From: Mycobacterium kiyosense | GTDB taxonomy: Bacteria; Actinomycetota; Actinomycetes; Mycobacteriales; Mycobacteriaceae | DNA: 64,000 nt | NCBI GenBank assembly: GCA_021654635.1 | Contig: AP025179.1 | Span: 5,456,001 to 5,520,000 of the forward strand | Direction of reading: 5' to 3' | Shown: in pieces, positions 1-64,000 of the stretch | Layout of the letters: each line of letters opens with the position of its first letter | Numbering within the stretch: the stretch's first letter is position 1 | The notes under the pieces: generated by a model | The model's input: only the letters and a program-made list of their open reading frames with translations | Database searches by the model: none | What the model was told of the DNA's origin: nothing | Translations under genes and position numbers: made by a program

Positions 1-828
1 CGACTCGGCATCACCAGCGTGCGCTTCACCGGGGGTGAGCCACTGCTGGCCCGCCACCTCGAAGACGTCGTGGCCACCGCAGCCCGCCTCACTCCGCGCC
101 CGGAGATTTCATTGACCACCAACGGCGTCGGACTGGCGCGGCGGGCGGCCGCGCTGGCGGCGGCGGGTCTGGACCGCGTCAACGTGTCGGTGGACAGCAT
201 CGACCCCGCCCACTTCGCGGCCATCACCCGTCGGGACCGGCTGGCCGACGTGCTGGCCGGACTGGCCGCCGCTGCGGCAGCCGGTCTGGCACCGGTGAAG
301 GTCAATGCCGTTCTGGACCCCGCGACCGGTCGCGAAGACGTCGTCGAGTTGCTGAGGTTCTGCGTGGCGCACGGCTACCAGTTGCGGGTCATCGAGCAGA
401 TGCCGCTCGATGCGGGCCACCGGTGGCGCCGCCAAGCGGCGCTGAGCGCCGACGACGTGCTGGCTGCGCTGCGCCCGCACTTCCGGCTGCGACCCGATCC
501 AGCGCCGCGCGGTTCGGCCCCCGCCGAACTCTGGCTGGTCGACACCGGCCCCGGCACGCCCGCCGCCAAGTTCGGCGTCATCGCCTCGGTGTCGCACGCG
601 TTTTGCTCGGCCTGCGACCGCACCCGGCTCACCGCCGACGGCCAGATCCGCAACTGCCTGTTCTCCACCGAAGAGACCGACCTGCGCGCCCTACTGCGCG
701 GCGGCGCCGGGGACGACGCCATCGAGGCGGCGTGGCGCGACGCGATGTGGGCCAAGCCCGCGGGGCACGGCATCAACGACCCCGGGTTCGTCCAGCCCGA
801 CCGCCCGATGAGTGCCATCGGTGGCTGA
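1..828 (+). CDS. moaA: GTP 3',8-cyclase MoaA, 5' end cut by window
   Basis: Radical-SAM enzyme that rearranges GTP in the first step of molybdenum cofactor synthesis. The frame is open from base 1, so the N-terminus with the first CxxxCxxC cluster lies outside the window. Visible are the FTGGEP motif near the left edge, the C-terminal second-cluster segment FCSACDRTRL followed by a further Cys (IRNCLF), and the conserved C-terminal Gly-Gly tail (SAIGG). It overlaps the moaD start and so probably shares a transcript with it. Position next to moaD and rpfA matches the moaA2 locus of M. tuberculosis. Confidence 0.95.
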   Translation, partial: RLGITSVRFTGGEPLLARHLEDVVATAARLTPRPEISLTTNGVGLARRAAALAAAGLDRVNVSVDSIDPAHFAAITRRDRLADVLAGLAAAAAAGLAPVKVNAVLDPATGREDVVELLRFCVAHGYQLRVIEQMPLDAGHRWRRQAALSADDVLAALRPHFRLRPDPAPRGSAPAELWLVDTGPGTPAAKFGVIASVSHAFCSACDRTRLTADGQIRNCLFSTEETDLRALLRGGAGDDAIEAAWRDAMWAKPAGHGINDPGFVQPDRPMSAIGG

Positions 829-1111
829 GGGCCCCGTTGACGCAGCTACGACGGCCGTCCGGATCGAGGTGACCGTCCGGTACTTCGCGGCCGCCCGGGC
901 AGCCGCGGGTATCGAGTGGGAAACGGTCGAGTTGCCAACCGGCACCACGGTGGCCGGCCTGGTTCAGAATCTGGCGCGCCGGGGTACCCGCCTGGCAACG
1001 GTATTGGAACGCTGCTCTTATCTGCGCGACGGAATTGCCGTTCGAGATGAGGCCACCGCGTTATCCGCCGGCGACACCGTTGACGTACTCCCGCCGTTCG
1101 CCGGCGGTTAA
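821..1111 (+). CDS. moaD: molybdopterin synthase small subunit MoaD
   Basis: Ubiquitin-like sulfur carrier of molybdopterin synthase. After thiocarboxylation of its terminal glycine it donates sulfur to precursor Z. The protein is about 96 residues and ends in the diagnostic PPFAGG tail. The GTG at 821 gives a short overlap with moaA. An in-frame GTG at 812 is an alternative, and neither has a strong ribosome binding site, so translation is probably coupled to moaA. The partner subunit MoaE is encoded on the other side of rpfA on the opposite strand. Confidence 0.9.
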   Translation: MAEGPVDAATTAVRIEVTVRYFAAARAAAGIEWETVELPTGTTVAGLVQNLARRGTRLATVLERCSYLRDGIAVRDEATALSAGDTVDVLPPFAGG

Positions 1112-1114
1112 AAC

Positions 1115-1130
1115 TGTGAAATGCCTCACA
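1115..1130. promoter_or_regulatory. CRP/Cmr-type operator upstream of rpfA
   Basis: TGTGA-AATGCC-TCACA is a perfect match to the CRP-family consensus TGTGA-N6-TCACA. It begins four bases after the moaD stop and lies about 430 bp upstream of the rpfA start, ahead of the riboswitch. From memory, M. tuberculosis Rv3676 (CRP) controls rpfA, so cAMP-responsive control of rpfA is the natural reading. Confidence 0.8.
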
Positions 1131-1328
1131 TAACGGAACGATAACGGCCCGGCCACGCTCCGGTTTCGGCCGCTCCGAGCTGCGCAAATGCAGACCGTTC
1201 CTGCGGTTTTTCGCGACTTTTGTGTCCAAAACGCCGGTTTCTTCTAGACGTGACGGGATCGCCGGAACCCGCTACCGTCTCGGAAGGTTCGTCAGCCAAC
1301 CCGAAAGACGGACCCTCCCTCACCTGTT

Positions 1329-2382
<1,054 letters not shown>

Positions 2383-2411
2383 CCGTCAGGTTCGGCCTGC
2401 GCCGCGCCGGC

Positions 2412-2837
2412 TCAGGCCGAACCCACCCACTCTTCGGATCCGTCGTCGAAGAATTGGTGCTTCCAGACCGGAAGCCGCTCTTTGATGCTGTCTACCAACA
2501 CGGCACACGTAGCAAACGCCGCTTGGCGATGGTCGGCGGCGACGGCAGCCACCAGCGCGGCCTCCCCGATGTGCAACACCCCGACCCGGTGACTGGCCGC
2601 GACCGCTCGGACGCCGCTGGCCTGCCCGGCTACGTCGGCAACCACCTCAGCAAAAACCTCGGGGGCTGACGGGTGCGCGGTGTACTCCAGCCGCACCACC
2701 CGACGACCGCCGTCGTGGTCACGGATCATGCCGACGAAGCCGACGACGGCCCCTGCGGATTGGTGACCCACCAACGCCTCGTGCTCGGCGAGAAGGATCG
2801 GCTGCTCGGTCACTGCGGCGCGCAGGACCAGGTTCAT
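2412..2837 (-). CDS. moaE: molybdopterin synthase catalytic subunit MoaE
   Basis: Large subunit of molybdopterin synthase, which uses thiocarboxylated MoaD to convert precursor Z to molybdopterin. The 141-residue protein has the family features: [10 protein letters not shown] near residue 34, the [11 protein letters not shown] segment, and the C-terminal [11 protein letters not shown] motif with conserved active-site Lys residues. Last gene of a minus-strand moaC-mog-moaE operon; its ATG overlaps the mog stop by 4 nt. Convergent with rpfA across a 29-nt gap. Confidence 0.95.
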
Positions 2838-3313
2838 CGCCGGTGATCTTCGCCGGCGAGTTGGGCAAGCGCGTGATCCAGTACGCCCGCGAGCACCCCG
2901 AGGCCGTCCCGCACCCCGCCGGGTGAGCCAGGCAGGTTGACCACCAAGGTGTTGCCGGCCACCCCGCAGACCCCGCGCGACAGCACCGACGTCGGCACCC
3001 GCGGCAACCCGGCCTGCCGGATCGCGTCGGCCAATCCGGGAATGACGAAATCCAACACCGCAACGGTTTGCTCGGGGGTACTGTCGGTGGGTGAGATACC
3101 GGTTCCGCCGGAGGTGATGATCACATCTACGTTGTCGTCGAGCGCGTCGTTCAGTGCATCACCGACCGGATTTCCGTCGGCCACCACCCGCGCTTCGACA
3201 GATGAAAAGCCTTGATCCTCAAGCCATTCAGTGATGATCGGCCCGCATTCGTCGGCGTAGGCACCGGAAGCAGCCCGAGTGGACGCGATCACCACTCGTG
3301 CAGATCGGCTCAT
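2834..3313 (-). CDS. mog: molybdopterin adenylyltransferase, MoaB/Mog family
   Basis: Adenylylates molybdopterin before molybdate insertion. The 159-residue protein carries [11 protein letters not shown] and the [11 protein letters not shown] motif of the MoCF-binding domain. The ATG at 3313 gives a 4-nt overlap with the moaC stop and was preferred over longer upstream frames, which read as out-of-frame moaC. It overlaps moaE by 4 nt downstream, so the three genes are translationally coupled. Confidence 0.93.
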
Positions 3314-3807
3314 TGTCTCACCCAACTTCCGCTGCGACCGCCCTCTTTGCTGAGCACCCGGATATCGTCGATGCGCGCGCCCGGATCCACCGCTTTGATC
3401 ATGTCGTAGAGGGTCAGGGCCGCCACGCTGACCGCAGTCAGGGCCTCCATCTCCACCCCCGTTCGGTCGGTGCTGCGCACCGTCGCGTTGATCTCGATAT
3501 CTGAGGTGCCGACGCTGAAGTCGACGTCGACCCCGGTGAGCGCCAGTTGGTGGCACAGCGGTATCAGATCGCTGGTGCGCTTGGCGGCGAGGATGCCCGC
3601 GACCCGTGCGGTCGCCAAGGCATCGCCCTTGGGCAGGCCGCCGGTCGAGATCAACGCCACTACGTCCGGGGAGGTGCGCAGCGCGCCCGCCGCGACAGCG
3701 GTGCGCCGGGTGGTGCTTTTGTCGGTGACGTCGACCATGTGCGCGGCGCCCCGCTCGTCCAGGTGCGACAGCGCGGGAACCTCTGAGTGCTCAGCCGCCC
3801 CGGACAT
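3310..3807 (-). CDS. moaC: cyclic pyranopterin monophosphate synthase MoaC
   Basis: Works with MoaA to form precursor Z from the 3',8-cyclised GTP. The 165-residue protein shows the MVDVTDK start region, [23 protein letters not shown], and the C-terminal DMIKAVD and LSKEGGRSG motifs. First Moco gene of the minus-strand trio, 8 nt after the small upstream gene. M. tuberculosis Rv0864 (moaC2) holds the same position. Confidence 0.95.
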
Positions 3808-3815
3808 ACCGGCGA

Positions 3816-4010
3816 CTACCAGGTGGCAATGGTCACCGGATGAACATAGGGCAACTCCTCGGCGGGCACCGGGAACACCACTTCGCCAAAGGGTGACAGC
3901 GCGCCCGTGCGGTCGGTCACGAGTTCGCTCACCGCGTGGTCGTCGGGGTCCGTAGTGGGCCAGCCGTTGTCCACATACTTTGCCTTGCCTGCGTCAGCCA
4001 CGCGGTCCAT
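3816..4010 (-). CDS. conserved hypothetical, Rv0863-like
   Basis: A 64-residue protein with no recognisable domain, containing [21 protein letters not shown]. It probably heads the moaC-mog-moaE transcript, with an 8-nt gap to moaC. The ATG at 4010 was chosen; an in-frame ATG at 4028 would add six residues. Its place between moaC and the divergent Rv0862c-like gene matches Rv0863. Function unknown. Confidence 0.75.
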
Positions 4011-4073
4011 TCTGACAGGTCCGCACACCGTACGCGACGGAAGGCCACCGGTCGGGCCTACGCTTGATCAGCA

Positions 4074-6333
4074 ATGACCGAACACACCCCGGATATCCCG
4101 CTGGGGTCTTGGCTGGCCGACCTGCCCGACGAGCGGCTGATCCTGCTGTTGGAGCTGCGGCCGGACCTTGCCCAGCCCCCACCCGGCAGCATCGCGGCAC
4201 TGGCCGCACGCGCCCAGGCTCGACAGTCGATCAAGGCCGCGACCGACGACCTCGACTTCCTGCGCCTGGCGGTTCTCGATGCGCTGCTGGTGCTGCAGGC
4301 CGACGTCGAGCCGGTGCCGGTGGCCAAGCTGTTGGCCCTGATCGGCGACCACGCTCCGCAGCCGGACGTGCTCGCCGCACTTGACGACCTCAGACAACGT
4401 GCCCTGGTGTGGGGCGACGCGGCGGTGCGGGTGGCCGGCGACACCGGGACCGCCCTGCCGTGGCATCCCGGCCAGGTGACGCTCGAGGATCGCTCACCCA
4501 CCGCCGAGCAGATCGCCGCCCTGATCGACGGACTCGACGCACCGGAACGAGACGTGTTGGAAAAGCTGCTGGAGGGCTCCCCGATGGGGCGTACCCGCGA
4601 CGCCGCCCCTGGCGCTCCCCCGGACCGGCCGGTGCCACGGCTGCTGTCGGCGGGACTGCTGCGCCGCATCGACGCCGAAACGGTCATTCTGCCGCGCCAC
4701 GTCGGGCAGGTATTGCGCGGGGAGAATCCCGGTCCCATCCGACTGACCGCCCCCGACCCGGTAGTTTCGGCCACCAAACCCGCCGATGCCGATGCCGCGG
4801 CCGCCGGGGCGGTCATCGATCTGCTGCGCCAGGTCGACGTCCTGCTGGAAAACCTCAGTGCCACACCGGTCTCCGAGCTACGCAGCGGCGGGCTCGGGAT
4901 TCGCGACATCAAGCGGTTGGCCAAGTCGACCGGCATCGACGAGCCCCGCGTGGGCCTGATCCTCGAACTCGCGGCGGCGGCCGGCCTGATCGGTAGCGGG
5001 ATGCCCGATCCGGAACCGACCTATGGCGAGGGACCGTACTGGGCGCCGACCACAGCCGCCGATCGCTACACCACTCTTACCGCCGCCGACCGTTGGTTCC
5101 TGCTGGCCGACACCTGGCTGGACCTGCCCGGTCGGCCCACGCTGATCGGCACCCGCGGCCCTGACGGCAAAACTTATGGCGCACTGTCGGACTCGCTGTT
5201 CTCCACCGCAGCCCCGTTGGACCGGCGGCTGCTGCTCGGCATGCTCGCCGAGTTGCCGGAGGGCGCCGGGGTCGACGAAACCACCGCGTCGGCGGCGTTG
5301 ATCTGGCGCCGCCCGCGGTGGTCGCGACGGCTGCAACCCGGGCCGGTCGCCGATTTGTTGTCCGAAGCGCACGCGCTGGGCCTGGTGGGCCGCGGGGCGA
5401 TCAGCACGCCGGGTCGAGTTCTGCTGGGGTCCGAAGATGATCCGGGTGCGGTCATCGCCGCGATGGCCCGCGCGCTGCCCAAGCCGATCGACCACTTCCT
5501 GGTGCAGGCCGATCTGACAGTGGTGGTGCCGGGCCCATTGGAACGTGAACTTGCCGACGAACTAGCCACCGTCGCCGACGTCGAATCTGCCGGCGCGGCA
5601 ATGGTTTACCGAGTCAGCGAGCAGTCCATCCGGCACGCGCTCGACATCGGCAAGACGCGGGACTGGATGCAAGATTTCTTCGCCAACCACTCGAAAACGC
5701 CCGTGCCACAAGGACTCACCTATCTGATCGACGACGTCGCGCGGCGGCATGGACAGCTCAGGATCGGCATGGCGGCGTCGTTCGTGCGCTGCGAGGATCC
5801 GGCGTTGCTCGCCCAGGCGGTCGCTGCGGCAGCTGCCAACGATCTACAGCTGCGGGCATTGGCCCCGACGGTGGCGGTGTCCCCGGCGTCGATCGCCGAG
5901 GTACTGGCGGCGTTGCGGTCGGCGGGGTTCGCCCCGGCGGCCGAGGACTCCACCGGCGCGATCGTCGACGTGCGCAGCCGCGGCGCGCGCGTACCCGCGC
6001 CACAGCGCCGCCGACCCTACCGGCCCCCCGGCGCGGCCCGGCGCCGACACCCTGCAAGCGGTGGTGGCGGTGTTGCGCACGGTGACCGCGGCGCCGTTCG
6101 GCAGCAGCCGCATCGATTCCACCGTCGCCATCGCGCTGCTGCAGCGCGCCGCGAAAGACCAGGAAACGGTGCTCATCGGATACCTCGACGCCGCCGGCGT
6201 GGCGACTCAGCGGGTGGTGTCCCCGATCGTGGTCAAGGGCGGTCAGCTGATGGCGTTCGATTCGGCGTCCGGGCGGCTACGCGACTTCGCCATCCACCGG
6301 ATCACCTCGGTGATGTCGCCCGACGAACGGTAG
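4074..6333 (+). pseudogene. XPB/helicase-associated protein, Rv0862c-like (frameshifted)
   Basis: Large conserved mycobacterial protein, about 752 residues if repaired, with a helicase XPB-subunit-like C-terminal domain. It always sits before the XPB helicase and may act with it. As given, the frame from 4074 holds to about 6023. The conserved C-terminus (from DTLQAVVAVLR to the TAG at 6331-6333) is in the +1 frame. The break falls on the C6 run at 6024-6029, and removing one C joins RRRPYRPP to ARPGADTLQA. Either a base-calling error or a true null allele. Confidence 0.85.
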
Positions 6334-6361
6334 TTGTCGGTCCACCGACGATAATGAACTG

Positions 6362-6418
6362 ATGTGCGCCGACGACGATGCAGAGCACAGCGACGGGGAA
6401 GGAGTGGCGCTGAAATGA
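6362..6418 (+). CDS. possible 18-codon leader ORF before ercc3
   Basis: ATG at 6362 opens an 18-residue frame, MCADDDAEHSDGEGVALK, ending in a TGA that overlaps the helicase ATG as ATGA. It is strongly acidic with one Cys at position 2, and it contains the helicase ribosome binding site. It may couple helicase translation, or be a chance short frame. No homologue can be checked here. Confidence 0.3.
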   Translation: MCADDDAEHSDGEGVALK

Positions 6419-8064
6419 CTGACGGACCGTTGATAGTGCAGTCCGACAAGACTGTGCTGCTCGAGGTGGATCACGAGCTCGCGGGGGCGGCGCGCGCCGC
6501 CATCGCGCCGTTCGCCGAGCTGGAACGCGCACCCGAGCACGTGCACACCTATCGCATCACGCCACTGGCGCTGTGGAACGCGCGAGCGGCGGGCCACGAC
6601 GCCGAGCAGGTGGTCGACGCACTGGTCAGCTTCTCGCGCTACGCGGTGCCCCAGCCGTTGCTCGTCGACATCGTCGACACCATGGCGCGATACGGGCGAT
6701 TGCAACTGGTCAAGCACCCCGCGCACGGTCTGACGCTGGTCAGTCTGGACCGCGCGGTGCTCGAGGAAGTGTTGCGCAACAAGAAGATCGCGCCGATGCT
6801 GGGTGCCCGCATCGATGACGACACCGTCGTCGTGCACCCCAGCGAGCGCGGCCGGGTCAAGCAGCTGCTGCTCAAGATCGGTTGGCCCGCAGAGGATCTC
6901 GCCGGGTACGTGGACGGCGAGGCACACCCCATCAGCCTGCAGCCCGACGGCTGGGAGTTGCGTGACTATCAGCAGCTGGCCACCGATTCGTTCTGGGCCG
7001 GCGGGTCAGGTGTGGTGGTGCTGCCGTGCGGGGCCGGCAAGACGCTGGTCGGCGCGGCGGCGATGGCCAAAGCTCAGGCCACCACGCTGATCCTGGTCAC
7101 CAACATCGTGGCGGCCCGGCAGTGGAAACGTGAGTTGGTGGCGCGCACGTCGCTGACCGAAGACGAGATCGGCGAATACTCCGGAGAAAAGAAGGAGATT
7201 CGCCCCGTCACCATCTCGACGTATCAGATGGTCACCCGTCGCAGCAAGGGCGAGTACCGGCACCTCGAACTCTTCGACAGCCGCGACTGGGGACTGATCA
7301 TCTACGACGAGGTGCACCTGCTGCCGGCGCCGGTGTTCCGGATGACCGCCGACCTGCAGTCGCGGCGGCGACTTGGCTTGACCGCCACCCTCATTCGGGA
7401 AGACGGCCGCGAGGGCGACGTGTTCTCCCTGATCGGCCCGAAGCGGTATGACGCGCCGTGGAAGGACATCGAGGCGCAGGGCTGGATCGCTCCGGCGGAG
7501 TGCGTAGAAGTTCGGGTCACCATGACCGACAGCGAGCGGATGAACTACGCGACTGCCGAACCAGAGGAGCGCTATAAACTGTGCTCGACGGTGCACACCA
7601 AAGTTGCTGTGGTCAAGTCGATTCTGAAAAATCATCCCGGCGAGCAGACGCTGGTGATCGGCGCCTACCTGGACCAGCTCGAGGAACTCGGCGCCGAACT
7701 GGATGCACCGGTGATTCAGGGGTCGACGAAGACTCGGGAGCGTGAGGAGCTGTTCGACAAGTTCCGCACCGGCGAGGTCTCCACGTTGGTGGTGTCCAAA
7801 GTCGCCAACTTCTCCATCGATCTACCGGAAGCGTCGGTGGCGGTGCAGGTTTCGGGTACCTTCGGGTCCCGCCAAGAGGAGGCCCAGCGGCTGGGCCGGC
7901 TGCTGAGGCCGAAGGCCGACGGCGGCGGCGCCATCTTCTATTCGGTGGTGGCACGCGACAGCCTGGATGCCGAGTACGCCGCGCACCGGCAACGCTTCCT
8001 GGCCGAGCAGGGCTACGGCTACATCATCCGCGACGCCGATGACCTGCTGGGGCCGGCCATCTGA
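6415..8064 (+). CDS. ercc3: DNA repair helicase XPB (Ercc3)
   Basis: Superfamily 2 ATP-dependent 3'-5' DNA helicase of the archaeal/bacterial XPB type. The 549-residue protein has an N-terminal damage-recognition-like region (about 1-175). Core motifs are the Walker A LPCGAGKT (about 203-210), DEVH (IIYDEVHLL), LGLTATL, and the helicase C domain with VVSKVANFSIDLPEA and QRLGRLLRPK. Preceded by GGAAGGAG about 8-10 nt before the ATG at 6415. Same order as M. tuberculosis Rv0861c. Confidence 0.95.
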   Translation: MTDGPLIVQSDKTVLLEVDHELAGAARAAIAPFAELERAPEHVHTYRITPLALWNARAAGHDAEQVVDALVSFSRYAVPQPLLVDIVDTMARYGRLQLVKHPAHGLTLVSLDRAVLEEVLRNKKIAPMLGARIDDDTVVVHPSERGRVKQLLLKIGWPAEDLAGYVDGEAHPISLQPDGWELRDYQQLATDSFWAGGSGVVVLPCGAGKTLVGAAAMAKAQATTLILVTNIVAARQWKRELVARTSLTEDEIGEYSGEKKEIRPVTISTYQMVTRRSKGEYRHLELFDSRDWGLIIYDEVHLLPAPVFRMTADLQSRRRLGLTATLIREDGREGDVFSLIGPKRYDAPWKDIEAQGWIAPAECVEVRVTMTDSERMNYATAEPEERYKLCSTVHTKVAVVKSILKNHPGEQTLVIGAYLDQLEELGAELDAPVIQGSTKTREREELFDKFRTGEVSTLVVSKVANFSIDLPEASVAVQVSGTFGSRQEEAQRLGRLLRPKADGGGAIFYSVVARDSLDAEYAAHRQRFLAEQGYGYIIRDADDLLGPAI

Positions 8065-8103
8065 GCGACGCCGCGGCGGTCGAGGGTTTGTCGGCGGCTT
8101 CTA

Positions 8104-8263
8104 GGGTGAAGCGTCGGCGTTGCGGGTGAAGTGCAGGCGTTGCGTGTGAAGCCACGGCGTTGAGAGTGAGGCTTCGGCGTTGGGTGTGAAGCTTCGGCGT
8201 TGGGTGTGAAGCTTCGGCGTTGGGTGTGAAGCTTCGGCGTCGAGAGTGAACCCACGGCGGCCA
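8104..8263. repeat. 20-bp tandem repeat array, block 1 (about 8 units)
   Basis: Units close to GTGTGAAGCTTCGGCGTTGG repeat with a 20-bp period; three consecutive central units are identical. The array starts about 40 bp after the XPB stop. Frames that read through it encode only monotonous repeats and no recognisable protein. No spacers separate the units, so it is not CRISPR. Confidence 0.9.
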
Positions 8264-8332
8264 AACGTCGAAAATCCCGCCACCACTACACAATCAACGC
8301 CCAGACTTCACACCCAACGCCCAGACTTCACA
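8235..8332. repeat. 98-bp direct duplication, copy 1
   Basis: Identical over 98 bp to 8488-8585, offset 253 bp. It contains the end of a 20-bp repeat block, a unique segment, and two 20-bp units in inverted orientation whose reverse complement is close to GTGTGAAGTCTGGGCGTTGG. Confidence 0.93.
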
Positions 8333-8393
8333 CCCCAACGACCGCACACGCAACAACATTGCGCCGCCTGCTAATTGGGTGAACCCAAGGGAT

Positions 8394-8515
8394 CGAGAGT
8401 GAACCCACGGCGTTGCGTGTGAAGCCACGGCGTCGAGAGTGAATCCACGGCGTCGAGAGTGAACCGACGGCCTTGCGTGTGAAGCCACGGCGTCGAGAGT
8501 GAACCCACGGCGGCC
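8394..8515. repeat. 20-bp tandem repeat array, block 2 (about 6 units)
   Basis: Diverged units of the block 1 family alternate cores such as GTGTGAAGCCACGGCG and GAGAGTGAACCCACGGCG, with the same 20-bp period. Together with block 1 and the inverted units it fills most of the 8065-8683 gap between ercc3 and the thiolase-like gene. Confidence 0.85.
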
Positions 8516-8585
8516 AAACGTCGAAAATCCCGCCACCACTACACAATCAACGCCCAGACTTCACACCCAACGCCCAGACTTCACA
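8488..8585. repeat. 98-bp direct duplication, copy 2
   Basis: Second copy of the 8235-8332 segment, no mismatch by eye. It ends about 100 bp before the stop codon of the thiolase-like gene. Confidence 0.93.
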
Positions 8586-8683
8586 TCCAACGCCAAGGCG
8601 TCGCACCCAAAGCCAAGGCACCGCACGCACCGACCCAGAGCCCACTCAAGCGACTGCAAACCCGCAAACCCACTGCGGCACAG

Positions 8684-9829
8684 CTAGAGCGACAGGATCG
8701 TCGCCGACGCGGTGCCCGGCGCCCCGTAGACCTGCGCCAGCCCGACCCGCGGATTGCCCGGCACCTGACGTTCACCGGCCTCCCCGCGCAGCTGACGCAC
8801 CAGCTCGTGCATCTGCCGCAGCCCCGACGCGCCGATCGGCTCGCCGTTGGCGATCAGCCCGCCGTCGGTGTTGACCGGCATCGAACCGTGTATCTCGGTG
8901 GCGCCGTCTGCCAGCAGCTTCTCCTGCTCACCGTCGGCGCACAGGCCGGTCTCGGCCATGTGGATGACCTCGTTACCTGCATCGGTGTCCTGCAACTGGG
9001 CCACGTCGACGTCCTCGGGCCCGATGCCCGCGGCCTCGTACGCCGCCTTGGACGCATACACCGTCGGTGAGACGTCCTCGTCGAGCGGTGCGAACGTGGC
9101 GTGCACCTCGTAGGCGCCGTAGCGGCGGGTGCGGATTTCGCAGGCCCGCACGTAGACCGGCTTGTCGGTGTACTTGTGCGCCATATCGGCGCGGCACATG
9201 ATCACCGCGGCTGCGCCCTCGTCGGGCGCGCAGAACATGTACTGCGTCAACGGGTAATTCAAAACCGGCGAGTTGAGGATCTCTTCGACTGAGATCTCCT
9301 TGCGCCGAAACGCATTCGGGTTCAGCGCACCGTTGCGGAAGTTCTTGTTCGCCACCCGCGCCAGTGTCTCTTGGGAGATGTTGTGGTCGTGCAGATACTT
9401 GTTGGCCTTCATCCCGAAGAACTTGGTGGTGACGAACTGCCCGTTCTGCGCATACCACTGGGGCAGCGCCAATTTGGCCGGGTCGTCGGTGAAGGCGCCG
9501 CGCGGGTGCTTGTCCAGACCGATGGCGATGCCGATGTCGTATTTGCCCAGCCGGATGGTGTCGGCCGTCTGCTGAATCGCGCTGGCCGCGGTGGCGCAGG
9601 CATTGAACACGTTGGTGAATGTGATGCCGGTCAGCCCGACCAGTCGGGTGACGGCGTCTGGGTTGGAGACCTCGTGGCTGCCGCCGAACCCGAACTGGAT
9701 GTCCTTCCATTCCACTCCGGCGTCGGTCAGGGCGGACTGGATGGCCTCGGCGCCCATCTGCATGGCCGTCTTGTCGAACCGGCCGAATGGGTGCAGGCCC
9801 ACACCGATGATCGCGACGTCGTTGGTCAT
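8684..9829 (-). CDS. thiolase-like lipid-transfer protein (SCP-x/Ltp family)
   Basis: 381-residue thiolase-fold protein of the SCP-x/Ltp type acting on acyl-CoA thioesters. Visible: AIIGVG near the N-terminus, NACATAASAI with the nucleophile-position Cys, and NTDGGLIANGEPIGASG near the C-terminus, where the usual GHP reads GEP. That loss, plus the DUF35 partner directly upstream, resembles Ltp/ChsH2-type retro-aldolase pairs of steroid side-chain degradation rather than a classical thiolase. ATG at 9829 follows the DUF35 stop by one base; an in-frame GTG at 9838 is an alternative. Confidence 0.85.
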   Translation of the reverse strand: MTNDVAIIGVGLHPFGRFDKTAMQMGAEAIQSALTDAGVEWKDIQFGFGGSHEVSNPDAVTRLVGLTGITFTNVFNACATAASAIQQTADTIRLGKYDIGIAIGLDKHPRGAFTDDPAKLALPQWYAQNGQFVTTKFFGMKANKYLHDHNISQETLARVANKNFRNGALNPNAFRRKEISVEEILNSPVLNYPLTQYMFCAPDEGAAAVIMCRADMAHKYTDKPVYVRACEIRTRRYGAYEVHATFAPLDEDVSPTVYASKAAYEAAGIGPEDVDVAQLQDTDAGNEVIHMAETGLCADGEQEKLLADGATEIHGSMPVNTDGGLIANGEPIGASGLRQMHELVRQLRGEAGERQVPGNPRVGLAQVYGAPGTASATILSL

Positions 9830-9830
9830 C

Positions 9831-10256
9831 TCAGGCACCCTGTCCCACCGGCCGGAACGCGAACGTCACGACCTCGTTGCCGTCCTCGTCGGTGGTGAGC
9901 GGCACCATGGTCAGCTCGACCTCCTGGCCGAACTGCAGCTTGGCGGGGTCGTTCTCGGTGAGCCGGCCCTCGACCCGAATCACGTCGTCGAGTTGCACCA
10001 GGCCCACACCGAACGGCACGAAGTCCTTGCCGGTAGGCCCAGCATACGGGGCGCCGGGCGGGAAACCCTGCGTGGTCCATGCGACGACGGTGCCGCGGCG
10101 CGGCAGCAACACGTCGCTCATCTCACCCAGGCTGCAGCGCGGACAGCGCTCCTGCACGGGGAAGGTGGTGGCGCCGCAGCCGCCACAGCGACTGCCGATC
10201 AGCTGCGGGTCCTCGTCGGGCCAGGTCGAGATCTCCGGGGCGAGTGCCTTCTGCAT
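9831..10256 (-). CDS. DUF35/OB-fold acyl-CoA-associated protein with zinc ribbon
   Basis: 141-residue rubredoxin-like zinc ribbon (CGGCGATTFPVQERCPRC) followed by an OB fold (GTVVAWTTQGFPP, PFGVGLVQLDD). Such proteins pair with SCP-x-type thiolases, and the gene abuts the thiolase-like gene. The ATG at 10256 is preceded by GGAGGATC; a longer upstream frame lacks this. A weak GAGAAT-type palindrome lies about 75 bp upstream at 10331-10345. Confidence 0.88.
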   Translation of the reverse strand: MQKALAPEISTWPDEDPQLIGSRCGGCGATTFPVQERCPRCSLGEMSDVLLPRRGTVVAWTTQGFPPGAPYAGPTGKDFVPFGVGLVQLDDVIRVEGRLTENDPAKLQFGQEVELTMVPLTTDEDGNEVVTFAFRPVGQGA

Positions 10257-10330
10257 CGAGGATCCTCCGTGGGACGTCAGACACGGGATAATGCAACTCA
10301 CCAGACGGTACAACAGCGTTCCGCAAAAAT

Positions 10331-10345
10331 GGAAATCTAATTCTC
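10331..10345. promoter_or_regulatory. candidate catabolic operator, weak copy
   Basis: GGAAAT-CTA-ATTCTC: the right arm matches the GAGAAT-N3-ATTCTC palindrome found elsewhere in the window, the left arm matches at 4 of 6 positions. It lies 75 bp upstream of the DUF35/thiolase pair. Confidence 0.35.
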
Positions 10346-10382
10346 AGAGTCACGTGCCGGGCGCTCCCCGGCACCACCACTA

Positions 10383-11378
10383 CTAACCGTTCGGCGAGCT
10401 CAGTGCGGGGATCACTTCCCGCTCGAACAACTCGATACCGGAGCGGTCGTAAGCCGCCTCGGGGAAGTAGCAGATCGCGTATTCGCAGCCCAGTTCGCGC
10501 ACGTTGGTGAGCCGCTCGATGATCTGCTCGGGTGTCCCGGACGCCGAGTCCGGGATGGCACCCACCATCGACTCCGCCAACGACTCGGGCACGTAGCCGG
10601 CCAGCCGATCCTGGACACGTCGGACCCGGTCTGCAACCTCGGCCTCCGAGGCGCCGACAACGGCGGTGAAGTTTGCCGACCGGACGATGGCGTCGAAGTC
10701 GGTCCCGAGGTTGCGGCAGTGCTCGGCGAGGACCTGCGACTTGTGCGCAAACGCCTCCGGCTCCGGGGTGAAGTTGGTGAACTGCGCGTACTGCGCGGCG
10801 ATGCGCAGCGTCTTCTTCTCGCCACCGCCGGCGATCCACAACGGAATACCATTGTCCTGCAACGGCTTCGGCGCAACGATCGCACCGTCCACCTGGTAGT
10901 GCCGGCCGTCGAAGCTGACTTTGCCGTCGCGCCAGGCATCCCGCATGATCTGCACGCCCTCGTCCAGCCTGGCCAGCCGCACGCCGGCCGACGGGAAGCC
11001 GTAACCGTAAGCGCGCCACTCGTGTTCGTACCAACCGGCGCCGATACCCATCTGGACGCGGCCACCGGAGATGATGTCGGTGGTGGCCGCCACCTTGGCC
11101 AGATAGACCGGGTTGCGGTAGCTCATTGCGGTGCACATCTGGCCGAGCTTGATCCGCGAGGTGACCGCCGCATACGCCGCCATCAACGACCACGCCTCGT
11201 GGGTGGCTTCGTCGCTGGGCAGCGGCACGGTGTGGAAGTGGTCGTAGACCCACAGTGAATCCCAGGCGCCCCCGTCCGCATAGGTGGCCAGCTCGCGCAT
11301 CACCTCCCAGTGTCGCTGGGGTTCGATGCCGACGAGATCCATTCGCCAGCCTTGCGGGATGAAGAGACCGAAGCGCAT
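10383..11378 (-). CDS. LLM-class F420-dependent oxidoreductase
   Basis: 331-residue luciferase-like TIM-barrel protein using reduced F420 (or FMN) on an unknown substrate. Starts MRFGLFIPQGW; carries the LGQMCTAMSYRNPVYLAK and GGRVQMGIGAGWYEHEW blocks typical of mycobacterial LLM F420 enzymes, and PLWIAGGGEKKTLR in the second half. Monocistronic in appearance, 127 nt from the DUF35 gene start. Confidence 0.9.
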   Translation of the reverse strand: MRFGLFIPQGWRMDLVGIEPQRHWEVMRELATYADGGAWDSLWVYDHFHTVPLPSDEATHEAWSLMAAYAAVTSRIKLGQMCTAMSYRNPVYLAKVAATTDIISGGRVQMGIGAGWYEHEWRAYGYGFPSAGVRLARLDEGVQIMRDAWRDGKVSFDGRHYQVDGAIVAPKPLQDNGIPLWIAGGGEKKTLRIAAQYAQFTNFTPEPEAFAHKSQVLAEHCRNLGTDFDAIVRSANFTAVVGASEAEVADRVRRVQDRLAGYVPESLAESMVGAIPDSASGTPEQIIERLTNVRELGCEYAICYFPEAAYDRSGIELFEREVIPALSSPNG

Positions 11379-11470
11379 GGTCGAACTCTAGCCGGGGCAG
11401 CCGACGGACTCACAGCACATCGATAAGTGCGGCCAATCCAGCGGCTAATAGCTAGCCGGAATATGGGAGC

Positions 11471-11731
11471 ATGACCCCCACAGGCAGGACCGCTCGTCAA
11501 ATACGCTTTGCGCAACTGGTATTCGCCGGCGCTGCAGCCGCGGGGTTGTTGGCGCTGTCCGGTCTTGGGCTGCTCGGTCAAACTGCCCCGGCCACGTCTG
11601 CGGTCGCTTCCCCGGGCAGCTTCGCCACCGACGACAACGGCAACTCGGTCAACGACCAGGGCCAGACGTCCGGCGACATCTTCACGCAAAACGCCCAGGA
11701 CCAAAGCACCGCAGACGGGGCTGGAACGTAA
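11471..11731 (+). CDS. small exported or membrane-anchored hypothetical protein
   Basis: 86 residues. Residues about 12-45 form a basic-then-hydrophobic export signal (RFAQLVFAGAAAAGLLALSG) followed by an Ala/Ser-rich stretch and a short polar Asn/Gln/Asp-rich tail (GNSVNDQGQTSGDIFTQNAQ). No Cys lipobox. Divergent from the F420 oxidoreductase across a 92-nt gap. Function unknown. Confidence 0.6.
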   Translation: MTPTGRTARQIRFAQLVFAGAAAAGLLALSGLGLLGQTAPATSAVASPGSFATDDNGNSVNDQGQTSGDIFTQNAQDQSTADGAGT

Positions 11732-11746
11732 GTTCCGGGCCGGGCC

Positions 11747-12037
11747 TCACATCTCCAATGCGGCCAGCGCTGCCTCCACCGAACGGGAGCGCAACTCGTC
11801 GTGAGGGGCCTCGGGAAACTGCATGCAGCAGTCCTGCAGGCTGCCGAAAGCGAGCACCGCGCGAGTCGCCTGCGCCAGCGTCGGCGCCGGACCGAACACC
11901 AGGCGTCCGAGCTGCTCGCTTCAGGCCAGCACGGTGTCGATCAGCCCGAGGTCGGCCAGCATGGTCAATTCGGCCAGCACCAGCACCAGATCCGTCGCCA
12001 AGTTGAACACGAAGGTCGTGCGACTCTTCGACACCAT
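11747..12037 (-). pseudogene. gene remnant, possibly TetR-regulator C-terminus
   Basis: Reading the minus strand to the stop at 11747-11749 gives clear protein-like sequence: TDLVLVLAELTMLADLGLID, then an in-frame TGA at 11921-11923, then LVFGPAPTLAQATRAVLAFG and a terminal VEAALAALEM. All-helical hydrophobic composition fits the C-terminal half of a TetR-type regulator, but the family is a guess. No HTH-encoding 5' part exists upstream; a TAG lies just before the first ATG. Decayed, truncated copy. Confidence 0.55.
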
Positions 12038-12098
12038 GCACTACCCGGACTACCCGTTTGGCAACATAGGACCAACCCACGGACGAGAGGCGACCTGA

Positions 12099-12962
12099 AT
12101 GGAACTCAACGGTGTCGGAATCTGGAGTAGTCAACTGCGCTACGGTGATGCAGCCGAATCTGCCGAAGCCGCAGCCGAATTAGACGAATTAGGGTTCCCG
12201 GCGCTGTGGATCCCCGACGTCGGCGGACCGGTGTTCGACGCGGTGGGCCGCCTGCTGGCCGCCACCAAGCGCACCGTGATCGCCACCGGCATCCTCAACC
12301 TCTGGATGCACACCCCGCAGGACACCGCCGCGTCCTTCGCAAAGCTGACCGCCGAACACGGTGACCGATTTCTGCTGGGGATCGGCGTCAGCCACGCCCC
12401 ACTGATCGACGCCGGCGCGCCGGGGCGCTACCGCAAACCCTTGGCCGCGACGGCATCGTTCCTGGATGGACTCGATGCTGCGGACCAGCCGGTGCCCACC
12501 GATCGGCGGGTGTTGGCCGCGCTCGGCCCAAAGATGTTGACGCTGGCGGCAACCCGGGCTCGCGGCGCGCACCCCTATCTCGTCACACCGGAGCACACCG
12601 CTTCTGCCCGTGCAACTCTGGGTCAGGGCCCGCTGTTGCTGCCGGAACAGACCGCGATCTTGACCGACGACGCCGAGGAGGCGCGCCGCATCGGAACCGA
12701 TTGGCTGCGTGGCTATCTGGCGATGCCGAATTACGCCAACAATATGCTGCGCAGTGGGTTCTCCGAAGACGACGTCACCCAGATCAGCGATCGGCTGTTG
12801 AACGCGATCATCGTGTGGGGCGACGAGGCCGCAATCATGCGAAGGGTCGGCGAACATCAAGCGGCCGGCGCCGACCATGTCTGCGTTCAGATCCTCACGG
12901 CCGACCCCAAGGAGTTTCCGCGGGAGCAATGGCGTCGCCTGGCCGCGGCCATCCAGAGCTGA
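12099..12962 (+). CDS. LLM-class F420-dependent oxidoreductase (MSMEG_4141-like group)
   Basis: 287-residue luciferase-like protein. It starts MELNGVGIWSSQLRYGD and contains ELDELGFPALWIPDVGGPVFD and GDRFLLGIGVSHAPLID, as in a mycobacterial F420-enzyme subgroup. Convergent with the rhodanese gene, only 6 nt between stops. Unrelated in detail to the 10383-11378 enzyme, so this is not a recent duplication. Confidence 0.88.
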   Translation: MELNGVGIWSSQLRYGDAAESAEAAAELDELGFPALWIPDVGGPVFDAVGRLLAATKRTVIATGILNLWMHTPQDTAASFAKLTAEHGDRFLLGIGVSHAPLIDAGAPGRYRKPLAATASFLDGLDAADQPVPTDRRVLAALGPKMLTLAATRARGAHPYLVTPEHTASARATLGQGPLLLPEQTAILTDDAEEARRIGTDWLRGYLAMPNYANNMLRSGFSEDDVTQISDRLLNAIIVWGDEAAIMRRVGEHQAAGADHVCVQILTADPKEFPREQWRRLAAAIQS

Positions 12963-12968
12963 GACGTT

Positions 12969-13301
12969 TCAGCGGTCGGTCAACGGCCCGCCGGCGGCGC
13001 GCCAGTGGATCAGCCCACCACTCATGTTGACCGCCTCGAACCCGTTCTCCACGAGCAGGTTTGCCGCGCCAGCGGAGCGGAGGCCGCCGGTGCAGAAGGT
13101 GATGATGAGGCGATCCTCGGGAAGCTGAAGGCCGCGGTCCGCCAACGTCTCCAGCGGCATGTGCACGGCAGAGGGGATGTGCACCCGTTTCCACTCGAAC
13201 TCGCGGCGAACGTCGACAACGAGCGCGCCCTCGCCGACAAGCCGGACGGCGTCGACCGCAGAAACGGCCGGTGGCCGGCGCAGATAGTGACGCAGACTCA
13301 T
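12969..13301 (-). CDS. rhodanese-like sulfurtransferase
   Basis: Single rhodanese domain, 110 residues, with the DVRREFEWKRVHIPSAVHMP block and active-site Cys in ITFCTGGLRSAGAA. Likely carries persulfide sulfur in the cytoplasm. Encoded just downstream of a MarR regulator in the same orientation. A perfect inverted repeat lies 17 bp upstream of its start (13318-13358), so MarR control is plausible. Confidence 0.9.
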   Translation of the reverse strand: MSLRHYLRRPPAVSAVDAVRLVGEGALVVDVRREFEWKRVHIPSAVHMPLETLADRGLQLPEDRLIITFCTGGLRSAGAANLLVENGFEAVNMSGGLIHWRAAGGPLTDR

Positions 13302-13317
13302 GCGGCACCGGACGCGG

Positions 13318-13358
13318 CGAAACGCATACCTTCAGTTTAACTGAAGGTATGCGTTTCG
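13318..13358. promoter_or_regulatory. perfect 20-bp inverted repeat, MarR operator or terminator
   Basis: Arms CGAAACGCATACCTTCAGTT (13318-13337) and AACTGAAGGTATGCGTTTCG (13339-13358) are perfectly complementary around one T. The right arm encodes the last residues of the MarR protein and its stop codon overlaps the palindrome centre. It lies directly before the rhodanese gene. No T-tract follows on the minus strand. Operator and terminator readings are both open. Confidence 0.7.
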
Positions 13359-13765
13359 GTAAGTGCGCGTCCGAGGTACGCGCGCAGCGCCTCGGTCAAC
13401 TCGGGTTGCTGCGCGGCAAATTCGGCGTCGAGACGGTCGACCACCTCGGCGGCACGCCGCAGCAGGGCTTCGCCTGCCGGCGTCACCCGCAACGTGGACG
13501 CCGAACCCGCGTGCGCGGTCCCGTCGTCGACCAGCCCGGCGTCGACGAAGGCAGCCACCGCGGTGTGCGCGCTCTGCACGGTGATCCGCGACCGCCGGGC
13601 CAGCTCGCTGAACGAGATGCCGGGCGTGCCGCGGATATGCCCCAGTAGTCCGTACTTGCGGGTGGTCAGCCCGAGCGGTTTGAGCTGCTGCGCGAAGGCC
13701 GCCTCCCACACCCGCCCGACGGTCAACAACGCGACGGTGGGGCTGAACGGCGGTGGTTCGGCCAT
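13337..13765 (-). CDS. MarR-family transcriptional regulator
   Basis: 142-residue winged-helix regulator: [20 protein letters not shown] is the recognition helix region and [14 protein letters not shown] the wing/linker. N-terminal helices support dimerisation. It sits between fadB (downstream end) and the rhodanese gene, same strand as both, and is separated from fadB by a strong hairpin. Confidence 0.9.
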
Positions 13766-13793
13766 TCAGGCAGGCTACCGCCGGTCGCGCGAA

Positions 13794-13843
13794 CAGACGC
13801 AAAAGCCCCCGAAAGCAAGGCTTTTCGGGGGCTTTTGCGTCTG
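13794..13843 (-). terminator. strong hairpin terminator after fadB
   Basis: A 21-bp perfect stem (13794-13814 with 13823-13843, loop of 8) has a run of C/G flanked by A/T steps (AAAAGCCCCCGAAA paired with TTTCGGGGGCTTTT). It lies 7 bp after the fadB stop on the minus strand and before the MarR gene. The internal T-rich 3' arm suits an intrinsic terminator. Confidence 0.82.
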
Positions 13844-13849
13844 CTCAAC

Positions 13850-15994
13850 CTAGGTCAGCGAGTCCGGCGGCAGGAAACGGTCGCCGTACTTCTCGGCCAG
13901 CTGCCGGGCCCGGGCCACAAAGGCCTCCTTGCCCCGTCCCAGCGGGCCCTCGTAGCCGACGATGTACTGCGCGCTACCACCGGTCCACGGCGGGAAACCG
14001 ATCCCCATGATGGATCCGATGTTGGCATCGGCCGTCGAGGTCAGCACGTTCTCGTCGAGGCACTTCTGGGTTTCCAGTGCCTCGGCGAACAGCATCCGGT
14101 CGATCATGTCCTGCAGCGGCGGCTGCGAGGAGCCCGACTTGAACGTCTCGCGCAGGCCCGGCCACAGACCCGACCGCTTGCCCTCGGGGTACTCGTAGAA
14201 GCCGGCGCCTTTGAGCCGACCCGAGCGGCCGAGCTCGATCATCTTCTCCACCACGGCTTCTGCCGGATGCGGCTCGTATTTGCCGCCGGCATCCTCGACG
14301 CCCTTGCGGGTAGCGACCGCGATCTTGTGCATCAGCTCCAGGTTGAGCTCGTCGGAGAGCTGCAGCGGCGGCGCCGGGTAGCCGGCCTGCGAACCGGCCT
14401 GCTCGATGGACGCCGGCTCCACGCCCTCGCCGAGCATTGCCAGCGCCTCGTTGACGAAGGTGCCGATCACCCGCGAGGTGAAGAAGCCGCGGCTGTCGTT
14501 GACCACGATCGGAGTCTTGCCGATGGCCAGCGTGTAGTCGAACACCCGGGCCAGCGCCTCGTCAGATGTCTTCTCGCCCTTGATGATCTCCACCAGCGGC
14601 ATCTTGTCGACCGGCGAGAAGAAGTGGATCCCGATGAAGTCCTCCTGCCGCTTGACGCCGGTGGCCAGACCGGTGATCGGCAACGTGGAGGTGTTGGATC
14701 CCAGCACCGCGTTCGGTTCGACGATGTCCTCGATCTCCTGGAACACCTTGTGCTTGAGGTCCTGGTTCTCGAAGACAGCCTCGATGACGAAGTCGACGCC
14801 CTTCAGGTCGGCCGGGTCGGCCGTCGGATGGATCCGGCCCAGCAGCGCGCTGGACTTCTCTTCAGTGGTCTTGCCGCGCTGAAGTGCTTTGGCCTCAAGC
14901 TTTTCCGAGTATCCCTTGCCCTTCTGCGCCGCCTCCAGGGAGACGTCCTTGAGCACCACGTCATAGCCGGCCTTCGCCGACACGTAGGCGATGCCGGCCC
15001 CCATCATGCCGGCGCCGAGCACGCCGATCTTGTTGATCTTGACCGGCTGGATGCCGTCCGGCCGCGACCCTCCGCCGTTGATGGTCTGCAGGTCGAAGAA
15101 GAACGCCTGGATCATGTTCTTGGCGACCTGACCGGTCACCAGCGACGTGAAGTAACGGCTCTCGATACGGCAGGCGGTGTCGAAGTCCACCTGCGCACCC
15201 TCCACCGCGGCGGCCAGGATCGCCCGCGGCGCCGGCATGTTCGCGCCCTTGAGCTGCGAGCGCAGCAACGACGGGAACGACGGCAGGATCGCGGCCAGCG
15301 CCGGCGACGACGGAGTACCGCCGGGGATCTTGTAGCCCTTGACATCCCACGGCTGGGTGTGCGCCTCGGGGTTGGCCTTGATCCACGCCTTGGCGGCCGG
15401 AATCAGCTCGTCGACGGAGCCCACCAGTTCGTCGACCAGACCGATCTCCTTGGCCTTGGTCGGGTTGAACCGGGTGCCCTGCGAAAGCACGTTCATGAAG
15501 GCGTTCTGGATACCGAACATCCGCACGGTGCGCGCCACGCCGCCACCACCGGGCAGCAGTCCCAGGGTGACCTCGGGCAGGCCGACAACCAAGCCTTTGA
15601 CGTCAGCGGCGATGCGATGGTGACAGGCCAGCGCGATCTCCAGGCCGCCGCCCAGGGCGGCGCCGTTGATGGCCGCCACCACCGGCTTGCCCAGCGTCTC
15701 CAGGGCGCGCAGGTCGCGCTTGACGCTTTCGACGAGAGCGAACGCTTCGCCCGCGTCCTCCGGGCCGAGCTTGATCATGCCCTTGAGGTCACCGCCGGCG
15801 AAGAATGTCTTCTTCGCGCTGGCGATCACCACGCCGGTGATCGTATCCTTCTCGGCGACAAGGCGTTCGACCGCCTTGTGCATGGACTCCTGGTAGTGCT
15901 CGTTCATCACGTTGGCCGACCCGGTCGGGTCGTCCAGCGTCAGGGTGACGATGCCATCGGCATCCTTGTCCCACTGAATCGTGTTCTCAGCCAT
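13850..15994 (-). CDS. fadB: fatty-acid oxidation complex alpha subunit FadB
   Basis: Bifunctional enoyl-CoA hydratase/3-hydroxyacyl-CoA dehydrogenase, 714 residues. Domains: N-terminal crotonase ([41 protein letters not shown]), then NAD-binding Rossmann domain ([14 protein letters not shown]), 3HCDH domain ([18 protein letters not shown]) and C-terminal helical domain ([10 protein letters not shown]). ATG at 15994, 17 nt after the fadA stop, so it is the second gene of a fadA-fadB operon. Ends at a strong hairpin. Corresponds to Rv0860. Confidence 0.96.
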
Positions 15995-16011
15995 GACTTT
16001 TCGAATGCCTC

Positions 16012-17223
16012 TCAGACTCGCTCGATGATGGTGGCGACACCCATGCCGCCGCCGACGCACAGCGTGATCAGCGCGCGTCGGGCGTTGCGGCGCTCGAGCT
16101 CGTCGACCATGGTTCCGGTGATCATGGCGCCGGTGGCGCCCAGCGGGTGGCCCATCGCGATGGCGCCGCCGTTGACGTTGAGCTTCTCGTCGGGAATGTG
16201 CAGGTCCTTCTGGAACTTCAGCACGACCGACGCGAAGGCCTCGTTGAGCTCGAACAGGTCGATGTCGTCGACGGTCAGCCCGGCCCGGTCCAGCGCTTTC
16301 TGGGTGGCCGGGGTGGGGCCGGTGAGCATGATGGTCGCGTCGGCACCGGTGGTGGCCGTCGCTACGACGCGCGCCCGCGGGGTCAGTCCCTGGGACTTGC
16401 CCGCCGCCTCGGAACCGATCAGCACCAGCGCCGCGCCGTCGACGATCCCGGAGCTGTTGCCGCCGGTGTGCACGTGGTTGATTTTTTCGACCCAGTGGTA
16501 GCGCTGACGGGCCACGTCGTCGAAGCCGGCCATCGCGGCCAGGCCCTCGAACGCCGGCTTGAGCTTGCCCAGCCCCTCGGCGGTGGTGTCGGGACGCATG
16601 TGCTCGTCGTGGTCCAGGATCACCAGGCCGTTCATGTCGCGGACCGGCACGACGGACTTGGCGAAGTATCCGCCGGACCACGCCTCGGCCGCCTTGGCCT
16701 GGGACCGCAGCGCGTAGGCGTCGACGTCGTCGCGCGAGAAGCCCTCGATGGTGGCGATCAGGTCGGCGCCGATGCCCTGCGGAACGATGTAGGCGTCGTA
16801 GCTGGTGGCCGGGTCGGCCATCATCGCGCCGCCGTCCGAACCCATCGGAACCCGGCTCATCGACTCCACACCGCCGGCGATCACCAGGTCGTCCCAGCCG
16901 GACCGCACCTTCTGCGAAGCGATGTTGACGGCTTCCAGACCCGAGGCGCAGAACCGGTTGAGCTGCACGCCGCCGACGGTGTCGGGCATCTTGGCCGCCA
17001 GCACCGCGGTGCGGGCGATGTCGCCGCCCTGGTCGCCCACCGGCGACACCACGCCCAGCACAACGTCGCTGATCAGGTTCTCGTCGAGGTCAGGGTTGCG
17101 CCGCCGCAGTTCGTCGATCAGACCGACGACCAGGTCGAGCGGCTTCACCTCGGTCAACGATCCGTTCTTCTGCTTGCCGCGCGGTGTGCGGATGGCCTCG
17201 TAGATGAAGGCTTCTTCGGACAT
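16012..17223 (-). CDS. fadA: acetyl-CoA acyltransferase (3-ketoacyl-CoA thiolase) FadA
   Basis: Beta subunit of the fatty-acid oxidation complex, 403 residues, catalysing the last thiolytic step of beta-oxidation. Nucleophilic Cys lies in [14 protein letters not shown], the His motif in [15 protein letters not shown], the second catalytic Cys in LCVGGGMG. The ATG at 17223 follows GGAA-rich sequence; upstream extension has no support. Same position as Rv0859. Confidence 0.96.
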
Positions 17224-17369
17224 ATCGATTTCCTGTTCCAAAAGGGGTTTCGGATCCGTCTTACAGAGTAGGTCCAGTACAGGCACCCTAACAGGGCACT
17301 CGGCCAACCTGTTGGTTGGGAGCGATTTCGCAGGTCAGCCGCGCTTTGGCCGCCCCTTCTCCCGCCGAA

Positions 17370-17425
17370 CGTCACGCCAGGGTGACGCTCGGCGCCCAAC
17401 GCCACGCTGGCGTGACGCTCGCCGG
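17370..17425. repeat. dispersed intergenic palindromic element, copy 1
   Basis: CGTCACGCCAGGGTGACG (17370-17387, 6-bp arms CGTCAC/GTGACG) is followed 30 bp on by a diverged inverted-loop copy at 17400-17417. The same two-part layout with 30-bp spacing recurs at 31370-31427. Lies between fadA and dapC. Confidence 0.75.
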
Positions 17426-17556
17426 GCGTGGGGGCCGCAGTCGGGCGCGGGGGCCGCAGCCGGGCGTGGGGGCCGCAGTCGGGCGCGGGGGCCGCAGCCG
17501 GGCGCGGGGGCCGCAGCCGGGCGTGGGGGCCGAAGTCGAGCGCGGGGGCCGCTGTC
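17424..17556. repeat. 7 x 19-bp minisatellite upstream of dapC
   Basis: Seven contiguous 19-bp units close to GGGCGYGGGGGCCGCAGYC; the last two units are slightly diverged. The array ends 22 bp before the dapC start codon, so it occupies the promoter/5' leader. Very G-rich on the plus strand. Confidence 0.92.
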
Positions 17557-17578
17557 GGGCGCCTTAAGCTCGACCACC

Positions 17579-18757
17579 ATGACCGTCCCGCGGCTGCGGC
17601 CCTACGCGACCACGGTGTTCGCCGAGATGTCGGCGCTGGCGGCGCGCCTCGGCGCGGTCAACTTGGGGCAGGGTTTTCCCGACGAGGACGGCCCGCCGGA
17701 GATGCTGCAAGCCGCACAGGAAGCCATCGCCGCCGGCGTCAACCAATATCCGCCGGGCCTCGGCATCGCACCCCTGCGCCAGGCCGTCGCCGCCCAGCGT
17801 CGCAGGCACTTCGGCACCGAGTACGACCCCGACACCGAGATCCTGGTCACCGTCGGGGCAACCGAGGCCATCGCCGCCGCGGTCCTCGGACTGATAGAAC
17901 CCGGCTCCGAGGTGTTGCTGATTCAGCCGTTCTACGACTCCTACTCACCGGTGGTGGCAATGGCCGGTGCGCGCCGGGTGCCGGTGCCCATGGTCGCCGA
18001 CGGTGACGGTTTCGCCCTGGACGCCGACGCGCTGCGCCGCGCCGTCACACCCCGCACCGCGGCACTGATCGTCAACTCCCCACACAACCCCACCGGCACC
18101 GTGCTCAGCGCCCACGAGCTGCAGGCCATCGCCGAGATCGCCACCGCCGCAGACCTTTTGGTGATAACCGACGAGGTGTACGAGCATCTGGTGTACGACG
18201 GTCACCGGCATCTGCCGCTGGCCAGCCTGGACGGCATGGCGCAGCGCACCGTCACCATTTCCAGCGCGGCCAAGATGTTCAACTGCACCGGCTGGAAGAT
18301 CGGATGGGCTTGCGGCCCAGCACATCTCATTGCCGGGGTGCGGGCGGCCAAACAGTATCTGAGCTACGTCGGCGGCGCGCCGTTCCAGCCCGCGGTGGCC
18401 CTGGCGCTGAACACCCAGGACCACTGGGTCGGGGCGCTGCGAAGTTCGCTGCAGGCCCGGCGCGATCGGCTGGCCTCCGGCCTGACCGACATCGGGTTCG
18501 CGGTGCACGACAGCCACGGCACCTATTTCCTGTGCGCCGACCCACGTCCGCTCGGCTACCACGACAGCACCGCGTTCTGCGCGGCGTTGCCGGAGCGGGT
18601 CGGCGTGGCCGCCATCCCGATGTCGGCGTTCTGCGATCCGGACGCGCAGGCGGCCGAGCTTTGGAATCATCTGGTGCGCTTCACATTCTGTAAGCGCGAC
18701 GACACCATCGACGAGGCGCTGCGGCGACTGGCCGCACTCAAAGACGGAATCAGGTAG
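17579..18757 (+). CDS. dapC: class I/II PLP aminotransferase, DapC-like
   Basis: 392-residue fold-type I aminotransferase; its M. tuberculosis counterpart Rv0858c is annotated as N-succinyldiaminopimelate aminotransferase of lysine/DAP synthesis. Schiff-base Lys232 lies in SSAAKMF, with NSPHNPTG (substrate/PLP contacts), ITDEVYEHLV and YPPGLG. The related kynurenine/methionine aminotransferase activities cannot be excluded. ATG at 17579 comes right after the 19-bp repeats. Stop overlaps the convergent SRPBCC gene by 8 nt. Confidence 0.9.
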   Translation: MTVPRLRPYATTVFAEMSALAARLGAVNLGQGFPDEDGPPEMLQAAQEAIAAGVNQYPPGLGIAPLRQAVAAQRRRHFGTEYDPDTEILVTVGATEAIAAAVLGLIEPGSEVLLIQPFYDSYSPVVAMAGARRVPVPMVADGDGFALDADALRRAVTPRTAALIVNSPHNPTGTVLSAHELQAIAEIATAADLLVITDEVYEHLVYDGHRHLPLASLDGMAQRTVTISSAAKMFNCTGWKIGWACGPAHLIAGVRAAKQYLSYVGGAPFQPAVALALNTQDHWVGALRSSLQARRDRLASGLTDIGFAVHDSHGTYFLCADPRPLGYHDSTAFCAALPERVGVAAIPMSAFCDPDAQAAELWNHLVRFTFCKRDDTIDEALRRLAALKDGIR

Positions 18758-19187
18758 GCGCGAGGACCTGCTCGCGCAGACCCTCTGTCGCCACCCACAA
18801 AACCTTGTCGCGGGCGCGCTTGACCATGAATTCCGGCAACAACGCCGAGGTCTCGACGGTGAGCGTGAATCGCACCCGGGTCCGGTCGTCTGCTTCGCGG
18901 CTGAAGTTGTACTCACCGTGCTGGGCGTGCTGCCGCCGCGTCTTTTTGGCGTCCCACACCACCCAGTCCGGGCCCCAGTGGTATTCCAGGATCTCCTTGT
19001 CGACGATGCCGGCGACCTTGACGATGACCTTGACATGCCGCGGCCGGCCGTCGGGCCAGGTATCGACGACCTTGGCCCGCTTGTGTACCGAGGACCACCC
19101 CGGCAGAGCCTCGATGTCTGCGATCGCGTCGATGATCGCCTCGGGCGGTGCGTCGATGACGATCTCGGAGGACGCTTGAACGGCCAT
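18750..19187 (-). CDS. SRPBCC/polyketide-cyclase-like protein, Rv0857-like
   Basis: 145-residue START-like hydrophobic-ligand binding fold. Begins MAVQASSEIVIDAPPEAI, and contains ALPGWSSVHKRAKVV, YHWGPDWVVWDAKK and a terminal amphipathic helix. Its ATG overlaps the TAA of the upstream paralogue by one base (TAATG), implying coupled translation. Third gene of a three-paralogue cluster. Function unknown. Confidence 0.85.
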   Translation of the reverse strand: MAVQASSEIVIDAPPEAIIDAIADIEALPGWSSVHKRAKVVDTWPDGRPRHVKVIVKVAGIVDKEILEYHWGPDWVVWDAKKTRRQHAQHGEYNFSREADDRTRVRFTLTVETSALLPEFMVKRARDKVLWVATEGLREQVLAPT

Positions 19188-19651
19188 TACTGGTTGTTCT
19201 CTGCCGGTTCGTCGTCGGCCTCGCCCAGCACCCGGTCGCGCAATCCCTTTGCGGCAGCGTCCAATACATGTTCGCTGGCTCGCCGGACGATGAAGCCCGG
19301 GATGGGACCGGCCGGTTCGACGGTGATGTCGAATCGCACCCGCGTTTTGTCGGGCCCCTCGGCTGTGACGTTGTACTCGACATGCTGGGCGTGCTGCTGG
19401 TTGGTCTTGCCGGCATCCCAGACCACCCAGTCTGGGCCCCAGTGGTACTCGAGGATCTCCTTGTCCACCAGTCCCAGGATCTTGACCGTCGCCTTCACGT
19501 GGTGCGGTTTGCCGTCGGGGTAATAGTCGAGCACTTCGACGCTCTTGTGCAGCGGCGACCACGACATCAGCACGCCAACGTCCGCCAGCGCCTCCATGAC
19601 AGCTTCCTGGGGCGCCTCAATGACGAACTCTCGCGATGCTTTTACGGCCAC
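19187..19651 (-). CDS. SRPBCC/polyketide-cyclase-like protein, Rv0856-like
   Basis: 154-residue paralogue of the 18750-19187 gene, sharing EILEYHWGPDWVVWDA exactly. A GTG at 19651 (VAVKASREFVIEAP) matches the paralogue N-termini; an ATG at 19675 would add eight residues. It has an acidic C-terminal extension (EADDEPAENNQ) that the others lack. Confidence 0.82.
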   Translation of the reverse strand: MAVKASREFVIEAPQEAVMEALADVGVLMSWSPLHKSVEVLDYYPDGKPHHVKATVKILGLVDKEILEYHWGPDWVVWDAGKTNQQHAQHVEYNVTAEGPDKTRVRFDITVEPAGPIPGFIVRRASEHVLDAAAKGLRDRVLGEADDEPAENNQ

Positions 19652-19666
19652 CGCGTTCAAAACTAG

Positions 19667-21966
<2,300 letters not shown>

Positions 21967-21969
21967 AGC

Positions 21970-22154
21970 TCAGGCAGGTTGCGAAGGACGTTTCACAGTC
22001 GCTGAGGAGATGATTGCCCGCACGGTACGACGGCACCGCCCACAATCGGCGCCCGCCCCGCAGGCGGCGGCGACCTCTTTGCTGGTGCAGGCGCCGGCGG
22101 AACGGCCTCAGCAACCATGTGGCTGGTGATGCCATTGCACAGACACACATACAT
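21970..22154 (-). pseudogene. bfd: bacterioferritin-associated ferredoxin Bfd-like (frameshifted)
   Basis: Small [2Fe-2S] protein. The 5' frame from ATG 22154 reads MYVCLCNGITSHMVAEAV. A second frame reads CTSKEVAAACGAGADCGRC, then RRTVRAIISS, to a TGA at 21970-21972. Together these give the four Cys (CLC, CGRC) of Bfd. The frames join if one base is missing near 22100-22103. Bfd normally reduces bacterioferritin-bound iron; no bacterioferritin gene is in the window. It lies 9 nt after the 22164-22794 gene. Confidence 0.75.
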
Positions 22155-22163
22155 GGCGCGCGG

Positions 22164-22794
22164 TCAGTCCGTTCCGATCCGGATCATGTCGGCGAAGCGC
22201 CCGACGAACAGCGGCGGGTAGGCACCGATGCCCACCCCCCTGAAGCCATTGCGCCGCCGCATCCGGGTGCTCGATCCATTCTCGGGCGCTGTCCTCGTCG
22301 GGAAACTCCTGCAGGATCAGCACCTCGTGCGAATCGTCGAAAGCCTGGAATACCCAGGTCTTGCGGATACCGGCGGCGGTGAACCGATCCATCGCATGCC
22401 CGACTTCGGCGCTCAGCGTCGGCACGCTGTCCACCGACGCGAACGCGGCCACCACCACCCCGGGCGCCTTGGGCGTTGCCGGTGGAGGTTCGGCGACAAA
22501 GCGGTCCACGATTTCGCCGGCGAATACGGCCGGGATGTCCTCGACTCCGACCGCGTCGAACCAGTCGAAGAACACCCGCGACCGCAGCAGTTCCACGATG
22601 GGCTCGCGGCTGTGCACGCCGATCATCACCAGCACACGGCCGTAGTCATGGGTGGAGGTGTAGACCAGCACATGGTGTGCACCGATGTCGGCCAGCGCCG
22701 CCTTGCGACGCTCCAACAACGGCCACACCTTGGCCGGGTCCGGAATGCGGTAGTCCGACGCGATCACCATCGAATGAATGTCGCCGTCGGTCAT
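22164..22794 (-). pseudogene. hypothetical with duplicated alpha/beta-barrel-like domain (frameshifted 3' end)
   Basis: About 209 residues if repaired. The two halves (about 5-100 and 110-205) align: each has a strand-rich segment (VLVYTSTHDYGRVLVMIGV; TWVFQAFDDSHEVLILQEF) followed by a helix and a late FAGEIVDRF/FVGRFADMI block, like dimeric alpha/beta-barrel monooxygenase-type domains. A C6 run at 22235-22240 appears one base too long: removing one base yields QGVGIGAYPPLFVGRFADMI and a stop at 22164. Function unknown. Confidence 0.7.
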
Positions 22795-22801
22795 CGCGTT
22801 C

Positions 22802-23410
22802 CTAGGCCGGATTGAACTGTGAAATAAGCCATTTGCCGTCAGCCTTGACCACGGTGACCAGCACCGTGCTGGACGCCATGGACGGCTCCGGCCGGTCCTT
22901 GCTCTGGGTGGTCTGGTTGACGAACAACAGCACGACGGCGGAGTCGGGGTGGAATTCGGTCAGCGCTCCACGCAGCACCACCGCGGTGGTCTTCAGTGAC
23001 TTCTGGGTGGCGGCCGGAGCGATGACCTGCCGCGAGAAATTGTCGTAGTAGGACAGGAAGTCACCGGTCAAACGCGTTCTGGCAGCGGAGAAGTCGTGGT
23101 CGAGCGTTTCGGGTGAATAAGACAGGATGGCGACCACCCCGTCGCTGGCGGCGGTGACTGCGGCCTTAGCGGCGTCCCCGTCGAGCGCCTTGTCCTGGCG
23201 GTAGGAGAACCAGTACAGTCCGCCGAGCACCGACAGCGACGCCACCACGAGCACCGCCAACGAGATGACACCGGCTTTCGAGGACCACCGGTTCTTGGCC
23301 CGAATCGTGCTCGACCGGACGCGAAGACGCGTGAACCGGCCCGGCCGCGGGTCGTCGGCGGTGACGGACTCCTCGGTCTCCTCGACGACGGGTGCTTGCT
23401 CGGCGCTCAC
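22802..23410 (-). CDS. Mce-associated membrane protein (short form)
   Basis: 202 residues: acidic cytoplasmic N-terminus, one membrane helix (AGVISLAVLVVASLSVLGGL, about 46-66), then an extracytoplasmic domain with GVVAILSYSPETLDHDFSAA and VVLLFVNQTTQ, the Mam/Mas fold related to SnoaL/NTF2. It probably stabilises an Mce transporter. Starts 4 nt inside the end of its long partner (23407-24471). A paralogous pair is at 35633-36933. Confidence 0.85.
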   Translation of the reverse strand: MSAEQAPVVEETEESVTADDPRPGRFTRLRVRSSTIRAKNRWSSKAGVISLAVLVVASLSVLGGLYWFSYRQDKALDGDAAKAAVTAASDGVVAILSYSPETLDHDFSAARTRLTGDFLSYYDNFSRQVIAPAATQKSLKTTAVVLRGALTEFHPDSAVVLLFVNQTTQSKDRPEPSMASSTVLVTVVKADGKWLISQFNPA

Positions 23411-24471
23411 GGCACGAACTCCACTCTGGACATCTTGAGCTGGCCGCCGTCGCGAGTCAGTGTCACGATCAGCCGGTACTTACGTGGATCCTGTTTAGCG
23501 CCAGCCGCATTCGTGATCTCGGCGGTGCTGGCCACCAGCACGACCGCCGAGTTCTCGGTCATGGTTTCGCGCTCCACAGCGGTGGCTTGAACGCTGCCCT
23601 GCGCCACCACCTTCGACTCCTCGACGGTGCGGGTGAAGTCGTCGGCCATCTTCAGGAAGTCGGCCTTGAAGTCGCCGGTGGCGACTTCCTCGATGCGCTG
23701 GACGCCTTCTTTGGCGTGCTCGAAGTCCAGCGAGGTCAGGGTCACCACGCCTTGGCGCGCGGCGGCGGCGTACTGCTCCACCTGCTGCCGCTCCCGGACC
23801 GCGTTGCGGTGCAGAATCGACATCTCGACGCCGGCCCCGAGCGAGGCCAGCACGATCAGCGCCGCCACCACCGCGGCGACTTCGGAAAGTTTCGGGCGGT
23901 GCAGGCCGAAGAAGCGCCGGGCCGGTTCGGTGGTGGTCGATTCCGCGTCGACGTCCGCTGCGGTTTCCTCGCCCTCGACCGCTGCCTCTTGCCGGGCCTC
24001 TTGCCTGGCCGCTTCTCGAGCCTCAACCGCCGCTTCCGGCTCGTCTGCTTTGCTCAGCTCCACCTTCGCGGGGCTGTTGGTTTCGGCCGCGTCGGCGGCC
24101 TCCGCTTCATCGGCGGCCTCCGCTTCATCGGCGGCCTCCGCTTCGTCGGCGGCCTCGACGGTCAGCGGTTCTGCGGTTTTCGCTTCGGCCGTGTCCGGGC
24201 TGGTCTTCTCGGATTCGACGAGTTCGGCCTCGCGGCGCAGCCGGATGGCCCTGGCTCTCGCCCGCGCGGCGGCGGCGAGGGCTTCGGCCTCGGCTGCCTC
24301 GGCCTCGGCTTCCTCGGCCAGCGACCACATTTCCGCGACGTCCCGCGGCGTCTCATACTTTTTCAGCGGAGACAACGTCGTGTCGGCAGCGTCCTGTCGG
24401 ATACCGCCGCCCTCCGCTCGTCGGCTCGAGAGCGAGACTGCTTGTCGCTCAACCTGACACTCCTCTACCAC
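23407..24471 (-). CDS. Mce-associated membrane protein with long coiled-coil N-terminus
   Basis: 354 residues. N-terminal third is Ala/Glu-rich coiled coil with an ADEAEA repeat (about 108-125), then a membrane helix (VAAVVAALIVLASLGAGVEM, about 198-217) and the Mam domain (VVTLTSLDFEHAKEGVQRI; terminal KMSRVEFVP). Overlaps the short partner by 4 nt (ATGA), so they are co-translated. GTG start at 24471 is the longest supported; in-frame later starts could shorten the N-terminus. Confidence 0.82.
   Translation of the reverse strand: MVEECQVERQAVSLSSRRAEGGGIRQDAADTTLSPLKKYETPRDVAEMWSLAEEAEAEAAEAEALAAAARARARAIRLRREAELVESEKTSPDTAEAKTAEPLTVEAADEAEAADEAEAADEAEAADAAETNSPAKVELSKADEPEAAVEAREAARQEARQEAAVEGEETAADVDAESTTTEPARRFFGLHRPKLSEVAAVVAALIVLASLGAGVEMSILHRNAVRERQQVEQYAAAARQGVVTLTSLDFEHAKEGVQRIEEVATGDFKADFLKMADDFTRTVEESKVVAQGSVQATAVERETMTENSAVVLVASTAEITNAAGAKQDPRKYRLIVTLTRDGGQLKMSRVEFVP
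24095..24148 (-). repeat. 3 x 18-bp coding repeat (ADEAEA)
   Basis: Three 18-bp units close to GCGGCCTCCGCTTCATCG on the plus strand encode the repeated acidic hexapeptide in the coiled coil of the long Mce-associated membrane protein. The third unit has one substitution. Confidence 0.85.
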
Positions 24472-24660
24472 CTACCCGCCGACGACTACCGGCATCGCCG
24501 ACCGGCCCAAACCCTACTCGGCACCGGCAATGCTGCGCGACAACTCGAGCGTGATCGACTCCCCCGCGCCGGTAGCCCTTGGAGAGCGAGATTATCACTC
24601 CTCTCGCGCCAGCTGCCGGCAACGGCGGACGAACCGACCGTAACAGGCATCACTAGCTGC

Positions 24661-24675
24661 GGAAATAGCATTCTC
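24661..24675. promoter_or_regulatory. candidate catabolic operator, weak copy
   Basis: GGAAAT-AGC-ATTCTC, with the same arms as the site at 10331-10345. It lies in the 242-bp gap between the fadD stop and the Mce-associated membrane gene, 190 bp upstream of the latter. I see no gene in this gap. Confidence 0.3.
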
Positions 24676-24713
24676 ACTTTCGACATATGCTCCTACACCG
24701 CGAGGCCGAGGGG

Positions 24714-26159
24714 TCAGCGCAGCAGATCCTTGACGACCTTGCCGGTCGCATTCAGTGGCAGCGCGTCGAGAAACTCCACCGATCGCGGCACCTTGAATCC
24801 CGCCATGCGCTCGCGGCACCAGGCGATCAGATCCTGGGCGTCGACAGGGCTGTTGCACACCACGAATGCCTTGCCGACCTGCCCCAGTCGCTCGTCGGGC
24901 GCGCCGATCACCGCCGCCTGCGCGATGGCGGGGTGCTCGAGCAGATAGCCCTCGATCTCGGCCGGATAGGCGTTGAAGCCGCCGACGATGAACATGTCCT
25001 TCTTGCGCCCGTTGATGCGCAACCGTCCGGCGGCGTCGATGCTGCCCAGGTCGCCGGTGTGCAGCCAGCCGTCGCTGTCGATCGCCTCGGCGGTCGCTGC
25101 CGGATCGTCGAGGTAACCCTGCATGACGCCGTAGCCGCGGACCAGCACTTCCCCGTCGTCGGCGATGCGCACCTCGACACCGTCGCAGGGCAGGCCCGCT
25201 GTGGTGGCTACATCCTCGAAGGAGTCGCCGGGCCGGGACAGCGTCACGTTGCCGGCCTCGGTCAGTCCGTAACCGGTCATCAACGTCTGGAACGGCAGTT
25301 CCTCGTGGATGCGGCGGACCAGTTCGACCGGAATGTCGGCAGCGCCGGTCACGCCCGCCCGCAGCGTCGACAGCCGGGACTTGTCGCGCACCGTCAGCAG
25401 CGAGTGGTACAGCGTCGGTGGGCCCGGGAGCATCGTGATGCGTTCGCGCTCAATGAGATCCACCACGGCGTCGACGTCGAACGCCGCGACCGGAAGCATT
25501 GTGGCGCCACGCAGAAACGACGTGACGAGGCCCGCCTTCAACCCGAAGGTGTGGAAGTACGGGTTGATCATCAGGTAGCGATCACCCTCGCGCAGATCGG
25601 CGAGAGTGGCCCATTCCTCGTACATCCGCAGCGTCTGCTGGTGATTCATCATCGCGCCCTTGGGACGCCCCGTGGTTCCCGAGGTGAAGATGATGTCGCA
25701 GATGTCGGTGCCCGCCGACGCCGCTTCGAACGGCGTACCACTTTGCAGGAAGCCTGATTTCAGGTCGATGACCGGTACGCCGGGTGGCGCGGTGTACTGC
25801 TGGCCGAGGAATCCCTGCTGGACCAGGACGGCCTTGGCTCCGCTGCGGACGATGACGTCGCCGGCTTCCTCGAACTTGAACCGCGTGTTGACCGGAACGA
25901 GCACACCACCGGCGGTCAGCAGACCGAACGACGCAATGATCCACTCTGCGGAGTTGGGAGCCCATAGCGCGACCCGATCCCCCTTGCCAACCCCCAGGTC
26001 AGCGAAAGCACCTGCCGCGCAGCGTATTTGCTCGATGAGCTCGCTGAAGGTGAAGCGCAGCGGACCGTCGACGACCGCTTCCGCGTCGCCGAACCGGTCC
26101 GCTGCACTCAAGACCATCTCGGGGATGGTCCGCCAGGTCGGCCTGGCCGAGTCGGTCAC
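24714..26159 (-). CDS. AMP-dependent acyl-CoA synthetase (FadD-like)
   Basis: 481-residue ANL-superfamily ligase that activates a carboxylic acid as acyl-AMP then acyl-CoA. Motifs: P-loop-like FTSGTTGRPKGAMM (about 164-177), MTGYGLTEAGN, DGWLHTGDLG, GRKKDMFIVGGFN and the C-terminal LPLNATGKVVK with the adenylation Lys. The compact size suits FadD3/medium-chain types rather than long-chain or FAAL enzymes. ATG overlaps the amidohydrolase stop by 4 nt, so it is the second gene of that operon. Confidence 0.92.
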   Translation of the reverse strand: MTDSARPTWRTIPEMVLSAADRFGDAEAVVDGPLRFTFSELIEQIRCAAGAFADLGVGKGDRVALWAPNSAEWIIASFGLLTAGGVLVPVNTRFKFEEAGDVIVRSGAKAVLVQQGFLGQQYTAPPGVPVIDLKSGFLQSGTPFEAASAGTDICDIIFTSGTTGRPKGAMMNHQQTLRMYEEWATLADLREGDRYLMINPYFHTFGLKAGLVTSFLRGATMLPVAAFDVDAVVDLIERERITMLPGPPTLYHSLLTVRDKSRLSTLRAGVTGAADIPVELVRRIHEELPFQTLMTGYGLTEAGNVTLSRPGDSFEDVATTAGLPCDGVEVRIADDGEVLVRGYGVMQGYLDDPAATAEAIDSDGWLHTGDLGSIDAAGRLRINGRKKDMFIVGGFNAYPAEIEGYLLEHPAIAQAAVIGAPDERLGQVGKAFVVCNSPVDAQDLIAWCRERMAGFKVPRSVEFLDALPLNATGKVVKDLLR

Positions 26160-27346
26160 ACCGTGACGAGACGACCGAGGTTGCCGCCCATGATCTTCGC
26201 CTGGTCGTCAACGGATAGATGCGACAGCGCGTTGACGTAGAAGGTCGGCTCTGCCAACCCTTCCGGATGTGGCCAGTCCGAGCCGTACAGCACCTGATCC
26301 ACGCCGACCAGGTTGACCAGGTCGTCGATGCCGTCCTCGAAGAACGGGCTGACGTAGATCCGGTTCTTGACCATCTCGACCGGGTCGCTCGGGAAAGCCT
26401 CCGGTGCCTTGCGAAATACCTCGGCCAGGCCGTCGAGCAACGGCGTCATCCACTTCGAACCGGCCTCGACGATCGCGACCTTCAGCTTCGGGTGGCGGTA
26501 GAGCGCGCCGTGGATGACCCACGACCCGACCGAGTCCTGGATCGGCCGCCACTCGTTGAGGATCCCCATCGCATTGGTCTGGAACGGCAGCATCTCCTGG
26601 TCGGCACCGTCCCACTCGGAGGTGTAGCGAGAGTAACCACTGTCGCTCGAGTGCATGCCGACCAGCACGTCGTACTCGACGACGCGCTCCCAGAACGGGT
26701 CGAATTCGGGCAGCGCGAACGACCGGGGGCCGCGGAAGCCGGGGACCGGCGCCGGGCGGATCAGGATGCAGCGCGCGCCGCGCTTGACCGCCCACTCCAG
26801 CTCCTCGATCGCCTTTTCGACGATCGGCAGGGTGATGACCGGGGTGGTGAAGATCCGGTTCTGGTAATTGAAGCCCCAGACCTCGTCCAGCCACTGGTTC
26901 AGTGCGTGGACCAGCACATGGATGGCAACCGGGTCGTCGCGCAACCGCTCCTCGAGCAGGCTGGCCAACGTCGGGAACATCAGGGTTTTGTCCAGCCCCA
27001 GCTCGTTCATCACCTCCAGTCGCGGCCCAGGTTCGAAGAACGCCGGGATCGCGCGCATCGGCTCACCGAACAATTCGCGCTTGGTCTTGCCGTCCGGGTT
27101 GCCGTACTTGAAGTACTCCTCCCAGGCCCCCGGCCGGGCGACCACCTCGAAGGTCGGGTTGGGAATGTAGTTACTGATCTGGCCCCGGATGGCGATCTTG
27201 GTGCGCCCGTTGACCTGCACGTACTGGACGTAACTCCGGTACTCCTTGGGCAGGTACTTGGTCAGCGCCTCCGGCGGCTCGTAGAGATGATTGTCGGCGT
27301 CAAAGATCGGGAAGGGAACGTCCTCCCGATGCGATAACTGGCCCAT
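26156..27346 (-). CDS. amidohydrolase-2 family metal-dependent hydrolase
   Basis: 396-residue TIM-barrel protein of the amidohydrolase-related family. FDADNHLYEP near the N-terminus carries the usual metal-ligand region, VGMHSSD the middle, and LYGSDWPHPEG the conserved C-terminal Asp. Mycobacterial catabolic clusters use such enzymes as decarboxylases or hydrolases on ring-cleavage or acyl intermediates; the substrate here is unknown. First gene of a two-gene operon with fadD. A perfect GAGAAT-CAT-ATTCTC palindrome lies 23 bp upstream. Confidence 0.88.
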   Translation of the reverse strand: MGQLSHREDVPFPIFDADNHLYEPPEALTKYLPKEYRSYVQYVQVNGRTKIAIRGQISNYIPNPTFEVVARPGAWEEYFKYGNPDGKTKRELFGEPMRAIPAFFEPGPRLEVMNELGLDKTLMFPTLASLLEERLRDDPVAIHVLVHALNQWLDEVWGFNYQNRIFTTPVITLPIVEKAIEELEWAVKRGARCILIRPAPVPGFRGPRSFALPEFDPFWERVVEYDVLVGMHSSDSGYSRYTSEWDGADQEMLPFQTNAMGILNEWRPIQDSVGSWVIHGALYRHPKLKVAIVEAGSKWMTPLLDGLAEVFRKAPEAFPSDPVEMVKNRIYVSPFFEDGIDDLVNLVGVDQVLYGSDWPHPEGLAEPTFYVNALSHLSVDDQAKIMGGNLGRLVTV

Positions 27347-27368
27347 GAAATCCTCCTTCGCAATTTGC

Positions 27369-27383
27369 GAGAATCATATTCTC
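27369..27383. promoter_or_regulatory. candidate catabolic operator, perfect palindrome
   Basis: GAGAAT-CAT-ATTCTC, perfect 6-3-6 palindrome 23 bp upstream of the amidohydrolase-fadD operon. It matches the perfect site at 54718-54732 in both arms, and probably overlaps the promoter. Confidence 0.65.
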
Positions 27384-27453
27384 TGCCCTCGCGCGCCGCA
27401 ATGGCCCCCCCGGTTTAGCGGGAATCCCGCTCCGGACTCAGCCCGTCAGGGGG

Positions 27454-27876
27454 TCAGCACTTGGCCGCGATTTTGAAATCGACGCTGGTCGCCTCGTTGG
27501 GCTTGGCGGTGTTGGCCCCGTTGGCCGTACCGGTGATGGTGAACGTCTCACCGTCGAAGCGGGTGCCCGCCTTGTTGGTGTCGTTGCGCGCGAAGTCTCC
27601 GGTGAAACCGCCGAGGTTGTGGAACCGGACGGACAGCGCAGTGGCCGGGTGGTCGCGTTGGTCGAGGACCACTTTCGCCCCGGATGCGTCGTCGCCCAAC
27701 TCGATGGTGCGGAACCACTCTTGCTGGTAGCAGCGGACGAGATGCGGGTGCACCTCGTGTCCGTTCAGCGTCACCGTCGCGGTGCTGGCGAGTTGGTGCT
27801 GAGACGGTGTGCTGCAGGCGCCCAGCACGGCGACCGCTGCCGCCGCTGCCGCAACCGCCGCCATTCGATTCCGCAC
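27454..27876 (-). CDS. LpqH (19-kDa antigen)-family lipoprotein
   Basis: About 140 residues. N-terminal signal (VRNRMAAVAAAAAAVAV) ends in lipobox LGAC, so the protein is lipid-anchored. The mature part has the 19-kDa antigen family pattern: VTLNGHEV, a Cys (VRCYQQEWF), VRFHNLGGFTGDFARND and a terminal Cys (FKIAAKC) likely to form a disulfide. GTG start at 27876 gives a normal signal peptide; an in-frame start at 27915 would give an unusually long n-region. Confidence 0.82.
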   Translation of the reverse strand: MRNRMAAVAAAAAAVAVLGACSTPSQHQLASTATVTLNGHEVHPHLVRCYQQEWFRTIELGDDASGAKVVLDQRDHPATALSVRFHNLGGFTGDFARNDTNKAGTRFDGETFTITGTANGANTAKPNEATSVDFKIAAKC

Positions 27877-27931
27877 CCGGCACCTCGATCCTGGGACTGC
27901 ACGACCAATGGGCAACTTCTGGACCTGCAGC

Positions 27932-27968
27932 GATGATGCTATTCTCCTGAGACGAGAATGCCAATATC
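27932..27968. promoter_or_regulatory. candidate catabolic operators, paired sites
   Basis: ATTCTC at 27941-27946 and GAGAAT at 27954-27959 face outward with 7 bp between them. Read as 6-3-6 sites they give GATGAT-GCT-ATTCTC (27932-27946) and GAGAAT-GCC-AATATC (27954-27968), each with one perfect arm. The region is divergent between the lipoprotein and the enoyl-CoA hydratase gene. Confidence 0.4.
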
Positions 27969-28018
27969 AGCCTGGTCTTTCCGGGTCTTTTAGGCTCAAG
28001 CCAAGGAGCTGAACACGC

Positions 28019-28669
28019 ATGGTGGACCTGGAGTTCGACGAGCTGGACCCGGGCCTGGCGGTGCTCACCATCGACCGCCCGCATGCGCGCAATGCCATCG
28101 CGCTGCAAACCATGGACCAACTCGAGGACGCACTCGGCGCCGCGGCCGGCGCTCAAGCCCTGGTGATCAGGGGCGCCGGGGACCGCGCCTTCGTCTCCGG
28201 CGGCGACCTCAAGGAACTGAGCGCGCTGCGCACCGAGGAAGACGCCGCGGCGATGGCCAAGCGGATGCGGACCGTCTGCGATCGGATCGCCGACTTCCCC
28301 GCGCCGGTGATCGCCGCGCTGAACGGGCACGCCTTCGGCGGTGGCGCCGAGGTCGCCGTCGCCGCCGACATCCGGGTGGCCGCCGACGACGTCAAGATCG
28401 CCTTCAATCAGGTGCAGCTGGAGATCATGCCGGCCTGGGGCGGCGCCGAACGGTTGGCGACGCTGGTCGGGCGCAGCAGGGCGCTGTTGCTGGCCGGTTC
28501 CGGAACCGCGGTGGACGCCACCGAGGCGCAACGCCTCGGCCTGGTGGACGTGGTGCTGCCACGCGCCTCCTTCGACTCCTCCGACCACGGCTGGCGATCG
28601 ATCGCCAGGTCGCTGGCCCGGCGTCCGGCGGCCGAGATAAAGCGGGTAATCGGGGGGAGTTTCCGCTGA
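28019..28669 (+). CDS. enoyl-CoA hydratase/isomerase family protein
   Basis: 216-residue crotonase-fold protein, shorter than the usual 250-260, ending after the core. Oxyanion-hole segments: RAFVSGGDLKELSAL and NGHAFGGGAEVAVAADIRV. Both Glu positions of hydratases are present (GGGAE; QLEIMPAWGG). Likely hydrates an unsaturated acyl-CoA in the catabolic set. Candidate operators lie 50-90 bp upstream. Confidence 0.88.
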   Translation: MVDLEFDELDPGLAVLTIDRPHARNAIALQTMDQLEDALGAAAGAQALVIRGAGDRAFVSGGDLKELSALRTEEDAAAMAKRMRTVCDRIADFPAPVIAALNGHAFGGGAEVAVAADIRVAADDVKIAFNQVQLEIMPAWGGAERLATLVGRSRALLLAGSGTAVDATEAQRLGLVDVVLPRASFDSSDHGWRSIARSLARRPAAEIKRVIGGSFR

Positions 28670-28783
28670 TGAGGCGATAGCATCGTTTGCACGGCTGTGG
28701 GTGTCGGATGCGCACTGGGAAGCTGCAGATCGGGTCGTCGTGAACCGCACAGCCAATCCGCGCCCGGCAGCCGGAGGAGCGAA

Positions 28784-29224
28784 ATGACAACCACCGCAAC
28801 GAAGCACGTGGTTTTTGGCGCTGCGATGCTGTTGGCCGCCGCGGCGACGGTGCCGGCGCTCGGCAGCGGCCGGGCGCACGCCGACGACGATCCGCCGCCC
28901 ATGCACCAGGTGGTGTACACGATTTCGGCGAAGAATCCGATTTATGCCGACATCTACTACCAGGATCAAGATCCGCGGGTGTTCTCCGACTACAGCCACA
29001 ACCCGTACACCTTCACCCCGAACGTTCAGGCCGACATCGGGCCGGGCCGGCCGTGGGTTCAGCAGGTGATGCTGTCCAATCCCGCGCAGTGGGCGATGGT
29101 CAGCGTGAGCACCGGACGGCAGTCAGCCGTCCCGCAATTTCACTGCACCGTGTCGGTCGACGGCGCGGTCGTCGTATCCAAGGACGGTGACCGGGGCGCG
29201 CTCTGTTCGCTACGGACCTGGTGA
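28784..29224 (+). CDS. secreted hypothetical, MmpS-like fold
   Basis: 146 residues with a signal peptide (FGAAMLLAAAATVPALGSG, cleaved near AHA-DD). The mature part, VVYTISAKNPIYADIYYQDQ onward, plus two Cys (FHCTVSVDG, ALCSLRTW) resembles the small beta-sandwich of MmpS-type and related mycobacterial exported proteins. GGAGGAG lies about 7 nt before the ATG. The 3' end overlaps the convergent TetR gene by about 85 nt. Confidence 0.7.
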   Translation: MTTTATKHVVFGAAMLLAAAATVPALGSGRAHADDDPPPMHQVVYTISAKNPIYADIYYQDQDPRVFSDYSHNPYTFTPNVQADIGPGRPWVQQVMLSNPAQWAMVSVSTGRQSAVPQFHCTVSVDGAVVVSKDGDRGALCSLRTW

Positions 29225-29836
29225 ACCAGCCAGGTGGGCGGCAGGTCGGTGATCGGTTGCGGTTCGCCCTCGAGTCGGCGCAGGTGCTCTTCCACGAACG
29301 CCTTGGTCTCGGCGTGACCACCCGACATGCCCAACGCCTGCTCGAGCACCAGAAACCGGGACAGGCTGGTCATCAGGACGGTCCACACCATCGGGGGCAC
29401 CTCGTCGTGTCCGTAGCGCTGCAAGGCCGCCGCCACCACCTGGGCTTGCTCTTCACGGAAACGCTCTGCGTAGTAAGCGATTTCGGCGCGCATCTCCTTG
29501 CGATGGTTCGCCAGCGCCATGAACTCCATCGAGATGCGGGTGAACGCGGGGTCGGTGCCGAATCGCCACAGCGCCCACAGCGGTTGCGGCAACTGGAGCA
29601 GCTGCGCCTGCGCCGACAGGCCCTCGTCGGCGCGCCGGCGGAACACGGCCAGGAAAAGCTCTTCCATGGTGCGGAAGTAGTAGTGGACCAGGCTGGGGCT
29701 TGAGGCCGGCCTTGTTGGCCAGGCGCCGCGACGTCACCGCGGCATAGCCCTCTTCGAGCATCAGCTGTTCGGCCGCATCGAGCAGCAGGCCGCGATTCTT
29801 CGCGTCCGGCGCCCCGATCCTGCGGGCCGAAGTCAT
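29140..29836 (-). pseudogene. TetR-family regulator (frameshifted)
   Basis: ATG at 29836 starts MTSARRIGAPDAKNRGLLLD with the HTH YAAVTSRRLANKAGLKPQ. The frame then breaks near 29691-29692, where plus-strand AGG carries one G too many. In the next frame it continues LVHYYFRTMEELFLAVF, then a long ligand-binding domain and an unusual Pro/Ser/Thr-rich tail. About 231 residues if repaired. Divergent from the P450 gene, with a candidate operator between them. Confidence 0.8.
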
Positions 29837-29949
29837 GCCGTTACCTCGTCCTCTCTGCGCTCCCCGTACGGTCCCGACGCTCTCGAAGATCCTAGCCAGT
29901 ACGTCCGGCCGCACCGGCCGTGTGACCTTGACCACGACAATACCGCCAT

Positions 29950-29967
29950 GCTAAGCAGGTGCTCAGC
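29950..29967. promoter_or_regulatory. candidate TetR operator between TetR and P450
   Basis: GCTAAGCA-GG-TGCTCAGC, an imperfect palindrome (7 of 8 arm positions) in the 214-bp divergent gap between the frameshifted TetR gene and the P450 gene. Position suits autoregulation plus P450 control. Confidence 0.45.
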
Positions 29968-30050
29968 ACAGCATCTGATCCGGGCGGCACCAGCTCACGC
30001 CGCCGCCACATTCACTCGGTAACAGCCAGCTTCGGGAGGGCATGCACGAC

Positions 30051-31322
30051 ATGAGCGACTACGACACCATCGACTTCTTCACCGATCCGTCGCTGATCCC
30101 CGACCCCTACGAGTATTTCGACTACCTGCGCGGCCAGCACCCCGTGTTGCGGCTCCCCCACTACGGCGTCGTCGCCGTCACCGGGTATGAGGAGGCCACC
30201 GCGGTCTATAAGGACACCGATTCCTTCTCCAACTGCGTCGCGCTGGGCGGCCCCTTCCCGCCGCTGCCGTTCCAGCCCGAGGGCGACGACATCAACGCAC
30301 AGATCGACGAGCATCGGGAGAGTTTCCCGATGTTCGAGCACATGGTCACCATGGACCCGCCCGACCACAGCCGGGCACGCTCGATCCTGAGCCGGCTGCT
30401 GACGCCCAGCCGACTCAAGCAGAACGAAGAGTTCATGTGGCGGCTGGCCGACCAGCAGCTCGACGAGTTCCTCGTCAACGGCAAGTGCGAGTTCATCGGC
30501 GAATACTCAAAGCCGTTCGCCACGTTGGTGATTGCCGACCTGCTCGGCGTCCCCGAGGAGGACCACAAGGAGTTCCGGGTGGTGCTGGGCGCCGACCGAC
30601 CCGGCCGGGTCGGAGCCCTGGATCACGAATCGGTGGGCGTCAACCCATTGGAGTGGCTCGACGACAAGTTCTCCGCCTACATCGAGGACCGGCGCGCACA
30701 TCCGCGCGACGACGTGTTGACCGCACTGGCCACCGCGAAGTACCCGGATGGGTCGACGCCTGAGGTGATCGACGTAGTCCGCTCGGCCACCTTCCTGTTC
30801 GCCGCCGGACAGGAGACCACGGCCAAGCTGCTCAGCGCCGCGCTGCAGGTGATCGGCGACCGGCCCGACATCCAGCAGCAGCTGCGCGACGACCGCAGCC
30901 TGATCCCGGGCTTCATCGAAGAGTCGCTGCGGATGGAGAGCCCGGTCAAGAGCGACTCGCGGCTGGCCCGCCGATCCACTCAGGTTGGCGGGGTGGACAT
31001 TCCGGCCGGCACCGTCGTGATGGTGCTGCCCGGGGCGGCCAACCGTGACCCGCGCCGGTTCGAGAATCCACACGAATTCCGTCTCGACCGTAAGAACGTG
31101 CGCGAGCACATGGCTTTCGCGCGCGGCGTGCACTCCTGTCCCGGCGGACCGCTTGCCCGGGTGGAGGGCCGCGTCTCGATCGAACGGATCCTGGATCGGA
31201 TGGCCGACATCGCCGTCGACGAGGCCGAGCACGGGCCGGCGGGCGCTCGCCGCTGGGTGTACGAGCCGACCTACATCCTGCGCGGGTTGAACCAGTTGCA
31301 CCTCACGTTCACGCCGCAGTAG
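30051..31322 (+). CDS. cytochrome P450
   Basis: 423-residue soluble bacterial P450 monooxygenase. I-helix LFAAGQETTAKLL, K-helix ESLRMESPVK (ExxR), heme-thiolate Cys in FARGVHSCPGGPLAR. Start at 30051 (MSDYDTIDFF) fits the GGGAGGG about 10 nt upstream better than the ATG at 30042. No ferredoxin is adjacent. Convergent with the cox-like cluster; likely under the divergent TetR. CYP family not assigned. Confidence 0.93.
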   Translation: MSDYDTIDFFTDPSLIPDPYEYFDYLRGQHPVLRLPHYGVVAVTGYEEATAVYKDTDSFSNCVALGGPFPPLPFQPEGDDINAQIDEHRESFPMFEHMVTMDPPDHSRARSILSRLLTPSRLKQNEEFMWRLADQQLDEFLVNGKCEFIGEYSKPFATLVIADLLGVPEEDHKEFRVVLGADRPGRVGALDHESVGVNPLEWLDDKFSAYIEDRRAHPRDDVLTALATAKYPDGSTPEVIDVVRSATFLFAAGQETTAKLLSAALQVIGDRPDIQQQLRDDRSLIPGFIEESLRMESPVKSDSRLARRSTQVGGVDIPAGTVVMVLPGAANRDPRRFENPHEFRLDRKNVREHMAFARGVHSCPGGPLARVEGRVSIERILDRMADIAVDEAEHGPAGARRWVYEPTYILRGLNQLHLTFTPQ

Positions 31323-31333
31323 CTGTTGCCCCC

Positions 31334-31373
31334 TGCTCTTCGCGCCGAGCGTCTGCTCTTCGCGCCGAGCGTC
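31334..31373. repeat. 20-bp direct repeat x2
   Basis: TGCTCTTCGCGCCGAGCGTC occurs twice back to back (31334-31353, 31354-31373) just after the P450 stop. It leads into the dispersed palindromic element that follows. Confidence 0.85.
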
Positions 31374-31427
31374 ACGCCAGCGCAACGGTCGACGCGCAGC
31401 GTCACCCTGGCGTGACGCTCGGCGTCA
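31370..31427. repeat. dispersed intergenic palindromic element, copy 2
   Basis: Contains CGTCACCCTGGCGTGACG at 31400-31417, the exact reverse complement of the core at 17370-17387, preceded 30 bp earlier by a diverged copy. Followed by CTCGGCG as at 17388. Lies between the convergent P450 and cox4-like genes. Confidence 0.75.
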
Positions 31428-31435
31428 GTGCGGCG

Positions 31436-31717
31436 TCAGTGCAGGGCCAGGCCCACGAAGTAGCAGCTGAACATGGCCACGCCGATCAGCACCACCCAGG
31501 CGTCGGTCAGCCGGCGCAGCGCCGCCGGGGCTTCCCGGACCTCCATAAACTCGCGAAAGATGATGCGCACCTTCAGGAGTGCGATCACGATGACACTTGA
31601 GGTGATGACGGCGTTGGCTCTCGCCGAGTCACCGGCGGAGTGGTCTATTAACAGATAGCCCAGCGTGAGCAAGGCCAGTACCACCCACACGAGAAGAAGC
31701 CGTTTGTTCAACTTCAT
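31436..31717 (-). CDS. small membrane protein, cytochrome c oxidase subunit IV-like (prokaryotic)
   Basis: 93 residues with three hydrophobic helices (LLLVWVVLALLTLGYLLI; ANAVITSSVIVIALLKVRII; WVVLIGVAMFSCYFVGLAL) and the LKVRIIFREFMEVREAP loop typical of the COX4_pro/NorF-like family. Last gene of a four-gene minus-strand membrane cluster, 3 nt after the cox3-like stop. No subunit I or II gene is present. Confidence 0.78.
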   Translation of the reverse strand: MKLNKRLLLVWVVLALLTLGYLLIDHSAGDSARANAVITSSVIVIALLKVRIIFREFMEVREAPAALRRLTDAWVVLIGVAMFSCYFVGLALH

Positions 31718-31720
31718 CCC

Positions 31721-32308
31721 TCATCTCACCACGTACAGCAGCGCGAAGATCATTACCCACAGGAAATCGACTGTGTGCCAATAGGTTGCGCAGGTTTCGA
31801 CCAGCACCTGAGATTCCCGGGACTGCCGCGCCGGACTCCGGAGGCGGTAGACGATCACACCGAGGACCACGAAGCCGATCATCAGATGGACGAAGTGGAT
31901 ACCGGTGAGAAAGAAGTAGTAGGTGAAGAAGTCGTTGCTCTCGAACCCGTTTCCGGTGCGCACCAACCGGACCCACTCGAACAGCTTGAACACCAGAAAG
32001 ACTGTCGCGAAAGCGGCGGTGAGGTAGACGTCCCGCAGTGCGGTCCGGTAGGCGCCGGCCCGAGCGGATTGCACGCAGCGTGCCACCGACCACGAACTCA
32101 GCAGCAGGACGAGAGTGTTGGACACGCCGATTCGCAAGTCCAGGTGCGCTTGGGAGTGCAGGAACAGCTCGGGACTTCGGGTGCGATAGAACAGGTAGAA
32201 GCCGAAATAGCCGGTGAAGACCAGTGTCTCGAACAACACGAAGGCCCACATGTCCGGCTGGCCCGGTACGAATGGTGCACGCTGCTTCTTCTCGGCGTGG
32301 TCGGTCAT
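31721..32308 (-). CDS. heme-copper oxidase subunit III-like protein (NorE-type)
   Basis: 195 residues, five predicted membrane helices, with PDMWAFVLFETLVFTGYFGF, FFLTGIHFVHLMIGF and the C-terminal YWHTVDFLWVMIFALLY of the subunit III family. Shorter than respiratory CtaE, as in NorE. ATG at 32308 overlaps the upstream stop by 4 nt; an in-frame ATG at 32323 is possible. Orphan: catalytic oxidase or NO-reductase subunits are not in the window. Confidence 0.85.
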   Translation of the reverse strand: MTDHAEKKQRAPFVPGQPDMWAFVLFETLVFTGYFGFYLFYRTRSPELFLHSQAHLDLRIGVSNTLVLLLSSWSVARCVQSARAGAYRTALRDVYLTAAFATVFLVFKLFEWVRLVRTGNGFESNDFFTYYFFLTGIHFVHLMIGFVVLGVIVYRLRSPARQSRESQVLVETCATYWHTVDFLWVMIFALLYVVR

Positions 32309-33135
32309 GACGCGCTCGCCCATCTCGTCCGCTGTCTGCGGGGCGGGTCAGGCAGCGGACCGGTTCCGAAGTCCTCCCGTCGAATCATCTTGAAGAGCAT
32401 GACGACGAAAGTGACTTGGTAGATACCGAATACGACCATGTCCAGCCACCATGCGATCTGGCCGTTCCAGGCCAGCACGCCCCGCCCGAAGATCCAGCAG
32501 GGAGCCACGACGACCTCGGTGAGCGCGTTGCAGAGGTTGAGATAGCCGAACCATTTGGGGAACACCCGGTTCTTGTCGATCAGAATCGCGACCATCCAGA
32601 TCAGCGAGCCGATCAGGAATACTCCCATGGTGCCGTCGAACGACAAGAAGGCGAAGTCGTAGAGCCAGCCCAGCACTTTGGGATCGCGTTGCGGGCGCAG
32701 CGTTCCGACGATCAGCGCGATGCAGAGCAGCAGCAAGCCCGGCAGCGCGCTGAGCGAGTAGATGATCAGATACGAATACCCGAACGCCGGGCTCACCGAC
32801 ATGCGTCGCATCGAGTACGCGATGAGGGCATTGTTGACGGCGGTCATGCCGGTGATCGCGAAGATGACGCCCAAGCCGATCGGAATGCCGAGGTGACGTT
32901 CGCTGAACCAGTGGACCTGCGTCGCGAGGTCCCAGGTGGGTTGCGGGGGAGGCTGAACCTGGGCCACCACGAAGACCATCGGAAAGAAAAGGTTGTAGAA
33001 GAGGACAAGTGCGCCCCACGCAAACCACAACTCGCGCTTGGGATTATGCCGCGCATGCCAGGCAATCCGGCGATGCAACGGACCGGACGGTGGCGCTGTC
33101 TCGAGGTTGCCACCCGGCCCGGGCGGGGTCGTCAC
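32305..33135 (-). CDS. six-helix membrane protein, paralogue B of cox-like cluster
   Basis: 276 residues, about six membrane helices. Homologous to the preceding gene product: shared patterns include RPQRDPKVLGWLYDFAFLSF, NRVFPKWFGYLNLCNAL and RGVLAWNGQIAWWLD. GTG start at 33135 overlaps the upstream stop by 4 nt (GTGA); longer upstream frames are out-of-frame reads of the neighbour. Overlaps cox3-like by 4 nt. Family not recognised by name. Confidence 0.8.
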   Translation of the reverse strand: MTTPPGPGGNLETAPPSGPLHRRIAWHARHNPKRELWFAWGALVLFYNLFFPMVFVVAQVQPPPQPTWDLATQVHWFSERHLGIPIGLGVIFAITGMTAVNNALIAYSMRRMSVSPAFGYSYLIIYSLSALPGLLLLCIALIVGTLRPQRDPKVLGWLYDFAFLSFDGTMGVFLIGSLIWMVAILIDKNRVFPKWFGYLNLCNALTEVVVAPCWIFGRGVLAWNGQIAWWLDMVVFGIYQVTFVVMLFKMIRREDFGTGPLPDPPRRQRTRWASAS

Positions 33136-33920
33136 GGTGCTCGTGGGCCGTCCAGCTCCGCACTGCGCCTTGCGATATCGGCGCGTTCCCGATACACCGC
33201 CGCGCGCAGCACGACGCCCATCACGACGACCCAGACGCCGATCGCGATGTTCTTCAACCAGAACGACAGCACGCCGTCCCACGCCAATGGGCCGGACAAT
33301 GACAGCCCGACGAAGGTCGCCGGTACCAGCGCCGCGGCAACCAGCAGGTTGAAGACGGCAACCCAGCGCGGGAATATCGGCCGCGAGTTGTCGTCGAAAT
33401 AGATTGCCAGGGCCAGGATTACGCATTGCCCGATCAGAAATGGCACCAACATGGTGAAGGTGATCCAGGCGAAGTCGTTGAGCAGTTGCGTCAACTCCGG
33501 GCTGCGCTCGGGCCGGAACGCGGCCAGCAGCCAGCAGACGTTGGCGACGAGGAAAAGGCTGGGGCCGCCGGCTACGCAGCCCAGCATCGCGTAGGAGAAG
33601 ATCGGCGTGCGATGGGCCATCCTCCGGATCTGCAGCACGATCAGCGTCAGGATCGGAACGAGGCACACGCCGAACCAGTTGAAGACGATCATGCTGTACC
33701 GGATCTCCGGGAGATGCGCCGGATCGCGATAGAACGCCGCGACCTGCTCCGCCGACATCGTCGGCGACATCGGCGGGTTGAAGCCGGGAAACAGCACGAA
33801 GGCGGCGATCCAGATCACCACCGTGACGGGCAACGTCCAGAGCAGGATGAGCTCACCATCGTTACGTCGCAAGCGAATTCGTGGAGGTGCCGGATCTTGG
33901 TGTGCGCCGATCGCGGTCAT
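33132..33920 (-). CDS. six-helix membrane protein, paralogue A of cox-like cluster
   Basis: 262 residues, about six membrane helices. Shares with paralogue B the motifs RPERSPELTQLLNDFAWITF, RPIFPRWVAVFNL and SGPLAWDGVLSFWLK. First gene of the cluster: GGAAGGAG sits 7 nt before the ATG at 33920 (an ATG at 33941 lacks one). Two TetR operators lie upstream. No metal-ligand pattern is obvious; function unknown. Confidence 0.8.
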   Translation of the reverse strand: MTAIGAHQDPAPPRIRLRRNDGELILLWTLPVTVVIWIAAFVLFPGFNPPMSPTMSAEQVAAFYRDPAHLPEIRYSMIVFNWFGVCLVPILTLIVLQIRRMAHRTPIFSYAMLGCVAGGPSLFLVANVCWLLAAFRPERSPELTQLLNDFAWITFTMLVPFLIGQCVILALAIYFDDNSRPIFPRWVAVFNLLVAAALVPATFVGLSLSGPLAWDGVLSFWLKNIAIGVWVVVMGVVLRAAVYRERADIARRSAELDGPRAP

Positions 33921-33978
33921 AGACGACTCCTTCCCGCGCACGACATCGTGCGGCTACGGTCGGCTCAGCCAACGAAAC

Positions 33979-33992
33979 TAGCCGATCGGCTA
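33979..33992. promoter_or_regulatory. TetR operator 1 (perfect palindrome)
   Basis: TAGCCGATCGGCTA, perfect 14-bp palindrome in the 107-bp divergent gap between the membrane cluster and the TetR gene. The second copy is 25 bp further on, centre to centre. Confidence 0.75.
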
Positions 33993-34003
33993 TTTCGGGT
34001 CAA

Positions 34004-34017
34004 TAGCCGGTCGGCTA
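34004..34017. promoter_or_regulatory. TetR operator 2 (near-perfect palindrome)
   Basis: TAGCCGGTCGGCTA, one mismatch from the first operator, ending 10 bp before the TetR GTG start, so it is well placed for autorepression. Confidence 0.72.
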
Positions 34018-34027
34018 GGCTGCACGT

Positions 34028-34606
34028 GTGGTCGATACGGAGTCGCGGAGCCAGTTCCGTTTCATCACGCGCAGCGCCGCGCAGACGCGGATCCTGGACG
34101 CCGCGTTGCAACTGATCGCCGAACACGGGGTCGGTGGAACCTCGCTGCAGATGATCGCCGACGCCGTCGGGGTGACGAAAGCCGCGGTCTACCACCAGTT
34201 CAAGACCAAAGAACAGATCGTCGTCGCACTCACCGAACGCGAACTCGGCGGTCTCGAGCAGGCTTTGGAAGCCGCCGAGGAACACCAGCAGGGGTCTCGG
34301 GCGCGCGAGGTGCTGCTGGATCGGGTCATCGACCTGGCGGTCGAACGTCGCGGCGCGGCCAGCACCCTGCAGTTCGATCCGGTCGTGGTGCGACTGCTCG
34401 CCGAGCAGGAACAGTTCCAGCAGTTCATCTCCCGGCTCTACGGGGTGCTGGTCGGCGACAGCACCGAGGACGCGCGGGTCACTGCGGCGATGCTCTCGGG
34501 CGCCATCGCGGTCGGGGTGATGCATCCTCTGGTCGCCGATGTCGACGACGCCGCGTTGCGTGCTCAACTGCTGCGAATCACCCGGCGGCTCTTCGATGCG
34601 GACTAG
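34028..34606 (+). CDS. TetR-family transcriptional regulator
   Basis: 192 residues, GTG start. HTH: ILDAALQLIAEHGVGGTSLQ and AVGVTKAAVYHQFKTKEQI near the N-terminus, then a helical ligand-binding domain. Divergently transcribed from the paralogue A/B-cox3-cox4-like cluster. The twin palindromes in the shared promoter suggest it represses both itself and the cluster. Confidence 0.9.
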   Translation: MVDTESRSQFRFITRSAAQTRILDAALQLIAEHGVGGTSLQMIADAVGVTKAAVYHQFKTKEQIVVALTERELGGLEQALEAAEEHQQGSRAREVLLDRVIDLAVERRGAASTLQFDPVVVRLLAEQEQFQQFISRLYGVLVGDSTEDARVTAAMLSGAIAVGVMHPLVADVDDAALRAQLLRITRRLFDAD

Positions 34607-34652
34607 CCGGGTTTCGTTTTCATCGAGCGGTCGCTCGGATACCGTGCTTGGT

Positions 34653-34934
34653 ATGAACACAGTTCGGCGTCTGGCCGCCGCGGCATTGGTGGTCAGCAGT
34701 GGCTTCGGATTGGCAAGTAATACCACCGCCGCGGCCGACGACCCACCCTGGCCGTTCGTGGGATATCACTGGTGTCCGGGCCTGCCCTTCGACCCGGCCT
34801 GGGGGCCGAACTTCGATCCGTCCACCTGCCACGACGCGCACCACCGCGATATGGACGGAACCATCCATAACCGGGATTACTTCGGGCCCAGCCCATTCCA
34901 GGACCTGCCCAACATTCCGAACAACCGGCCCTAG
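34653..34934 (+). CDS. small secreted hypothetical protein
   Basis: 93 residues. Signal peptide RRLAAAALVVSSGFGLAS with cleavage near TAAA-DD; mature part is rich in Pro, His and aromatic residues (PWPFVGYHWCPGLPFDPAWG) with two Cys. Resembles small exported mycobacterial proteins of unknown role. 46 nt after the TetR stop, same strand. Confidence 0.7.
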   Translation: MNTVRRLAAAALVVSSGFGLASNTTAAADDPPWPFVGYHWCPGLPFDPAWGPNFDPSTCHDAHHRDMDGTIHNRDYFGPSPFQDLPNIPNNRP

Positions 34935-35060
34935 TCTCCTAGCCGCTCGGCCTTGGGGTGTCCGCTGTTCACCCCGAGGGTGAAAGTCCGCAAAATGCCG
35001 GTAAACCCGGCCGGTGACCGCACATTTGAGGACGCTGGCGCGAAAAACAAAGCGCAGGGC

Positions 35061-35468
35061 TCAGGTGTCGCCGCGTTCCCAGCGCTGCGTCCCGTCATGC
35101 GGATTGCAAACCAGGAACAAGCCGTCCGGCGCCTGTGCGACGTAGTACGACGGATACTCATTGCACGGCGAGTTCTCCACCTTGACGCCCACCATCGGTG
35201 GCGAGCGGAACCAGCGCGGCTCGTACCTGCGCGGCGAACCGCAGAACATCAGCCGGCCCGGTTCGGTCGCGAACGACACGTAATAGTCGGCGGTGCCGAA
35301 TACGTAGTAGGTGGTGTTGTCACACGGGGCGCCGAGCACCATGTGACCGGCGATGCCCGGCGTGCAGTCTGGATAGTCACAGCTGGCCGGATCGGCGGCG
35401 GCCGGCGGGGCCCCCAGCACACCGACACTCAGCGCTGCGGCGACCGCTCCCACGATGAATCGCACCAA
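35061..35468 (-). CDS. secreted hypothetical protein
   Basis: 135 residues with signal peptide (FIVGAVAAALSVGVLGAPPA, cleavage near AAA-DP). The mature part has six Cys (SCDYPDC, APCDN, MFCGS, SPCNE, LVCNP), implying disulfides in the cell envelope. Convergent with the 34653-34934 gene. No known domain recognised. Confidence 0.72.
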   Translation of the reverse strand: MVRFIVGAVAAALSVGVLGAPPAAADPASCDYPDCTPGIAGHMVLGAPCDNTTYYVFGTADYYVSFATEPGRLMFCGSPRRYEPRWFRSPPMVGVKVENSPCNEYPSYYVAQAPDGLFLVCNPHDGTQRWERGDT

Positions 35469-35632
35469 CTAAATTTGCCACAGCCGTCCGGAAAATTCAT
35501 TACCTTGGCCATAGCTGGTAAGAAAATTCTCCCTATCGGAGAGCGCATGCATCGAACACCACCGGAACCGGGCGGGCAGTCCCGGCAATGATAATGTGGC
35601 CCTCTCGATAGTTGCGGGCGAGGAGGTGATCC

Positions 35633-36370
35633 ATGCCGCCGCGCGAGCTTTCCGACGAGGCGTTCGACGCCGATAATCCGCGGGCGGTTGTCCTCACCGA
35701 AGCGGCCTCGGACCCGGCGCCGACTTCGACGACCCACCACGACGATCTCGCGGCGATCGAAGCACGCGCCGAGTCCGCTCGCGCCAGAGCGACCGCCTTG
35801 CGCGAGCAGGCCGAGGCCGCCGCGGCGGGGGAAACACGCGCCGATCAAGCGGTCCGGGCGCCGCGCAGCCGCCGCAGGCTGCCTCAGCTGGGACGCAAAG
35901 GCCGAGCCGTCGTCGCTGCGCTACTGATCAGCTGCGCCGCGCTGGCGGGCAGCGGCTATCTGGTCTGGGACCACCACCAAGCCGAGCAGCAACGTCAGCG
36001 CGCCAAGGAATTCGCCGCGGCGGCCCGCAACGCCGTCCTGACGATGATGTCGATCGACGGCAACAGAGCGCGCGATGACATGCAACGGTTCGCCGACGAA
36101 ACCACCGGACAATTCAAGGCCGGCGTCCTGATGGGCGCCGAGGACATGGTCAAGGCGCTCGAGCAGTCGAAGATCACGGCGAAGGCCACCATCCAAGCCG
36201 TCGGCGTGCAGTCGATGACCGAAAATTCGGCGGTGGTGCTGGTAGCCGCGAAATCCGAACTCACCAAACCCGACAAAGACAAACCCGAAATCCGGATGTG
36301 GCGGCTTGTGGTCAACGTCGAACGAGACGGTGGCCGGCTCAAGGTGGCCAAAGTCGAGTTCGTTCCATGA
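35633..36370 (+). CDS. Mce-associated membrane protein (long form)
   Basis: 245 residues: Ala/Glu-rich coiled-coil N-terminus, a membrane helix (VVAALLISCAALAGSGYLVW), and Mam domain with AAARNAVLTMMSIDGNRARD, SMTENSAVVLVAAKSEL and a terminal VAKVEFVP that matches the 23407-24471 protein. GAGGAGGTGATCC precedes the ATG. Overlaps its partner by 4 nt. Confidence 0.85.
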   Translation: MPPRELSDEAFDADNPRAVVLTEAASDPAPTSTTHHDDLAAIEARAESARARATALREQAEAAAAGETRADQAVRAPRSRRRLPQLGRKGRAVVAALLISCAALAGSGYLVWDHHQAEQQRQRAKEFAAAARNAVLTMMSIDGNRARDDMQRFADETTGQFKAGVLMGAEDMVKALEQSKITAKATIQAVGVQSMTENSAVVLVAAKSELTKPDKDKPEIRMWRLVVNVERDGGRLKVAKVEFVP

Positions 36371-36933
36371 CGGTTGTCGAGCAGCCCAGTCAGCAGTCGG
36401 CCGGTCGCCGCCGCCCGGTCCACCTCCTTGCGCGCGGGGCACGCAATTGTTTGGCGCATTGGCGTGCCATTCTCTTGACCGTTGTGGTCATTTCCACGGC
36501 CGGGTACGCCGTCGGCTACTACTTTTCCGTCTACCGCCCGGACCAGCAGACCGACCGCGCGGTGACACGCCAGGTGATCAAGGCTGCCAGCGAAGGTGCC
36601 GTGGCGTTGCTGTCCTACTCGCCGGAAACACTCGGTCGCGACCTGGCGAACGCGAAATCCCGGGTCACCGAGGATTATCTGACCTACTATCAGCAATTCG
36701 CCGATCAGATCGTGGGCCCGTCGACGCAGCGGGCCCGGATCACCACCACCGCCACCGTCGTCAAGGCCGCGGTCGCCGAACTCAACGCTAATTCGGCTGT
36801 CGTACTTGTTTTCATCAGACAGAAAACAGCGAGCAAGGAAAAGCCGGAACCCGTAGTGACATCCAACAGCCTTCGGGTAACGTTGAAAAAGGTCAACAGT
36901 TCGTGGCTTATCGAGAAATTCGAAGGCGTATGA
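36367..36933 (+). CDS. Mce-associated membrane protein (short form)
   Basis: 188 residues: short basic N-terminus, a membrane helix (AILLTVVVISTAGYAVGYYF), and Mam domain with EGAVALLSYSPETLGRDLAN and SAVVLVFIRQKTA, paralogous to 22802-23410. ATG overlaps the partner stop (ATGA). Located near the mce operon but on the other strand. Confidence 0.85.
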   Translation: MTVVEQPSQQSAGRRRPVHLLARGARNCLAHWRAILLTVVVISTAGYAVGYYFSVYRPDQQTDRAVTRQVIKAASEGAVALLSYSPETLGRDLANAKSRVTEDYLTYYQQFADQIVGPSTQRARITTTATVVKAAVAELNANSAVVLVFIRQKTASKEKPEPVVTSNSLRVTLKKVNSSWLIEKFEGV

Positions 36934-37014
36934 GCGTACTAATTATTTCTGCAGAGCCGGGATTTGACGTCTGTCTATCAGTAGGTCCATAAGCAGCGCG
37001 TCGAGGAGTGACGG

Positions 37015-37539
37015 ATGATGCGTTCGACAAAAGAGGTGACCGCACCCCTGACCGCACTGGTTGCCGCGAGTCTGGTCGGCGGCTTGCTGACAGCCGCTCC
37101 GGCGGCGGCCTATAACCCGGCCATCAACGGGACCTACACCGCCACCCAGATCGGCGACTGGGCCCGGACTCGGACCGTGTATCACGACGAGCCGGTGGTG
37201 CGCAGTACCTGGACCATCACCACGTCGTGCGAGACCGCCCAGGACTGCACGGGTCAGGTGGTCAGCGACCAGGGCTGGTCGGCGCCGCTGGTCATGCACG
37301 ACGGATCCAACTGGTACCTCAAGCGCGATATCCCCAATTGGCAGACCTGCGAAGACGGCACCACCTGGGTTGGTCACGACAGTTTTTACTTCTATCCCGC
37401 CGACCCGGTGACCGGTCAGAACGTGCTCGGGTCACCGGTCCTGGCGGGCCGGGAACACACCACTTCGGTGAGCGGTGCCTGCGGCGTGAACGCCCCCCTG
37501 TATATCGAGCAGCCGTTCCGCCTGGACAAAATAGGCTGA
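37015..37539 (+). CDS. secreted hypothetical protein
   Basis: 174 residues. Signal peptide PLTALVAASLVGGLLTAAPA, cleavage near AAA-YN. The mature domain has NGTYTATQIGDWARTRTVYH, TWTITTSC..CTGQV and repeated Trp/Tyr, with four Cys in pairs; such proteins are frequent beside mycobacterial mce genes. Follows the Mam pair on the same strand; convergent with mceF. Confidence 0.75.
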   Translation: MMRSTKEVTAPLTALVAASLVGGLLTAAPAAAYNPAINGTYTATQIGDWARTRTVYHDEPVVRSTWTITTSCETAQDCTGQVVSDQGWSAPLVMHDGSNWYLKRDIPNWQTCEDGTTWVGHDSFYFYPADPVTGQNVLGSPVLAGREHTTSVSGACGVNAPLYIEQPFRLDKIG

Positions 37540-37607
37540 GCCAGTCTGGCCGGCCGACGCCCAACCGCCGCGCCGACGCCCTACGGGCCCGCATGCCGAA
37601 AACCCGC

Positions 37608-39305
37608 TCAGATGGGGAACATGTCCTTCCACGTCTTCGGCGTCTTTGTGGGTACCAGGTCCGTCTGGCGGAAGACGTGCCCGTCCGGGGTGACGTAACT
37701 CCCGGTCTCCGGACTGTACTGAGCCACCGCAACGGAGGGTCCCGTCGGCGCACCCGATGGTAATCCGTTGTGTTCAAACGCACTTGGCGCCGCGGCGGGA
37801 GCCCCAGCCGGTGCGGCGGCCGGTGCGGGCGGTGCCGCCGCAGCCGGACCATCGAGTGGTGCGAGGGGCGATACCGCCCCCATCGGACTCAGCTGCGCCG
37901 GCGGCGGCAGATCGGGTGGCAACTGCGATCCGACCGGCGGCCCCAACCCTGGCGGTAGCGGCGCCGGTTGGCCGGGCGCAGGCGGTGCCCCCGGCGGCAT
38001 CGGGGTGCCGTCCACCGGCCCGAAGATCCGTTCGCGGTTCCAGTTGACCCGGTCATCGGGCGGAATCCCCTGCGACAACAGGTTCGGGTCCAGCGGGTAG
38101 GTACCGAAGGCATGCTGCCTCATCGCCAGCGGCTGGAAAGGCTGGTCGCTGTCACAGATTTCGACGGTGGGTGCCCGCTTGCCGGGGTGCCCCATGCACG
38201 GGTAGTTGCGGGCGCCGCGCACCCCGATGGGTGAATCCTGGGGCAGTTTGCAGTACAACCCGTCCGGGGTGTCGATGGTGGTGGTGTCCGACGGCGACCG
38301 CCATTGACTCGGCGGCAGGAAGCCGACAGTGCAGGCGGGCGGGTCGCTGATGATGAGATTGAAAGCGCCCGTTGCCAATCCGGTCGGGCTCTTGGTGCCC
38401 AGGAACGACTGGATCGCCGCGGTGAACGGCGGCAACAGCACCAGGACCTGCTCGAGCGACGCGTGATAGGTGACACCGATCTGCCCGATCGTGGTGAGGT
38501 TGGCCAGCAGCACCGGCAATGTCGGCTTGATCTGGTCGAGCAACTTCGACGCCTCGTTGAAGGCTCCCGGTCCGTTGTCCAGCACGTTGCGGATCTGCGG
38601 GTCGTTGGTCGCCAGCTGCCCGGTGACTCCGGCCAGACTGCGCGCCCACGTCCGGATGTCGCCGGCGGTCTGCGCCTGACTGTCCAGCAGTGGCCCGGTG
38701 TCCTCGGTCAGCCGGCGCGTCTGCTCGGAAACACCGTTGAGGTCTCCGGAAATCTGCGTCGCCGAGTCGAACAATGACCCGAAATCGTAACTGGCACCGT
38801 TGAACGCCTTGAACGACTCGTCGAGCAACTGACTGATCTTGCCCTTGGGGATGCTGTTGATCAGGGCGCTGGTCTGGTCGAGTACCGGCCCGATCGGCTG
38901 GGGGACCTTGGTGTCTTTGACCGCGATCACCGAGCCGTTGTGCAGGTACGGCGGCGAGTCGGTGCGCGGCCGCAGGTCCACGTACTGCTCACCCACCGCC
39001 GAGATGCTGCGCACCTCGGCATCCAGACTCGCCGGGATCTTCGGCGAAGTGTCAAGGCGCATTTTGGCTTTCGCGCCGTGCCCGGTCAGCTCGACCGCAG
39101 TCACCTTGCCGATCTGCACCCCGCGGTAGGTCACGTTGCTGAACCGGTAGAGGCCGCCGGCCTCGGGCAGTTCGAGGGTGACGGTCATCTTGCCGATCCC
39201 GAGCAGCGTCGGTGCCTGGATGTAGTAGACGACCATCACGAAAATCCCGACGATCCCGACGATGGTGAAGATCGCCAGCTGGATTCGGATGAAGCGAGTC
39301 AGCAT
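37608..39305 (-). CDS. mceF: MCE family protein MceF
   Basis: 565 residues, last Mce subunit of the operon. N-terminal membrane anchor (QLAIFTIVGIVGIFVMVVYY), then the MlaD/MCE beta-barrel domain (about 40-120, with YRGVQIGKVTAVEL and SAVGEQYVDLRP), a helical tunnel-forming region, and a long Pro/Ala-rich tail (about 425-530) before a conserved end, PKTWKDMF. Starts immediately after the mceE stop (TAG-ATG). Confidence 0.92.
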   Translation of the reverse strand: MLTRFIRIQLAIFTIVGIVGIFVMVVYYIQAPTLLGIGKMTVTLELPEAGGLYRFSNVTYRGVQIGKVTAVELTGHGAKAKMRLDTSPKIPASLDAEVRSISAVGEQYVDLRPRTDSPPYLHNGSVIAVKDTKVPQPIGPVLDQTSALINSIPKGKISQLLDESFKAFNGASYDFGSLFDSATQISGDLNGVSEQTRRLTEDTGPLLDSQAQTAGDIRTWARSLAGVTGQLATNDPQIRNVLDNGPGAFNEASKLLDQIKPTLPVLLANLTTIGQIGVTYHASLEQVLVLLPPFTAAIQSFLGTKSPTGLATGAFNLIISDPPACTVGFLPPSQWRSPSDTTTIDTPDGLYCKLPQDSPIGVRGARNYPCMGHPGKRAPTVEICDSDQPFQPLAMRQHAFGTYPLDPNLLSQGIPPDDRVNWNRERIFGPVDGTPMPPGAPPAPGQPAPLPPGLGPPVGSQLPPDLPPPAQLSPMGAVSPLAPLDGPAAAAPPAPAAAPAGAPAAAPSAFEHNGLPSGAPTGPSVAVAQYSPETGSYVTPDGHVFRQTDLVPTKTPKTWKDMFPI

Positions 39306-40472
39306 CTAGCCAGTCCCCTCCGCCGGTGCGACCGCGGCCGGCAGCCCTGGCGGCGGCGCGAACGACCCCGGTGTTCCCGGCGGTGCCCCGTAGCGGAACT
39401 GCAGATGCTCCGGGTCGCCGGGCGCCGGCACACCCTCCGCGCCCAGCCGTTCCCAGTGGGTGCCGCGCAGGATGCTCTTGCGCAGACCGGAATTCGTCAG
39501 GTCGATGATGAAGTACCCGTTGACGTAGTCGCCGCGCACATAGCGGTCGATGAAGCCCTGGGTGAACGGGAACGTCGGTGCATACGAGATGGCGGCGTCG
39601 AGGTCCGGGCCCACGTCGGCCAGGGCCTTGATGGTCGGCTCGAGGTTCTTCAGGTTGTTGACCAAGTCGGAACCCGCGTCGTTGACCAGCCGGGTGGCCG
39701 TGTCGCCGAACGTACCGAGCTTGTTCAGCGCGCTGGTGAGCCGGGGCCGCTCCCTGATCAGTACGTCGAGTGCCGGCGGAATCTTGTTGAGCGCCTGCGT
39801 GATCACGTCACGCTGACCGGCAAGTGTGTTGGACAACCGGTTCAGCGACTGGATCGAGGCGACGAGGTTTTCGCGCTGGGCGTCGAACGTGCCAACGAAT
39901 TTGTCCAGCCGATGCAGCAGATCGCGGATCTCTTTCGGGTGTCCGGACAGTGCCGCGTTGAAGTTGTTGATGATGTCGCCGATCTGCCCCAACCCGCCGG
40001 CGTTGAGCACCACCGACAGCGAAGACAGCGTCTGCTCAGTCGACGGATACGTCGACGTGCGGTCCAGCGGGATCGTGGCACCCGGCTGCAGCTTGCCTTT
40101 CGGCTCCTGGCCCAGCGGGGTGTTCAGGGCCAGGTGCATCGATCCCAGCAGGCTGGTCTGCCCGACGCTGGCCACCGCATTGGCCGGGATCACCACACCG
40201 GGCTGGACCGAGATATCGACGTTGGCGTGCCAACCCCGCACCGACATGCTCCGGATGCTGCCGACGATGACGTCGTTGATCATCACCGGCGAATTCGCTT
40301 CCAGCGTACCGACATTGGCGATTTCGACGTGATAGTCGGTGGAACCCGGGCCGCGCCCGACCGCGCCGGGCAACGGCAGCGAGTTCAGGCCGCTGAACGC
40401 ACACCCGGACGTGGTGAGCATCACGCAGGCGGCCACGCCCATCAGTCGTCGAATACCACGCCGCACGGTCAT
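39306..40472 (-). CDS. mceE: MCE family lipoprotein MceE
   Basis: 388 residues. Lipobox TTSGCAFSG after a short signal (RLMGVAACVMLT), as usual for the E subunit. MCE domain with VMINDVIVGSIRSMSVRG and LLGSMHLAL, then helical region and short Pro-rich tail. ATG at 40472 overlaps the mceD stop by 4 nt; the longer upstream frame reads mceD out of frame. Confidence 0.92.
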   Translation of the reverse strand: MTVRRGIRRLMGVAACVMLTTSGCAFSGLNSLPLPGAVGRGPGSTDYHVEIANVGTLEANSPVMINDVIVGSIRSMSVRGWHANVDISVQPGVVIPANAVASVGQTSLLGSMHLALNTPLGQEPKGKLQPGATIPLDRTSTYPSTEQTLSSLSVVLNAGGLGQIGDIINNFNAALSGHPKEIRDLLHRLDKFVGTFDAQRENLVASIQSLNRLSNTLAGQRDVITQALNKIPPALDVLIRERPRLTSALNKLGTFGDTATRLVNDAGSDLVNNLKNLEPTIKALADVGPDLDAAISYAPTFPFTQGFIDRYVRGDYVNGYFIIDLTNSGLRKSILRGTHWERLGAEGVPAPGDPEHLQFRYGAPPGTPGSFAPPPGLPAAVAPAEGTG

Positions 40473-41893
40473 GGCTGCGGCCTTTCTGCCGGCAGCAGCA
40501 ACTCCGGCACACTCGCCGGGGCGGGCGGCGGCTCCTGCGGCACGCTCGGGGGTGGCGGCTCGGGCATCGCGGCGCCAGGGATCCGCGCCGGCGGACCGGG
40601 CGGCGGCGGCGCCTCCGGAACATCGCCCGGCAGTCCGGTGTACGCCGACACCGCGGGCGGCAACTCCGGTGCTGCCGGTTTCGGACCGGCCCCACCGGGT
40701 GCCAATCGCTGCTCGCTGTACACCACGTTGCTCGGGTCGAAAGCCGGTGCCAGGATCGGGTTCACCGGGATGGGCAGGTAGTTGAAGTTGAAGAACGTCA
40801 ACGGGTTGAACACCTTTAGCGCCGGGCTCAGGTACAGGCCGCACAACTTGCCCGTCTCGACCGAGGTGGCGTTCTCCAGCGCTCCGATCTGGGAGCAGAA
40901 GGCGTTCGTCGGATTGCTGAGGTTCTGCACGCCGACCCCACCGCGGACGTTGCCGACGTCGGGGTCATAGTCGTTGTAGGCGTTCGCGATTGCGTTCGGC
41001 GCCACGTGCAGCACGTTCTGCAGGGCCATCTTGTTGTCGACGAGAATCTGGGTGAGGTCAGCCAACCGGGTGATCTGCTCCGCGGTCTGTTCGCGGCTGC
41101 CCGCGATGAATCGCTGGACTTCGCCGACCGCGCTGGACAGGTCGGTCAGGGCCGCGTCGAGGGTGGGCTTGTTGTCGTCGAGCACGCTGCTCAGGGTGGC
41201 CAGCCGATCGTTGAAGTGCACGAGCTGGACGTTGCTGTCCCGCAGCGCGCCCACGAAGGCCTGCAAGTTCTTGATGATGTCGACGAAATTACCGCTGCCG
41301 CTGGCGAAAGTCCTTGCCACCGCTGACAATTGGGCCAGCGTATCGCGCAACTTCTGGCCGTTGCCGCCCAGAGCGTTGGCCGCCGAATCGATGAAGCGTG
41401 CCACCGCCGGCGTCGACACCTGGCTGTTGGGCCCGAAATCCGTTGCCAATTTCATCAATTGATCTTTGATCTCGTCCCATTCGACGGGCGTCGCGGTCCG
41501 CTCGACCGGTATCACCGCGCCGTCCTTCATGGTGGGGCCACTGGACCGATACGCGGGCGTGAGCTGGACATAGCGTGCCGCCACCAGGTTCTGGGCCACG
41601 ATCACCGCTTTGGCGTCCGCGGGAATGGAGATCCCGTGATCGACGTGCATCACCAGTCTGGCCTGGGTTCCCGCCGGCTCGATCGCTTCGATGGTGCCCA
41701 CTTTCAGGCCCGATACCCGGACATCGTCGCCGGGATAGATCGCGGTGGCGGTATGGAAGTAGGCGGTGATCTTCGTCGGCCGGAACACCGTGTTGCGGAC
41801 GGCGATCACTGCGCCCACGACCACCAGCAGGGCCAGCAGGACGGCCAGCGCGACCTTGAACTTGTTGCGCAGCAACGACTCGAGCCGCGTCAT
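40469..41893 (-). CDS. mceD: MCE family protein MceD
   Basis: 474 residues: N-terminal anchor (KVALAVLLALLVVVGAVIAV), MCE domain with GDDVRVSGLKVGTIEAIEPA and AARYVQLTPAY, helical region, and a 70-residue Pro-rich tail. ATG at 41893 overlaps mceC by 4 nt. Confidence 0.92.
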   Translation of the reverse strand: MTRLESLLRNKFKVALAVLLALLVVVGAVIAVRNTVFRPTKITAYFHTATAIYPGDDVRVSGLKVGTIEAIEPAGTQARLVMHVDHGISIPADAKAVIVAQNLVAARYVQLTPAYRSSGPTMKDGAVIPVERTATPVEWDEIKDQLMKLATDFGPNSQVSTPAVARFIDSAANALGGNGQKLRDTLAQLSAVARTFASGSGNFVDIIKNLQAFVGALRDSNVQLVHFNDRLATLSSVLDDNKPTLDAALTDLSSAVGEVQRFIAGSREQTAEQITRLADLTQILVDNKMALQNVLHVAPNAIANAYNDYDPDVGNVRGGVGVQNLSNPTNAFCSQIGALENATSVETGKLCGLYLSPALKVFNPLTFFNFNYLPIPVNPILAPAFDPSNVVYSEQRLAPGGAGPKPAAPELPPAVSAYTGLPGDVPEAPPPPGPPARIPGAAMPEPPPPSVPQEPPPAPASVPELLLPAERPQP

Positions 41894-42972
41894 CGCGACC
41901 CTCCCGGGTTCTGGTTGAAGGGGAACGGGAACAGTGCCCGCGGCCCGGCGTTGTCCGGCGGCTGCCCTGGCGCGCCGTTGGCGCGGAAGCCGAAGGAGTA
42001 ATCGAACAACCACTGGAAGAACTGCAGCGTGAACAGGTTCGGGATGAACGGGTTGTAGTAGAACCCGCTGGACACCGTCTCGCCCTGGGTCAGTTCGAAT
42101 TTCGCCAGCCCCGGTATCGCCTTGGCGAGGTTGTCCCGGTTGCTTTCCAGCATCGCGGTCACCGAGTTGAGCTTCGCCAGCGTCGGCGCCAGCTTGGCTT
42201 CGTTGTCGTGCACCAGACCGGACAGTTGCTTGGCCACCGCCGACGTGCTGGCCAGCAACCGCACGATCGCCTGCCGCCGCTCCACCAGCATGGAGAGCAG
42301 TGCGTCGGAGTTGAGGATCAGCGTGTTCACCTGCTGACTGCGCTCGGACAGGATGTGCGTGACGTCCGCGGCGCCCTTGAGCAGCTGGCTCAGAGTCTGA
42401 TTGCGGGCGTTCAAGGTTGACGACAGCCGGCTCACCCCGTCGAACGTCGGACCCAGTTGCGGGGCGATCTGATCCAGCGTCGTCGACAGCGTGTTCAGGG
42501 ACCGGTTCAGCGAGTCGGTGTCGGTGCCCTCGACGTCGGTGGCCAGGTCGCCCACCGCCTCGGACAACGAATACGGCGACGAGGTACGCGATATCGGGAT
42601 CACCGCGTTGGGGCGCATGGTGCCGCTGCCGGTGGAGTCGACGGTGAGCACCCGCTGTCCGAGCAGCGAACCGGTCTTGATGTGCGCGGTGCTGGCCGAG
42701 CCCAGTTGCACCGCACCTTTTACGGTGAACGTCACCAGGACGTCGCCGTTTTTGAGTGACATGTCCGAAACGCTGCCCACTTTGATGCCCGACACCGTCA
42801 CGTCGTTACCGGTTACCAGGCCGCCCGCGTCGGCGAACACCGCCTGATAGCGGACCGTCGTCGCCCGTTGCAGCAGCGCGTCGGGCGACAACCCGACGGC
42901 AATCACCAGCACGATCAGCACCACACCGATGAATCCGGCCCGAATGAGTTGAGTCCCGCGGTATTTAAGCAT
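41890..42972 (-). CDS. mceC: MCE family protein MceC
   Basis: 360 residues: membrane anchor (GFIGVVLIVLVIAVGLSPD), MCE domain with GNDVTVSGIKVGSVSDMSLK and GQRVLTVDS, helical tunnel region, aromatic C-terminus. ATG at 42972 overlaps mceB by 8 nt. Confidence 0.92.
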   Translation of the reverse strand: MLKYRGTQLIRAGFIGVVLIVLVIAVGLSPDALLQRATTVRYQAVFADAGGLVTGNDVTVSGIKVGSVSDMSLKNGDVLVTFTVKGAVQLGSASTAHIKTGSLLGQRVLTVDSTGSGTMRPNAVIPISRTSSPYSLSEAVGDLATDVEGTDTDSLNRSLNTLSTTLDQIAPQLGPTFDGVSRLSSTLNARNQTLSQLLKGAADVTHILSERSQQVNTLILNSDALLSMLVERRQAIVRLLASTSAVAKQLSGLVHDNEAKLAPTLAKLNSVTAMLESNRDNLAKAIPGLAKFELTQGETVSSGFYYNPFIPNLFTLQFFQWLFDYSFGFRANGAPGQPPDNAGPRALFPFPFNQNPGGSR

Positions 42973-43996
42973 CGGGTTCCGCGCACCTCCCGGTGACCTG
43001 GTGGGTGATGCCGACTTCCACCGTCCGGTACTGCAGGTCGGAGACGCGCAACGCAAGCCCGCACAAGTAGTAGGGGAACCAGGCGCCGTAGGATCCCAGC
43101 CTCGTCAGCTTGCGGTAGTTGTTCGGCAACTTGTGCAGCGAGACATCGATGAGGTTCTTGTCCTTGTCCAAAATCGGTGCCAGCCGGTTCAATTGGTCGA
43201 CGGTGCCGGCCAGCGGCGGGCGGGCCCGGGTGAGCAGGTCAGCGATCGAGGCGGTGCCGTTGTCCAGGGCGGTGATGGCCGCGCCGATGGTATCCCGGTC
43301 CGACGCCAGCCCGCTGATCAGCCGTTCCAGCCGATCGATCGCACCGGAGAACTTCGTGCCCTCCGCATTCACGGTGCCCACCACGGTGTTGAGGTTGTCG
43401 ATCAATGCCTGCACGGTTTCACCGTTGTCGGCCAGCGTGTTCGAGAACGACGACGTTCGGGACAGCAACGACTGCAAGGTGCCGCCTTCGCCCTGGAAGA
43501 CCTCGAGGAGCGCCGCGCTGAGCGCGTTGACGTCTTCGGCCTTGAGGCCTTTGGTGACCGGCTTCAGCCCGCCCAGCAGCAGATCGAGGTCAAGGGCCGG
43601 TGCGGTGCGGTCGATGGGGATCTGCGCGCCGGCGGGCAGTGGGCTGGTGGATCCGGGACCGTCGAGCAGTTCCAGGTATCGGTCGCCGACCAGGTTGAGG
43701 TAACGGATCACGGCCCGGCTGCCGTTGGTGAGCACGACGCTGCGGTTGGCGTCGAATTTCACCAGAACCTTTTTGTCCGACCGCAATTCGACGCTGTTCA
43801 CCGTGCCCACCCGGACGCCCGCGACCCGCACCGTCTGCCCCTCCTTGAGGCGCGACACGTCGGTGAACAGCGCGGAATACTCTGTGGTGGAACCGGTTTG
43901 GTACTGCCCGAAGATGAAGAACAACGAAATGGTGAGCAGTATCATGATCAGCGCGAAGGCGCCGAACTTGATGATCATTCCGCGTGAGCCGGTCAT
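42965..43996 (-). CDS. mceB: MCE family protein MceB
   Basis: 343 residues: membrane anchor (FGAFALIMILLTISLFFIFG), MCE domain with GQTVRVAGVRVGTVNSVEL and VGDRYLELLDG, helical region, C-terminal WFPYYLCGLALRVSD typical of B subunits. ATG overlaps mceA by 4 nt. Confidence 0.93.
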   Translation of the reverse strand: MTGSRGMIIKFGAFALIMILLTISLFFIFGQYQTGSTTEYSALFTDVSRLKEGQTVRVAGVRVGTVNSVELRSDKKVLVKFDANRSVVLTNGSRAVIRYLNLVGDRYLELLDGPGSTSPLPAGAQIPIDRTAPALDLDLLLGGLKPVTKGLKAEDVNALSAALLEVFQGEGGTLQSLLSRTSSFSNTLADNGETVQALIDNLNTVVGTVNAEGTKFSGAIDRLERLISGLASDRDTIGAAITALDNGTASIADLLTRARPPLAGTVDQLNRLAPILDKDKNLIDVSLHKLPNNYRKLTRLGSYGAWFPYYLCGLALRVSDLQYRTVEVGITHQVTGRCAEPDA

Positions 43997-45189
43997 CCGG
44001 GTTGTCCTACCTGGAAGGAGTTGCGTGGCGGTCCGTCGATCGGACCGTACAGCAACTGCTTGAGCCCGTCAGAGTTGAGCAGCAACTGCGGGTTTCCGTA
44101 CTCCTGGGGGTTCGCGCCGACGTCGGCAACCACGAAGGGCGGCGCCTTGTCGAACGGCACCACCGGCAGGTCGTAGCATTGCGGCCCGCCGGTGGCGGCG
44201 ACCTTGGGCAGGTTGCTCGGGTAGCGGTAGCGCTCGGCGCCGAAACCGAGATAAACCAGCACTTTGATCATCGGCTCGGGCAGGTTGGGTGCGTGCAGGT
44301 TGACCAGCGATCCGGACAGACCGCACCAGAGCGCTTCGTGGTACTCGTTGGTGAGGTTGGTGGTGGGCAGCAACAGGTGCAGGGTATCGGTGAGTCCCTG
44401 CCGGTTTCCACCGACCACCTCGTTGCCGATGTCGGCCAACCCGATGGAACTGATCAGGAACGCGTCCAGGTTCTGTTGTTCTTCCACGATCGACTTGCTG
44501 ATCCGGATCGTGTTGTCGGCCGCACCGATCAAGTTGGGCGCCGCGTCCGCGTAAGCCGCACTGACCACCGGCAGCACGGAAAGGTCGTGACTGAACGCGG
44601 GCAGGGCCGGATCCTGGCTCGCCAGAAAGGCATCCAGGTCGGCCAGCGCCTGGCCGATCTTGTGACCACGGCCGTTCATCGCCGACGCGATGGCGCCGAG
44701 AGTCTCGTTGAGTTTGGCGGGATCGATGTTCGACAGCAGTGAGGTGAGCTGCTGGAAGACCGTGTTGATCTCCACCGTCACGTTCTTGCCCTGCAGCACC
44801 TGGTGGGGTTGCAGGCTCTGCTGCGACGGTTGGTCGGGTGCCATCAGTTCGACGAACTTGGCGCCGAACACCGTGGTGGACGCGATGTCGACGAGCACAT
44901 TGTGCGGAATCAGATGCATCTGCGACGGCTGCATCGCCAGGTGCAGAACAGCTTCCCCGTTCGGGCGCTCCTCGATCGATTCGACCTTGCCCACCACCAC
45001 GCCGCGCATCTTCACCTTGGCGTCCGGGTTCATTACCAGGCCGGCCCGCGGCGACACCACGGTGACGGGCACGCTCTCGGTGAAATCGCTACGGAACAAG
45101 CCCACTGCGACGGCGACGATCGCCAGGATCACAAGGATGGTCGCCAGGCCCGTCAGCGGGCGTAGATATGCGCGTGTTTCCTGCACCAT
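43993..45189 (-). CDS. mceA: MCE family protein MceA
   Basis: 398 residues: membrane anchor (ATILVILAIVAVAVGLF), MCE domain with DAKVKMRGVVVGKVESIEER and FGAKFVELMAP, helical region, C-terminal GLSGSLVNLHAPNLPEP of A subunits. 5 nt after yrbEB. First substrate-channel subunit of the complex. Confidence 0.93.
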   Translation of the reverse strand: MVQETRAYLRPLTGLATILVILAIVAVAVGLFRSDFTESVPVTVVSPRAGLVMNPDAKVKMRGVVVGKVESIEERPNGEAVLHLAMQPSQMHLIPHNVLVDIASTTVFGAKFVELMAPDQPSQQSLQPHQVLQGKNVTVEINTVFQQLTSLLSNIDPAKLNETLGAIASAMNGRGHKIGQALADLDAFLASQDPALPAFSHDLSVLPVVSAAYADAAPNLIGAADNTIRISKSIVEEQQNLDAFLISSIGLADIGNEVVGGNRQGLTDTLHLLLPTTNLTNEYHEALWCGLSGSLVNLHAPNLPEPMIKVLVYLGFGAERYRYPSNLPKVAATGGPQCYDLPVVPFDKAPPFVVADVGANPQEYGNPQLLLNSDGLKQLLYGPIDGPPRNSFQVGQPG

Positions 45190-45194
45190 CCTCC

Positions 45195-46040
45195 CTATCC
45201 CGACAGGTTGAAGTTGCCGTTGGCACCGTAAATGGACAACGAGATCAGCAGGGTCACCGAGACGACCACGATCAGCGAGGTGCGCACCGCGTTACCGGTG
45301 GCCACCCCGACGCCGGCCGGCCCGCCCGAGGCGAAGAAGCCGAAGTAGGTGTGGATCAACAGAATCGTGATCGCCATCAGCACCGCCTGCAGGAACGACC
45401 ACAGCAAGTCGATGGGATTGAGGAATGTGGTGAAGTAGTGCTGATACAAGCCACCCGACTGGCCGAACAGGACCACGGTGGTGAACTGGCTGGCCAGAAA
45501 CGACAGGCTGACGGCGATGCTGTACAGCGGCGTGATCGCCAGCATCCCGGCCACGATTCGAGTGCTGACCAGATACGAAACCGGCCGGATAGCCATCGAT
45601 TCCAGCGCGTCGATCTCCTCGTTGATCCGCATCGCACCGAGTTGTGCGGTCACACCCGCGCCGAAGGTGGCGGCCAGGCCGATTCCCGCAACGATCGGCG
45701 CCGCGATGCGGACGTTGATGAAGGCGGCCAGGAATCCGGTGAGCGCCTCGATGCCGATGTTGCCCAGCGAGCTGTACCCCTGCACCGCGAGCGTGCCGCC
45801 GGCGGCCAGCGTCAAGAAGCCCACGATCACCAGCGTCCCGCCGATCATCGCCAATGTGCCTGCGCCCATGCTGATTTCGGCGATCAGGCGGATCACCTCG
45901 CGCCGGTAGTGGACGGTCGCGAAAGGTATTCCGGCTATTGCCTTCCCGTAGAACAGGGTGTGATCGCCAACCCGGCCCAGGCTGCCGACCGGCTTCTGCA
46001 GGGTCCGCGTCAAGCGCGGATAGGTGGCTCGCAGCGTCAC
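45195..46040 (-). CDS. yrbEB: MlaE/YrbE-family permease, YrbEB
   Basis: 281 residues, integral-membrane half of the Mce ABC-type lipid importer. Carries the MlaE EQ-loop-like GAMRINEEIDALESMAIRPV that contacts the ATPase (MceG/Mkl, encoded elsewhere) and several helices. Second gene of the operon. Confidence 0.93.
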   Translation of the reverse strand: MTLRATYPRLTRTLQKPVGSLGRVGDHTLFYGKAIAGIPFATVHYRREVIRLIAEISMGAGTLAMIGGTLVIVGFLTLAAGGTLAVQGYSSLGNIGIEALTGFLAAFINVRIAAPIVAGIGLAATFGAGVTAQLGAMRINEEIDALESMAIRPVSYLVSTRIVAGMLAITPLYSIAVSLSFLASQFTTVVLFGQSGGLYQHYFTTFLNPIDLLWSFLQAVLMAITILLIHTYFGFFASGGPAGVGVATGNAVRTSLIVVVSVTLLISLSIYGANGNFNLSG

Positions 46041-46064
46041 AGTGTGTCCTTACACCCCCATCCG

Positions 46065-46871
46065 CTACTTCGCCGACATCCGGATACCGATGGCGGTTAC
46101 CACCACGTTGACCACGAACAGTGACATGAATGCGTACACCACTGTCTCGTTGACCGCGTTGCCCACCGCTTTGGCGCCGCCGCCGGTGATCGTCAGGCCG
46201 CGGTAGCAGGCGACCAATCCGGCGATCAGGCCGAAAAGCGCTGCCTTGACACAGGAGATGATGACCTCGGGGACGCCCGTCAGCAGGGTGATGCCCGCGG
46301 CGAAGGCGCCTGGATTCACGTCCTGGACGAATACCGAGAAGATGTAACCGCCCAGAATCCCGATGATGACGACCAAGCTGTTCAGCAGCAGCGCCACCAG
46401 CCCGGAGGCCAGCATGCGCGGCGTCACCAACCGCTGAATCGGGTTGATGCCCAACACCTCCATGGCGTCGATCTCTTCGCGGATCGTCCGCGAACCCAGA
46501 TCCGCGCACATCGCGGTGGCGCCGGCGCCGGCCACGATCAGCACCGTCACCAGCGGGCCGACCTGCGTCACCGCCCCGAACGCGGCACCCGCACCGGACA
46601 GGTCCGCAGCGCCCAGCTCCCGCAACAAGATATTGAGGGTGAAGCTGACCAGGACGGTGAACGGGATGGCCACCAACAATGTCGGCGCCAGTGCGACGCG
46701 GGCCACGAACCAGGACTGCTCCAGAAACTCCCGCCACTGAAAAGGCCGACGGAACGCGAACCTGATGGCGTCGGCCGACATCGCGAACAGAGCCCCGACC
46801 GCCTCCATGGGCTTGGAACCGCGCCCCAGCGAGATGCCGGCGGTCCAGCGCTCCGCGCCCTTACTCGCCAT
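46065..46871 (-). CDS. yrbEA: MlaE/YrbE-family permease, YrbEA
   Basis: 268 residues. Contains GSRTIREEIDAMEVLGINPI, the permease loop of this family, and about five helices. First gene of the yrbEA-yrbEB-mceA-F operon, 24 nt before yrbEB. The 310-bp gap upstream (46872-47181) carries the presumed promoter; there I see only a short palindrome ATAAC-C-GTTAT at 47133-47143 and no gene. Confidence 0.93.
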   Translation of the reverse strand: MASKGAERWTAGISLGRGSKPMEAVGALFAMSADAIRFAFRRPFQWREFLEQSWFVARVALAPTLLVAIPFTVLVSFTLNILLRELGAADLSGAGAAFGAVTQVGPLVTVLIVAGAGATAMCADLGSRTIREEIDAMEVLGINPIQRLVTPRMLASGLVALLLNSLVVIIGILGGYIFSVFVQDVNPGAFAAGITLLTGVPEVIISCVKAALFGLIAGLVACYRGLTITGGGAKAVGNAVNETVVYAFMSLFVVNVVVTAIGIRMSAK

Positions 46872-47181
46872 CGGCCACGGACCCCTTCCAGACGGCAGGA
46901 ACGAACTGGGGCCTTACCGCAACGACGCTGTCCGGCATCGCGATCCACGGGGCGAATGCCAAGGGACGGCGCGTCCTTCCGGTGCGGCCCCTACCGATTA
47001 CCATCCGCACGACCGTCCTCCGCTCCGTTGCGTGAGCTGGCGCTTCCAAGCGATGCCGGGCGCCCGAAGCCGCACGCCTTGACGCGTTCGGCGATTATTA
47101 CTCATAGCTCGTCCAGTGGGAATGGAAAACGCATAACCGTTATCGGGCGATCCGAGTGCGCTTGAGCTGGCATCCGCGGTC

Positions 47182-48387
47182 CTAGGTGACCGCGCCGGCG
47201 GTCTTGAGTTCGATGATGCGATCCCAGTCCAGTCCGAGTTCTTCCAGAATCTCCTCGGTCTGCTCGGCGAATCCGGGAGCCGGCCCGGTGTGCGGAGCGG
47301 TGACGTCGAACTGCACCGGGTTGGCGACCAGTTCGAGTTCGCCTGCGCGCACGATGTATTCGTTGGCCCGGATCTGTGCGTCATCGGCCGCCTGCAGCGT
47401 GTCCTGCACCGGCGCCCATGGTCCCGCGAGCGTCGCAAAGCGTTCGCTCCACTCGGCAAGCGTGCGGGTGGCGATGACTTTGGTCAAGATCTCGACCGCA
47501 TCCGCGGTGTTGGCTGCGATCGTCTCCGCGTCGGCGAACCGGGGATCGTCGATCAGGTCTTCCCGGTCGATGTGCCGGCACACGTCGGCCCAGAACTTGC
47601 CGGGCTGCATCATCACCAACGAGATGTAGCGGCCGTCGGCCGTCGGATAGACACCCACCAGGGGGTTCACCGGCGAGCCGTGGATGCCGGGCGGTGGGGA
47701 CACCATGAGCTGCTTGAGGTGGTTGGTCAACGCCACCGTGTGTCCCAGCGACCACAGCCCGCTGCCCAGCAGTGACACATCCACGATCGACGGTTCACCG
47801 CTGCGTTCGCGCTTGAGCAGTGCGGCCGCGATGCCGCCGGCGAGGTTGGTGCCCGAGATGGTGTCGCCGTAGGCCGGGCCGGGCGGATTGATCATGCCCT
47901 CATAACCCATCGGCGTGATGGTGGCCGCCGTTCCGGCCCGGCACCAGAAGGCCGTCATGTCGTAGCCGCCCTTGACCGACTCCGCACCGCGCGGGCCGAG
48001 CGCACTGCCGCGCGCGTAGATGATCTTCGGGTTCACCGCGCGGATGTCGTCGACGTCGATGCCGAACTTCTGCCGATGGTCGGGCAGGAAGCTGGTCAGG
48101 AAAACGTCGGAGCGACGGGCGAGTTCATAGAGCACTTCCTTGCCTTCGGGCACCGACATGTCCAGGCCGATGCTGCGCTTGCCGCGGTTGGCGTGCTCGA
48201 TGTTGGGATTGGGGTCACCTTCGACGCGCAGCATGCCGGTTTGGCGCAGCCCCCGCTGCGGGTCTCCGGTCACCGCGTGCTCGACCTTGATCACCTCGGC
48301 GCCCCACTCGGCGAGCACCGCACCGGCCGACGGGACGAACCCGTACATGGCGACTTCGAGAACACGGATTCCGTCGAGCGGCTTCAT
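47182..48387 (-). CDS. class III CoA-transferase (CaiB/BaiF family)
   Basis: 401 residues. N-terminal VLEVAMYGFVPSAGAVLAEW plus GAEVIKVEH, NRGKRSIGLDM, and the catalytic-Asp region GGYDMTAFW. Transfers CoA between acids without a free acyl-CoA ligase step. ATG at 48387 overlaps the aldehyde dehydrogenase stop by 4 nt, so the two form an operon. Confidence 0.92.
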   Translation of the reverse strand: MKPLDGIRVLEVAMYGFVPSAGAVLAEWGAEVIKVEHAVTGDPQRGLRQTGMLRVEGDPNPNIEHANRGKRSIGLDMSVPEGKEVLYELARRSDVFLTSFLPDHRQKFGIDVDDIRAVNPKIIYARGSALGPRGAESVKGGYDMTAFWCRAGTAATITPMGYEGMINPPGPAYGDTISGTNLAGGIAAALLKRERSGEPSIVDVSLLGSGLWSLGHTVALTNHLKQLMVSPPPGIHGSPVNPLVGVYPTADGRYISLVMMQPGKFWADVCRHIDREDLIDDPRFADAETIAANTADAVEILTKVIATRTLAEWSERFATLAGPWAPVQDTLQAADDAQIRANEYIVRAGELELVANPVQFDVTAPHTGPAPGFAEQTEEILEELGLDWDRIIELKTAGAVT

Positions 48388-49889
48388 GCCGGGACTTCTC
48401 CTTCTGCCGCTGACACGGCTGGGATGACTGGGACGGCAAATGTCTTGCGCTCCAAGAACTCTTCGAGTCCGGCGACGCCCATCTCGCGACCCACCCCCGA
48501 CTGCTTGAAACCGCCGAACGGGCTGTCGGCGCCAAAGTAGTTGCCGCCGTTGATGGAAAACGATCCGGCCCGGATTCTGCGGGCCACCGCCAGCGCACGA
48601 TCCTGGTCGCGGCTGAACACCGCTCCGGCCAGTCCGTAGATGGAGTTGTTGGCGATGCGAACGGCGTCGTCGTCGTCCTCGAACGGGATCACCACCAGCA
48701 CCGGTCCGAACACCTCGTCCTGGGCGATCTCGCTGTCCGGGTCGACGCCGGCGAGCAGGGTCGGCGCGTAGAAGTAGCCGGGGTCGAGTCTTTTGCCGCC
48801 GGTGACCAATGTGGCTCCGGCGGCGACCGCACGGGCCACCATGCCGTCGACCTTGTCCCGCTGGGCCTCGTTGATCAGCGGCCCCATGTAGGTCTTCGGG
48901 TCGGCCGGGTCGCCGTGCCGCACCTTGGCGAAGTTCTGCGCGATCAGGTCGACGATCTCGTCGTGGTGGGCACGGGGCACCAGCAGCCGGGAGGTGAGCG
49001 CGCACCCCTGCCCGGCGTGGGTGACCATGCTGAAGGCGGCGAACATGGCGGCGGCGGCGAAGTCGGCGTCGTCGAGCATGATGACCGCCGACTTTCCACC
49101 CAGCTCCAGGAAGACACGCTTCACGGTGTTGCTGGCGGCGGCCATGATCTTGCGCCCCACCGCGGTGGATCCGGTAAAGGTGATGACGTCGACGTCCGGG
49201 CTGGTGGTCAGTGCGACACCCGTCGCGGGGTCCGACGAACTCAGCACGTTGACGACGCCGGCCGGGATGTCGGTGTGGTCGGCGATCAGCTCACCGAGCG
49301 CCAGGGTGACCAGCGGGGTGTCCGGTGCGCCTTTCAAAATAACCGTGCAGCCCGCGGCAAGTGCCGGAGCCAGCTTGGCCAGCGCGAGCTGGTTCGGATA
49401 GTTGTAGGCGATGATCGCGCCGACGACGCCGGCCGCTTCCTTCTCCACCCAGCGGTGGTGCTTGATCCCCCGGGATTCCCTGATGCCGAGGTCTTCGGAG
49501 AATTCGTAGTCGCGCAGCAGGTCGGCGTAGAACCGTACGATGCCGATCGGCTCGTCGAGCTGAGCGCCGTGGGTCAGTGCGCGGGTGGCGCCGACTTCGG
49601 CGATCGTCAACTCACGCAGTTCCTCGGCGTGGTCGAGCAGCGCCTGATGCAGTTGGTCCAGGCAGCGGATCCGCAGATCGACGTCGGTGGACCACGTCGT
49701 GGTGTCGAACGCGCGCCGGGCTGCCGCGATAGCCTGTTGCGCTGCCGCGGCGCCGGCCTCAGGTGCGTATCCCAGCACTGCGCCGGTGGCCGGGTTGATC
49801 GAGGGAAAGGTCTGATCCGTGGTGACGAGTCGCCCGTCGATCAGCAGCCGGCGGGCAGCTGCGATCTCCACCGCGTCCTGCACTGACAT
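48384..49889 (-). CDS. NAD(P)-dependent aldehyde dehydrogenase
   Basis: 501 residues. Catalytic Cys in THAGQGCALTSR, general-base Glu in VFLELGGKSAV, cofactor motif FTGSTAVGRKIM. Oxidises an aldehyde, plausibly a P450/SDR-derived product, to the acid used by the CoA-transferase. ATG at 49889; a longer upstream frame has no ribosome site. Candidate operator 43 bp upstream. Confidence 0.92.
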   Translation of the reverse strand: MSVQDAVEIAAARRLLIDGRLVTTDQTFPSINPATGAVLGYAPEAGAAAAQQAIAAARRAFDTTTWSTDVDLRIRCLDQLHQALLDHAEELRELTIAEVGATRALTHGAQLDEPIGIVRFYADLLRDYEFSEDLGIRESRGIKHHRWVEKEAAGVVGAIIAYNYPNQLALAKLAPALAAGCTVILKGAPDTPLVTLALGELIADHTDIPAGVVNVLSSSDPATGVALTTSPDVDVITFTGSTAVGRKIMAAASNTVKRVFLELGGKSAVIMLDDADFAAAAMFAAFSMVTHAGQGCALTSRLLVPRAHHDEIVDLIAQNFAKVRHGDPADPKTYMGPLINEAQRDKVDGMVARAVAAGATLVTGGKRLDPGYFYAPTLLAGVDPDSEIAQDEVFGPVLVVIPFEDDDDAVRIANNSIYGLAGAVFSRDQDRALAVARRIRAGSFSINGGNYFGADSPFGGFKQSGVGREMGVAGLEEFLERKTFAVPVIPAVSAAEGEVPA

Positions 49890-49931
49890 GGCGAAACCCC
49901 CTACCCGGCCGGCTGATGTGGTGACGGTCAC

Positions 49932-49946
49932 GATAATTTCATTCTC
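49932..49946. promoter_or_regulatory. candidate catabolic operator before aldehyde dehydrogenase
   Basis: GATAAT-TTC-ATTCTC, one mismatch from the perfect GAGAAT-N3-ATTCTC palindrome, in the 302-bp divergent gap between the aldehyde dehydrogenase and SDR genes. The gap holds no gene. Confidence 0.5.
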
Positions 49947-50107
49947 ATCCCGGGCGAATCTTACATTCGGCAGACGAGAACTCAAGAAAGCCGCCGAACC
50001 GAATCCACCCTTCTGTAGGCTGTGCAATCGCTCAGCGGTCGGCCGGCGGCACCCCTTGTCGCAGGCCGGACGGGGTTTCACGGCTCACTTGCCACCAACT
50101 TCAGCAG

Positions 50108-50122
50108 GAGAGTACGATTCTC
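50108..50122. promoter_or_regulatory. candidate catabolic operator before SDR-ferredoxin-P450
   Basis: GAGAGT-ACG-ATTCTC, one mismatch from the palindrome, 70 bp upstream of the SDR start. With the 49932 site it suggests both divergent operons answer to one regulator. Confidence 0.5.
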
Positions 50123-50191
50123 ATAATTGTAAGGGAGATTCTTTGTGGGTGAGATGACTACGCCGCCACCCGGGCCCGGGGCGTCGCCGAA

Positions 50192-50893
50192 ATGAGGACT
50201 GCGGTGGTCACCGGAGGCGGGTCCGGCATCGGGCTGGCCGTCGCGCAGCGACTGCGCGCCGACGGGCGCAACGTCGCCACGATCGACCTCAAACCTTCCG
50301 ACGACGACCTCTGCTATACCGCCGACGTGACCGACCGTTCACAGGTGGACGCGGCGCTGTCGGCGATACGTGAGCGCCTGGGACCGGTCACCGTCCTGGT
50401 CAACGCCGCCGGCCTGGACGGGTTCAAGAAATTCACCAACATCTCGTTCGCGGACTGGCAGCGGGTGATCGACGTCAACCTCAACGGCGTCTTCCACATG
50501 ATTCAGGCGGTGCTGCCCGACATGCTCGAGGCCGAGTGGGGGCGGATCGTCAACATCTCCTCGTCGAGCACCCACTCGGGGACTCCCTACATGTCGCACT
50601 ACGTGGCGGCGAAGTCGGCAGTCAACGGGCTCACCAAGTCCCTGGCACTCGAGTACGGACCGAAAGGCATCACCGTCAACGCCGTGCCGCCGGGGTTCAT
50701 CGACACCCCGATGCTGCGCAACGCGGAGACCCAGGGGTTCCTCGGCGACGTCGAGCAGAACATCGCCAGGACACCGGTGCGCCGGATCGGCAAGCCCGAA
50801 GACATCGCGGCGGCATGTTCGTTTCTGACGTCCGATGAAGCCAGCTACATCACCGGTCAGATTCTGGGTGTCAACGGCGGCCGAAACACCTGA
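50192..50893 (+). CDS. short-chain dehydrogenase/reductase
   Basis: 233-residue classical SDR. Cofactor motif TGGGSGIG near the N-terminus, NAAG at about 68-71, catalytic Ser in NISSSST and Tyr/Lys in SHYVAAK. C-terminus GQILGVNGG as in FabG-like enzymes. First gene of an SDR-ferredoxin-P450 unit, 9 nt before the ferredoxin. Confidence 0.9.
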   Translation: MRTAVVTGGGSGIGLAVAQRLRADGRNVATIDLKPSDDDLCYTADVTDRSQVDAALSAIRERLGPVTVLVNAAGLDGFKKFTNISFADWQRVIDVNLNGVFHMIQAVLPDMLEAEWGRIVNISSSSTHSGTPYMSHYVAAKSAVNGLTKSLALEYGPKGITVNAVPPGFIDTPMLRNAETQGFLGDVEQNIARTPVRRIGKPEDIAAACSFLTSDEASYITGQILGVNGGRNT

Positions 50894-50902
50894 GGAGGTT
50901 GC

Positions 50903-51097
50903 GTGAAAGTCTGGGTAGATCCGGAACGCTGCCAGGGGCACACCCTGTGCGCCATGATCGCGCCGGATTCGTTCCAGCTCAGCGACATCGACGGCAGCTC
51001 GTCGGCCGTCAATGAAGTGGTCCCGGAGGATCAAGTGGACGCAGTGCGCGAGGCCGCGCAGTCCTGCCCCGAGCAAGCCATCGTGCTCAGCGACTGA
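50903..51097 (+). CDS. [3Fe-4S] ferredoxin
   Basis: 64 residues, GTG start after GAGGAGG. Cluster ligands Cys10, Cys16 and Cys55 (CQGHTLC..SCPEQAI); the missing fourth Cys indicates a 3Fe-4S cluster, as in P450-associated mycobacterial ferredoxins. Lies 20 nt before the P450 and is its likely electron donor. Confidence 0.92.
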   Translation: MKVWVDPERCQGHTLCAMIAPDSFQLSDIDGSSSAVNEVVPEDQVDAVREAAQSCPEQAIVLSD

Positions 51098-51117
51098 ACA
51101 TCAAGGGAGACCCGGCT

Positions 51118-52508
51118 TTGAGTGTGGATGACATCGTGACCGACAGCGATCGAGATCGTGATCCTGATCGCGAACGCAAGAAGAACACCTACCACTTCGA
51201 CCGGCACTCTCCGGAGTACCGCTCGCAGTTCACCCGCATCACCGAGGAGATGCACGCCAAGTGTCCGATGGCGTGGACCGACACCTATGGTGGGCACTGG
51301 GTCGCCGCGGGCAGCAACGAGGTGTTCGAGTTGGCACGGTGCCCCGCGGTCTCCAACGACCATGACATCCACGGGGGAACGCCGTGGCTACAAAGGGGAT
51401 TTCGATCCCGACCGCGCGACGGGTCAGCGTGGTGCGCGGTGGCATCCTGGAGATGGACGATCCCGAGCATCGCACCTACCGCAACGTGCTCAACCCCTAC
51501 CTGTCGCCGGCCGCGGTCAAGCGCTGGGAGCCGTTCATCGCCGAGGTAACGCGGGCGTGCCTCGACGAGAAGATCGAAGAAGGCCACATCGACTTCGTCG
51601 ACGACCTGGCCAATATCGTGCCCGCCGTGCTGACTTTGGCGATGCTGGGCATCCCGCTGAAGAAATGGAACATGTACAGCGAGCCGGTCCATGCCGCGGT
51701 GTACACCCCGGAGCACTCGCCGGACATCGAGCGAGTCACCGAGATGCACCGCAACATGGGACTCGACATGGTCAACAACATGATCGAGATCCGGGAGAAC
51801 CCTCGGCCCGGAATCGTCAACGGGCTGCTGCAGATGCGCATCGACGGCGAACCGGCGCCGGATCTGGAGATCCTGGGCAATCTCGGTCTGGTGATCGGCG
51901 GCGGTTTCGACACCACCACCGCGCTCACGGCGCACTCGCTGGAATGGCTTTCGGACCATCCCGACGAGCGGGAGCGACTGCGCCGCGAGCGCGGCGCGCT
52001 GCTCGACGCGGCTACCGAGGAATTCCTGCGTTACTTCACCCCGGCACCGGGTGACGGCCGCACGTTCTCCGACGATGTCGAAGTCAACGGCACCCAATTC
52101 AAAGAGGGTGAGCGGCTATGGATTTCGTGGGCGATGGCCAACCGCGACCCGGCCGTATTCCACGACCCGGGCGAGGTCATCTTGGACCGCAAGGGCAACC
52201 GCCACTTCAGCTTCGGCATCGGCGTGCACCGCTGCATCGGGTCCAATGTGGCTCGCACGGTGTTCAAGTCGATGCTGAACGCCGTGCTGGACCGGATGCC
52301 GGATTACCGCTGCGATCCCGAGGGAGCGGTGCACTACGAGACCATCGGCGTGATCCAGGGCATGCGCAAGCTGCCGGCCGACTTCACCCCGGGTCCCCGC
52401 GTCGGCGCCGGCCTGGACGAGACTCTCGAGAAACTGCAACGCATTTGTGAGGAGCAGGAGCTGGCCCGGCCGATCACCGAGCGTAAGGAAGCCGCGGTCA
52501 TCGACTGA
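51118..52508 (+). pseudogene. cytochrome P450 (two frameshifts)
   Basis: About 462 residues if repaired. TTG start at 51118 suits AAGGGAGA upstream; GTG at 51124 is possible. The frame breaks at G5 51373-51377 and G4 51395-51398; removing one G from each yields HDIHGERRGYKGISIPTARR in one frame. I-helix GGGFDTTTALT, ExxR-type EEFLRYF, heme Cys in FGIGVHRCIGSNVAR. Partner of the upstream ferredoxin. Confidence 0.87.
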
Positions 52509-52554
52509 GCCGGCCCCGCGCGAGCGCCACCCCCGGCGTCCCAGGCGTCGCCAC

Positions 52555-53730
52555 TCAGGCGCGCGGCAGGCCCAGCACCCGCTGGGCGATGATATTGCGC
52601 TGGATCTCCGAGGTTCCGCCGGCGATGGTGCCGGAGAAACTGCGCGCGTACCGCTCGAACCAGCTCGCGAAGTAGTGGTCCAGGTTCATCGGGGCGTACG
52701 GTCCGGTGAGCCCAGGGTGCACCAAACCGTCGCCGCCCGCGGCCGCCAACGCATGCTCGGAAATCCGCAATTCCGCTTCGGAGCCAAGCAGTTTCAGCAC
52801 CGAGATCGCCGCCGTGTCGTCCTCGCCGCGCGAGGCGCGGGCCAGCGCCACCGAGCCCAGCAGCCGCAGCGCCTGCTTGTCCATGATCGTGCTGGCGTAC
52901 TGGTCGCGGTCCAGCTCCGACACGGGATGGAAGTCGGCGAGCATGTTGTCCATCCGGTCGGCGAAACCCAGCCACATCATCGTGCGTTCATGTCCCAGTG
53001 AGCCGTTGGCGACCCGCCAGCCCTGGTTGAGCTCACCGACCAGGTTCTCCGCCGGCACCTTGACGTCGGTGAAGAACACCTCGTTGAAGTCCAGGTCGTC
53101 GGCGGCGCACACCGATGGGAAGGGCCGCCGCACCACACCCTCGGTGTCGGTCGGTATCACCAAGGCGCTGATGCCCTTGTGTTTCGGCGCGTCCGGGTCG
53201 GTGCGGACGAACGTCAGCAGCACGTCGGCGTCGTGCGCGCCGGAGGTCCACACCTTCTGCCCGTTGACCACGAAGTGATCACCCTGCAGCTCCGCACGAG
53301 TGCGCAGCGAGGCCAGGTCCGAACCCGCGCTGGGCTCGCTCATCCCCAGCGAAGCGGTGATTTCGGCGCGCAGGATGGGCACCGCCCAGCGTCGCTTCTG
53401 CTCGTCGCTGCCGAACGAGATCAGCGATGCCGCAACAATATTCACACCCTGCGGGTTGAGGCTGTGGTAGATCCGGCGCCGGCACAGTTCTTCCAGGTAC
53501 ACGTACTGCTGCAGCACGGTCGCGTTGCGGCCGCCGAACTCCGGTGGCTGGGTCGGCAGCAGCCAGCCGTTGTCGAAAAGCAGCCGCTGCCAACGCCGGG
53601 CCCAATCCGGCATATGGGAGACGGAGCGGGGCCGCTCGATGCATTCGCTTGCCGGAGGCAGGTTTTCGTCGAGAAAGGCCGAGAACTGCGCCCGGAACTC
53701 CTCGACGTCGGCATCAAAAGTCAGCTGCAC
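52555..53730 (-). CDS. acyl-CoA dehydrogenase (pair, subunit 1)
   Basis: 391 residues, FadE family. SLGMSEPSAGSDLASL (FAD/substrate), GQKVWTSGAHDAD, and the C-terminal FAD motif GGTSEIQRNIIAQRVLG. Overlaps the second, divergent-sequence acyl-CoA dehydrogenase gene by 17 nt. Such tandem pairs form alpha2beta2 heterotetramers in mycobacterial steroid-type catabolism. Confidence 0.92.
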   Translation of the reverse strand: MQLTFDADVEEFRAQFSAFLDENLPPASECIERPRSVSHMPDWARRWQRLLFDNGWLLPTQPPEFGGRNATVLQQYVYLEELCRRRIYHSLNPQGVNIVAASLISFGSDEQKRRWAVPILRAEITASLGMSEPSAGSDLASLRTRAELQGDHFVVNGQKVWTSGAHDADVLLTFVRTDPDAPKHKGISALVIPTDTEGVVRRPFPSVCAADDLDFNEVFFTDVKVPAENLVGELNQGWRVANGSLGHERTMMWLGFADRMDNMLADFHPVSELDRDQYASTIMDKQALRLLGSVALARASRGEDDTAAISVLKLLGSEAELRISEHALAAAGGDGLVHPGLTGPYAPMNLDHYFASWFERYARSFSGTIAGGTSEIQRNIIAQRVLGLPRA

Positions 53731-54712
53731 GGTACTCCTCGGCGATCAGGGCGCGGTGCTCTGCCGCGCCGCCGAGCATCAGCTCTCCCGCCTTCGCGCG
53801 CTTGAGCGCGAACTGCACGTCGTTCTCCCAGGTGAATCCCATGGCGCCGTGCAGTTGCAGTCCGTGCCGGAATACCAGCGACTGGCATTCCCCGGCCGAC
53901 GCCTTGGCCATCGCCGCGGCCAGCCGTCGGCGGGGGTCGTCGGCCGAGATCGTCAGTGCCGCATAGTAGGACAACGCGCGGGCTCGCTGCACGGCGACGT
54001 GCATATCGGCGGCTTTGTGCTGCACTGCCTGGAATGAGCCGATGGGAACCCCGAATTGGTGGCGGCTGCGGACATGTTCGAGCACCATGTCCAGGATGCG
54101 TTGGCACGCACCGACCATCGTGATCGCCATGCCGGTCAGCGCGATATGACGGGCTCGCTCGCGGTCGACGACCAACCGGTCGCTGTCCGGCACCCGAATC
54201 CCGCTGAACGACAGATCGGCGACATGCAGCACCGGGTCGAACACCGATTCGCGCCGCGCCGACAATTGGCCGGCGTCGACGGCGAACACACCGGCCTCGG
54301 TCACCACCGCCACCCGCTCGACCCGGTCACCGTCCAGCACATGTCGCGCGGTGCCGTCCAGTACCCACCCGTCGGCGTCCCGGCGCGCCGACACCCCGCT
54401 GTACACGGCGGTGCCGGACTGGTTCGGATCGAACCGGTCCCCGGCCAATGGCGCGAACTGGGTCATGGTCGCCAGGAACGGGGTCGGGTCGGCGGCGTGG
54501 CCGAGCTGCTCGAGCACGATCGCCAATTCCACCGCACTGGCCGGGTCGTTGAGCTCCGTCCAGCCCAGTTCCCGGTAGAGCTTCCACAGCGGTTCGGTAT
54601 CCGCGCCGTCCTCGGCGACACTGCGCACCAGGGACGGCGGACACTGCTTGGTGACGACGTCACGCACGGTGTCCTGCCACAGCCGCTGGTCGGCATCAAA
54701 CTCCAAGAGCAT
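53714..54712 (-). CDS. acyl-CoA dehydrogenase (pair, subunit 2)
   Basis: 332 residues, diverged FadE. The FAD-binding Thr/Ser loop is degenerate, but RHQFGVPIGSFQAVQHKAAD, LHGAMGFTWENDVQF and the helical core are clear. Upstream partner of the 52555-53730 gene, with overlap. A perfect GAGAAT-ATC-ATTCTC palindrome begins 6 bp upstream of the start codon. Confidence 0.9.
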   Translation of the reverse strand: MLLEFDADQRLWQDTVRDVVTKQCPPSLVRSVAEDGADTEPLWKLYRELGWTELNDPASAVELAIVLEQLGHAADPTPFLATMTQFAPLAGDRFDPNQSGTAVYSGVSARRDADGWVLDGTARHVLDGDRVERVAVVTEAGVFAVDAGQLSARRESVFDPVLHVADLSFSGIRVPDSDRLVVDRERARHIALTGMAITMVGACQRILDMVLEHVRSRHQFGVPIGSFQAVQHKAADMHVAVQRARALSYYAALTISADDPRRRLAAAMAKASAGECQSLVFRHGLQLHGAMGFTWENDVQFALKRAKAGELMLGGAAEHRALIAEEYRAADF

Positions 54713-54717
54713 CCACG

Positions 54718-54732
54718 GAGAATATCATTCTC
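54718..54732. promoter_or_regulatory. candidate catabolic operator, perfect palindrome
   Basis: GAGAAT-ATC-ATTCTC, perfect 6-3-6, in the 86-bp divergent gap between the acyl-CoA dehydrogenase pair and the SnoaL-epimerase operon, so one site could control both. Confidence 0.65.
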
Positions 54733-54798
54733 ACTGCCGGAAGTAGTAATCTCGAAATCCGGATACCGCGGTTAAGCCGATACCACGAAGGGGCCGGG

Positions 54799-55293
54799 AT
54801 GCAGGACGCCGCAGCCGCGCTGTGGGAGGTCGAGTTGATCAAGCAACTCAAGGCCCGATACTGCCGCTACCTGGACACCAAGCGCTGGGACGAGTGGCGT
54901 GCGCTATTCGCCGACGATTTCGTCAGCGACACCTCACCGTCGGGCGGAAAGCGGATTACCGGTGCCGACGAGTTCGTCTCGTACGTCCGCGGGACGCTGG
55001 GTACACAACCCACCGTGCACCAGGTGCACGCACCCGAGATCGAACTGACCTCCCCGACCACCGCCGCCGGCGTCTGGGCGCTCGAAGACGTGGTGCGCCT
55101 GGCCCCGGGAGTCAACCTGAACGGTTTCGGGCATTACCAGGAGACGTACGCGAAGGTCGACGACCGTTGGCTGATCAAGACATCGACCCTGACCCGGTTG
55201 CGTGAAGACGTCTTCAATCCGCTGTTCTCCGTTCGGATCTCGCCTCGGCTGCGCGACGCCGGGGCAGCGTTGGCCCGCAGGTTCGAGCGATGA
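54799..55293 (+). CDS. SnoaL-like (NTF2-fold) protein
   Basis: 164 residues. EVELIKQLKARYCRYLDTKR and DEWRALFADDFVSD match SnoaL_4-type small-molecule enzymes (isomerases, dehydratases, hydratases); FGHYQETYAKVDDRWLI closes the barrel. First gene of a three-gene operon with two NAD-dependent epimerase/dehydrogenase genes; overlap of 4 nt with the next. Confidence 0.85.
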   Translation: MQDAAAALWEVELIKQLKARYCRYLDTKRWDEWRALFADDFVSDTSPSGGKRITGADEFVSYVRGTLGTQPTVHQVHAPEIELTSPTTAAGVWALEDVVRLAPGVNLNGFGHYQETYAKVDDRWLIKTSTLTRLREDVFNPLFSVRISPRLRDAGAALARRFER

Positions 55294-56387
55294 TTGGGAC
55301 CACTCTGGTCACCGGCGCCTTCGGCCAGGTGGGGACGCGCTGCGCGGAAATCCTGCTGAGCCGGGGGCACACCGTGATCGCGGTCGACCTGCCAAACGAC
55401 AACGCGGCGGAAGCGCTGGCACGACAAGCCCACCCGGGCGCCTTGGTCACCGAGTACACCGACCTCACCGACGCCGGCGCGGCCGCCGCCGTGATGCACC
55501 GGCACCGCCCCCAGGCGATCGTGCACCTGGCCGCGATCGTGTCGCCGCCGTCGTATCGCAATCCGGGACTGGCCCGCAAAGTCAACGTCGAGGGCACCCG
55601 CAACCTGGTGACTGCGGCGCAGCGCCTCGCCGAGCCGCCGCTGTTCGTATTCGCCTCCAGCGCAGCCGTTTACGGATCCCGCAACCCGAACCGGCACCCG
55701 GAACGCATCACCGGTGCCACTCCGGTCAATCCGATCGACCAGTACGGCGAAGACAAAGTGCTGGCCGAAGCGGTCATCACCGAAAGTGGGCTGCCACACG
55801 CGATACTGCGACTGGCAGCGATCGTCTCCCCCGACGGCGCCACCAACTTCGACGGCGACTACATGACCCTGGTGCGCGCCACCCCGGTGGACAATCGCAT
55901 GCACGCGACCGACGCCCGCGACGTCGCGTTGGCATTCGCCAATGCCGTGCAACGGCGCGACGCGGTCGATGGCAAGGTGCTGGTGATCGCGGGCAACGAA
56001 ACCAATGTGCAGCTGATGAGCGATCTGCAGGACGACGTGATGGCCGCCGTGGGCATCGGCCGGCTGGGCCCCTCCGCCGGGCTGCCCGGCGACCCCGACG
56101 ACGACCGCGGCTGGGCCTTCACCGGATGGTTCGACACCACCGAATCCCAAGCTCTGCTCGACTATCAGCAGCACGACTGGCGCGACAGCCTGACCTGGAT
56201 CGGCGAGTCGATGGGCCGGCAGCGCATCCTGTTGCGTGCGATCGGGCCGGTGGTGCGGCCCGCGCTGCGTGCGTTTCTGGCGGTGCAGCGAAGACTCGAA
56301 CACCGCGGCCGCTACGCCGACCCCTGGACGTTCCTGAGCCACAAGTACGGACCCCAGATGCTGGCACAGATCCCCGAGGCAACATGA
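55290..56387 (+). CDS. NAD-dependent epimerase/dehydratase family protein
   Basis: 365-residue extended SDR. Cofactor motif TGAFGQVG at the N-terminus, HLAAIVSPPSYRNP, SSAAVYG and catalytic YGEDK. C-terminal AFTGWFDTTESQALL seen in mycobacterial members. Overlaps neighbours by 4 nt on both sides. Substrate unknown. Confidence 0.87.
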   Translation: MIGTTLVTGAFGQVGTRCAEILLSRGHTVIAVDLPNDNAAEALARQAHPGALVTEYTDLTDAGAAAAVMHRHRPQAIVHLAAIVSPPSYRNPGLARKVNVEGTRNLVTAAQRLAEPPLFVFASSAAVYGSRNPNRHPERITGATPVNPIDQYGEDKVLAEAVITESGLPHAILRLAAIVSPDGATNFDGDYMTLVRATPVDNRMHATDARDVALAFANAVQRRDAVDGKVLVIAGNETNVQLMSDLQDDVMAAVGIGRLGPSAGLPGDPDDDRGWAFTGWFDTTESQALLDYQQHDWRDSLTWIGESMGRQRILLRAIGPVVRPALRAFLAVQRRLEHRGRYADPWTFLSHKYGPQMLAQIPEAT

Positions 56388-57382
56388 CCAAGAAACTCGT
56401 GATCGGAGCCAGCGGCTTTCTGGGCTCCCACGTCACCCGCCAACTCGTGGAGGCCGGCGAAGACGTCCGGGTCATGCTCCGAAAGACCAGCTCCACCAAG
56501 GGAATCGACGACCTGAAGGTGGAACGGCAGTACGGAGACATCTTCGACGACGCGGCGCTGCGCGCGGCCATGGACGGCTGCGACGTCGTCTACTACTGCG
56601 TGGTGGACGCCCGCATGTGGCTGCGCGATCCCGCGCCCCTGTTCCGCACCAATGTGCAGGGCCTGCGCCACGTCCTCGACGCGGCCGTGGCGGCCAACCT
56701 GCGCAAGTTCGTATTCACCAGCAGCTCCGGCACATTGGCGATCAACGACCACCGGCTGGTCACCGAGGCCGACCCACACAACTGGACCGACGGCGGCGCC
56801 TACATCGAATCGCGGGTGGCAGCGGAGAATCTGGTGCTGCAGTACGCCCGCGAAAAGGGGCTGCCTGCCGTGGCGATGTGCATTTCGACCACCTACGGGC
56901 CGCGAGACTGGGCACCGACGCCGCACGGCGGCGCCATCGCGCGGGTGGCCGCCGGCCAGATGCCCTTCTACATGGGCTTCGCCTTGGAGGCCGTCGGTAT
57001 CGAAGATGCCGCCCGTGCAATGCTTCTCGCGGCCGAAAAAGGCCGCAACGGTGAGCGTTACATCATCTCCGACCGTTCGATCAGTACCAAGGAGCTACAC
57101 GCCATCGCGGCCCGTGCCGTCGGCCGGCGGCCACCGCGCATCCCCATTCCGATGCCGGCCCTGCTGCTGGCCTCGCGCATCAACGACCTGGCCGCCCGTC
57201 TGCTGAACCGTGACCTGCCGTTCGCCTACGTGGGGGCCAAAATGGCGCAGCTGATGTCGCCGCTGGATCACAGCAAGGCCGAGCGCGAACTCGGCTGGAA
57301 GCCCGAGCCGGTCGAGGATTCCATCGCCAAAGCGGCGCAATGGTTTGCCGCGCAATCCGCGAGTAATCCGCCGCAGCGGTGA
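56384..57382 (+). CDS. NAD-dependent epimerase/3-beta-HSD-like dehydrogenase
   Basis: 332-residue extended SDR. GASGFLGSHVTRQL cofactor site, TSSSGTLAI, then YIESR where the usual Tyr-x3-Lys has Arg in place of Lys. C-terminal HSKAERELGWKPEPVEDSI matches dihydroflavonol-reductase/3-beta-HSD-like enzymes. ATG overlaps the previous stop (ATGA). Confidence 0.87.
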   Translation: MTKKLVIGASGFLGSHVTRQLVEAGEDVRVMLRKTSSTKGIDDLKVERQYGDIFDDAALRAAMDGCDVVYYCVVDARMWLRDPAPLFRTNVQGLRHVLDAAVAANLRKFVFTSSSGTLAINDHRLVTEADPHNWTDGGAYIESRVAAENLVLQYAREKGLPAVAMCISTTYGPRDWAPTPHGGAIARVAAGQMPFYMGFALEAVGIEDAARAMLLAAEKGRNGERYIISDRSISTKELHAIAARAVGRRPPRIPIPMPALLLASRINDLAARLLNRDLPFAYVGAKMAQLMSPLDHSKAERELGWKPEPVEDSIAKAAQWFAAQSASNPPQR

Positions 57383-57397
57383 TCACCCGCCCAGCGC

Positions 57398-58036
57398 TCA
57401 CAGCGGGAACGGCTCGTCCCAGTGGTCGAGATTGACGGCCTCGGCGAGCGGGCGCCGGCGCACCGGCCCGTGATTGCCCCGAGGCCAGCCGATCACGATG
57501 TGACCTGCCAGCATCCAGTCGTCGGGAACGCCGACAGCCTCGCGCAAGAGTTGTTCGCCGCCATAAGACGCCCAGCTGGTCATGCAGGCGCCGAGCCCCT
57601 GCGCGCGGGCTGCCAACAGGAAATTCTGCATCGCCGGAAAGATCGATCCGCCGAGCAGCAGTTCGGACGCCGTCGGATAGTGCAGCTGCGCGAACAACAG
57701 GGAGGTGAATTCACCTGCCCGGTCATGCAATTCGTAGGTGGCTCGGTTGTCGCGGGCGCGGCGGCTGTTGTCACCGGGCTGGGGCCGGCTCATTCCGTAG
57801 ACCGGCTCGATCACCTGCAGGGCCTGCGCGGCCGCCTTGGCCACCACGGCCCGCTGTTCGGGTGATCGGAGCACGATGTAACGCCAGGCTTGCGCGTTGG
57901 CCCCCGAGGGCGCCCACCTGGCTGCCTCCAGACAACGCTTCAAGGTTGCGTCGTCGACTGGGTCGTGGGTGAAGCGGCGAATGGTGCGGGCGGTGGACAT
58001 CACCTCCCAGATGTCATCGCTTGCTCCGGAAGTCAT
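57398..58036 (-). CDS. nitroreductase family FMN-dependent oxidoreductase
   Basis: 212 residues. Motifs TARTIRRFTHDPVDDATLKR, AARWAPSGANAQAWRYIVL and GLGACMTSWASYGG of the nitroreductase/BluB-like fold; FMN and NAD(P)H expected. ATG at 58036 was chosen; a GTG at 58081, overlapping the upstream SDR stop, is a longer alternative. End of a minus-strand run with SDR and P450. Confidence 0.85.
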   Translation of the reverse strand: MTSGASDDIWEVMSTARTIRRFTHDPVDDATLKRCLEAARWAPSGANAQAWRYIVLRSPEQRAVVAKAAAQALQVIEPVYGMSRPQPGDNSRRARDNRATYELHDRAGEFTSLLFAQLHYPTASELLLGGSIFPAMQNFLLAARAQGLGACMTSWASYGGEQLLREAVGVPDDWMLAGHIVIGWPRGNHGPVRRRPLAEAVNLDHWDEPFPL

Positions 58037-58067
58037 GCTCGCGCCGACGAGTTTGTCGCAGCGTCGG

Positions 58068-58910
58068 TCATCGGTGATCACCCGGCGGGAACTCATCGAG
58101 AAACAGGTCGAGGATCGGGTCGGGCCCGCCGCCGTACTCGCTGAGGTCTCGTTTGCCCGCCGCCCGCAGCACGTCTGCATCGATCAGGCATTCCCCGGTC
58201 ACCGAAACCGCCGGGCGGCAGACGATCTCCACGGCCGCGTCGGCCATGATGGTCGGTTGGCGCGATCTGGCCAGTTCGGTTTCGGCATCCGGCGAGTTGG
58301 CGACCGCGGCGGTGGCGATATACGTCTGCGGCCACAGACAGTTGAAAGCTATACCGTCATCGGCATATTCGGCGGCCCAACCGAGCGAGAGCAGCGTCAT
58401 GCCGTACTTGGACAGCGTGTAGGACGGATGCGCGCCCAGCCATCGCGGGCTCAGGTTCAGCGGCGGCGCAATGGTCAACACGTGCGGGTTCGGCGACCGC
58501 CGCAGGTGCGGCACGCCGGCTTTGGTCAGCAGGAAGGTGCCGCGGATGTTGATGTCCTGCATCAGGTCGAACTTCTTGGCCGACAGCAATTCGGTGGGCT
58601 CGGTGGCAATCGCGCTGGCGTTGTTGACGCAGATGTCCAGGCCACCGAACTCCGCGACCGCGGCGTCGACCGCACGCTGCACATCCTCTTCGCGACGCAC
58701 GTCGCCGACCACCGCCAGCGCCCTGCCACCGACGTCTTCGATCTCGCGTGCCGCAGTGTGGACAGTGCCCGGCAATTTCGGATGTGGCTCAGCGGTTTTG
58801 GCGAGCAGCACGACATTGGCCCCGAGCCGGCCCAACCCGATGCCGATGGCTAGGCCGATGCCCCGGCTGGCACCGGAGATGATCGCGGTGCGGCCCGCCA
58901 ACGCGCTCAT
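58068..58910 (-). CDS. short-chain dehydrogenase, HSDL2-like
   Basis: 280-residue SDR. SGASRGIGLAIGIGLGRLGA, CVNNASAIA, catalytic YTLSK. LWPQTYIATAAV and the acidic C-terminus are HSDL2-type features of peroxisome-like fatty-acid SDRs. Overlaps the P450 stop by 4 nt. Confidence 0.88.
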   Translation of the reverse strand: MSALAGRTAIISGASRGIGLAIGIGLGRLGANVVLLAKTAEPHPKLPGTVHTAAREIEDVGGRALAVVGDVRREEDVQRAVDAAVAEFGGLDICVNNASAIATEPTELLSAKKFDLMQDINIRGTFLLTKAGVPHLRRSPNPHVLTIAPPLNLSPRWLGAHPSYTLSKYGMTLLSLGWAAEYADDGIAFNCLWPQTYIATAAVANSPDAETELARSRQPTIMADAAVEIVCRPAVSVTGECLIDADVLRAAGKRDLSEYGGGPDPILDLFLDEFPPGDHR

Positions 58911-60113
58911 CGGTGCACCCGCACCGGGACGTTGGCGTAGCCGGCGACGCTGGTCATCGACACGCGCCGTAGGCCGTCCTCGTCGAGGGCGAAGTCGGGC
59001 ATGAAGTCCAGCAGATGTTCGATCGCGATGACGCTCTCCATCCGGGCCAGTGCGGCGCCGAGGCAGCTGTGCACGCCGTAGCCGAAGCCCAGATTCGGCG
59101 CCTCGCTGCGGTTGCGGTTGATGTCGAAGACGTCGGCATCGGTGAAGGCACGCTCGTCACGGTTGGCCGAGGCACCCAGCAGCATCACCGCCTTGCCGGC
59201 CGGGATCGTGACGCCGTGCAGCTCAACGGGTTTGAGCGTGTAACGGCAGTCGTACTGCACCGGGCCCTCGTACCGCAGCACCTCCTCGACGGCGGCGGGA
59301 ACCTTGCTGCGGTCGGCGAGCAGCTGCTGCCACTGCTGCGGGTGCCGGGCGAACAGCACCACGGCCGTACCGACCAGCTTGGTCACCGTTTCGGCGCCGC
59401 CGCCACCCAACAGCGTTGCGAAACCGGCGATCTCGACGTCGTCCAGGCGGGTCGTCCCGCCTTCGTCGCGTTGAATCTCGGCGTTGATCAGGGCGGTGAT
59501 CATGTCGTCACCCGGTTTTTCGCGTCGTTGCTGGATCAGGTTGTAGTAGAGCATGCCGGTCTGCATCATCGCCTCGGCGCCGGCGCGGCTCATCTTCACC
59601 TGGCCGGGTTCGCGGTGCAGCGCCGCGTCGATCCACAGCCGGATGTTCTGCCGCTGGTCTTCGGGCACGCCCATCATGATGGTGATGATCTCGACGGGGA
59701 ACAGCGCCGAGAAATCCTCGACCACGTCGAAGGCCTCGGGGTTCACGCGCGACAGGTGGTAGCGGATCCGGTCGCGGACCATGGCCTGCTGAGAGGTGAT
59801 GGCGCGCGGGGTGAACACCTTGTTGACCAGGCTGCGCATCCGGCGGTGCTCGGGCGGGTCCATCCAGATGATCGATTGCTGGTGGGAATGCCGGCCGGTC
59901 TGGATTTCCTCGAGCGTGACGCCTTTCGACGACGAGTACGTCTCGAAATCCTTTGAACGCCGCCGCCACGTCTTGGTGGCGGCTCAGCGCATAGAAGTCG
60001 TACTGCTCGCTGTAGTACACCGGCGCCTCGTCGCGCAGCCGCCGGTAGGTCTCATAGGGATTGGCGTAGTACTCCGCAGAGAACGGGTCGAAAACCAACT
60101 GAGACGTGGTCAC
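58907..60113 (-). pseudogene. cytochrome P450 (frameshifted)
   Basis: About 401 residues if repaired. GTG start at 60113 after GAAGGATG. The frame breaks at 59950-59951, where plus-strand CC should be C; repair gives VAAAFKDFETYSSSKGVTLE. I-helix LLGGGGAETVTK, ExxR in EEVLRYEGPVQ, heme Cys in FGYGVHSCLGAALAR. Followed by SDR and nitroreductase in one transcript. Confidence 0.88.
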
Positions 60114-60187
60114 CGCATCATCCTTCGTACACTTCTCGGTCCGTCACCGGCGGCTACAGCGTGACAGTTTAGGGGAAATCTGTAAAG

Positions 60188-61256
60188 TCAGCTCCCGGCC
60201 AGCAGCTGCTGGATCCGTTCGTCGCGGGGCAGCAACCGGGCCGTCTTGCAGCGGTTCGTCGATACCGAGTTCGGCCAGCCCCGCCTTGGTCAGCAGCGCG
60301 GTGCCGTAGGAGGCGAGCACGAGTTTCTGGTCGTCGCTGTGGCCGTCCTCGATCAGCATCGCCCCAATCAGGCAGATGACCGCCATCTTGTAAGCATTGA
60401 AAGCGCGGTACCACGAACGATTTTCCAGCGTGATACCGCTGAGCCTCTGGTAGTGCGCCAGCAACTCGTCGATGGGCAGTGCGGCCGGGTGGCTGGTTAT
60501 CCCGACCGGCTGCGCCCACAGCATCTCCAGCCAGCCGATGTCAGTGCGCGGGTCGCCGACCGTAGTCATCTCCCAGTCGAACACTGCACTCACCTCGCCG
60601 CCGGTGAACGCGAAGTTGCCGGGTTTGGCGTCGCCGTGCACCAGGCAGACCCGAGGGCAGGGTTCCGGCCGACGTTCCCGCAGCACCGCCAGCAGCCGCT
60701 GCAGCGCGGGCAGCTCCCCGCGCTGGACGCGATGCATTTCGCCGGCCCAGCGATCGAGCTCGCGGTCCAGGTGGTTGCGGCCGTCATCGAGGGTGACCAG
60801 CCCCGTCTGGTCCAGGTCGACGGCGTGGATAGCGGCGAGTTGTTCCGCCAGGCTCTGACACATCCGCACCACGGTCGCGTCGTCGCCGGCGGGGGTTTCC
60901 ATCTCGTAGACGTCACCGCCGAGGTGTTCCATCACCAGGAACGGGCGACCCAGGACCTCGCCGCTGTCCTCCAGCCACAATGCCCGCGGAGCTCGCACAT
61001 CGGTGCCTTCCAGGGCGCGCAGGATGTCGAATTGTCTTGCTAGATCATACGGTTCCAGCAGTGCGGGCGGCTTCGGCCGCAACCGCAGTACCGCTGCGAT
61101 GCGGGTGTCGTCGGCCGCGATGGTGAGCAGCATCATCTCCGCGGAGTGCCCGAAGTCGACCCGGTCGAGGCCCTCGACCCGCACCTGCCGGGCGTCGGGC
61201 AACCGGGTGCGCAGCCAGCCGGTCAACCGCTCGGTTACGTCGGTGCCCGATGTCAT
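60188..61256 (-). pseudogene. aminoglycoside phosphotransferase-family kinase (frameshifted 3' end)
   Basis: About 355 residues if repaired. APH-fold kinase with CLVHGDAKPGNFAF (catalytic loop), VFDWEMTTVGDPRTD (metal Asp), FLVMEHLGG hinge. Members in mycobacterial catabolic clusters resemble ACAD10-type phosphotransferases acting on hydroxyacids, so antibiotic resistance is not implied. An extra base in GGG at 60238-60240 breaks the tail; repair gives RLLPRDERIQQLLAGS and a stop at 60188. ATG overlaps the upstream stop by 4 nt. Confidence 0.82.
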
Positions 61257-62371
61257 TGATCTGCCAATCTTTCGGCCGGGGTTTTGTCCTGGGTGAACGC
61301 GGACATGTCCATCGCCGTCCAGTTCGGGTAGCGCCGGTATCCCTGCCCGCCGAGCAGCAATTCGAAGATGCCCCAACCGGTCTGGCCGCCGACTTCAAAC
61401 CGCATCAGCTGGTCCAGTGCCATCGACTTGCCTTCGGCCTCGGCCAGTTGGTCGGGATCGTTGCTGTCCCAGCGGAAGTGGATGAAGTATCCGCCGCCAC
61501 CCTGGTCCTGGTATTGGCAGTGCGCCATGGGCAGCCCGTAGTAGGCGTTGACATCCTGGTGTGGGGTGTCGGCGGTGACGCGGTAGGTCTTGCCGTCCTC
61601 GTCGGTGAAGTCGAGGACGGCGCGGGCCGGGCGCTTGCGGTCGCCGTCGAATTCGACGTCGTGGCTGATCCCGACGAACCTCTTGGACAGCGTGCCGTCG
61701 TTGTGGGTGATGCCGCCGTCGACGTAACGTACTGTGCCGTCATGTGATTCGATGATCCAGGCCTCGATGGCGCGGTCTTCGAAACCGGCGTCCAGCCACA
61801 ACCAGAAGTCGATTTTGTCCGAAACCCGGACGCCGAACGTCCGGTCGCGGCCACCGTGGAAGCCGTCGACGCTGATGCGCTGGCCGTCGATCTGCACCCA
61901 TCCGGTCCAGCGGCCCGGTTCTTTCATGTGGTACATGTCGGCCAGCAGTCGGCCGTCGGCATCGCGCACCTTCATGGGGAGCAACTCCCACATCGGTGCG
62001 GTGGGTTCGTAGTGAAGCTCCCATTCGATGCCGGAGTCGTTGGGTTCGACGTCGAGTCGCCACTGCTTCAGCGGTTCGACGCAGGTCCAGCGCATCGGCC
62101 CGGCCCGCAGGTCATCCCGATCGCCGCCGGCCACCGGTCGGCCCGCCAGCAGATCCCAGTGCCGGCCGTCGGCCAGACTGACCTTGACGTAGCCCAGGCC
62201 GGAAGCGGTGTTGGGGTTGTTGCCGTAGCCACTGGCCAGCAGCATGGAGCCGTCCGGTGCCGCCGCGAAAAAGTAGCAACGGTCCGACCACGTCGGGTCC
62301 GGGTCGTGCACCTGATCGAACGTGACCGGGAGTTGATGGGTGAACGACTCGTCGGCGGCGGAGTATCCCAT
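61253..62371 (-). CDS. conserved hypothetical protein, lipocalin/hydratase-like beta-rich
   Basis: 372 residues, Trp/Gly/Asp-rich and predicted all-beta, e.g. PTWSDRCYFFAAAPDGSMLL, RWTGWVQIDGQRISVDGFHG and DKIDFWLWLDAGFED. It resembles large two-lobed beta proteins found beside APH-type kinases in mycobacteria, but no name can be given. Operon with the kinase; divergent from TetR across 56 nt. Confidence 0.75.
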   Translation of the reverse strand: MGYSAADESFTHQLPVTFDQVHDPDPTWSDRCYFFAAAPDGSMLLASGYGNNPNTASGLGYVKVSLADGRHWDLLAGRPVAGGDRDDLRAGPMRWTCVEPLKQWRLDVEPNDSGIEWELHYEPTAPMWELLPMKVRDADGRLLADMYHMKEPGRWTGWVQIDGQRISVDGFHGGRDRTFGVRVSDKIDFWLWLDAGFEDRAIEAWIIESHDGTVRYVDGGITHNDGTLSKRFVGISHDVEFDGDRKRPARAVLDFTDEDGKTYRVTADTPHQDVNAYYGLPMAHCQYQDQGGGGYFIHFRWDSNDPDQLAEAEGKSMALDQLMRFEVGGQTGWGIFELLLGGQGYRRYPNWTAMDMSAFTQDKTPAERLADQ

Positions 62372-62427
62372 GTCATTGCTCTTTCATCAGATAGTGCCTG
62401 GCGCAACGGATCCCGTAGCATCGCGGG

Positions 62428-63048
62428 ATGGAACCGAGCCGGCGGTGGGGTGACGACCGGGCGATCCTCGACGACGAGGAGGCACGCCGACTGTTGCTGG
62501 ACGCGGCCAGCCGGTGCATCGTGCGCCGGGGCAACGCACAGATCCGGATGGCCGAGGTCGCCGACGAAGCCGGTGTCTCCCGGTCGACGCTGTACCGCTA
62601 CTTCCCCGGCCGCGACGACCTGCTGCTCGGCCTGATGCTGGCGCGCATCGATGCCGCGCTGGGTGCGCTGGTGCGTTCGCTGCGCCATCCCGACGATCCG
62701 GCTCGTTCGCTGCCGGAGATGATTCTGGCCCGGGTGGAATCGGTCGAGGGCGACCCGCTGAACGAGGCACTGTTCGCCGCGGAGAGCACCGCGGTGTCCA
62801 GTGCGCTGGAGCGCGGCTCGCAACCCCTGGTGGATCTGCTGCTGCGCCACTACGGTCCGCTGCTGCAGCGGTGGAAGGACTCCGGGCGCCTCTATGCTGA
62901 TCTCGATCCCAGCGCCGTCGTGCAGTGGCTGAACACCACGACGCTGTTCCTGCTCGCACCCTCCTGGCGACACCGCTCGGTGGCCGACAAACGACGCTTC
63001 GTCGTGCAGTTTCTGGTGCGGGCGCTGGTGCCACAGATCAGACAATAA
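62428..63048 (+). CDS. TetR-family transcriptional regulator
   Basis: 206 residues. HTH: NAQIRMAEVADEAGVSRSTL and YRYFPGRDDLLLGL, then a helical ligand domain. Divergent from the 61253-62371 gene. The stop codon lies inside the left arm and spacer of a perfect inverted repeat (63035-63066), a possible operator for the next gene or a terminator. Confidence 0.9.
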   Translation: MEPSRRWGDDRAILDDEEARRLLLDAASRCIVRRGNAQIRMAEVADEAGVSRSTLYRYFPGRDDLLLGLMLARIDAALGALVRSLRHPDDPARSLPEMILARVESVEGDPLNEALFAAESTAVSSALERGSQPLVDLLLRHYGPLLQRWKDSGRLYADLDPSAVVQWLNTTTLFLLAPSWRHRSVADKRRFVVQFLVRALVPQIRQ

Positions 63049-63066
63049 CGAACTATTGTCTGATCT
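63035..63066. promoter_or_regulatory. perfect 13-bp inverted repeat after TetR
   Basis: Arms AGATCAGACAATA (63035-63047) and TATTGTCTGATCT (63054-63066) with a 6-bp spacer, covering the TetR stop codon and 85 bp upstream of the phosphotransferase start. No T-tract follows. A second short palindrome AAATAG-G-CTATTT is at 63072-63084. Confidence 0.6.
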
Positions 63067-63150
63067 TTGCGAAATAGGCTATTTTCCTTGTGCCCGGGCG
63101 ACGCGGCGGGCGCTGCCGGATCGGGCCGGCTCGACTGAGAATGGATCGTG

Positions 63151-64000
63151 ATGAAAAACCCTGTACCACAAGCGATCGCCGCGCTCGGGTTGGCGATGCA
63201 TCTGGGTCGGGGGGGTAGGCCGGGTCGCCACCGACGCTATTGTCGGGCGCCGCGCGGGCCTGCCGCGCAGCGTCGATCAACTCGACGCTGCCACCCTTTC
63301 CGATGTGCTGGGGACCAAGGTCAGCTGGGTGCGCCTGCTCGGCGACCACGCCGGGACGTCGTCGCGGGCACGCCTGGCAGTGAGCGGGGACGGCCTACCG
63401 GAGACGTTGTTCGTCAAGCTCACGGCCCAGACCGCCGCGACCCGATTGATGGGTGAACTCGGCCGGCTCGGGCACACCGAAGTGCGCTTCTACAGCCAGC
63501 TGGCTCCGGAACTTCCTGGGGTCCCGCAGTGCTACGGAACAGCTTTCGACCCGTGGACCGGGCGGTACCTGCTGGCTCTGGAAGACCTGCCGACCGACTC
63601 CTGCCAGTTTCCCGACACCCTGCACCCGCTGTCGGTGGATCAGGCCAGCCTGATCGTCGAACTGCTGGCCAAGCTGCACGCCACCTTCTGGGGACGGCTG
63701 CCGGTCGGTGGCCGCGGTCCGCTGGGCTGGCTCTACACCCCCTCGGGCGACGTCACGTCGCTGCTGACCGGCTCACTGATGAACACCTCGATCAAGCGGC
63801 TCGGTGAACGCACCGACATCCCGGTGGAGAAGGGCCGTTTCATCGCCGAGAACTACCGCGCCGTCGCCGCCGTCATCGACACCGAGCCGCACACCGTCAT
63901 GCACGGCGACGCGCATCCGGGCAACGTGTACTTCCGCGACGGCGCGGCCGGCCTGCTGGACTGGCAGGCGGTGCGCCGCGGCCACCCGTCCCGCGAGCTG
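63151..64000 (+). pseudogene. APH-family phosphotransferase (frameshifted, 3' end cut by window)
   Basis: Starts MKNPVPQAIAALGLAMHLG, then breaks at the G7 run 63209-63215. Removing one G gives GVGRVATDAIVGRRAGLPRS and an open frame to the window edge. Kinase motifs: LALEDLPTD hinge, VMHGDAHPGNVYF catalytic loop, GLLDWQAV metal Asp. Second kinase of this fold here, not closely similar to the one at 60188. GTG at 63148 is an alternative start. Confidence 0.82.

Follow-up and report, generated by a model that had tools for sequence, protein, structure and literature searches.

Judging from its sequence and conservation, the 15-letter palindrome GAGAAT-N3-ATTCTC very probably serves a single TetR-family regulator of Mycobacterium kiyosense as its operator. 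The gene for this candidate regulator occupies chromosome positions 5,554,349-5,555,002. It lies approximately 34 kb beyond the right-hand edge of the window analyzed here, a stretch of 64,000 nucleotides (GCA_021654635.1, AP025179.1, 5,456,001 to 5,520,000, forward strand), and sits between two copies of the palindrome: a perfect one upstream and one with a single mismatch downstream, before a P450 gene.

Copies of the palindrome and their putative target genes

A preliminary description of the window had proposed the palindrome as the shared operator of a catabolic regulon. This proposal is supported, as the copies avoid coding DNA and are kept in orthologous promoters. A direct sequence check found the palindrome at every named window position and with the mismatch grades given there, and the eight window copies at ≤2 mismatches all lie between genes according to our own gene calls, again as described. 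Pfam assignments agree with the catabolic targets suggested, with copies preceding acyl-CoA, P450, Rieske, amidohydrolase, SDR, and thiolase genes. The copies (listed without strand) and putative targets within the window are as follows.

8684..10256, reverse strand: thiolase-like and ChsH2-like (DUF35) genes (Pfam Thiolase_C_1, OB_ChsH2_C), putative targets
10331..10345: weak copy with 2 mismatches, preceding the ChsH2-like/thiolase genes
24661..24675: weak copy with 2 mismatches, downstream of fadD and ahead of a Mce-associated pair by 286 bases
24714..27346, reverse strand: fadD-type ligase and amidohydrolase genes (Pfam AMP-binding, Amidohydro_2), putative target operon
27369..27383: predicted operator, perfect, before the amidohydrolase-fadD operon
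27932..27968: two degenerate copies, 2 mismatches each, starting at 27932 and 27954 (22 bases apart), before the enoyl-CoA hydratase gene
28019..28669, forward strand: enoyl-CoA hydratase gene (Pfam ECH_1), putative target
29140..29667, reverse strand: TetR-like remainder lacking an in-frame HTH, not taken to be the regulator
47182..49889, reverse strand: CoA-transferase III and aldehyde dehydrogenase genes (Pfam CoA_transf_3, Aldedh), putative target operon
49932..49946: single-mismatch copy upstream of the aldehyde dehydrogenase-CoA-transferase genes
50108..50122: single-mismatch copy upstream of the SDR-ferredoxin-P450 genes
50204..52508, forward strand: SDR, ferredoxin, and P450 genes (Pfam adh_short_C2, Fer4_15, p450; starts approximate), putative target operon
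52555..54712, reverse strand: acyl-CoA dehydrogenase pair (Pfam Acyl-CoA_dh families), putative target operon
54718..54732: predicted operator, perfect, between the divergently oriented acyl-CoA dehydrogenase pair and SnoaL-epimerase genes
54799..57382, forward strand: SnoaL-like and two epimerase/SDR-type genes (Pfam SnoaL_4, Epimerase), putative target operon

Conservation in orthologous promoters

Across related species the sites are kept. The amidohydrolase site is perfect in 28 of 30 orthologous promoters and has 1 mismatch in the other 2, and the acyl-CoA dehydrogenase site (54718) is perfect in 29 of 30 and has 1 mismatch in the remaining promoter. For the SDR loci, where the count takes in both the 50108 and the 49932 sites, a copy lies ≤350 bases from the SDR gene at ≤1 mismatch in 23/30 and at ≤2 mismatches in 29/30. 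The enoyl-CoA hydratase gene was located in 17 loci; all of them retain at least one of the two copies in its promoter, and 13 retain both. The copy assigned to the DUF35/thiolase genes at 10331 lies 75 bases ahead of the ChsH2-like gene and directly 3′ of a luciferase-like gene; it is the weakest of the set, with a copy at ≤2 mismatches before only 8 of 30 orthologues. As for the 24661 site, two genomes (G034 and G150) have a copy with a single mismatch downstream of their fadD orthologue.

Half-sites are near-invariant in four promoter sets (mean major-base frequency, 0.97-1.00), while the spacers drop to 0.51-0.93, and 42 spacers occur among 229 distinct sites. No copy at ≤1 mismatch falls inside the coding sequences aligned for 90 loci. 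Four window genes that were checked occur in 61, 60, 58, and 60 of 78 Mycobacterium genomes.

The flanked TetR gene as candidate regulator

The protein encoded between the two outside sites carries an N-terminal TetR HTH domain (PF00440, 31.7 bits versus a gathering threshold of 24). Its predicted structure is of mediocre quality, and pLDDT drops below 50 at residues 62-71, in the DNA-binding part. The flanking sites are conserved along with the gene: the upstream site is perfect in 79 of 80 orthologous loci and the downstream site is present at ≤1 mismatch in 70 of 80. A family sample gave an upstream site at ≤1 mismatch in 20/20 TetR loci, 10 of them from other genera. We observe the motif in 160 of 163 Mycobacterium genomes with the TetR gene versus 3 of 35 without it, and in 32 of 33 versus 9 of 118 genomes of the family sample, although the Fisher values for this co-occurrence leave shared ancestry out of account. 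Because the TetR gene, the sites, and the putative targets move as one island, the co-occurrence does not single out the flanked TetR.

Of the Mycobacterium genomes, three have the motif but no TetR gene, and in two of them a contig ends at the TetR position; the nine such genomes of the family sample have one motif copy each. M. tilburgii shows a decayed operator and broken neighboring genes. One genome (G026) keeps the TetR gene without a nearby site, its sole perfect copy lying before an APH/phosphatase pair, and two others (G055 and G177) have a TetR match and no exact motif copy in either genome.

The palindrome might instead be a real operator that belongs to another regulator of the island, either a second TetR at 5,542,361 or the gene at 29140, the flanked TetR being a mere target; we regard this as unlikely. 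Of 198 Mycobacterium genomes, 152 carry the second TetR, and every one of these has the motif; a 2-mismatch copy lies ≤0.7 kb from this TetR gene. Its co-occurrence with the motif is looser, however: 11 motif-bearing genomes lack it, nine of which have the flanked TetR, among them G041 (6 copies) and G102 (8 copies), and by our own gene calls its own promoter region contains no copy at ≤2 mismatches. The looser co-occurrence makes the second TetR the less likely regulator. The gene at 29140, which had been put forward first among the local TetR proteins, did not hold up. It is broken in this assembly, with an HTH-like part and a remainder in different frames, has no Pfam or NCBIfam match, and lies >1 kb from the nearest motif copy, which together make it a poor candidate; the TetR outside the window fits far better.

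Relation to published motifs

Another reading, which we consider quite improbable, is that the GAGAAT palindrome equals the published motif X and is hence already known. According to the excerpted text of PMC6593523, motif X is assigned to G155_05115, the Rv0767c orthologue of Mycobacterium sp. VKM Ac-1817D, and is linked to phytosterol-induced genes, with 12 of 14 motif X operons containing genes upregulated >3-fold on phytosterol. The same excerpts describe it as palindromic and preceding P450, SDR, aldehyde dehydrogenase, and TetR genes, so that both motifs are predicted TetR operators before P450, SDR, and aldehyde dehydrogenase genes. The exact GAGAAT-N3-ATTCTC was not found in print among the matches listed for open-licence papers. 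Going by gene order, we take the Rv0767c counterpart in M. kiyosense to be a separate gene at 5,707,052-5,707,639, before P450 genes. Upstream of this putative counterpart are TGGACATGTGTCCA and a near copy, with TGGACANNTGTCCA as a different palindrome; the GAGAAT palindrome matches there with 4 mismatches at best. Judged from this promoter, the two motifs are probably different.

The excerpts of PMC4757040 present GAGAATTT and GAGAATTC as two short sites predicted for Rv0081, which are unrelated to the GAGAAT palindrome as far as that text shows. PMC4482099, in the part covered, has a table of motifs with regulators given by M. tuberculosis gene number, and neither GAGAA nor ATTCT occurs in the text of PMC3388012.

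Frequency, spacing, and placement

Taken alone, the window count at ≤3 mismatches is only modestly unusual: 20 copies versus a shuffled mean of 9.88, with 20 reached in 1 of 100 shuffles. The 6.35-Mb chromosome contains 8 perfect copies, 15 at ≤1 mismatch, and 80 at ≤2 mismatches. Reading the pattern backward yields 7 copies genome-wide at ≤2 mismatches, a lenient control because the backward pattern contains stop-like words. Both half-sites with a gap of 0-20 occur at nine places on the whole chromosome, eight of which have a spacing of 3.

Within 364 kb around the window, spacing 3 gives 6, 10, and 20 copies at ≤0, ≤1, and ≤2 mismatches, whereas the 15 other spacings (0 to 15) give no perfect copy, at most 1 at ≤1 mismatch, and at most 6 at ≤2 mismatches. 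The 59 other half-site-permuted palindromes have no perfect copy in the same region and average 0.17 copies (maximum, 3) at ≤1 mismatch and 2.61 copies (maximum, 17) at ≤2 mismatches. Intergenic copies number 18 for the motif versus ≤4 for any permuted palindrome; these are 18 of the motif's 20 copies in a region that is 11% intergenic (binomial p ~8e-16, own gene calls). Genome-wide, 12 of the 15 copies at ≤1 mismatch are intergenic and 3 lie inside gene calls (1681820, which is perfect, 3971532, and 4457149). The motif is thus scarcer in coding DNA, as expected of an operator in the preliminary description.

A chance resemblance, or an unrelated conserved element without regulatory role, has in its favor the window count of only about twice the shuffled mean, and it is scarcely credible given the spacing and permutation controls, the intergenic bias, the conserved promoter copies with none at ≤1 mismatch in aligned coding sequences, and half-sites more conserved than their spacers.

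As a separate observation, the first spacer base is A or the third is T in 7 of the 8 perfect sites of the M. kiyosense genome, creating a possible -10-like TATTCT word. At the amidohydrolase promoter of M. kiyosense this word is not oriented toward the gene.

Likeness to known regulators and proposed role

Control by the flanked TetR would resemble the KstR and KstR2 cholesterol regulons of mycobacteria, which likewise combine a TetR-type regulator with a palindromic operator, include the regulator's own gene, and extend to scattered lipid-catabolic operons that contain acyl-CoA dehydrogenases, P450s, and thiolases. Their consensus palindromes presumably differ from GAGAAT-N3-ATTCTC. The candidate TetR matches KstR (PDB 5cw8; E 0.005) and KstR2 (4w1u; E 0.016) with distant similarity at the HTH level only, and orthology to either was rejected. 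Its best PDB matches are FadR-type TetR proteins of Bacillus halodurans (5gpa and 5gp9; E ~5e-8), a type that acts in fatty-acid degradation in Bacillus and Thermus, and Foldseek matches of the mediocre model include several FadR entries. Identity to FadR is ~20%, and the curated FadR model NF053878 gives 26.2 bits, below its cutoff of 200.

We infer that the flanked TetR binds the sites and acts as a repressor, and likewise infer its ligand and substrate class. A TetR dimer would read both half-sites of the palindrome and repress its own gene together with the promoters of dispersed catabolic operons encoding P450s, a Rieske oxygenase, amidohydrolases, acyl-CoA ligases, acyl-CoA dehydrogenase pairs, thiolase/ChsH2, and SDRs. 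Binding of a pathway intermediate, perhaps an acyl-CoA, would release it from DNA. The substrate may be a hydrophobic lipid-, sterol-, or terpenoid-like compound, and the protein would be a repressor that its ligand releases, governing a catabolic regulon of lipid or terpenoid type. We give an even chance to the broader reading of a further large mycobacterial lipid-catabolic regulon beside KstR/KstR2, in which the TetR senses a CoA-bound intermediate and induces a dispersed pathway degrading a ring-containing isoprenoid or sterol-like compound, with regulator, operators, and enzymes retained or lost jointly in Mycobacterium and several other genera.

A predicted operator and a probable regulator are now available for dispersed enzymes with few functional assignments, namely, P450s, a Rieske oxygenase, amidohydrolases, and acyl-CoA dehydrogenase pairs. 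With an operator this strict and short, the genes listed are expected to act in a common pathway, whose substrate would be indicated by the ligand of the regulator.

A P450-ferredoxin island is described for Mycobacterium marinum (MMAR_4716-4736, with CYP188A3, CYP190A3, and CYP150A5) in the excerpts of PMC6237146, a paper that deals with the enzymes and whose text does not contain the word TetR. The CXXHXXC motif given there for M. marinum Fdx5 and Fdx8 is also found in the window ferredoxin at 50903, and the window P450 at 30051 matches CYP150A6 (PDB 6dcd, 835 bits).

Genomic distribution of the palindrome

The preliminary description listed eight copies of the palindrome GAGAAT-N3-ATTCTC in the window and placed them between genes; we find all of them again at the same positions, and 8/8 are intergenic by our own gene calls:

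27369, 54718: perfect
49932, 50108: one mismatch
10331, 24661, 27932, 27954: two mismatches

At up to 3 mismatches, the window holds 20 copies against a shuffled mean of 9.88, a count reached in 1 of 100 shuffles, which taken alone is weak evidence for a nonchance motif. The source genome (6.35 Mb, one contig), in which the window spans bases 5,456,001-5,520,000, contains 8 perfect copies, 15 at ≤1 mismatch and 80 at ≤2 mismatches; the same pattern read backward, which serves as a lenient control, has 7 at ≤2 mismatches. When the half-sites are fixed and the gap varies from 0 to 20, nine places are recovered genome-wide, eight of them with a gap of 3. Within 364 kb around the window, this spacing yields 6, 10, and 20 copies at ≤0, 1, and 2 mismatches, against no perfect copy and maxima of 1 (≤1 mismatch) and 6 (≤2) for 15 alternative spacings (0 to 15). 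Fifty-nine permuted palindromes likewise give no perfect copy in this region, with means of 0.17 (≤1 mismatch) and 2.61 (≤2); the most frequent has 17 copies, 1 of them intergenic, and none exceeds 4 intergenic copies, versus 18 for the motif.

Genome-wide, 12 of the 15 copies at ≤1 mismatch are intergenic by our calls, the others lying inside gene calls at 1681820 (perfect), 3971532, and 4457149. The perfect copy at 1,681,820 (locus L031) falls within a low-scoring call in an apparently degraded synthetase region and breaks the promoter rule. We also observe a variant, GGAAAT-N3-ATTCTC, at three places, all intergenic (window 10331 and 24661; chromosome 1,968,142); another genome, G100, carries a perfect copy at the place orthologous to 1,968,142, between fadD and a CoA-transferase gene.

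Putative regulon members and conservation of their promoters

Genes with a site in the M. kiyosense genome (putative regulon members)
Amidohydrolase-fadD (site before)
Acyl-CoA dehydrogenase pair and SnoaL-epimerase (site between)
Aldehyde dehydrogenase-CoA-transferase and SDR-ferredoxin-P450
Enoyl-CoA hydratase (site before)
ChsH2/thiolase (site before)
Second amidohydrolase and CMD-Rieske operon
TetR, dehydrogenase, and P450
MeaB-like gene and hydrolase
Another fadD and ferredoxin
Epimerase and acyltransferase
APH-type kinase and phosphatase

Conservation in orthologous promoters (own genome included) supports the proposed shared operator. The promoter of amidohydrolase 26156 has a perfect copy in 28/30 loci and one mismatch in 2, at an almost constant distance, and that of acyl-CoA dehydrogenase 53714 is perfect in 29/30, with one mismatch in 1. 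For SDR 50204, the site is kept at ≤1 mismatch in 23/30 loci and at ≤2 in 29/30, and no copy at ≤1 mismatch occurs in the aligned coding sequences of the 90 loci of these three genes. The ChsH2-like gene is a weak case, its copy being kept in 8/30 loci. The enoyl-CoA hydratase gene was found in 17 of 30 loci (no hit in 13), and all 17 have at least one degenerate copy. Both copies (window 27932-27968), 22 bases apart and with the same odd half-sites, are kept in 13 of the 17, and perhaps form a cooperative double site.

Across four promoter sets, the major base has a mean frequency of 0.97-1.00 at half-site positions, 0.51-0.93 within the spacer, and 0.45-0.84 in the flanking bases; 229 distinct sites display 42 spacers. 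The TetR promoter set alone is less telling, since its spacer (0.93) and flanks (0.84) are conserved too.

A survey of the surroundings of sites in seven relatives and genomes G026, G062, and G044 places 53 of 60 sites at ≤1 mismatch between genes and 7 within gene calls. Sites recur at the amidohydrolase and at TetR in 7/7 relatives, at the 53714 dehydrogenase in 6/7, and at the fadD/ferredoxin pair in 5/7. Three relatives (G034, G020, and G062; L255:3023, L261:3047, and L156:5364) have a perfect copy after a PfkB-like gene, about 220-240 bases before a korA-like gene.

A candidate TetR regulator

The TetR-like gene at 29140, initially proposed as regulator, does not hold up: as assembled here, the HTH-like portion and the remainder occupy different frames, and the gene has no Pfam/NCBIfam match. 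This frame-broken gene (29140-29900) adjoins a CYP150A6-like P450 gene. A better-suited gene is found beyond the window, at chromosome 5,554,349-5,555,002; it encodes a TetR protein of 217 residues (PF00440) and is flanked by a perfect site shared with a divergent acyl-CoA dehydrogenase gene and a one-mismatch site before the next gene, a P450.

Among the best 80 of 404 TetR loci in Mycobacterium, the upstream site is perfect in 79 and the downstream site is present at ≤1 mismatch in 70. The lone upstream exception, M. tilburgii, has a copy with 3 mismatches, and its adjoining P450 and dehydrogenase match in pieces only. In a further set of 20 loci, 10 from other genera, the upstream site is kept at ≤1 mismatch in all 20.

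The TetR is present (E up to 1e-40) in 163 of 198 Mycobacterium genomes, and an exact copy of the motif likewise in 163, with both in 160, TetR only in 3, motif only in 3, and neither in 32 (Fisher p about 5e-30, shared ancestry ignored). TetR and targets travel together, so this co-occurrence is no proof of binding. The TetR-only genomes are G055, G088, and G177; in G088 (L154) the TetR gene is open, the operator has 3 mismatches, and the adjoining P450 and dehydrogenase match only piecewise, so that operator and targets seem to be decaying together. Among the motif-only genomes, a contig ends inside the TetR gene in G069 and about 80 bases beyond the site, beside the expected dehydrogenase neighbor, in G147; the sole copy in G044 is not near any tested gene. 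In a family sample, 32/33 TetR-bearing genomes have an exact copy versus 9/118 TetR-less genomes, each of the 9 with one copy. A second TetR of the same island (5,542,361), used as control, occurs in 152/198 Mycobacterium genomes, all 152 with the motif; 11 motif-bearing genomes lack it, 9 of which have the flanked TetR. Genome G026 counts against the flanked TetR as regulator: the gene is kept (85% identical) with no site nearby, and the only perfect copy precedes the APH/phosphatase pair.

Relation to published motifs

In kind, the system would be a further TetR catabolic regulon, and GAGAAT-N3-ATTCTC was not found in the open-licence literature searched. The nearest published item is motif X of PMC6593523, assigned to the Rv0767c orthologue G155_05115 of Mycobacterium sp. 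VKM Ac-1817D. That the two motifs are the same is unlikely. By gene order, the presumed counterpart of that regulator in M. kiyosense is a gene separate from the flanked TetR, with TGGACATGTGTCCA upstream and no GAGAAT palindrome there better than 4 mismatches. A palindrome different from GAGAAT-N3-ATTCTC, TGGACANNTGTCCA, lies at chromosome 5,706,812 and 5,706,970 (L030:6812 and L030:6970), one copy being perfect and the other having 1 mismatch, upstream of a TetR gene, not the flanked one, that precedes P450 genes. These are its only copies at ≤1 mismatch in the 364 kb, and this palindrome is possibly the published motif.

Possible mechanism and substrate

We infer that the flanked TetR binds GAGAAT-N3-ATTCTC and represses the adjacent genes; most likely, a dimeric repressor would sit at the palindrome and be released by a pathway intermediate. 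The structure model of this TetR has a mean pLDDT of 74. Similarity to FadR and analogy to KstR2 weakly suggest a CoA thioester as ligand; according to PMC6593523, KstR2 responds to an effector of this type. M. marinum MMAR_4716 and MMAR_4717 are listed as having no M. tuberculosis counterpart. A terpenoid- or sterol-like substrate is plausible, because CYP150A5 of M. marinum produces 4-hydroxy-beta-ionone (PMC6237146) and the P450 encoded at window position 30051 closely resembles CYP150A6.
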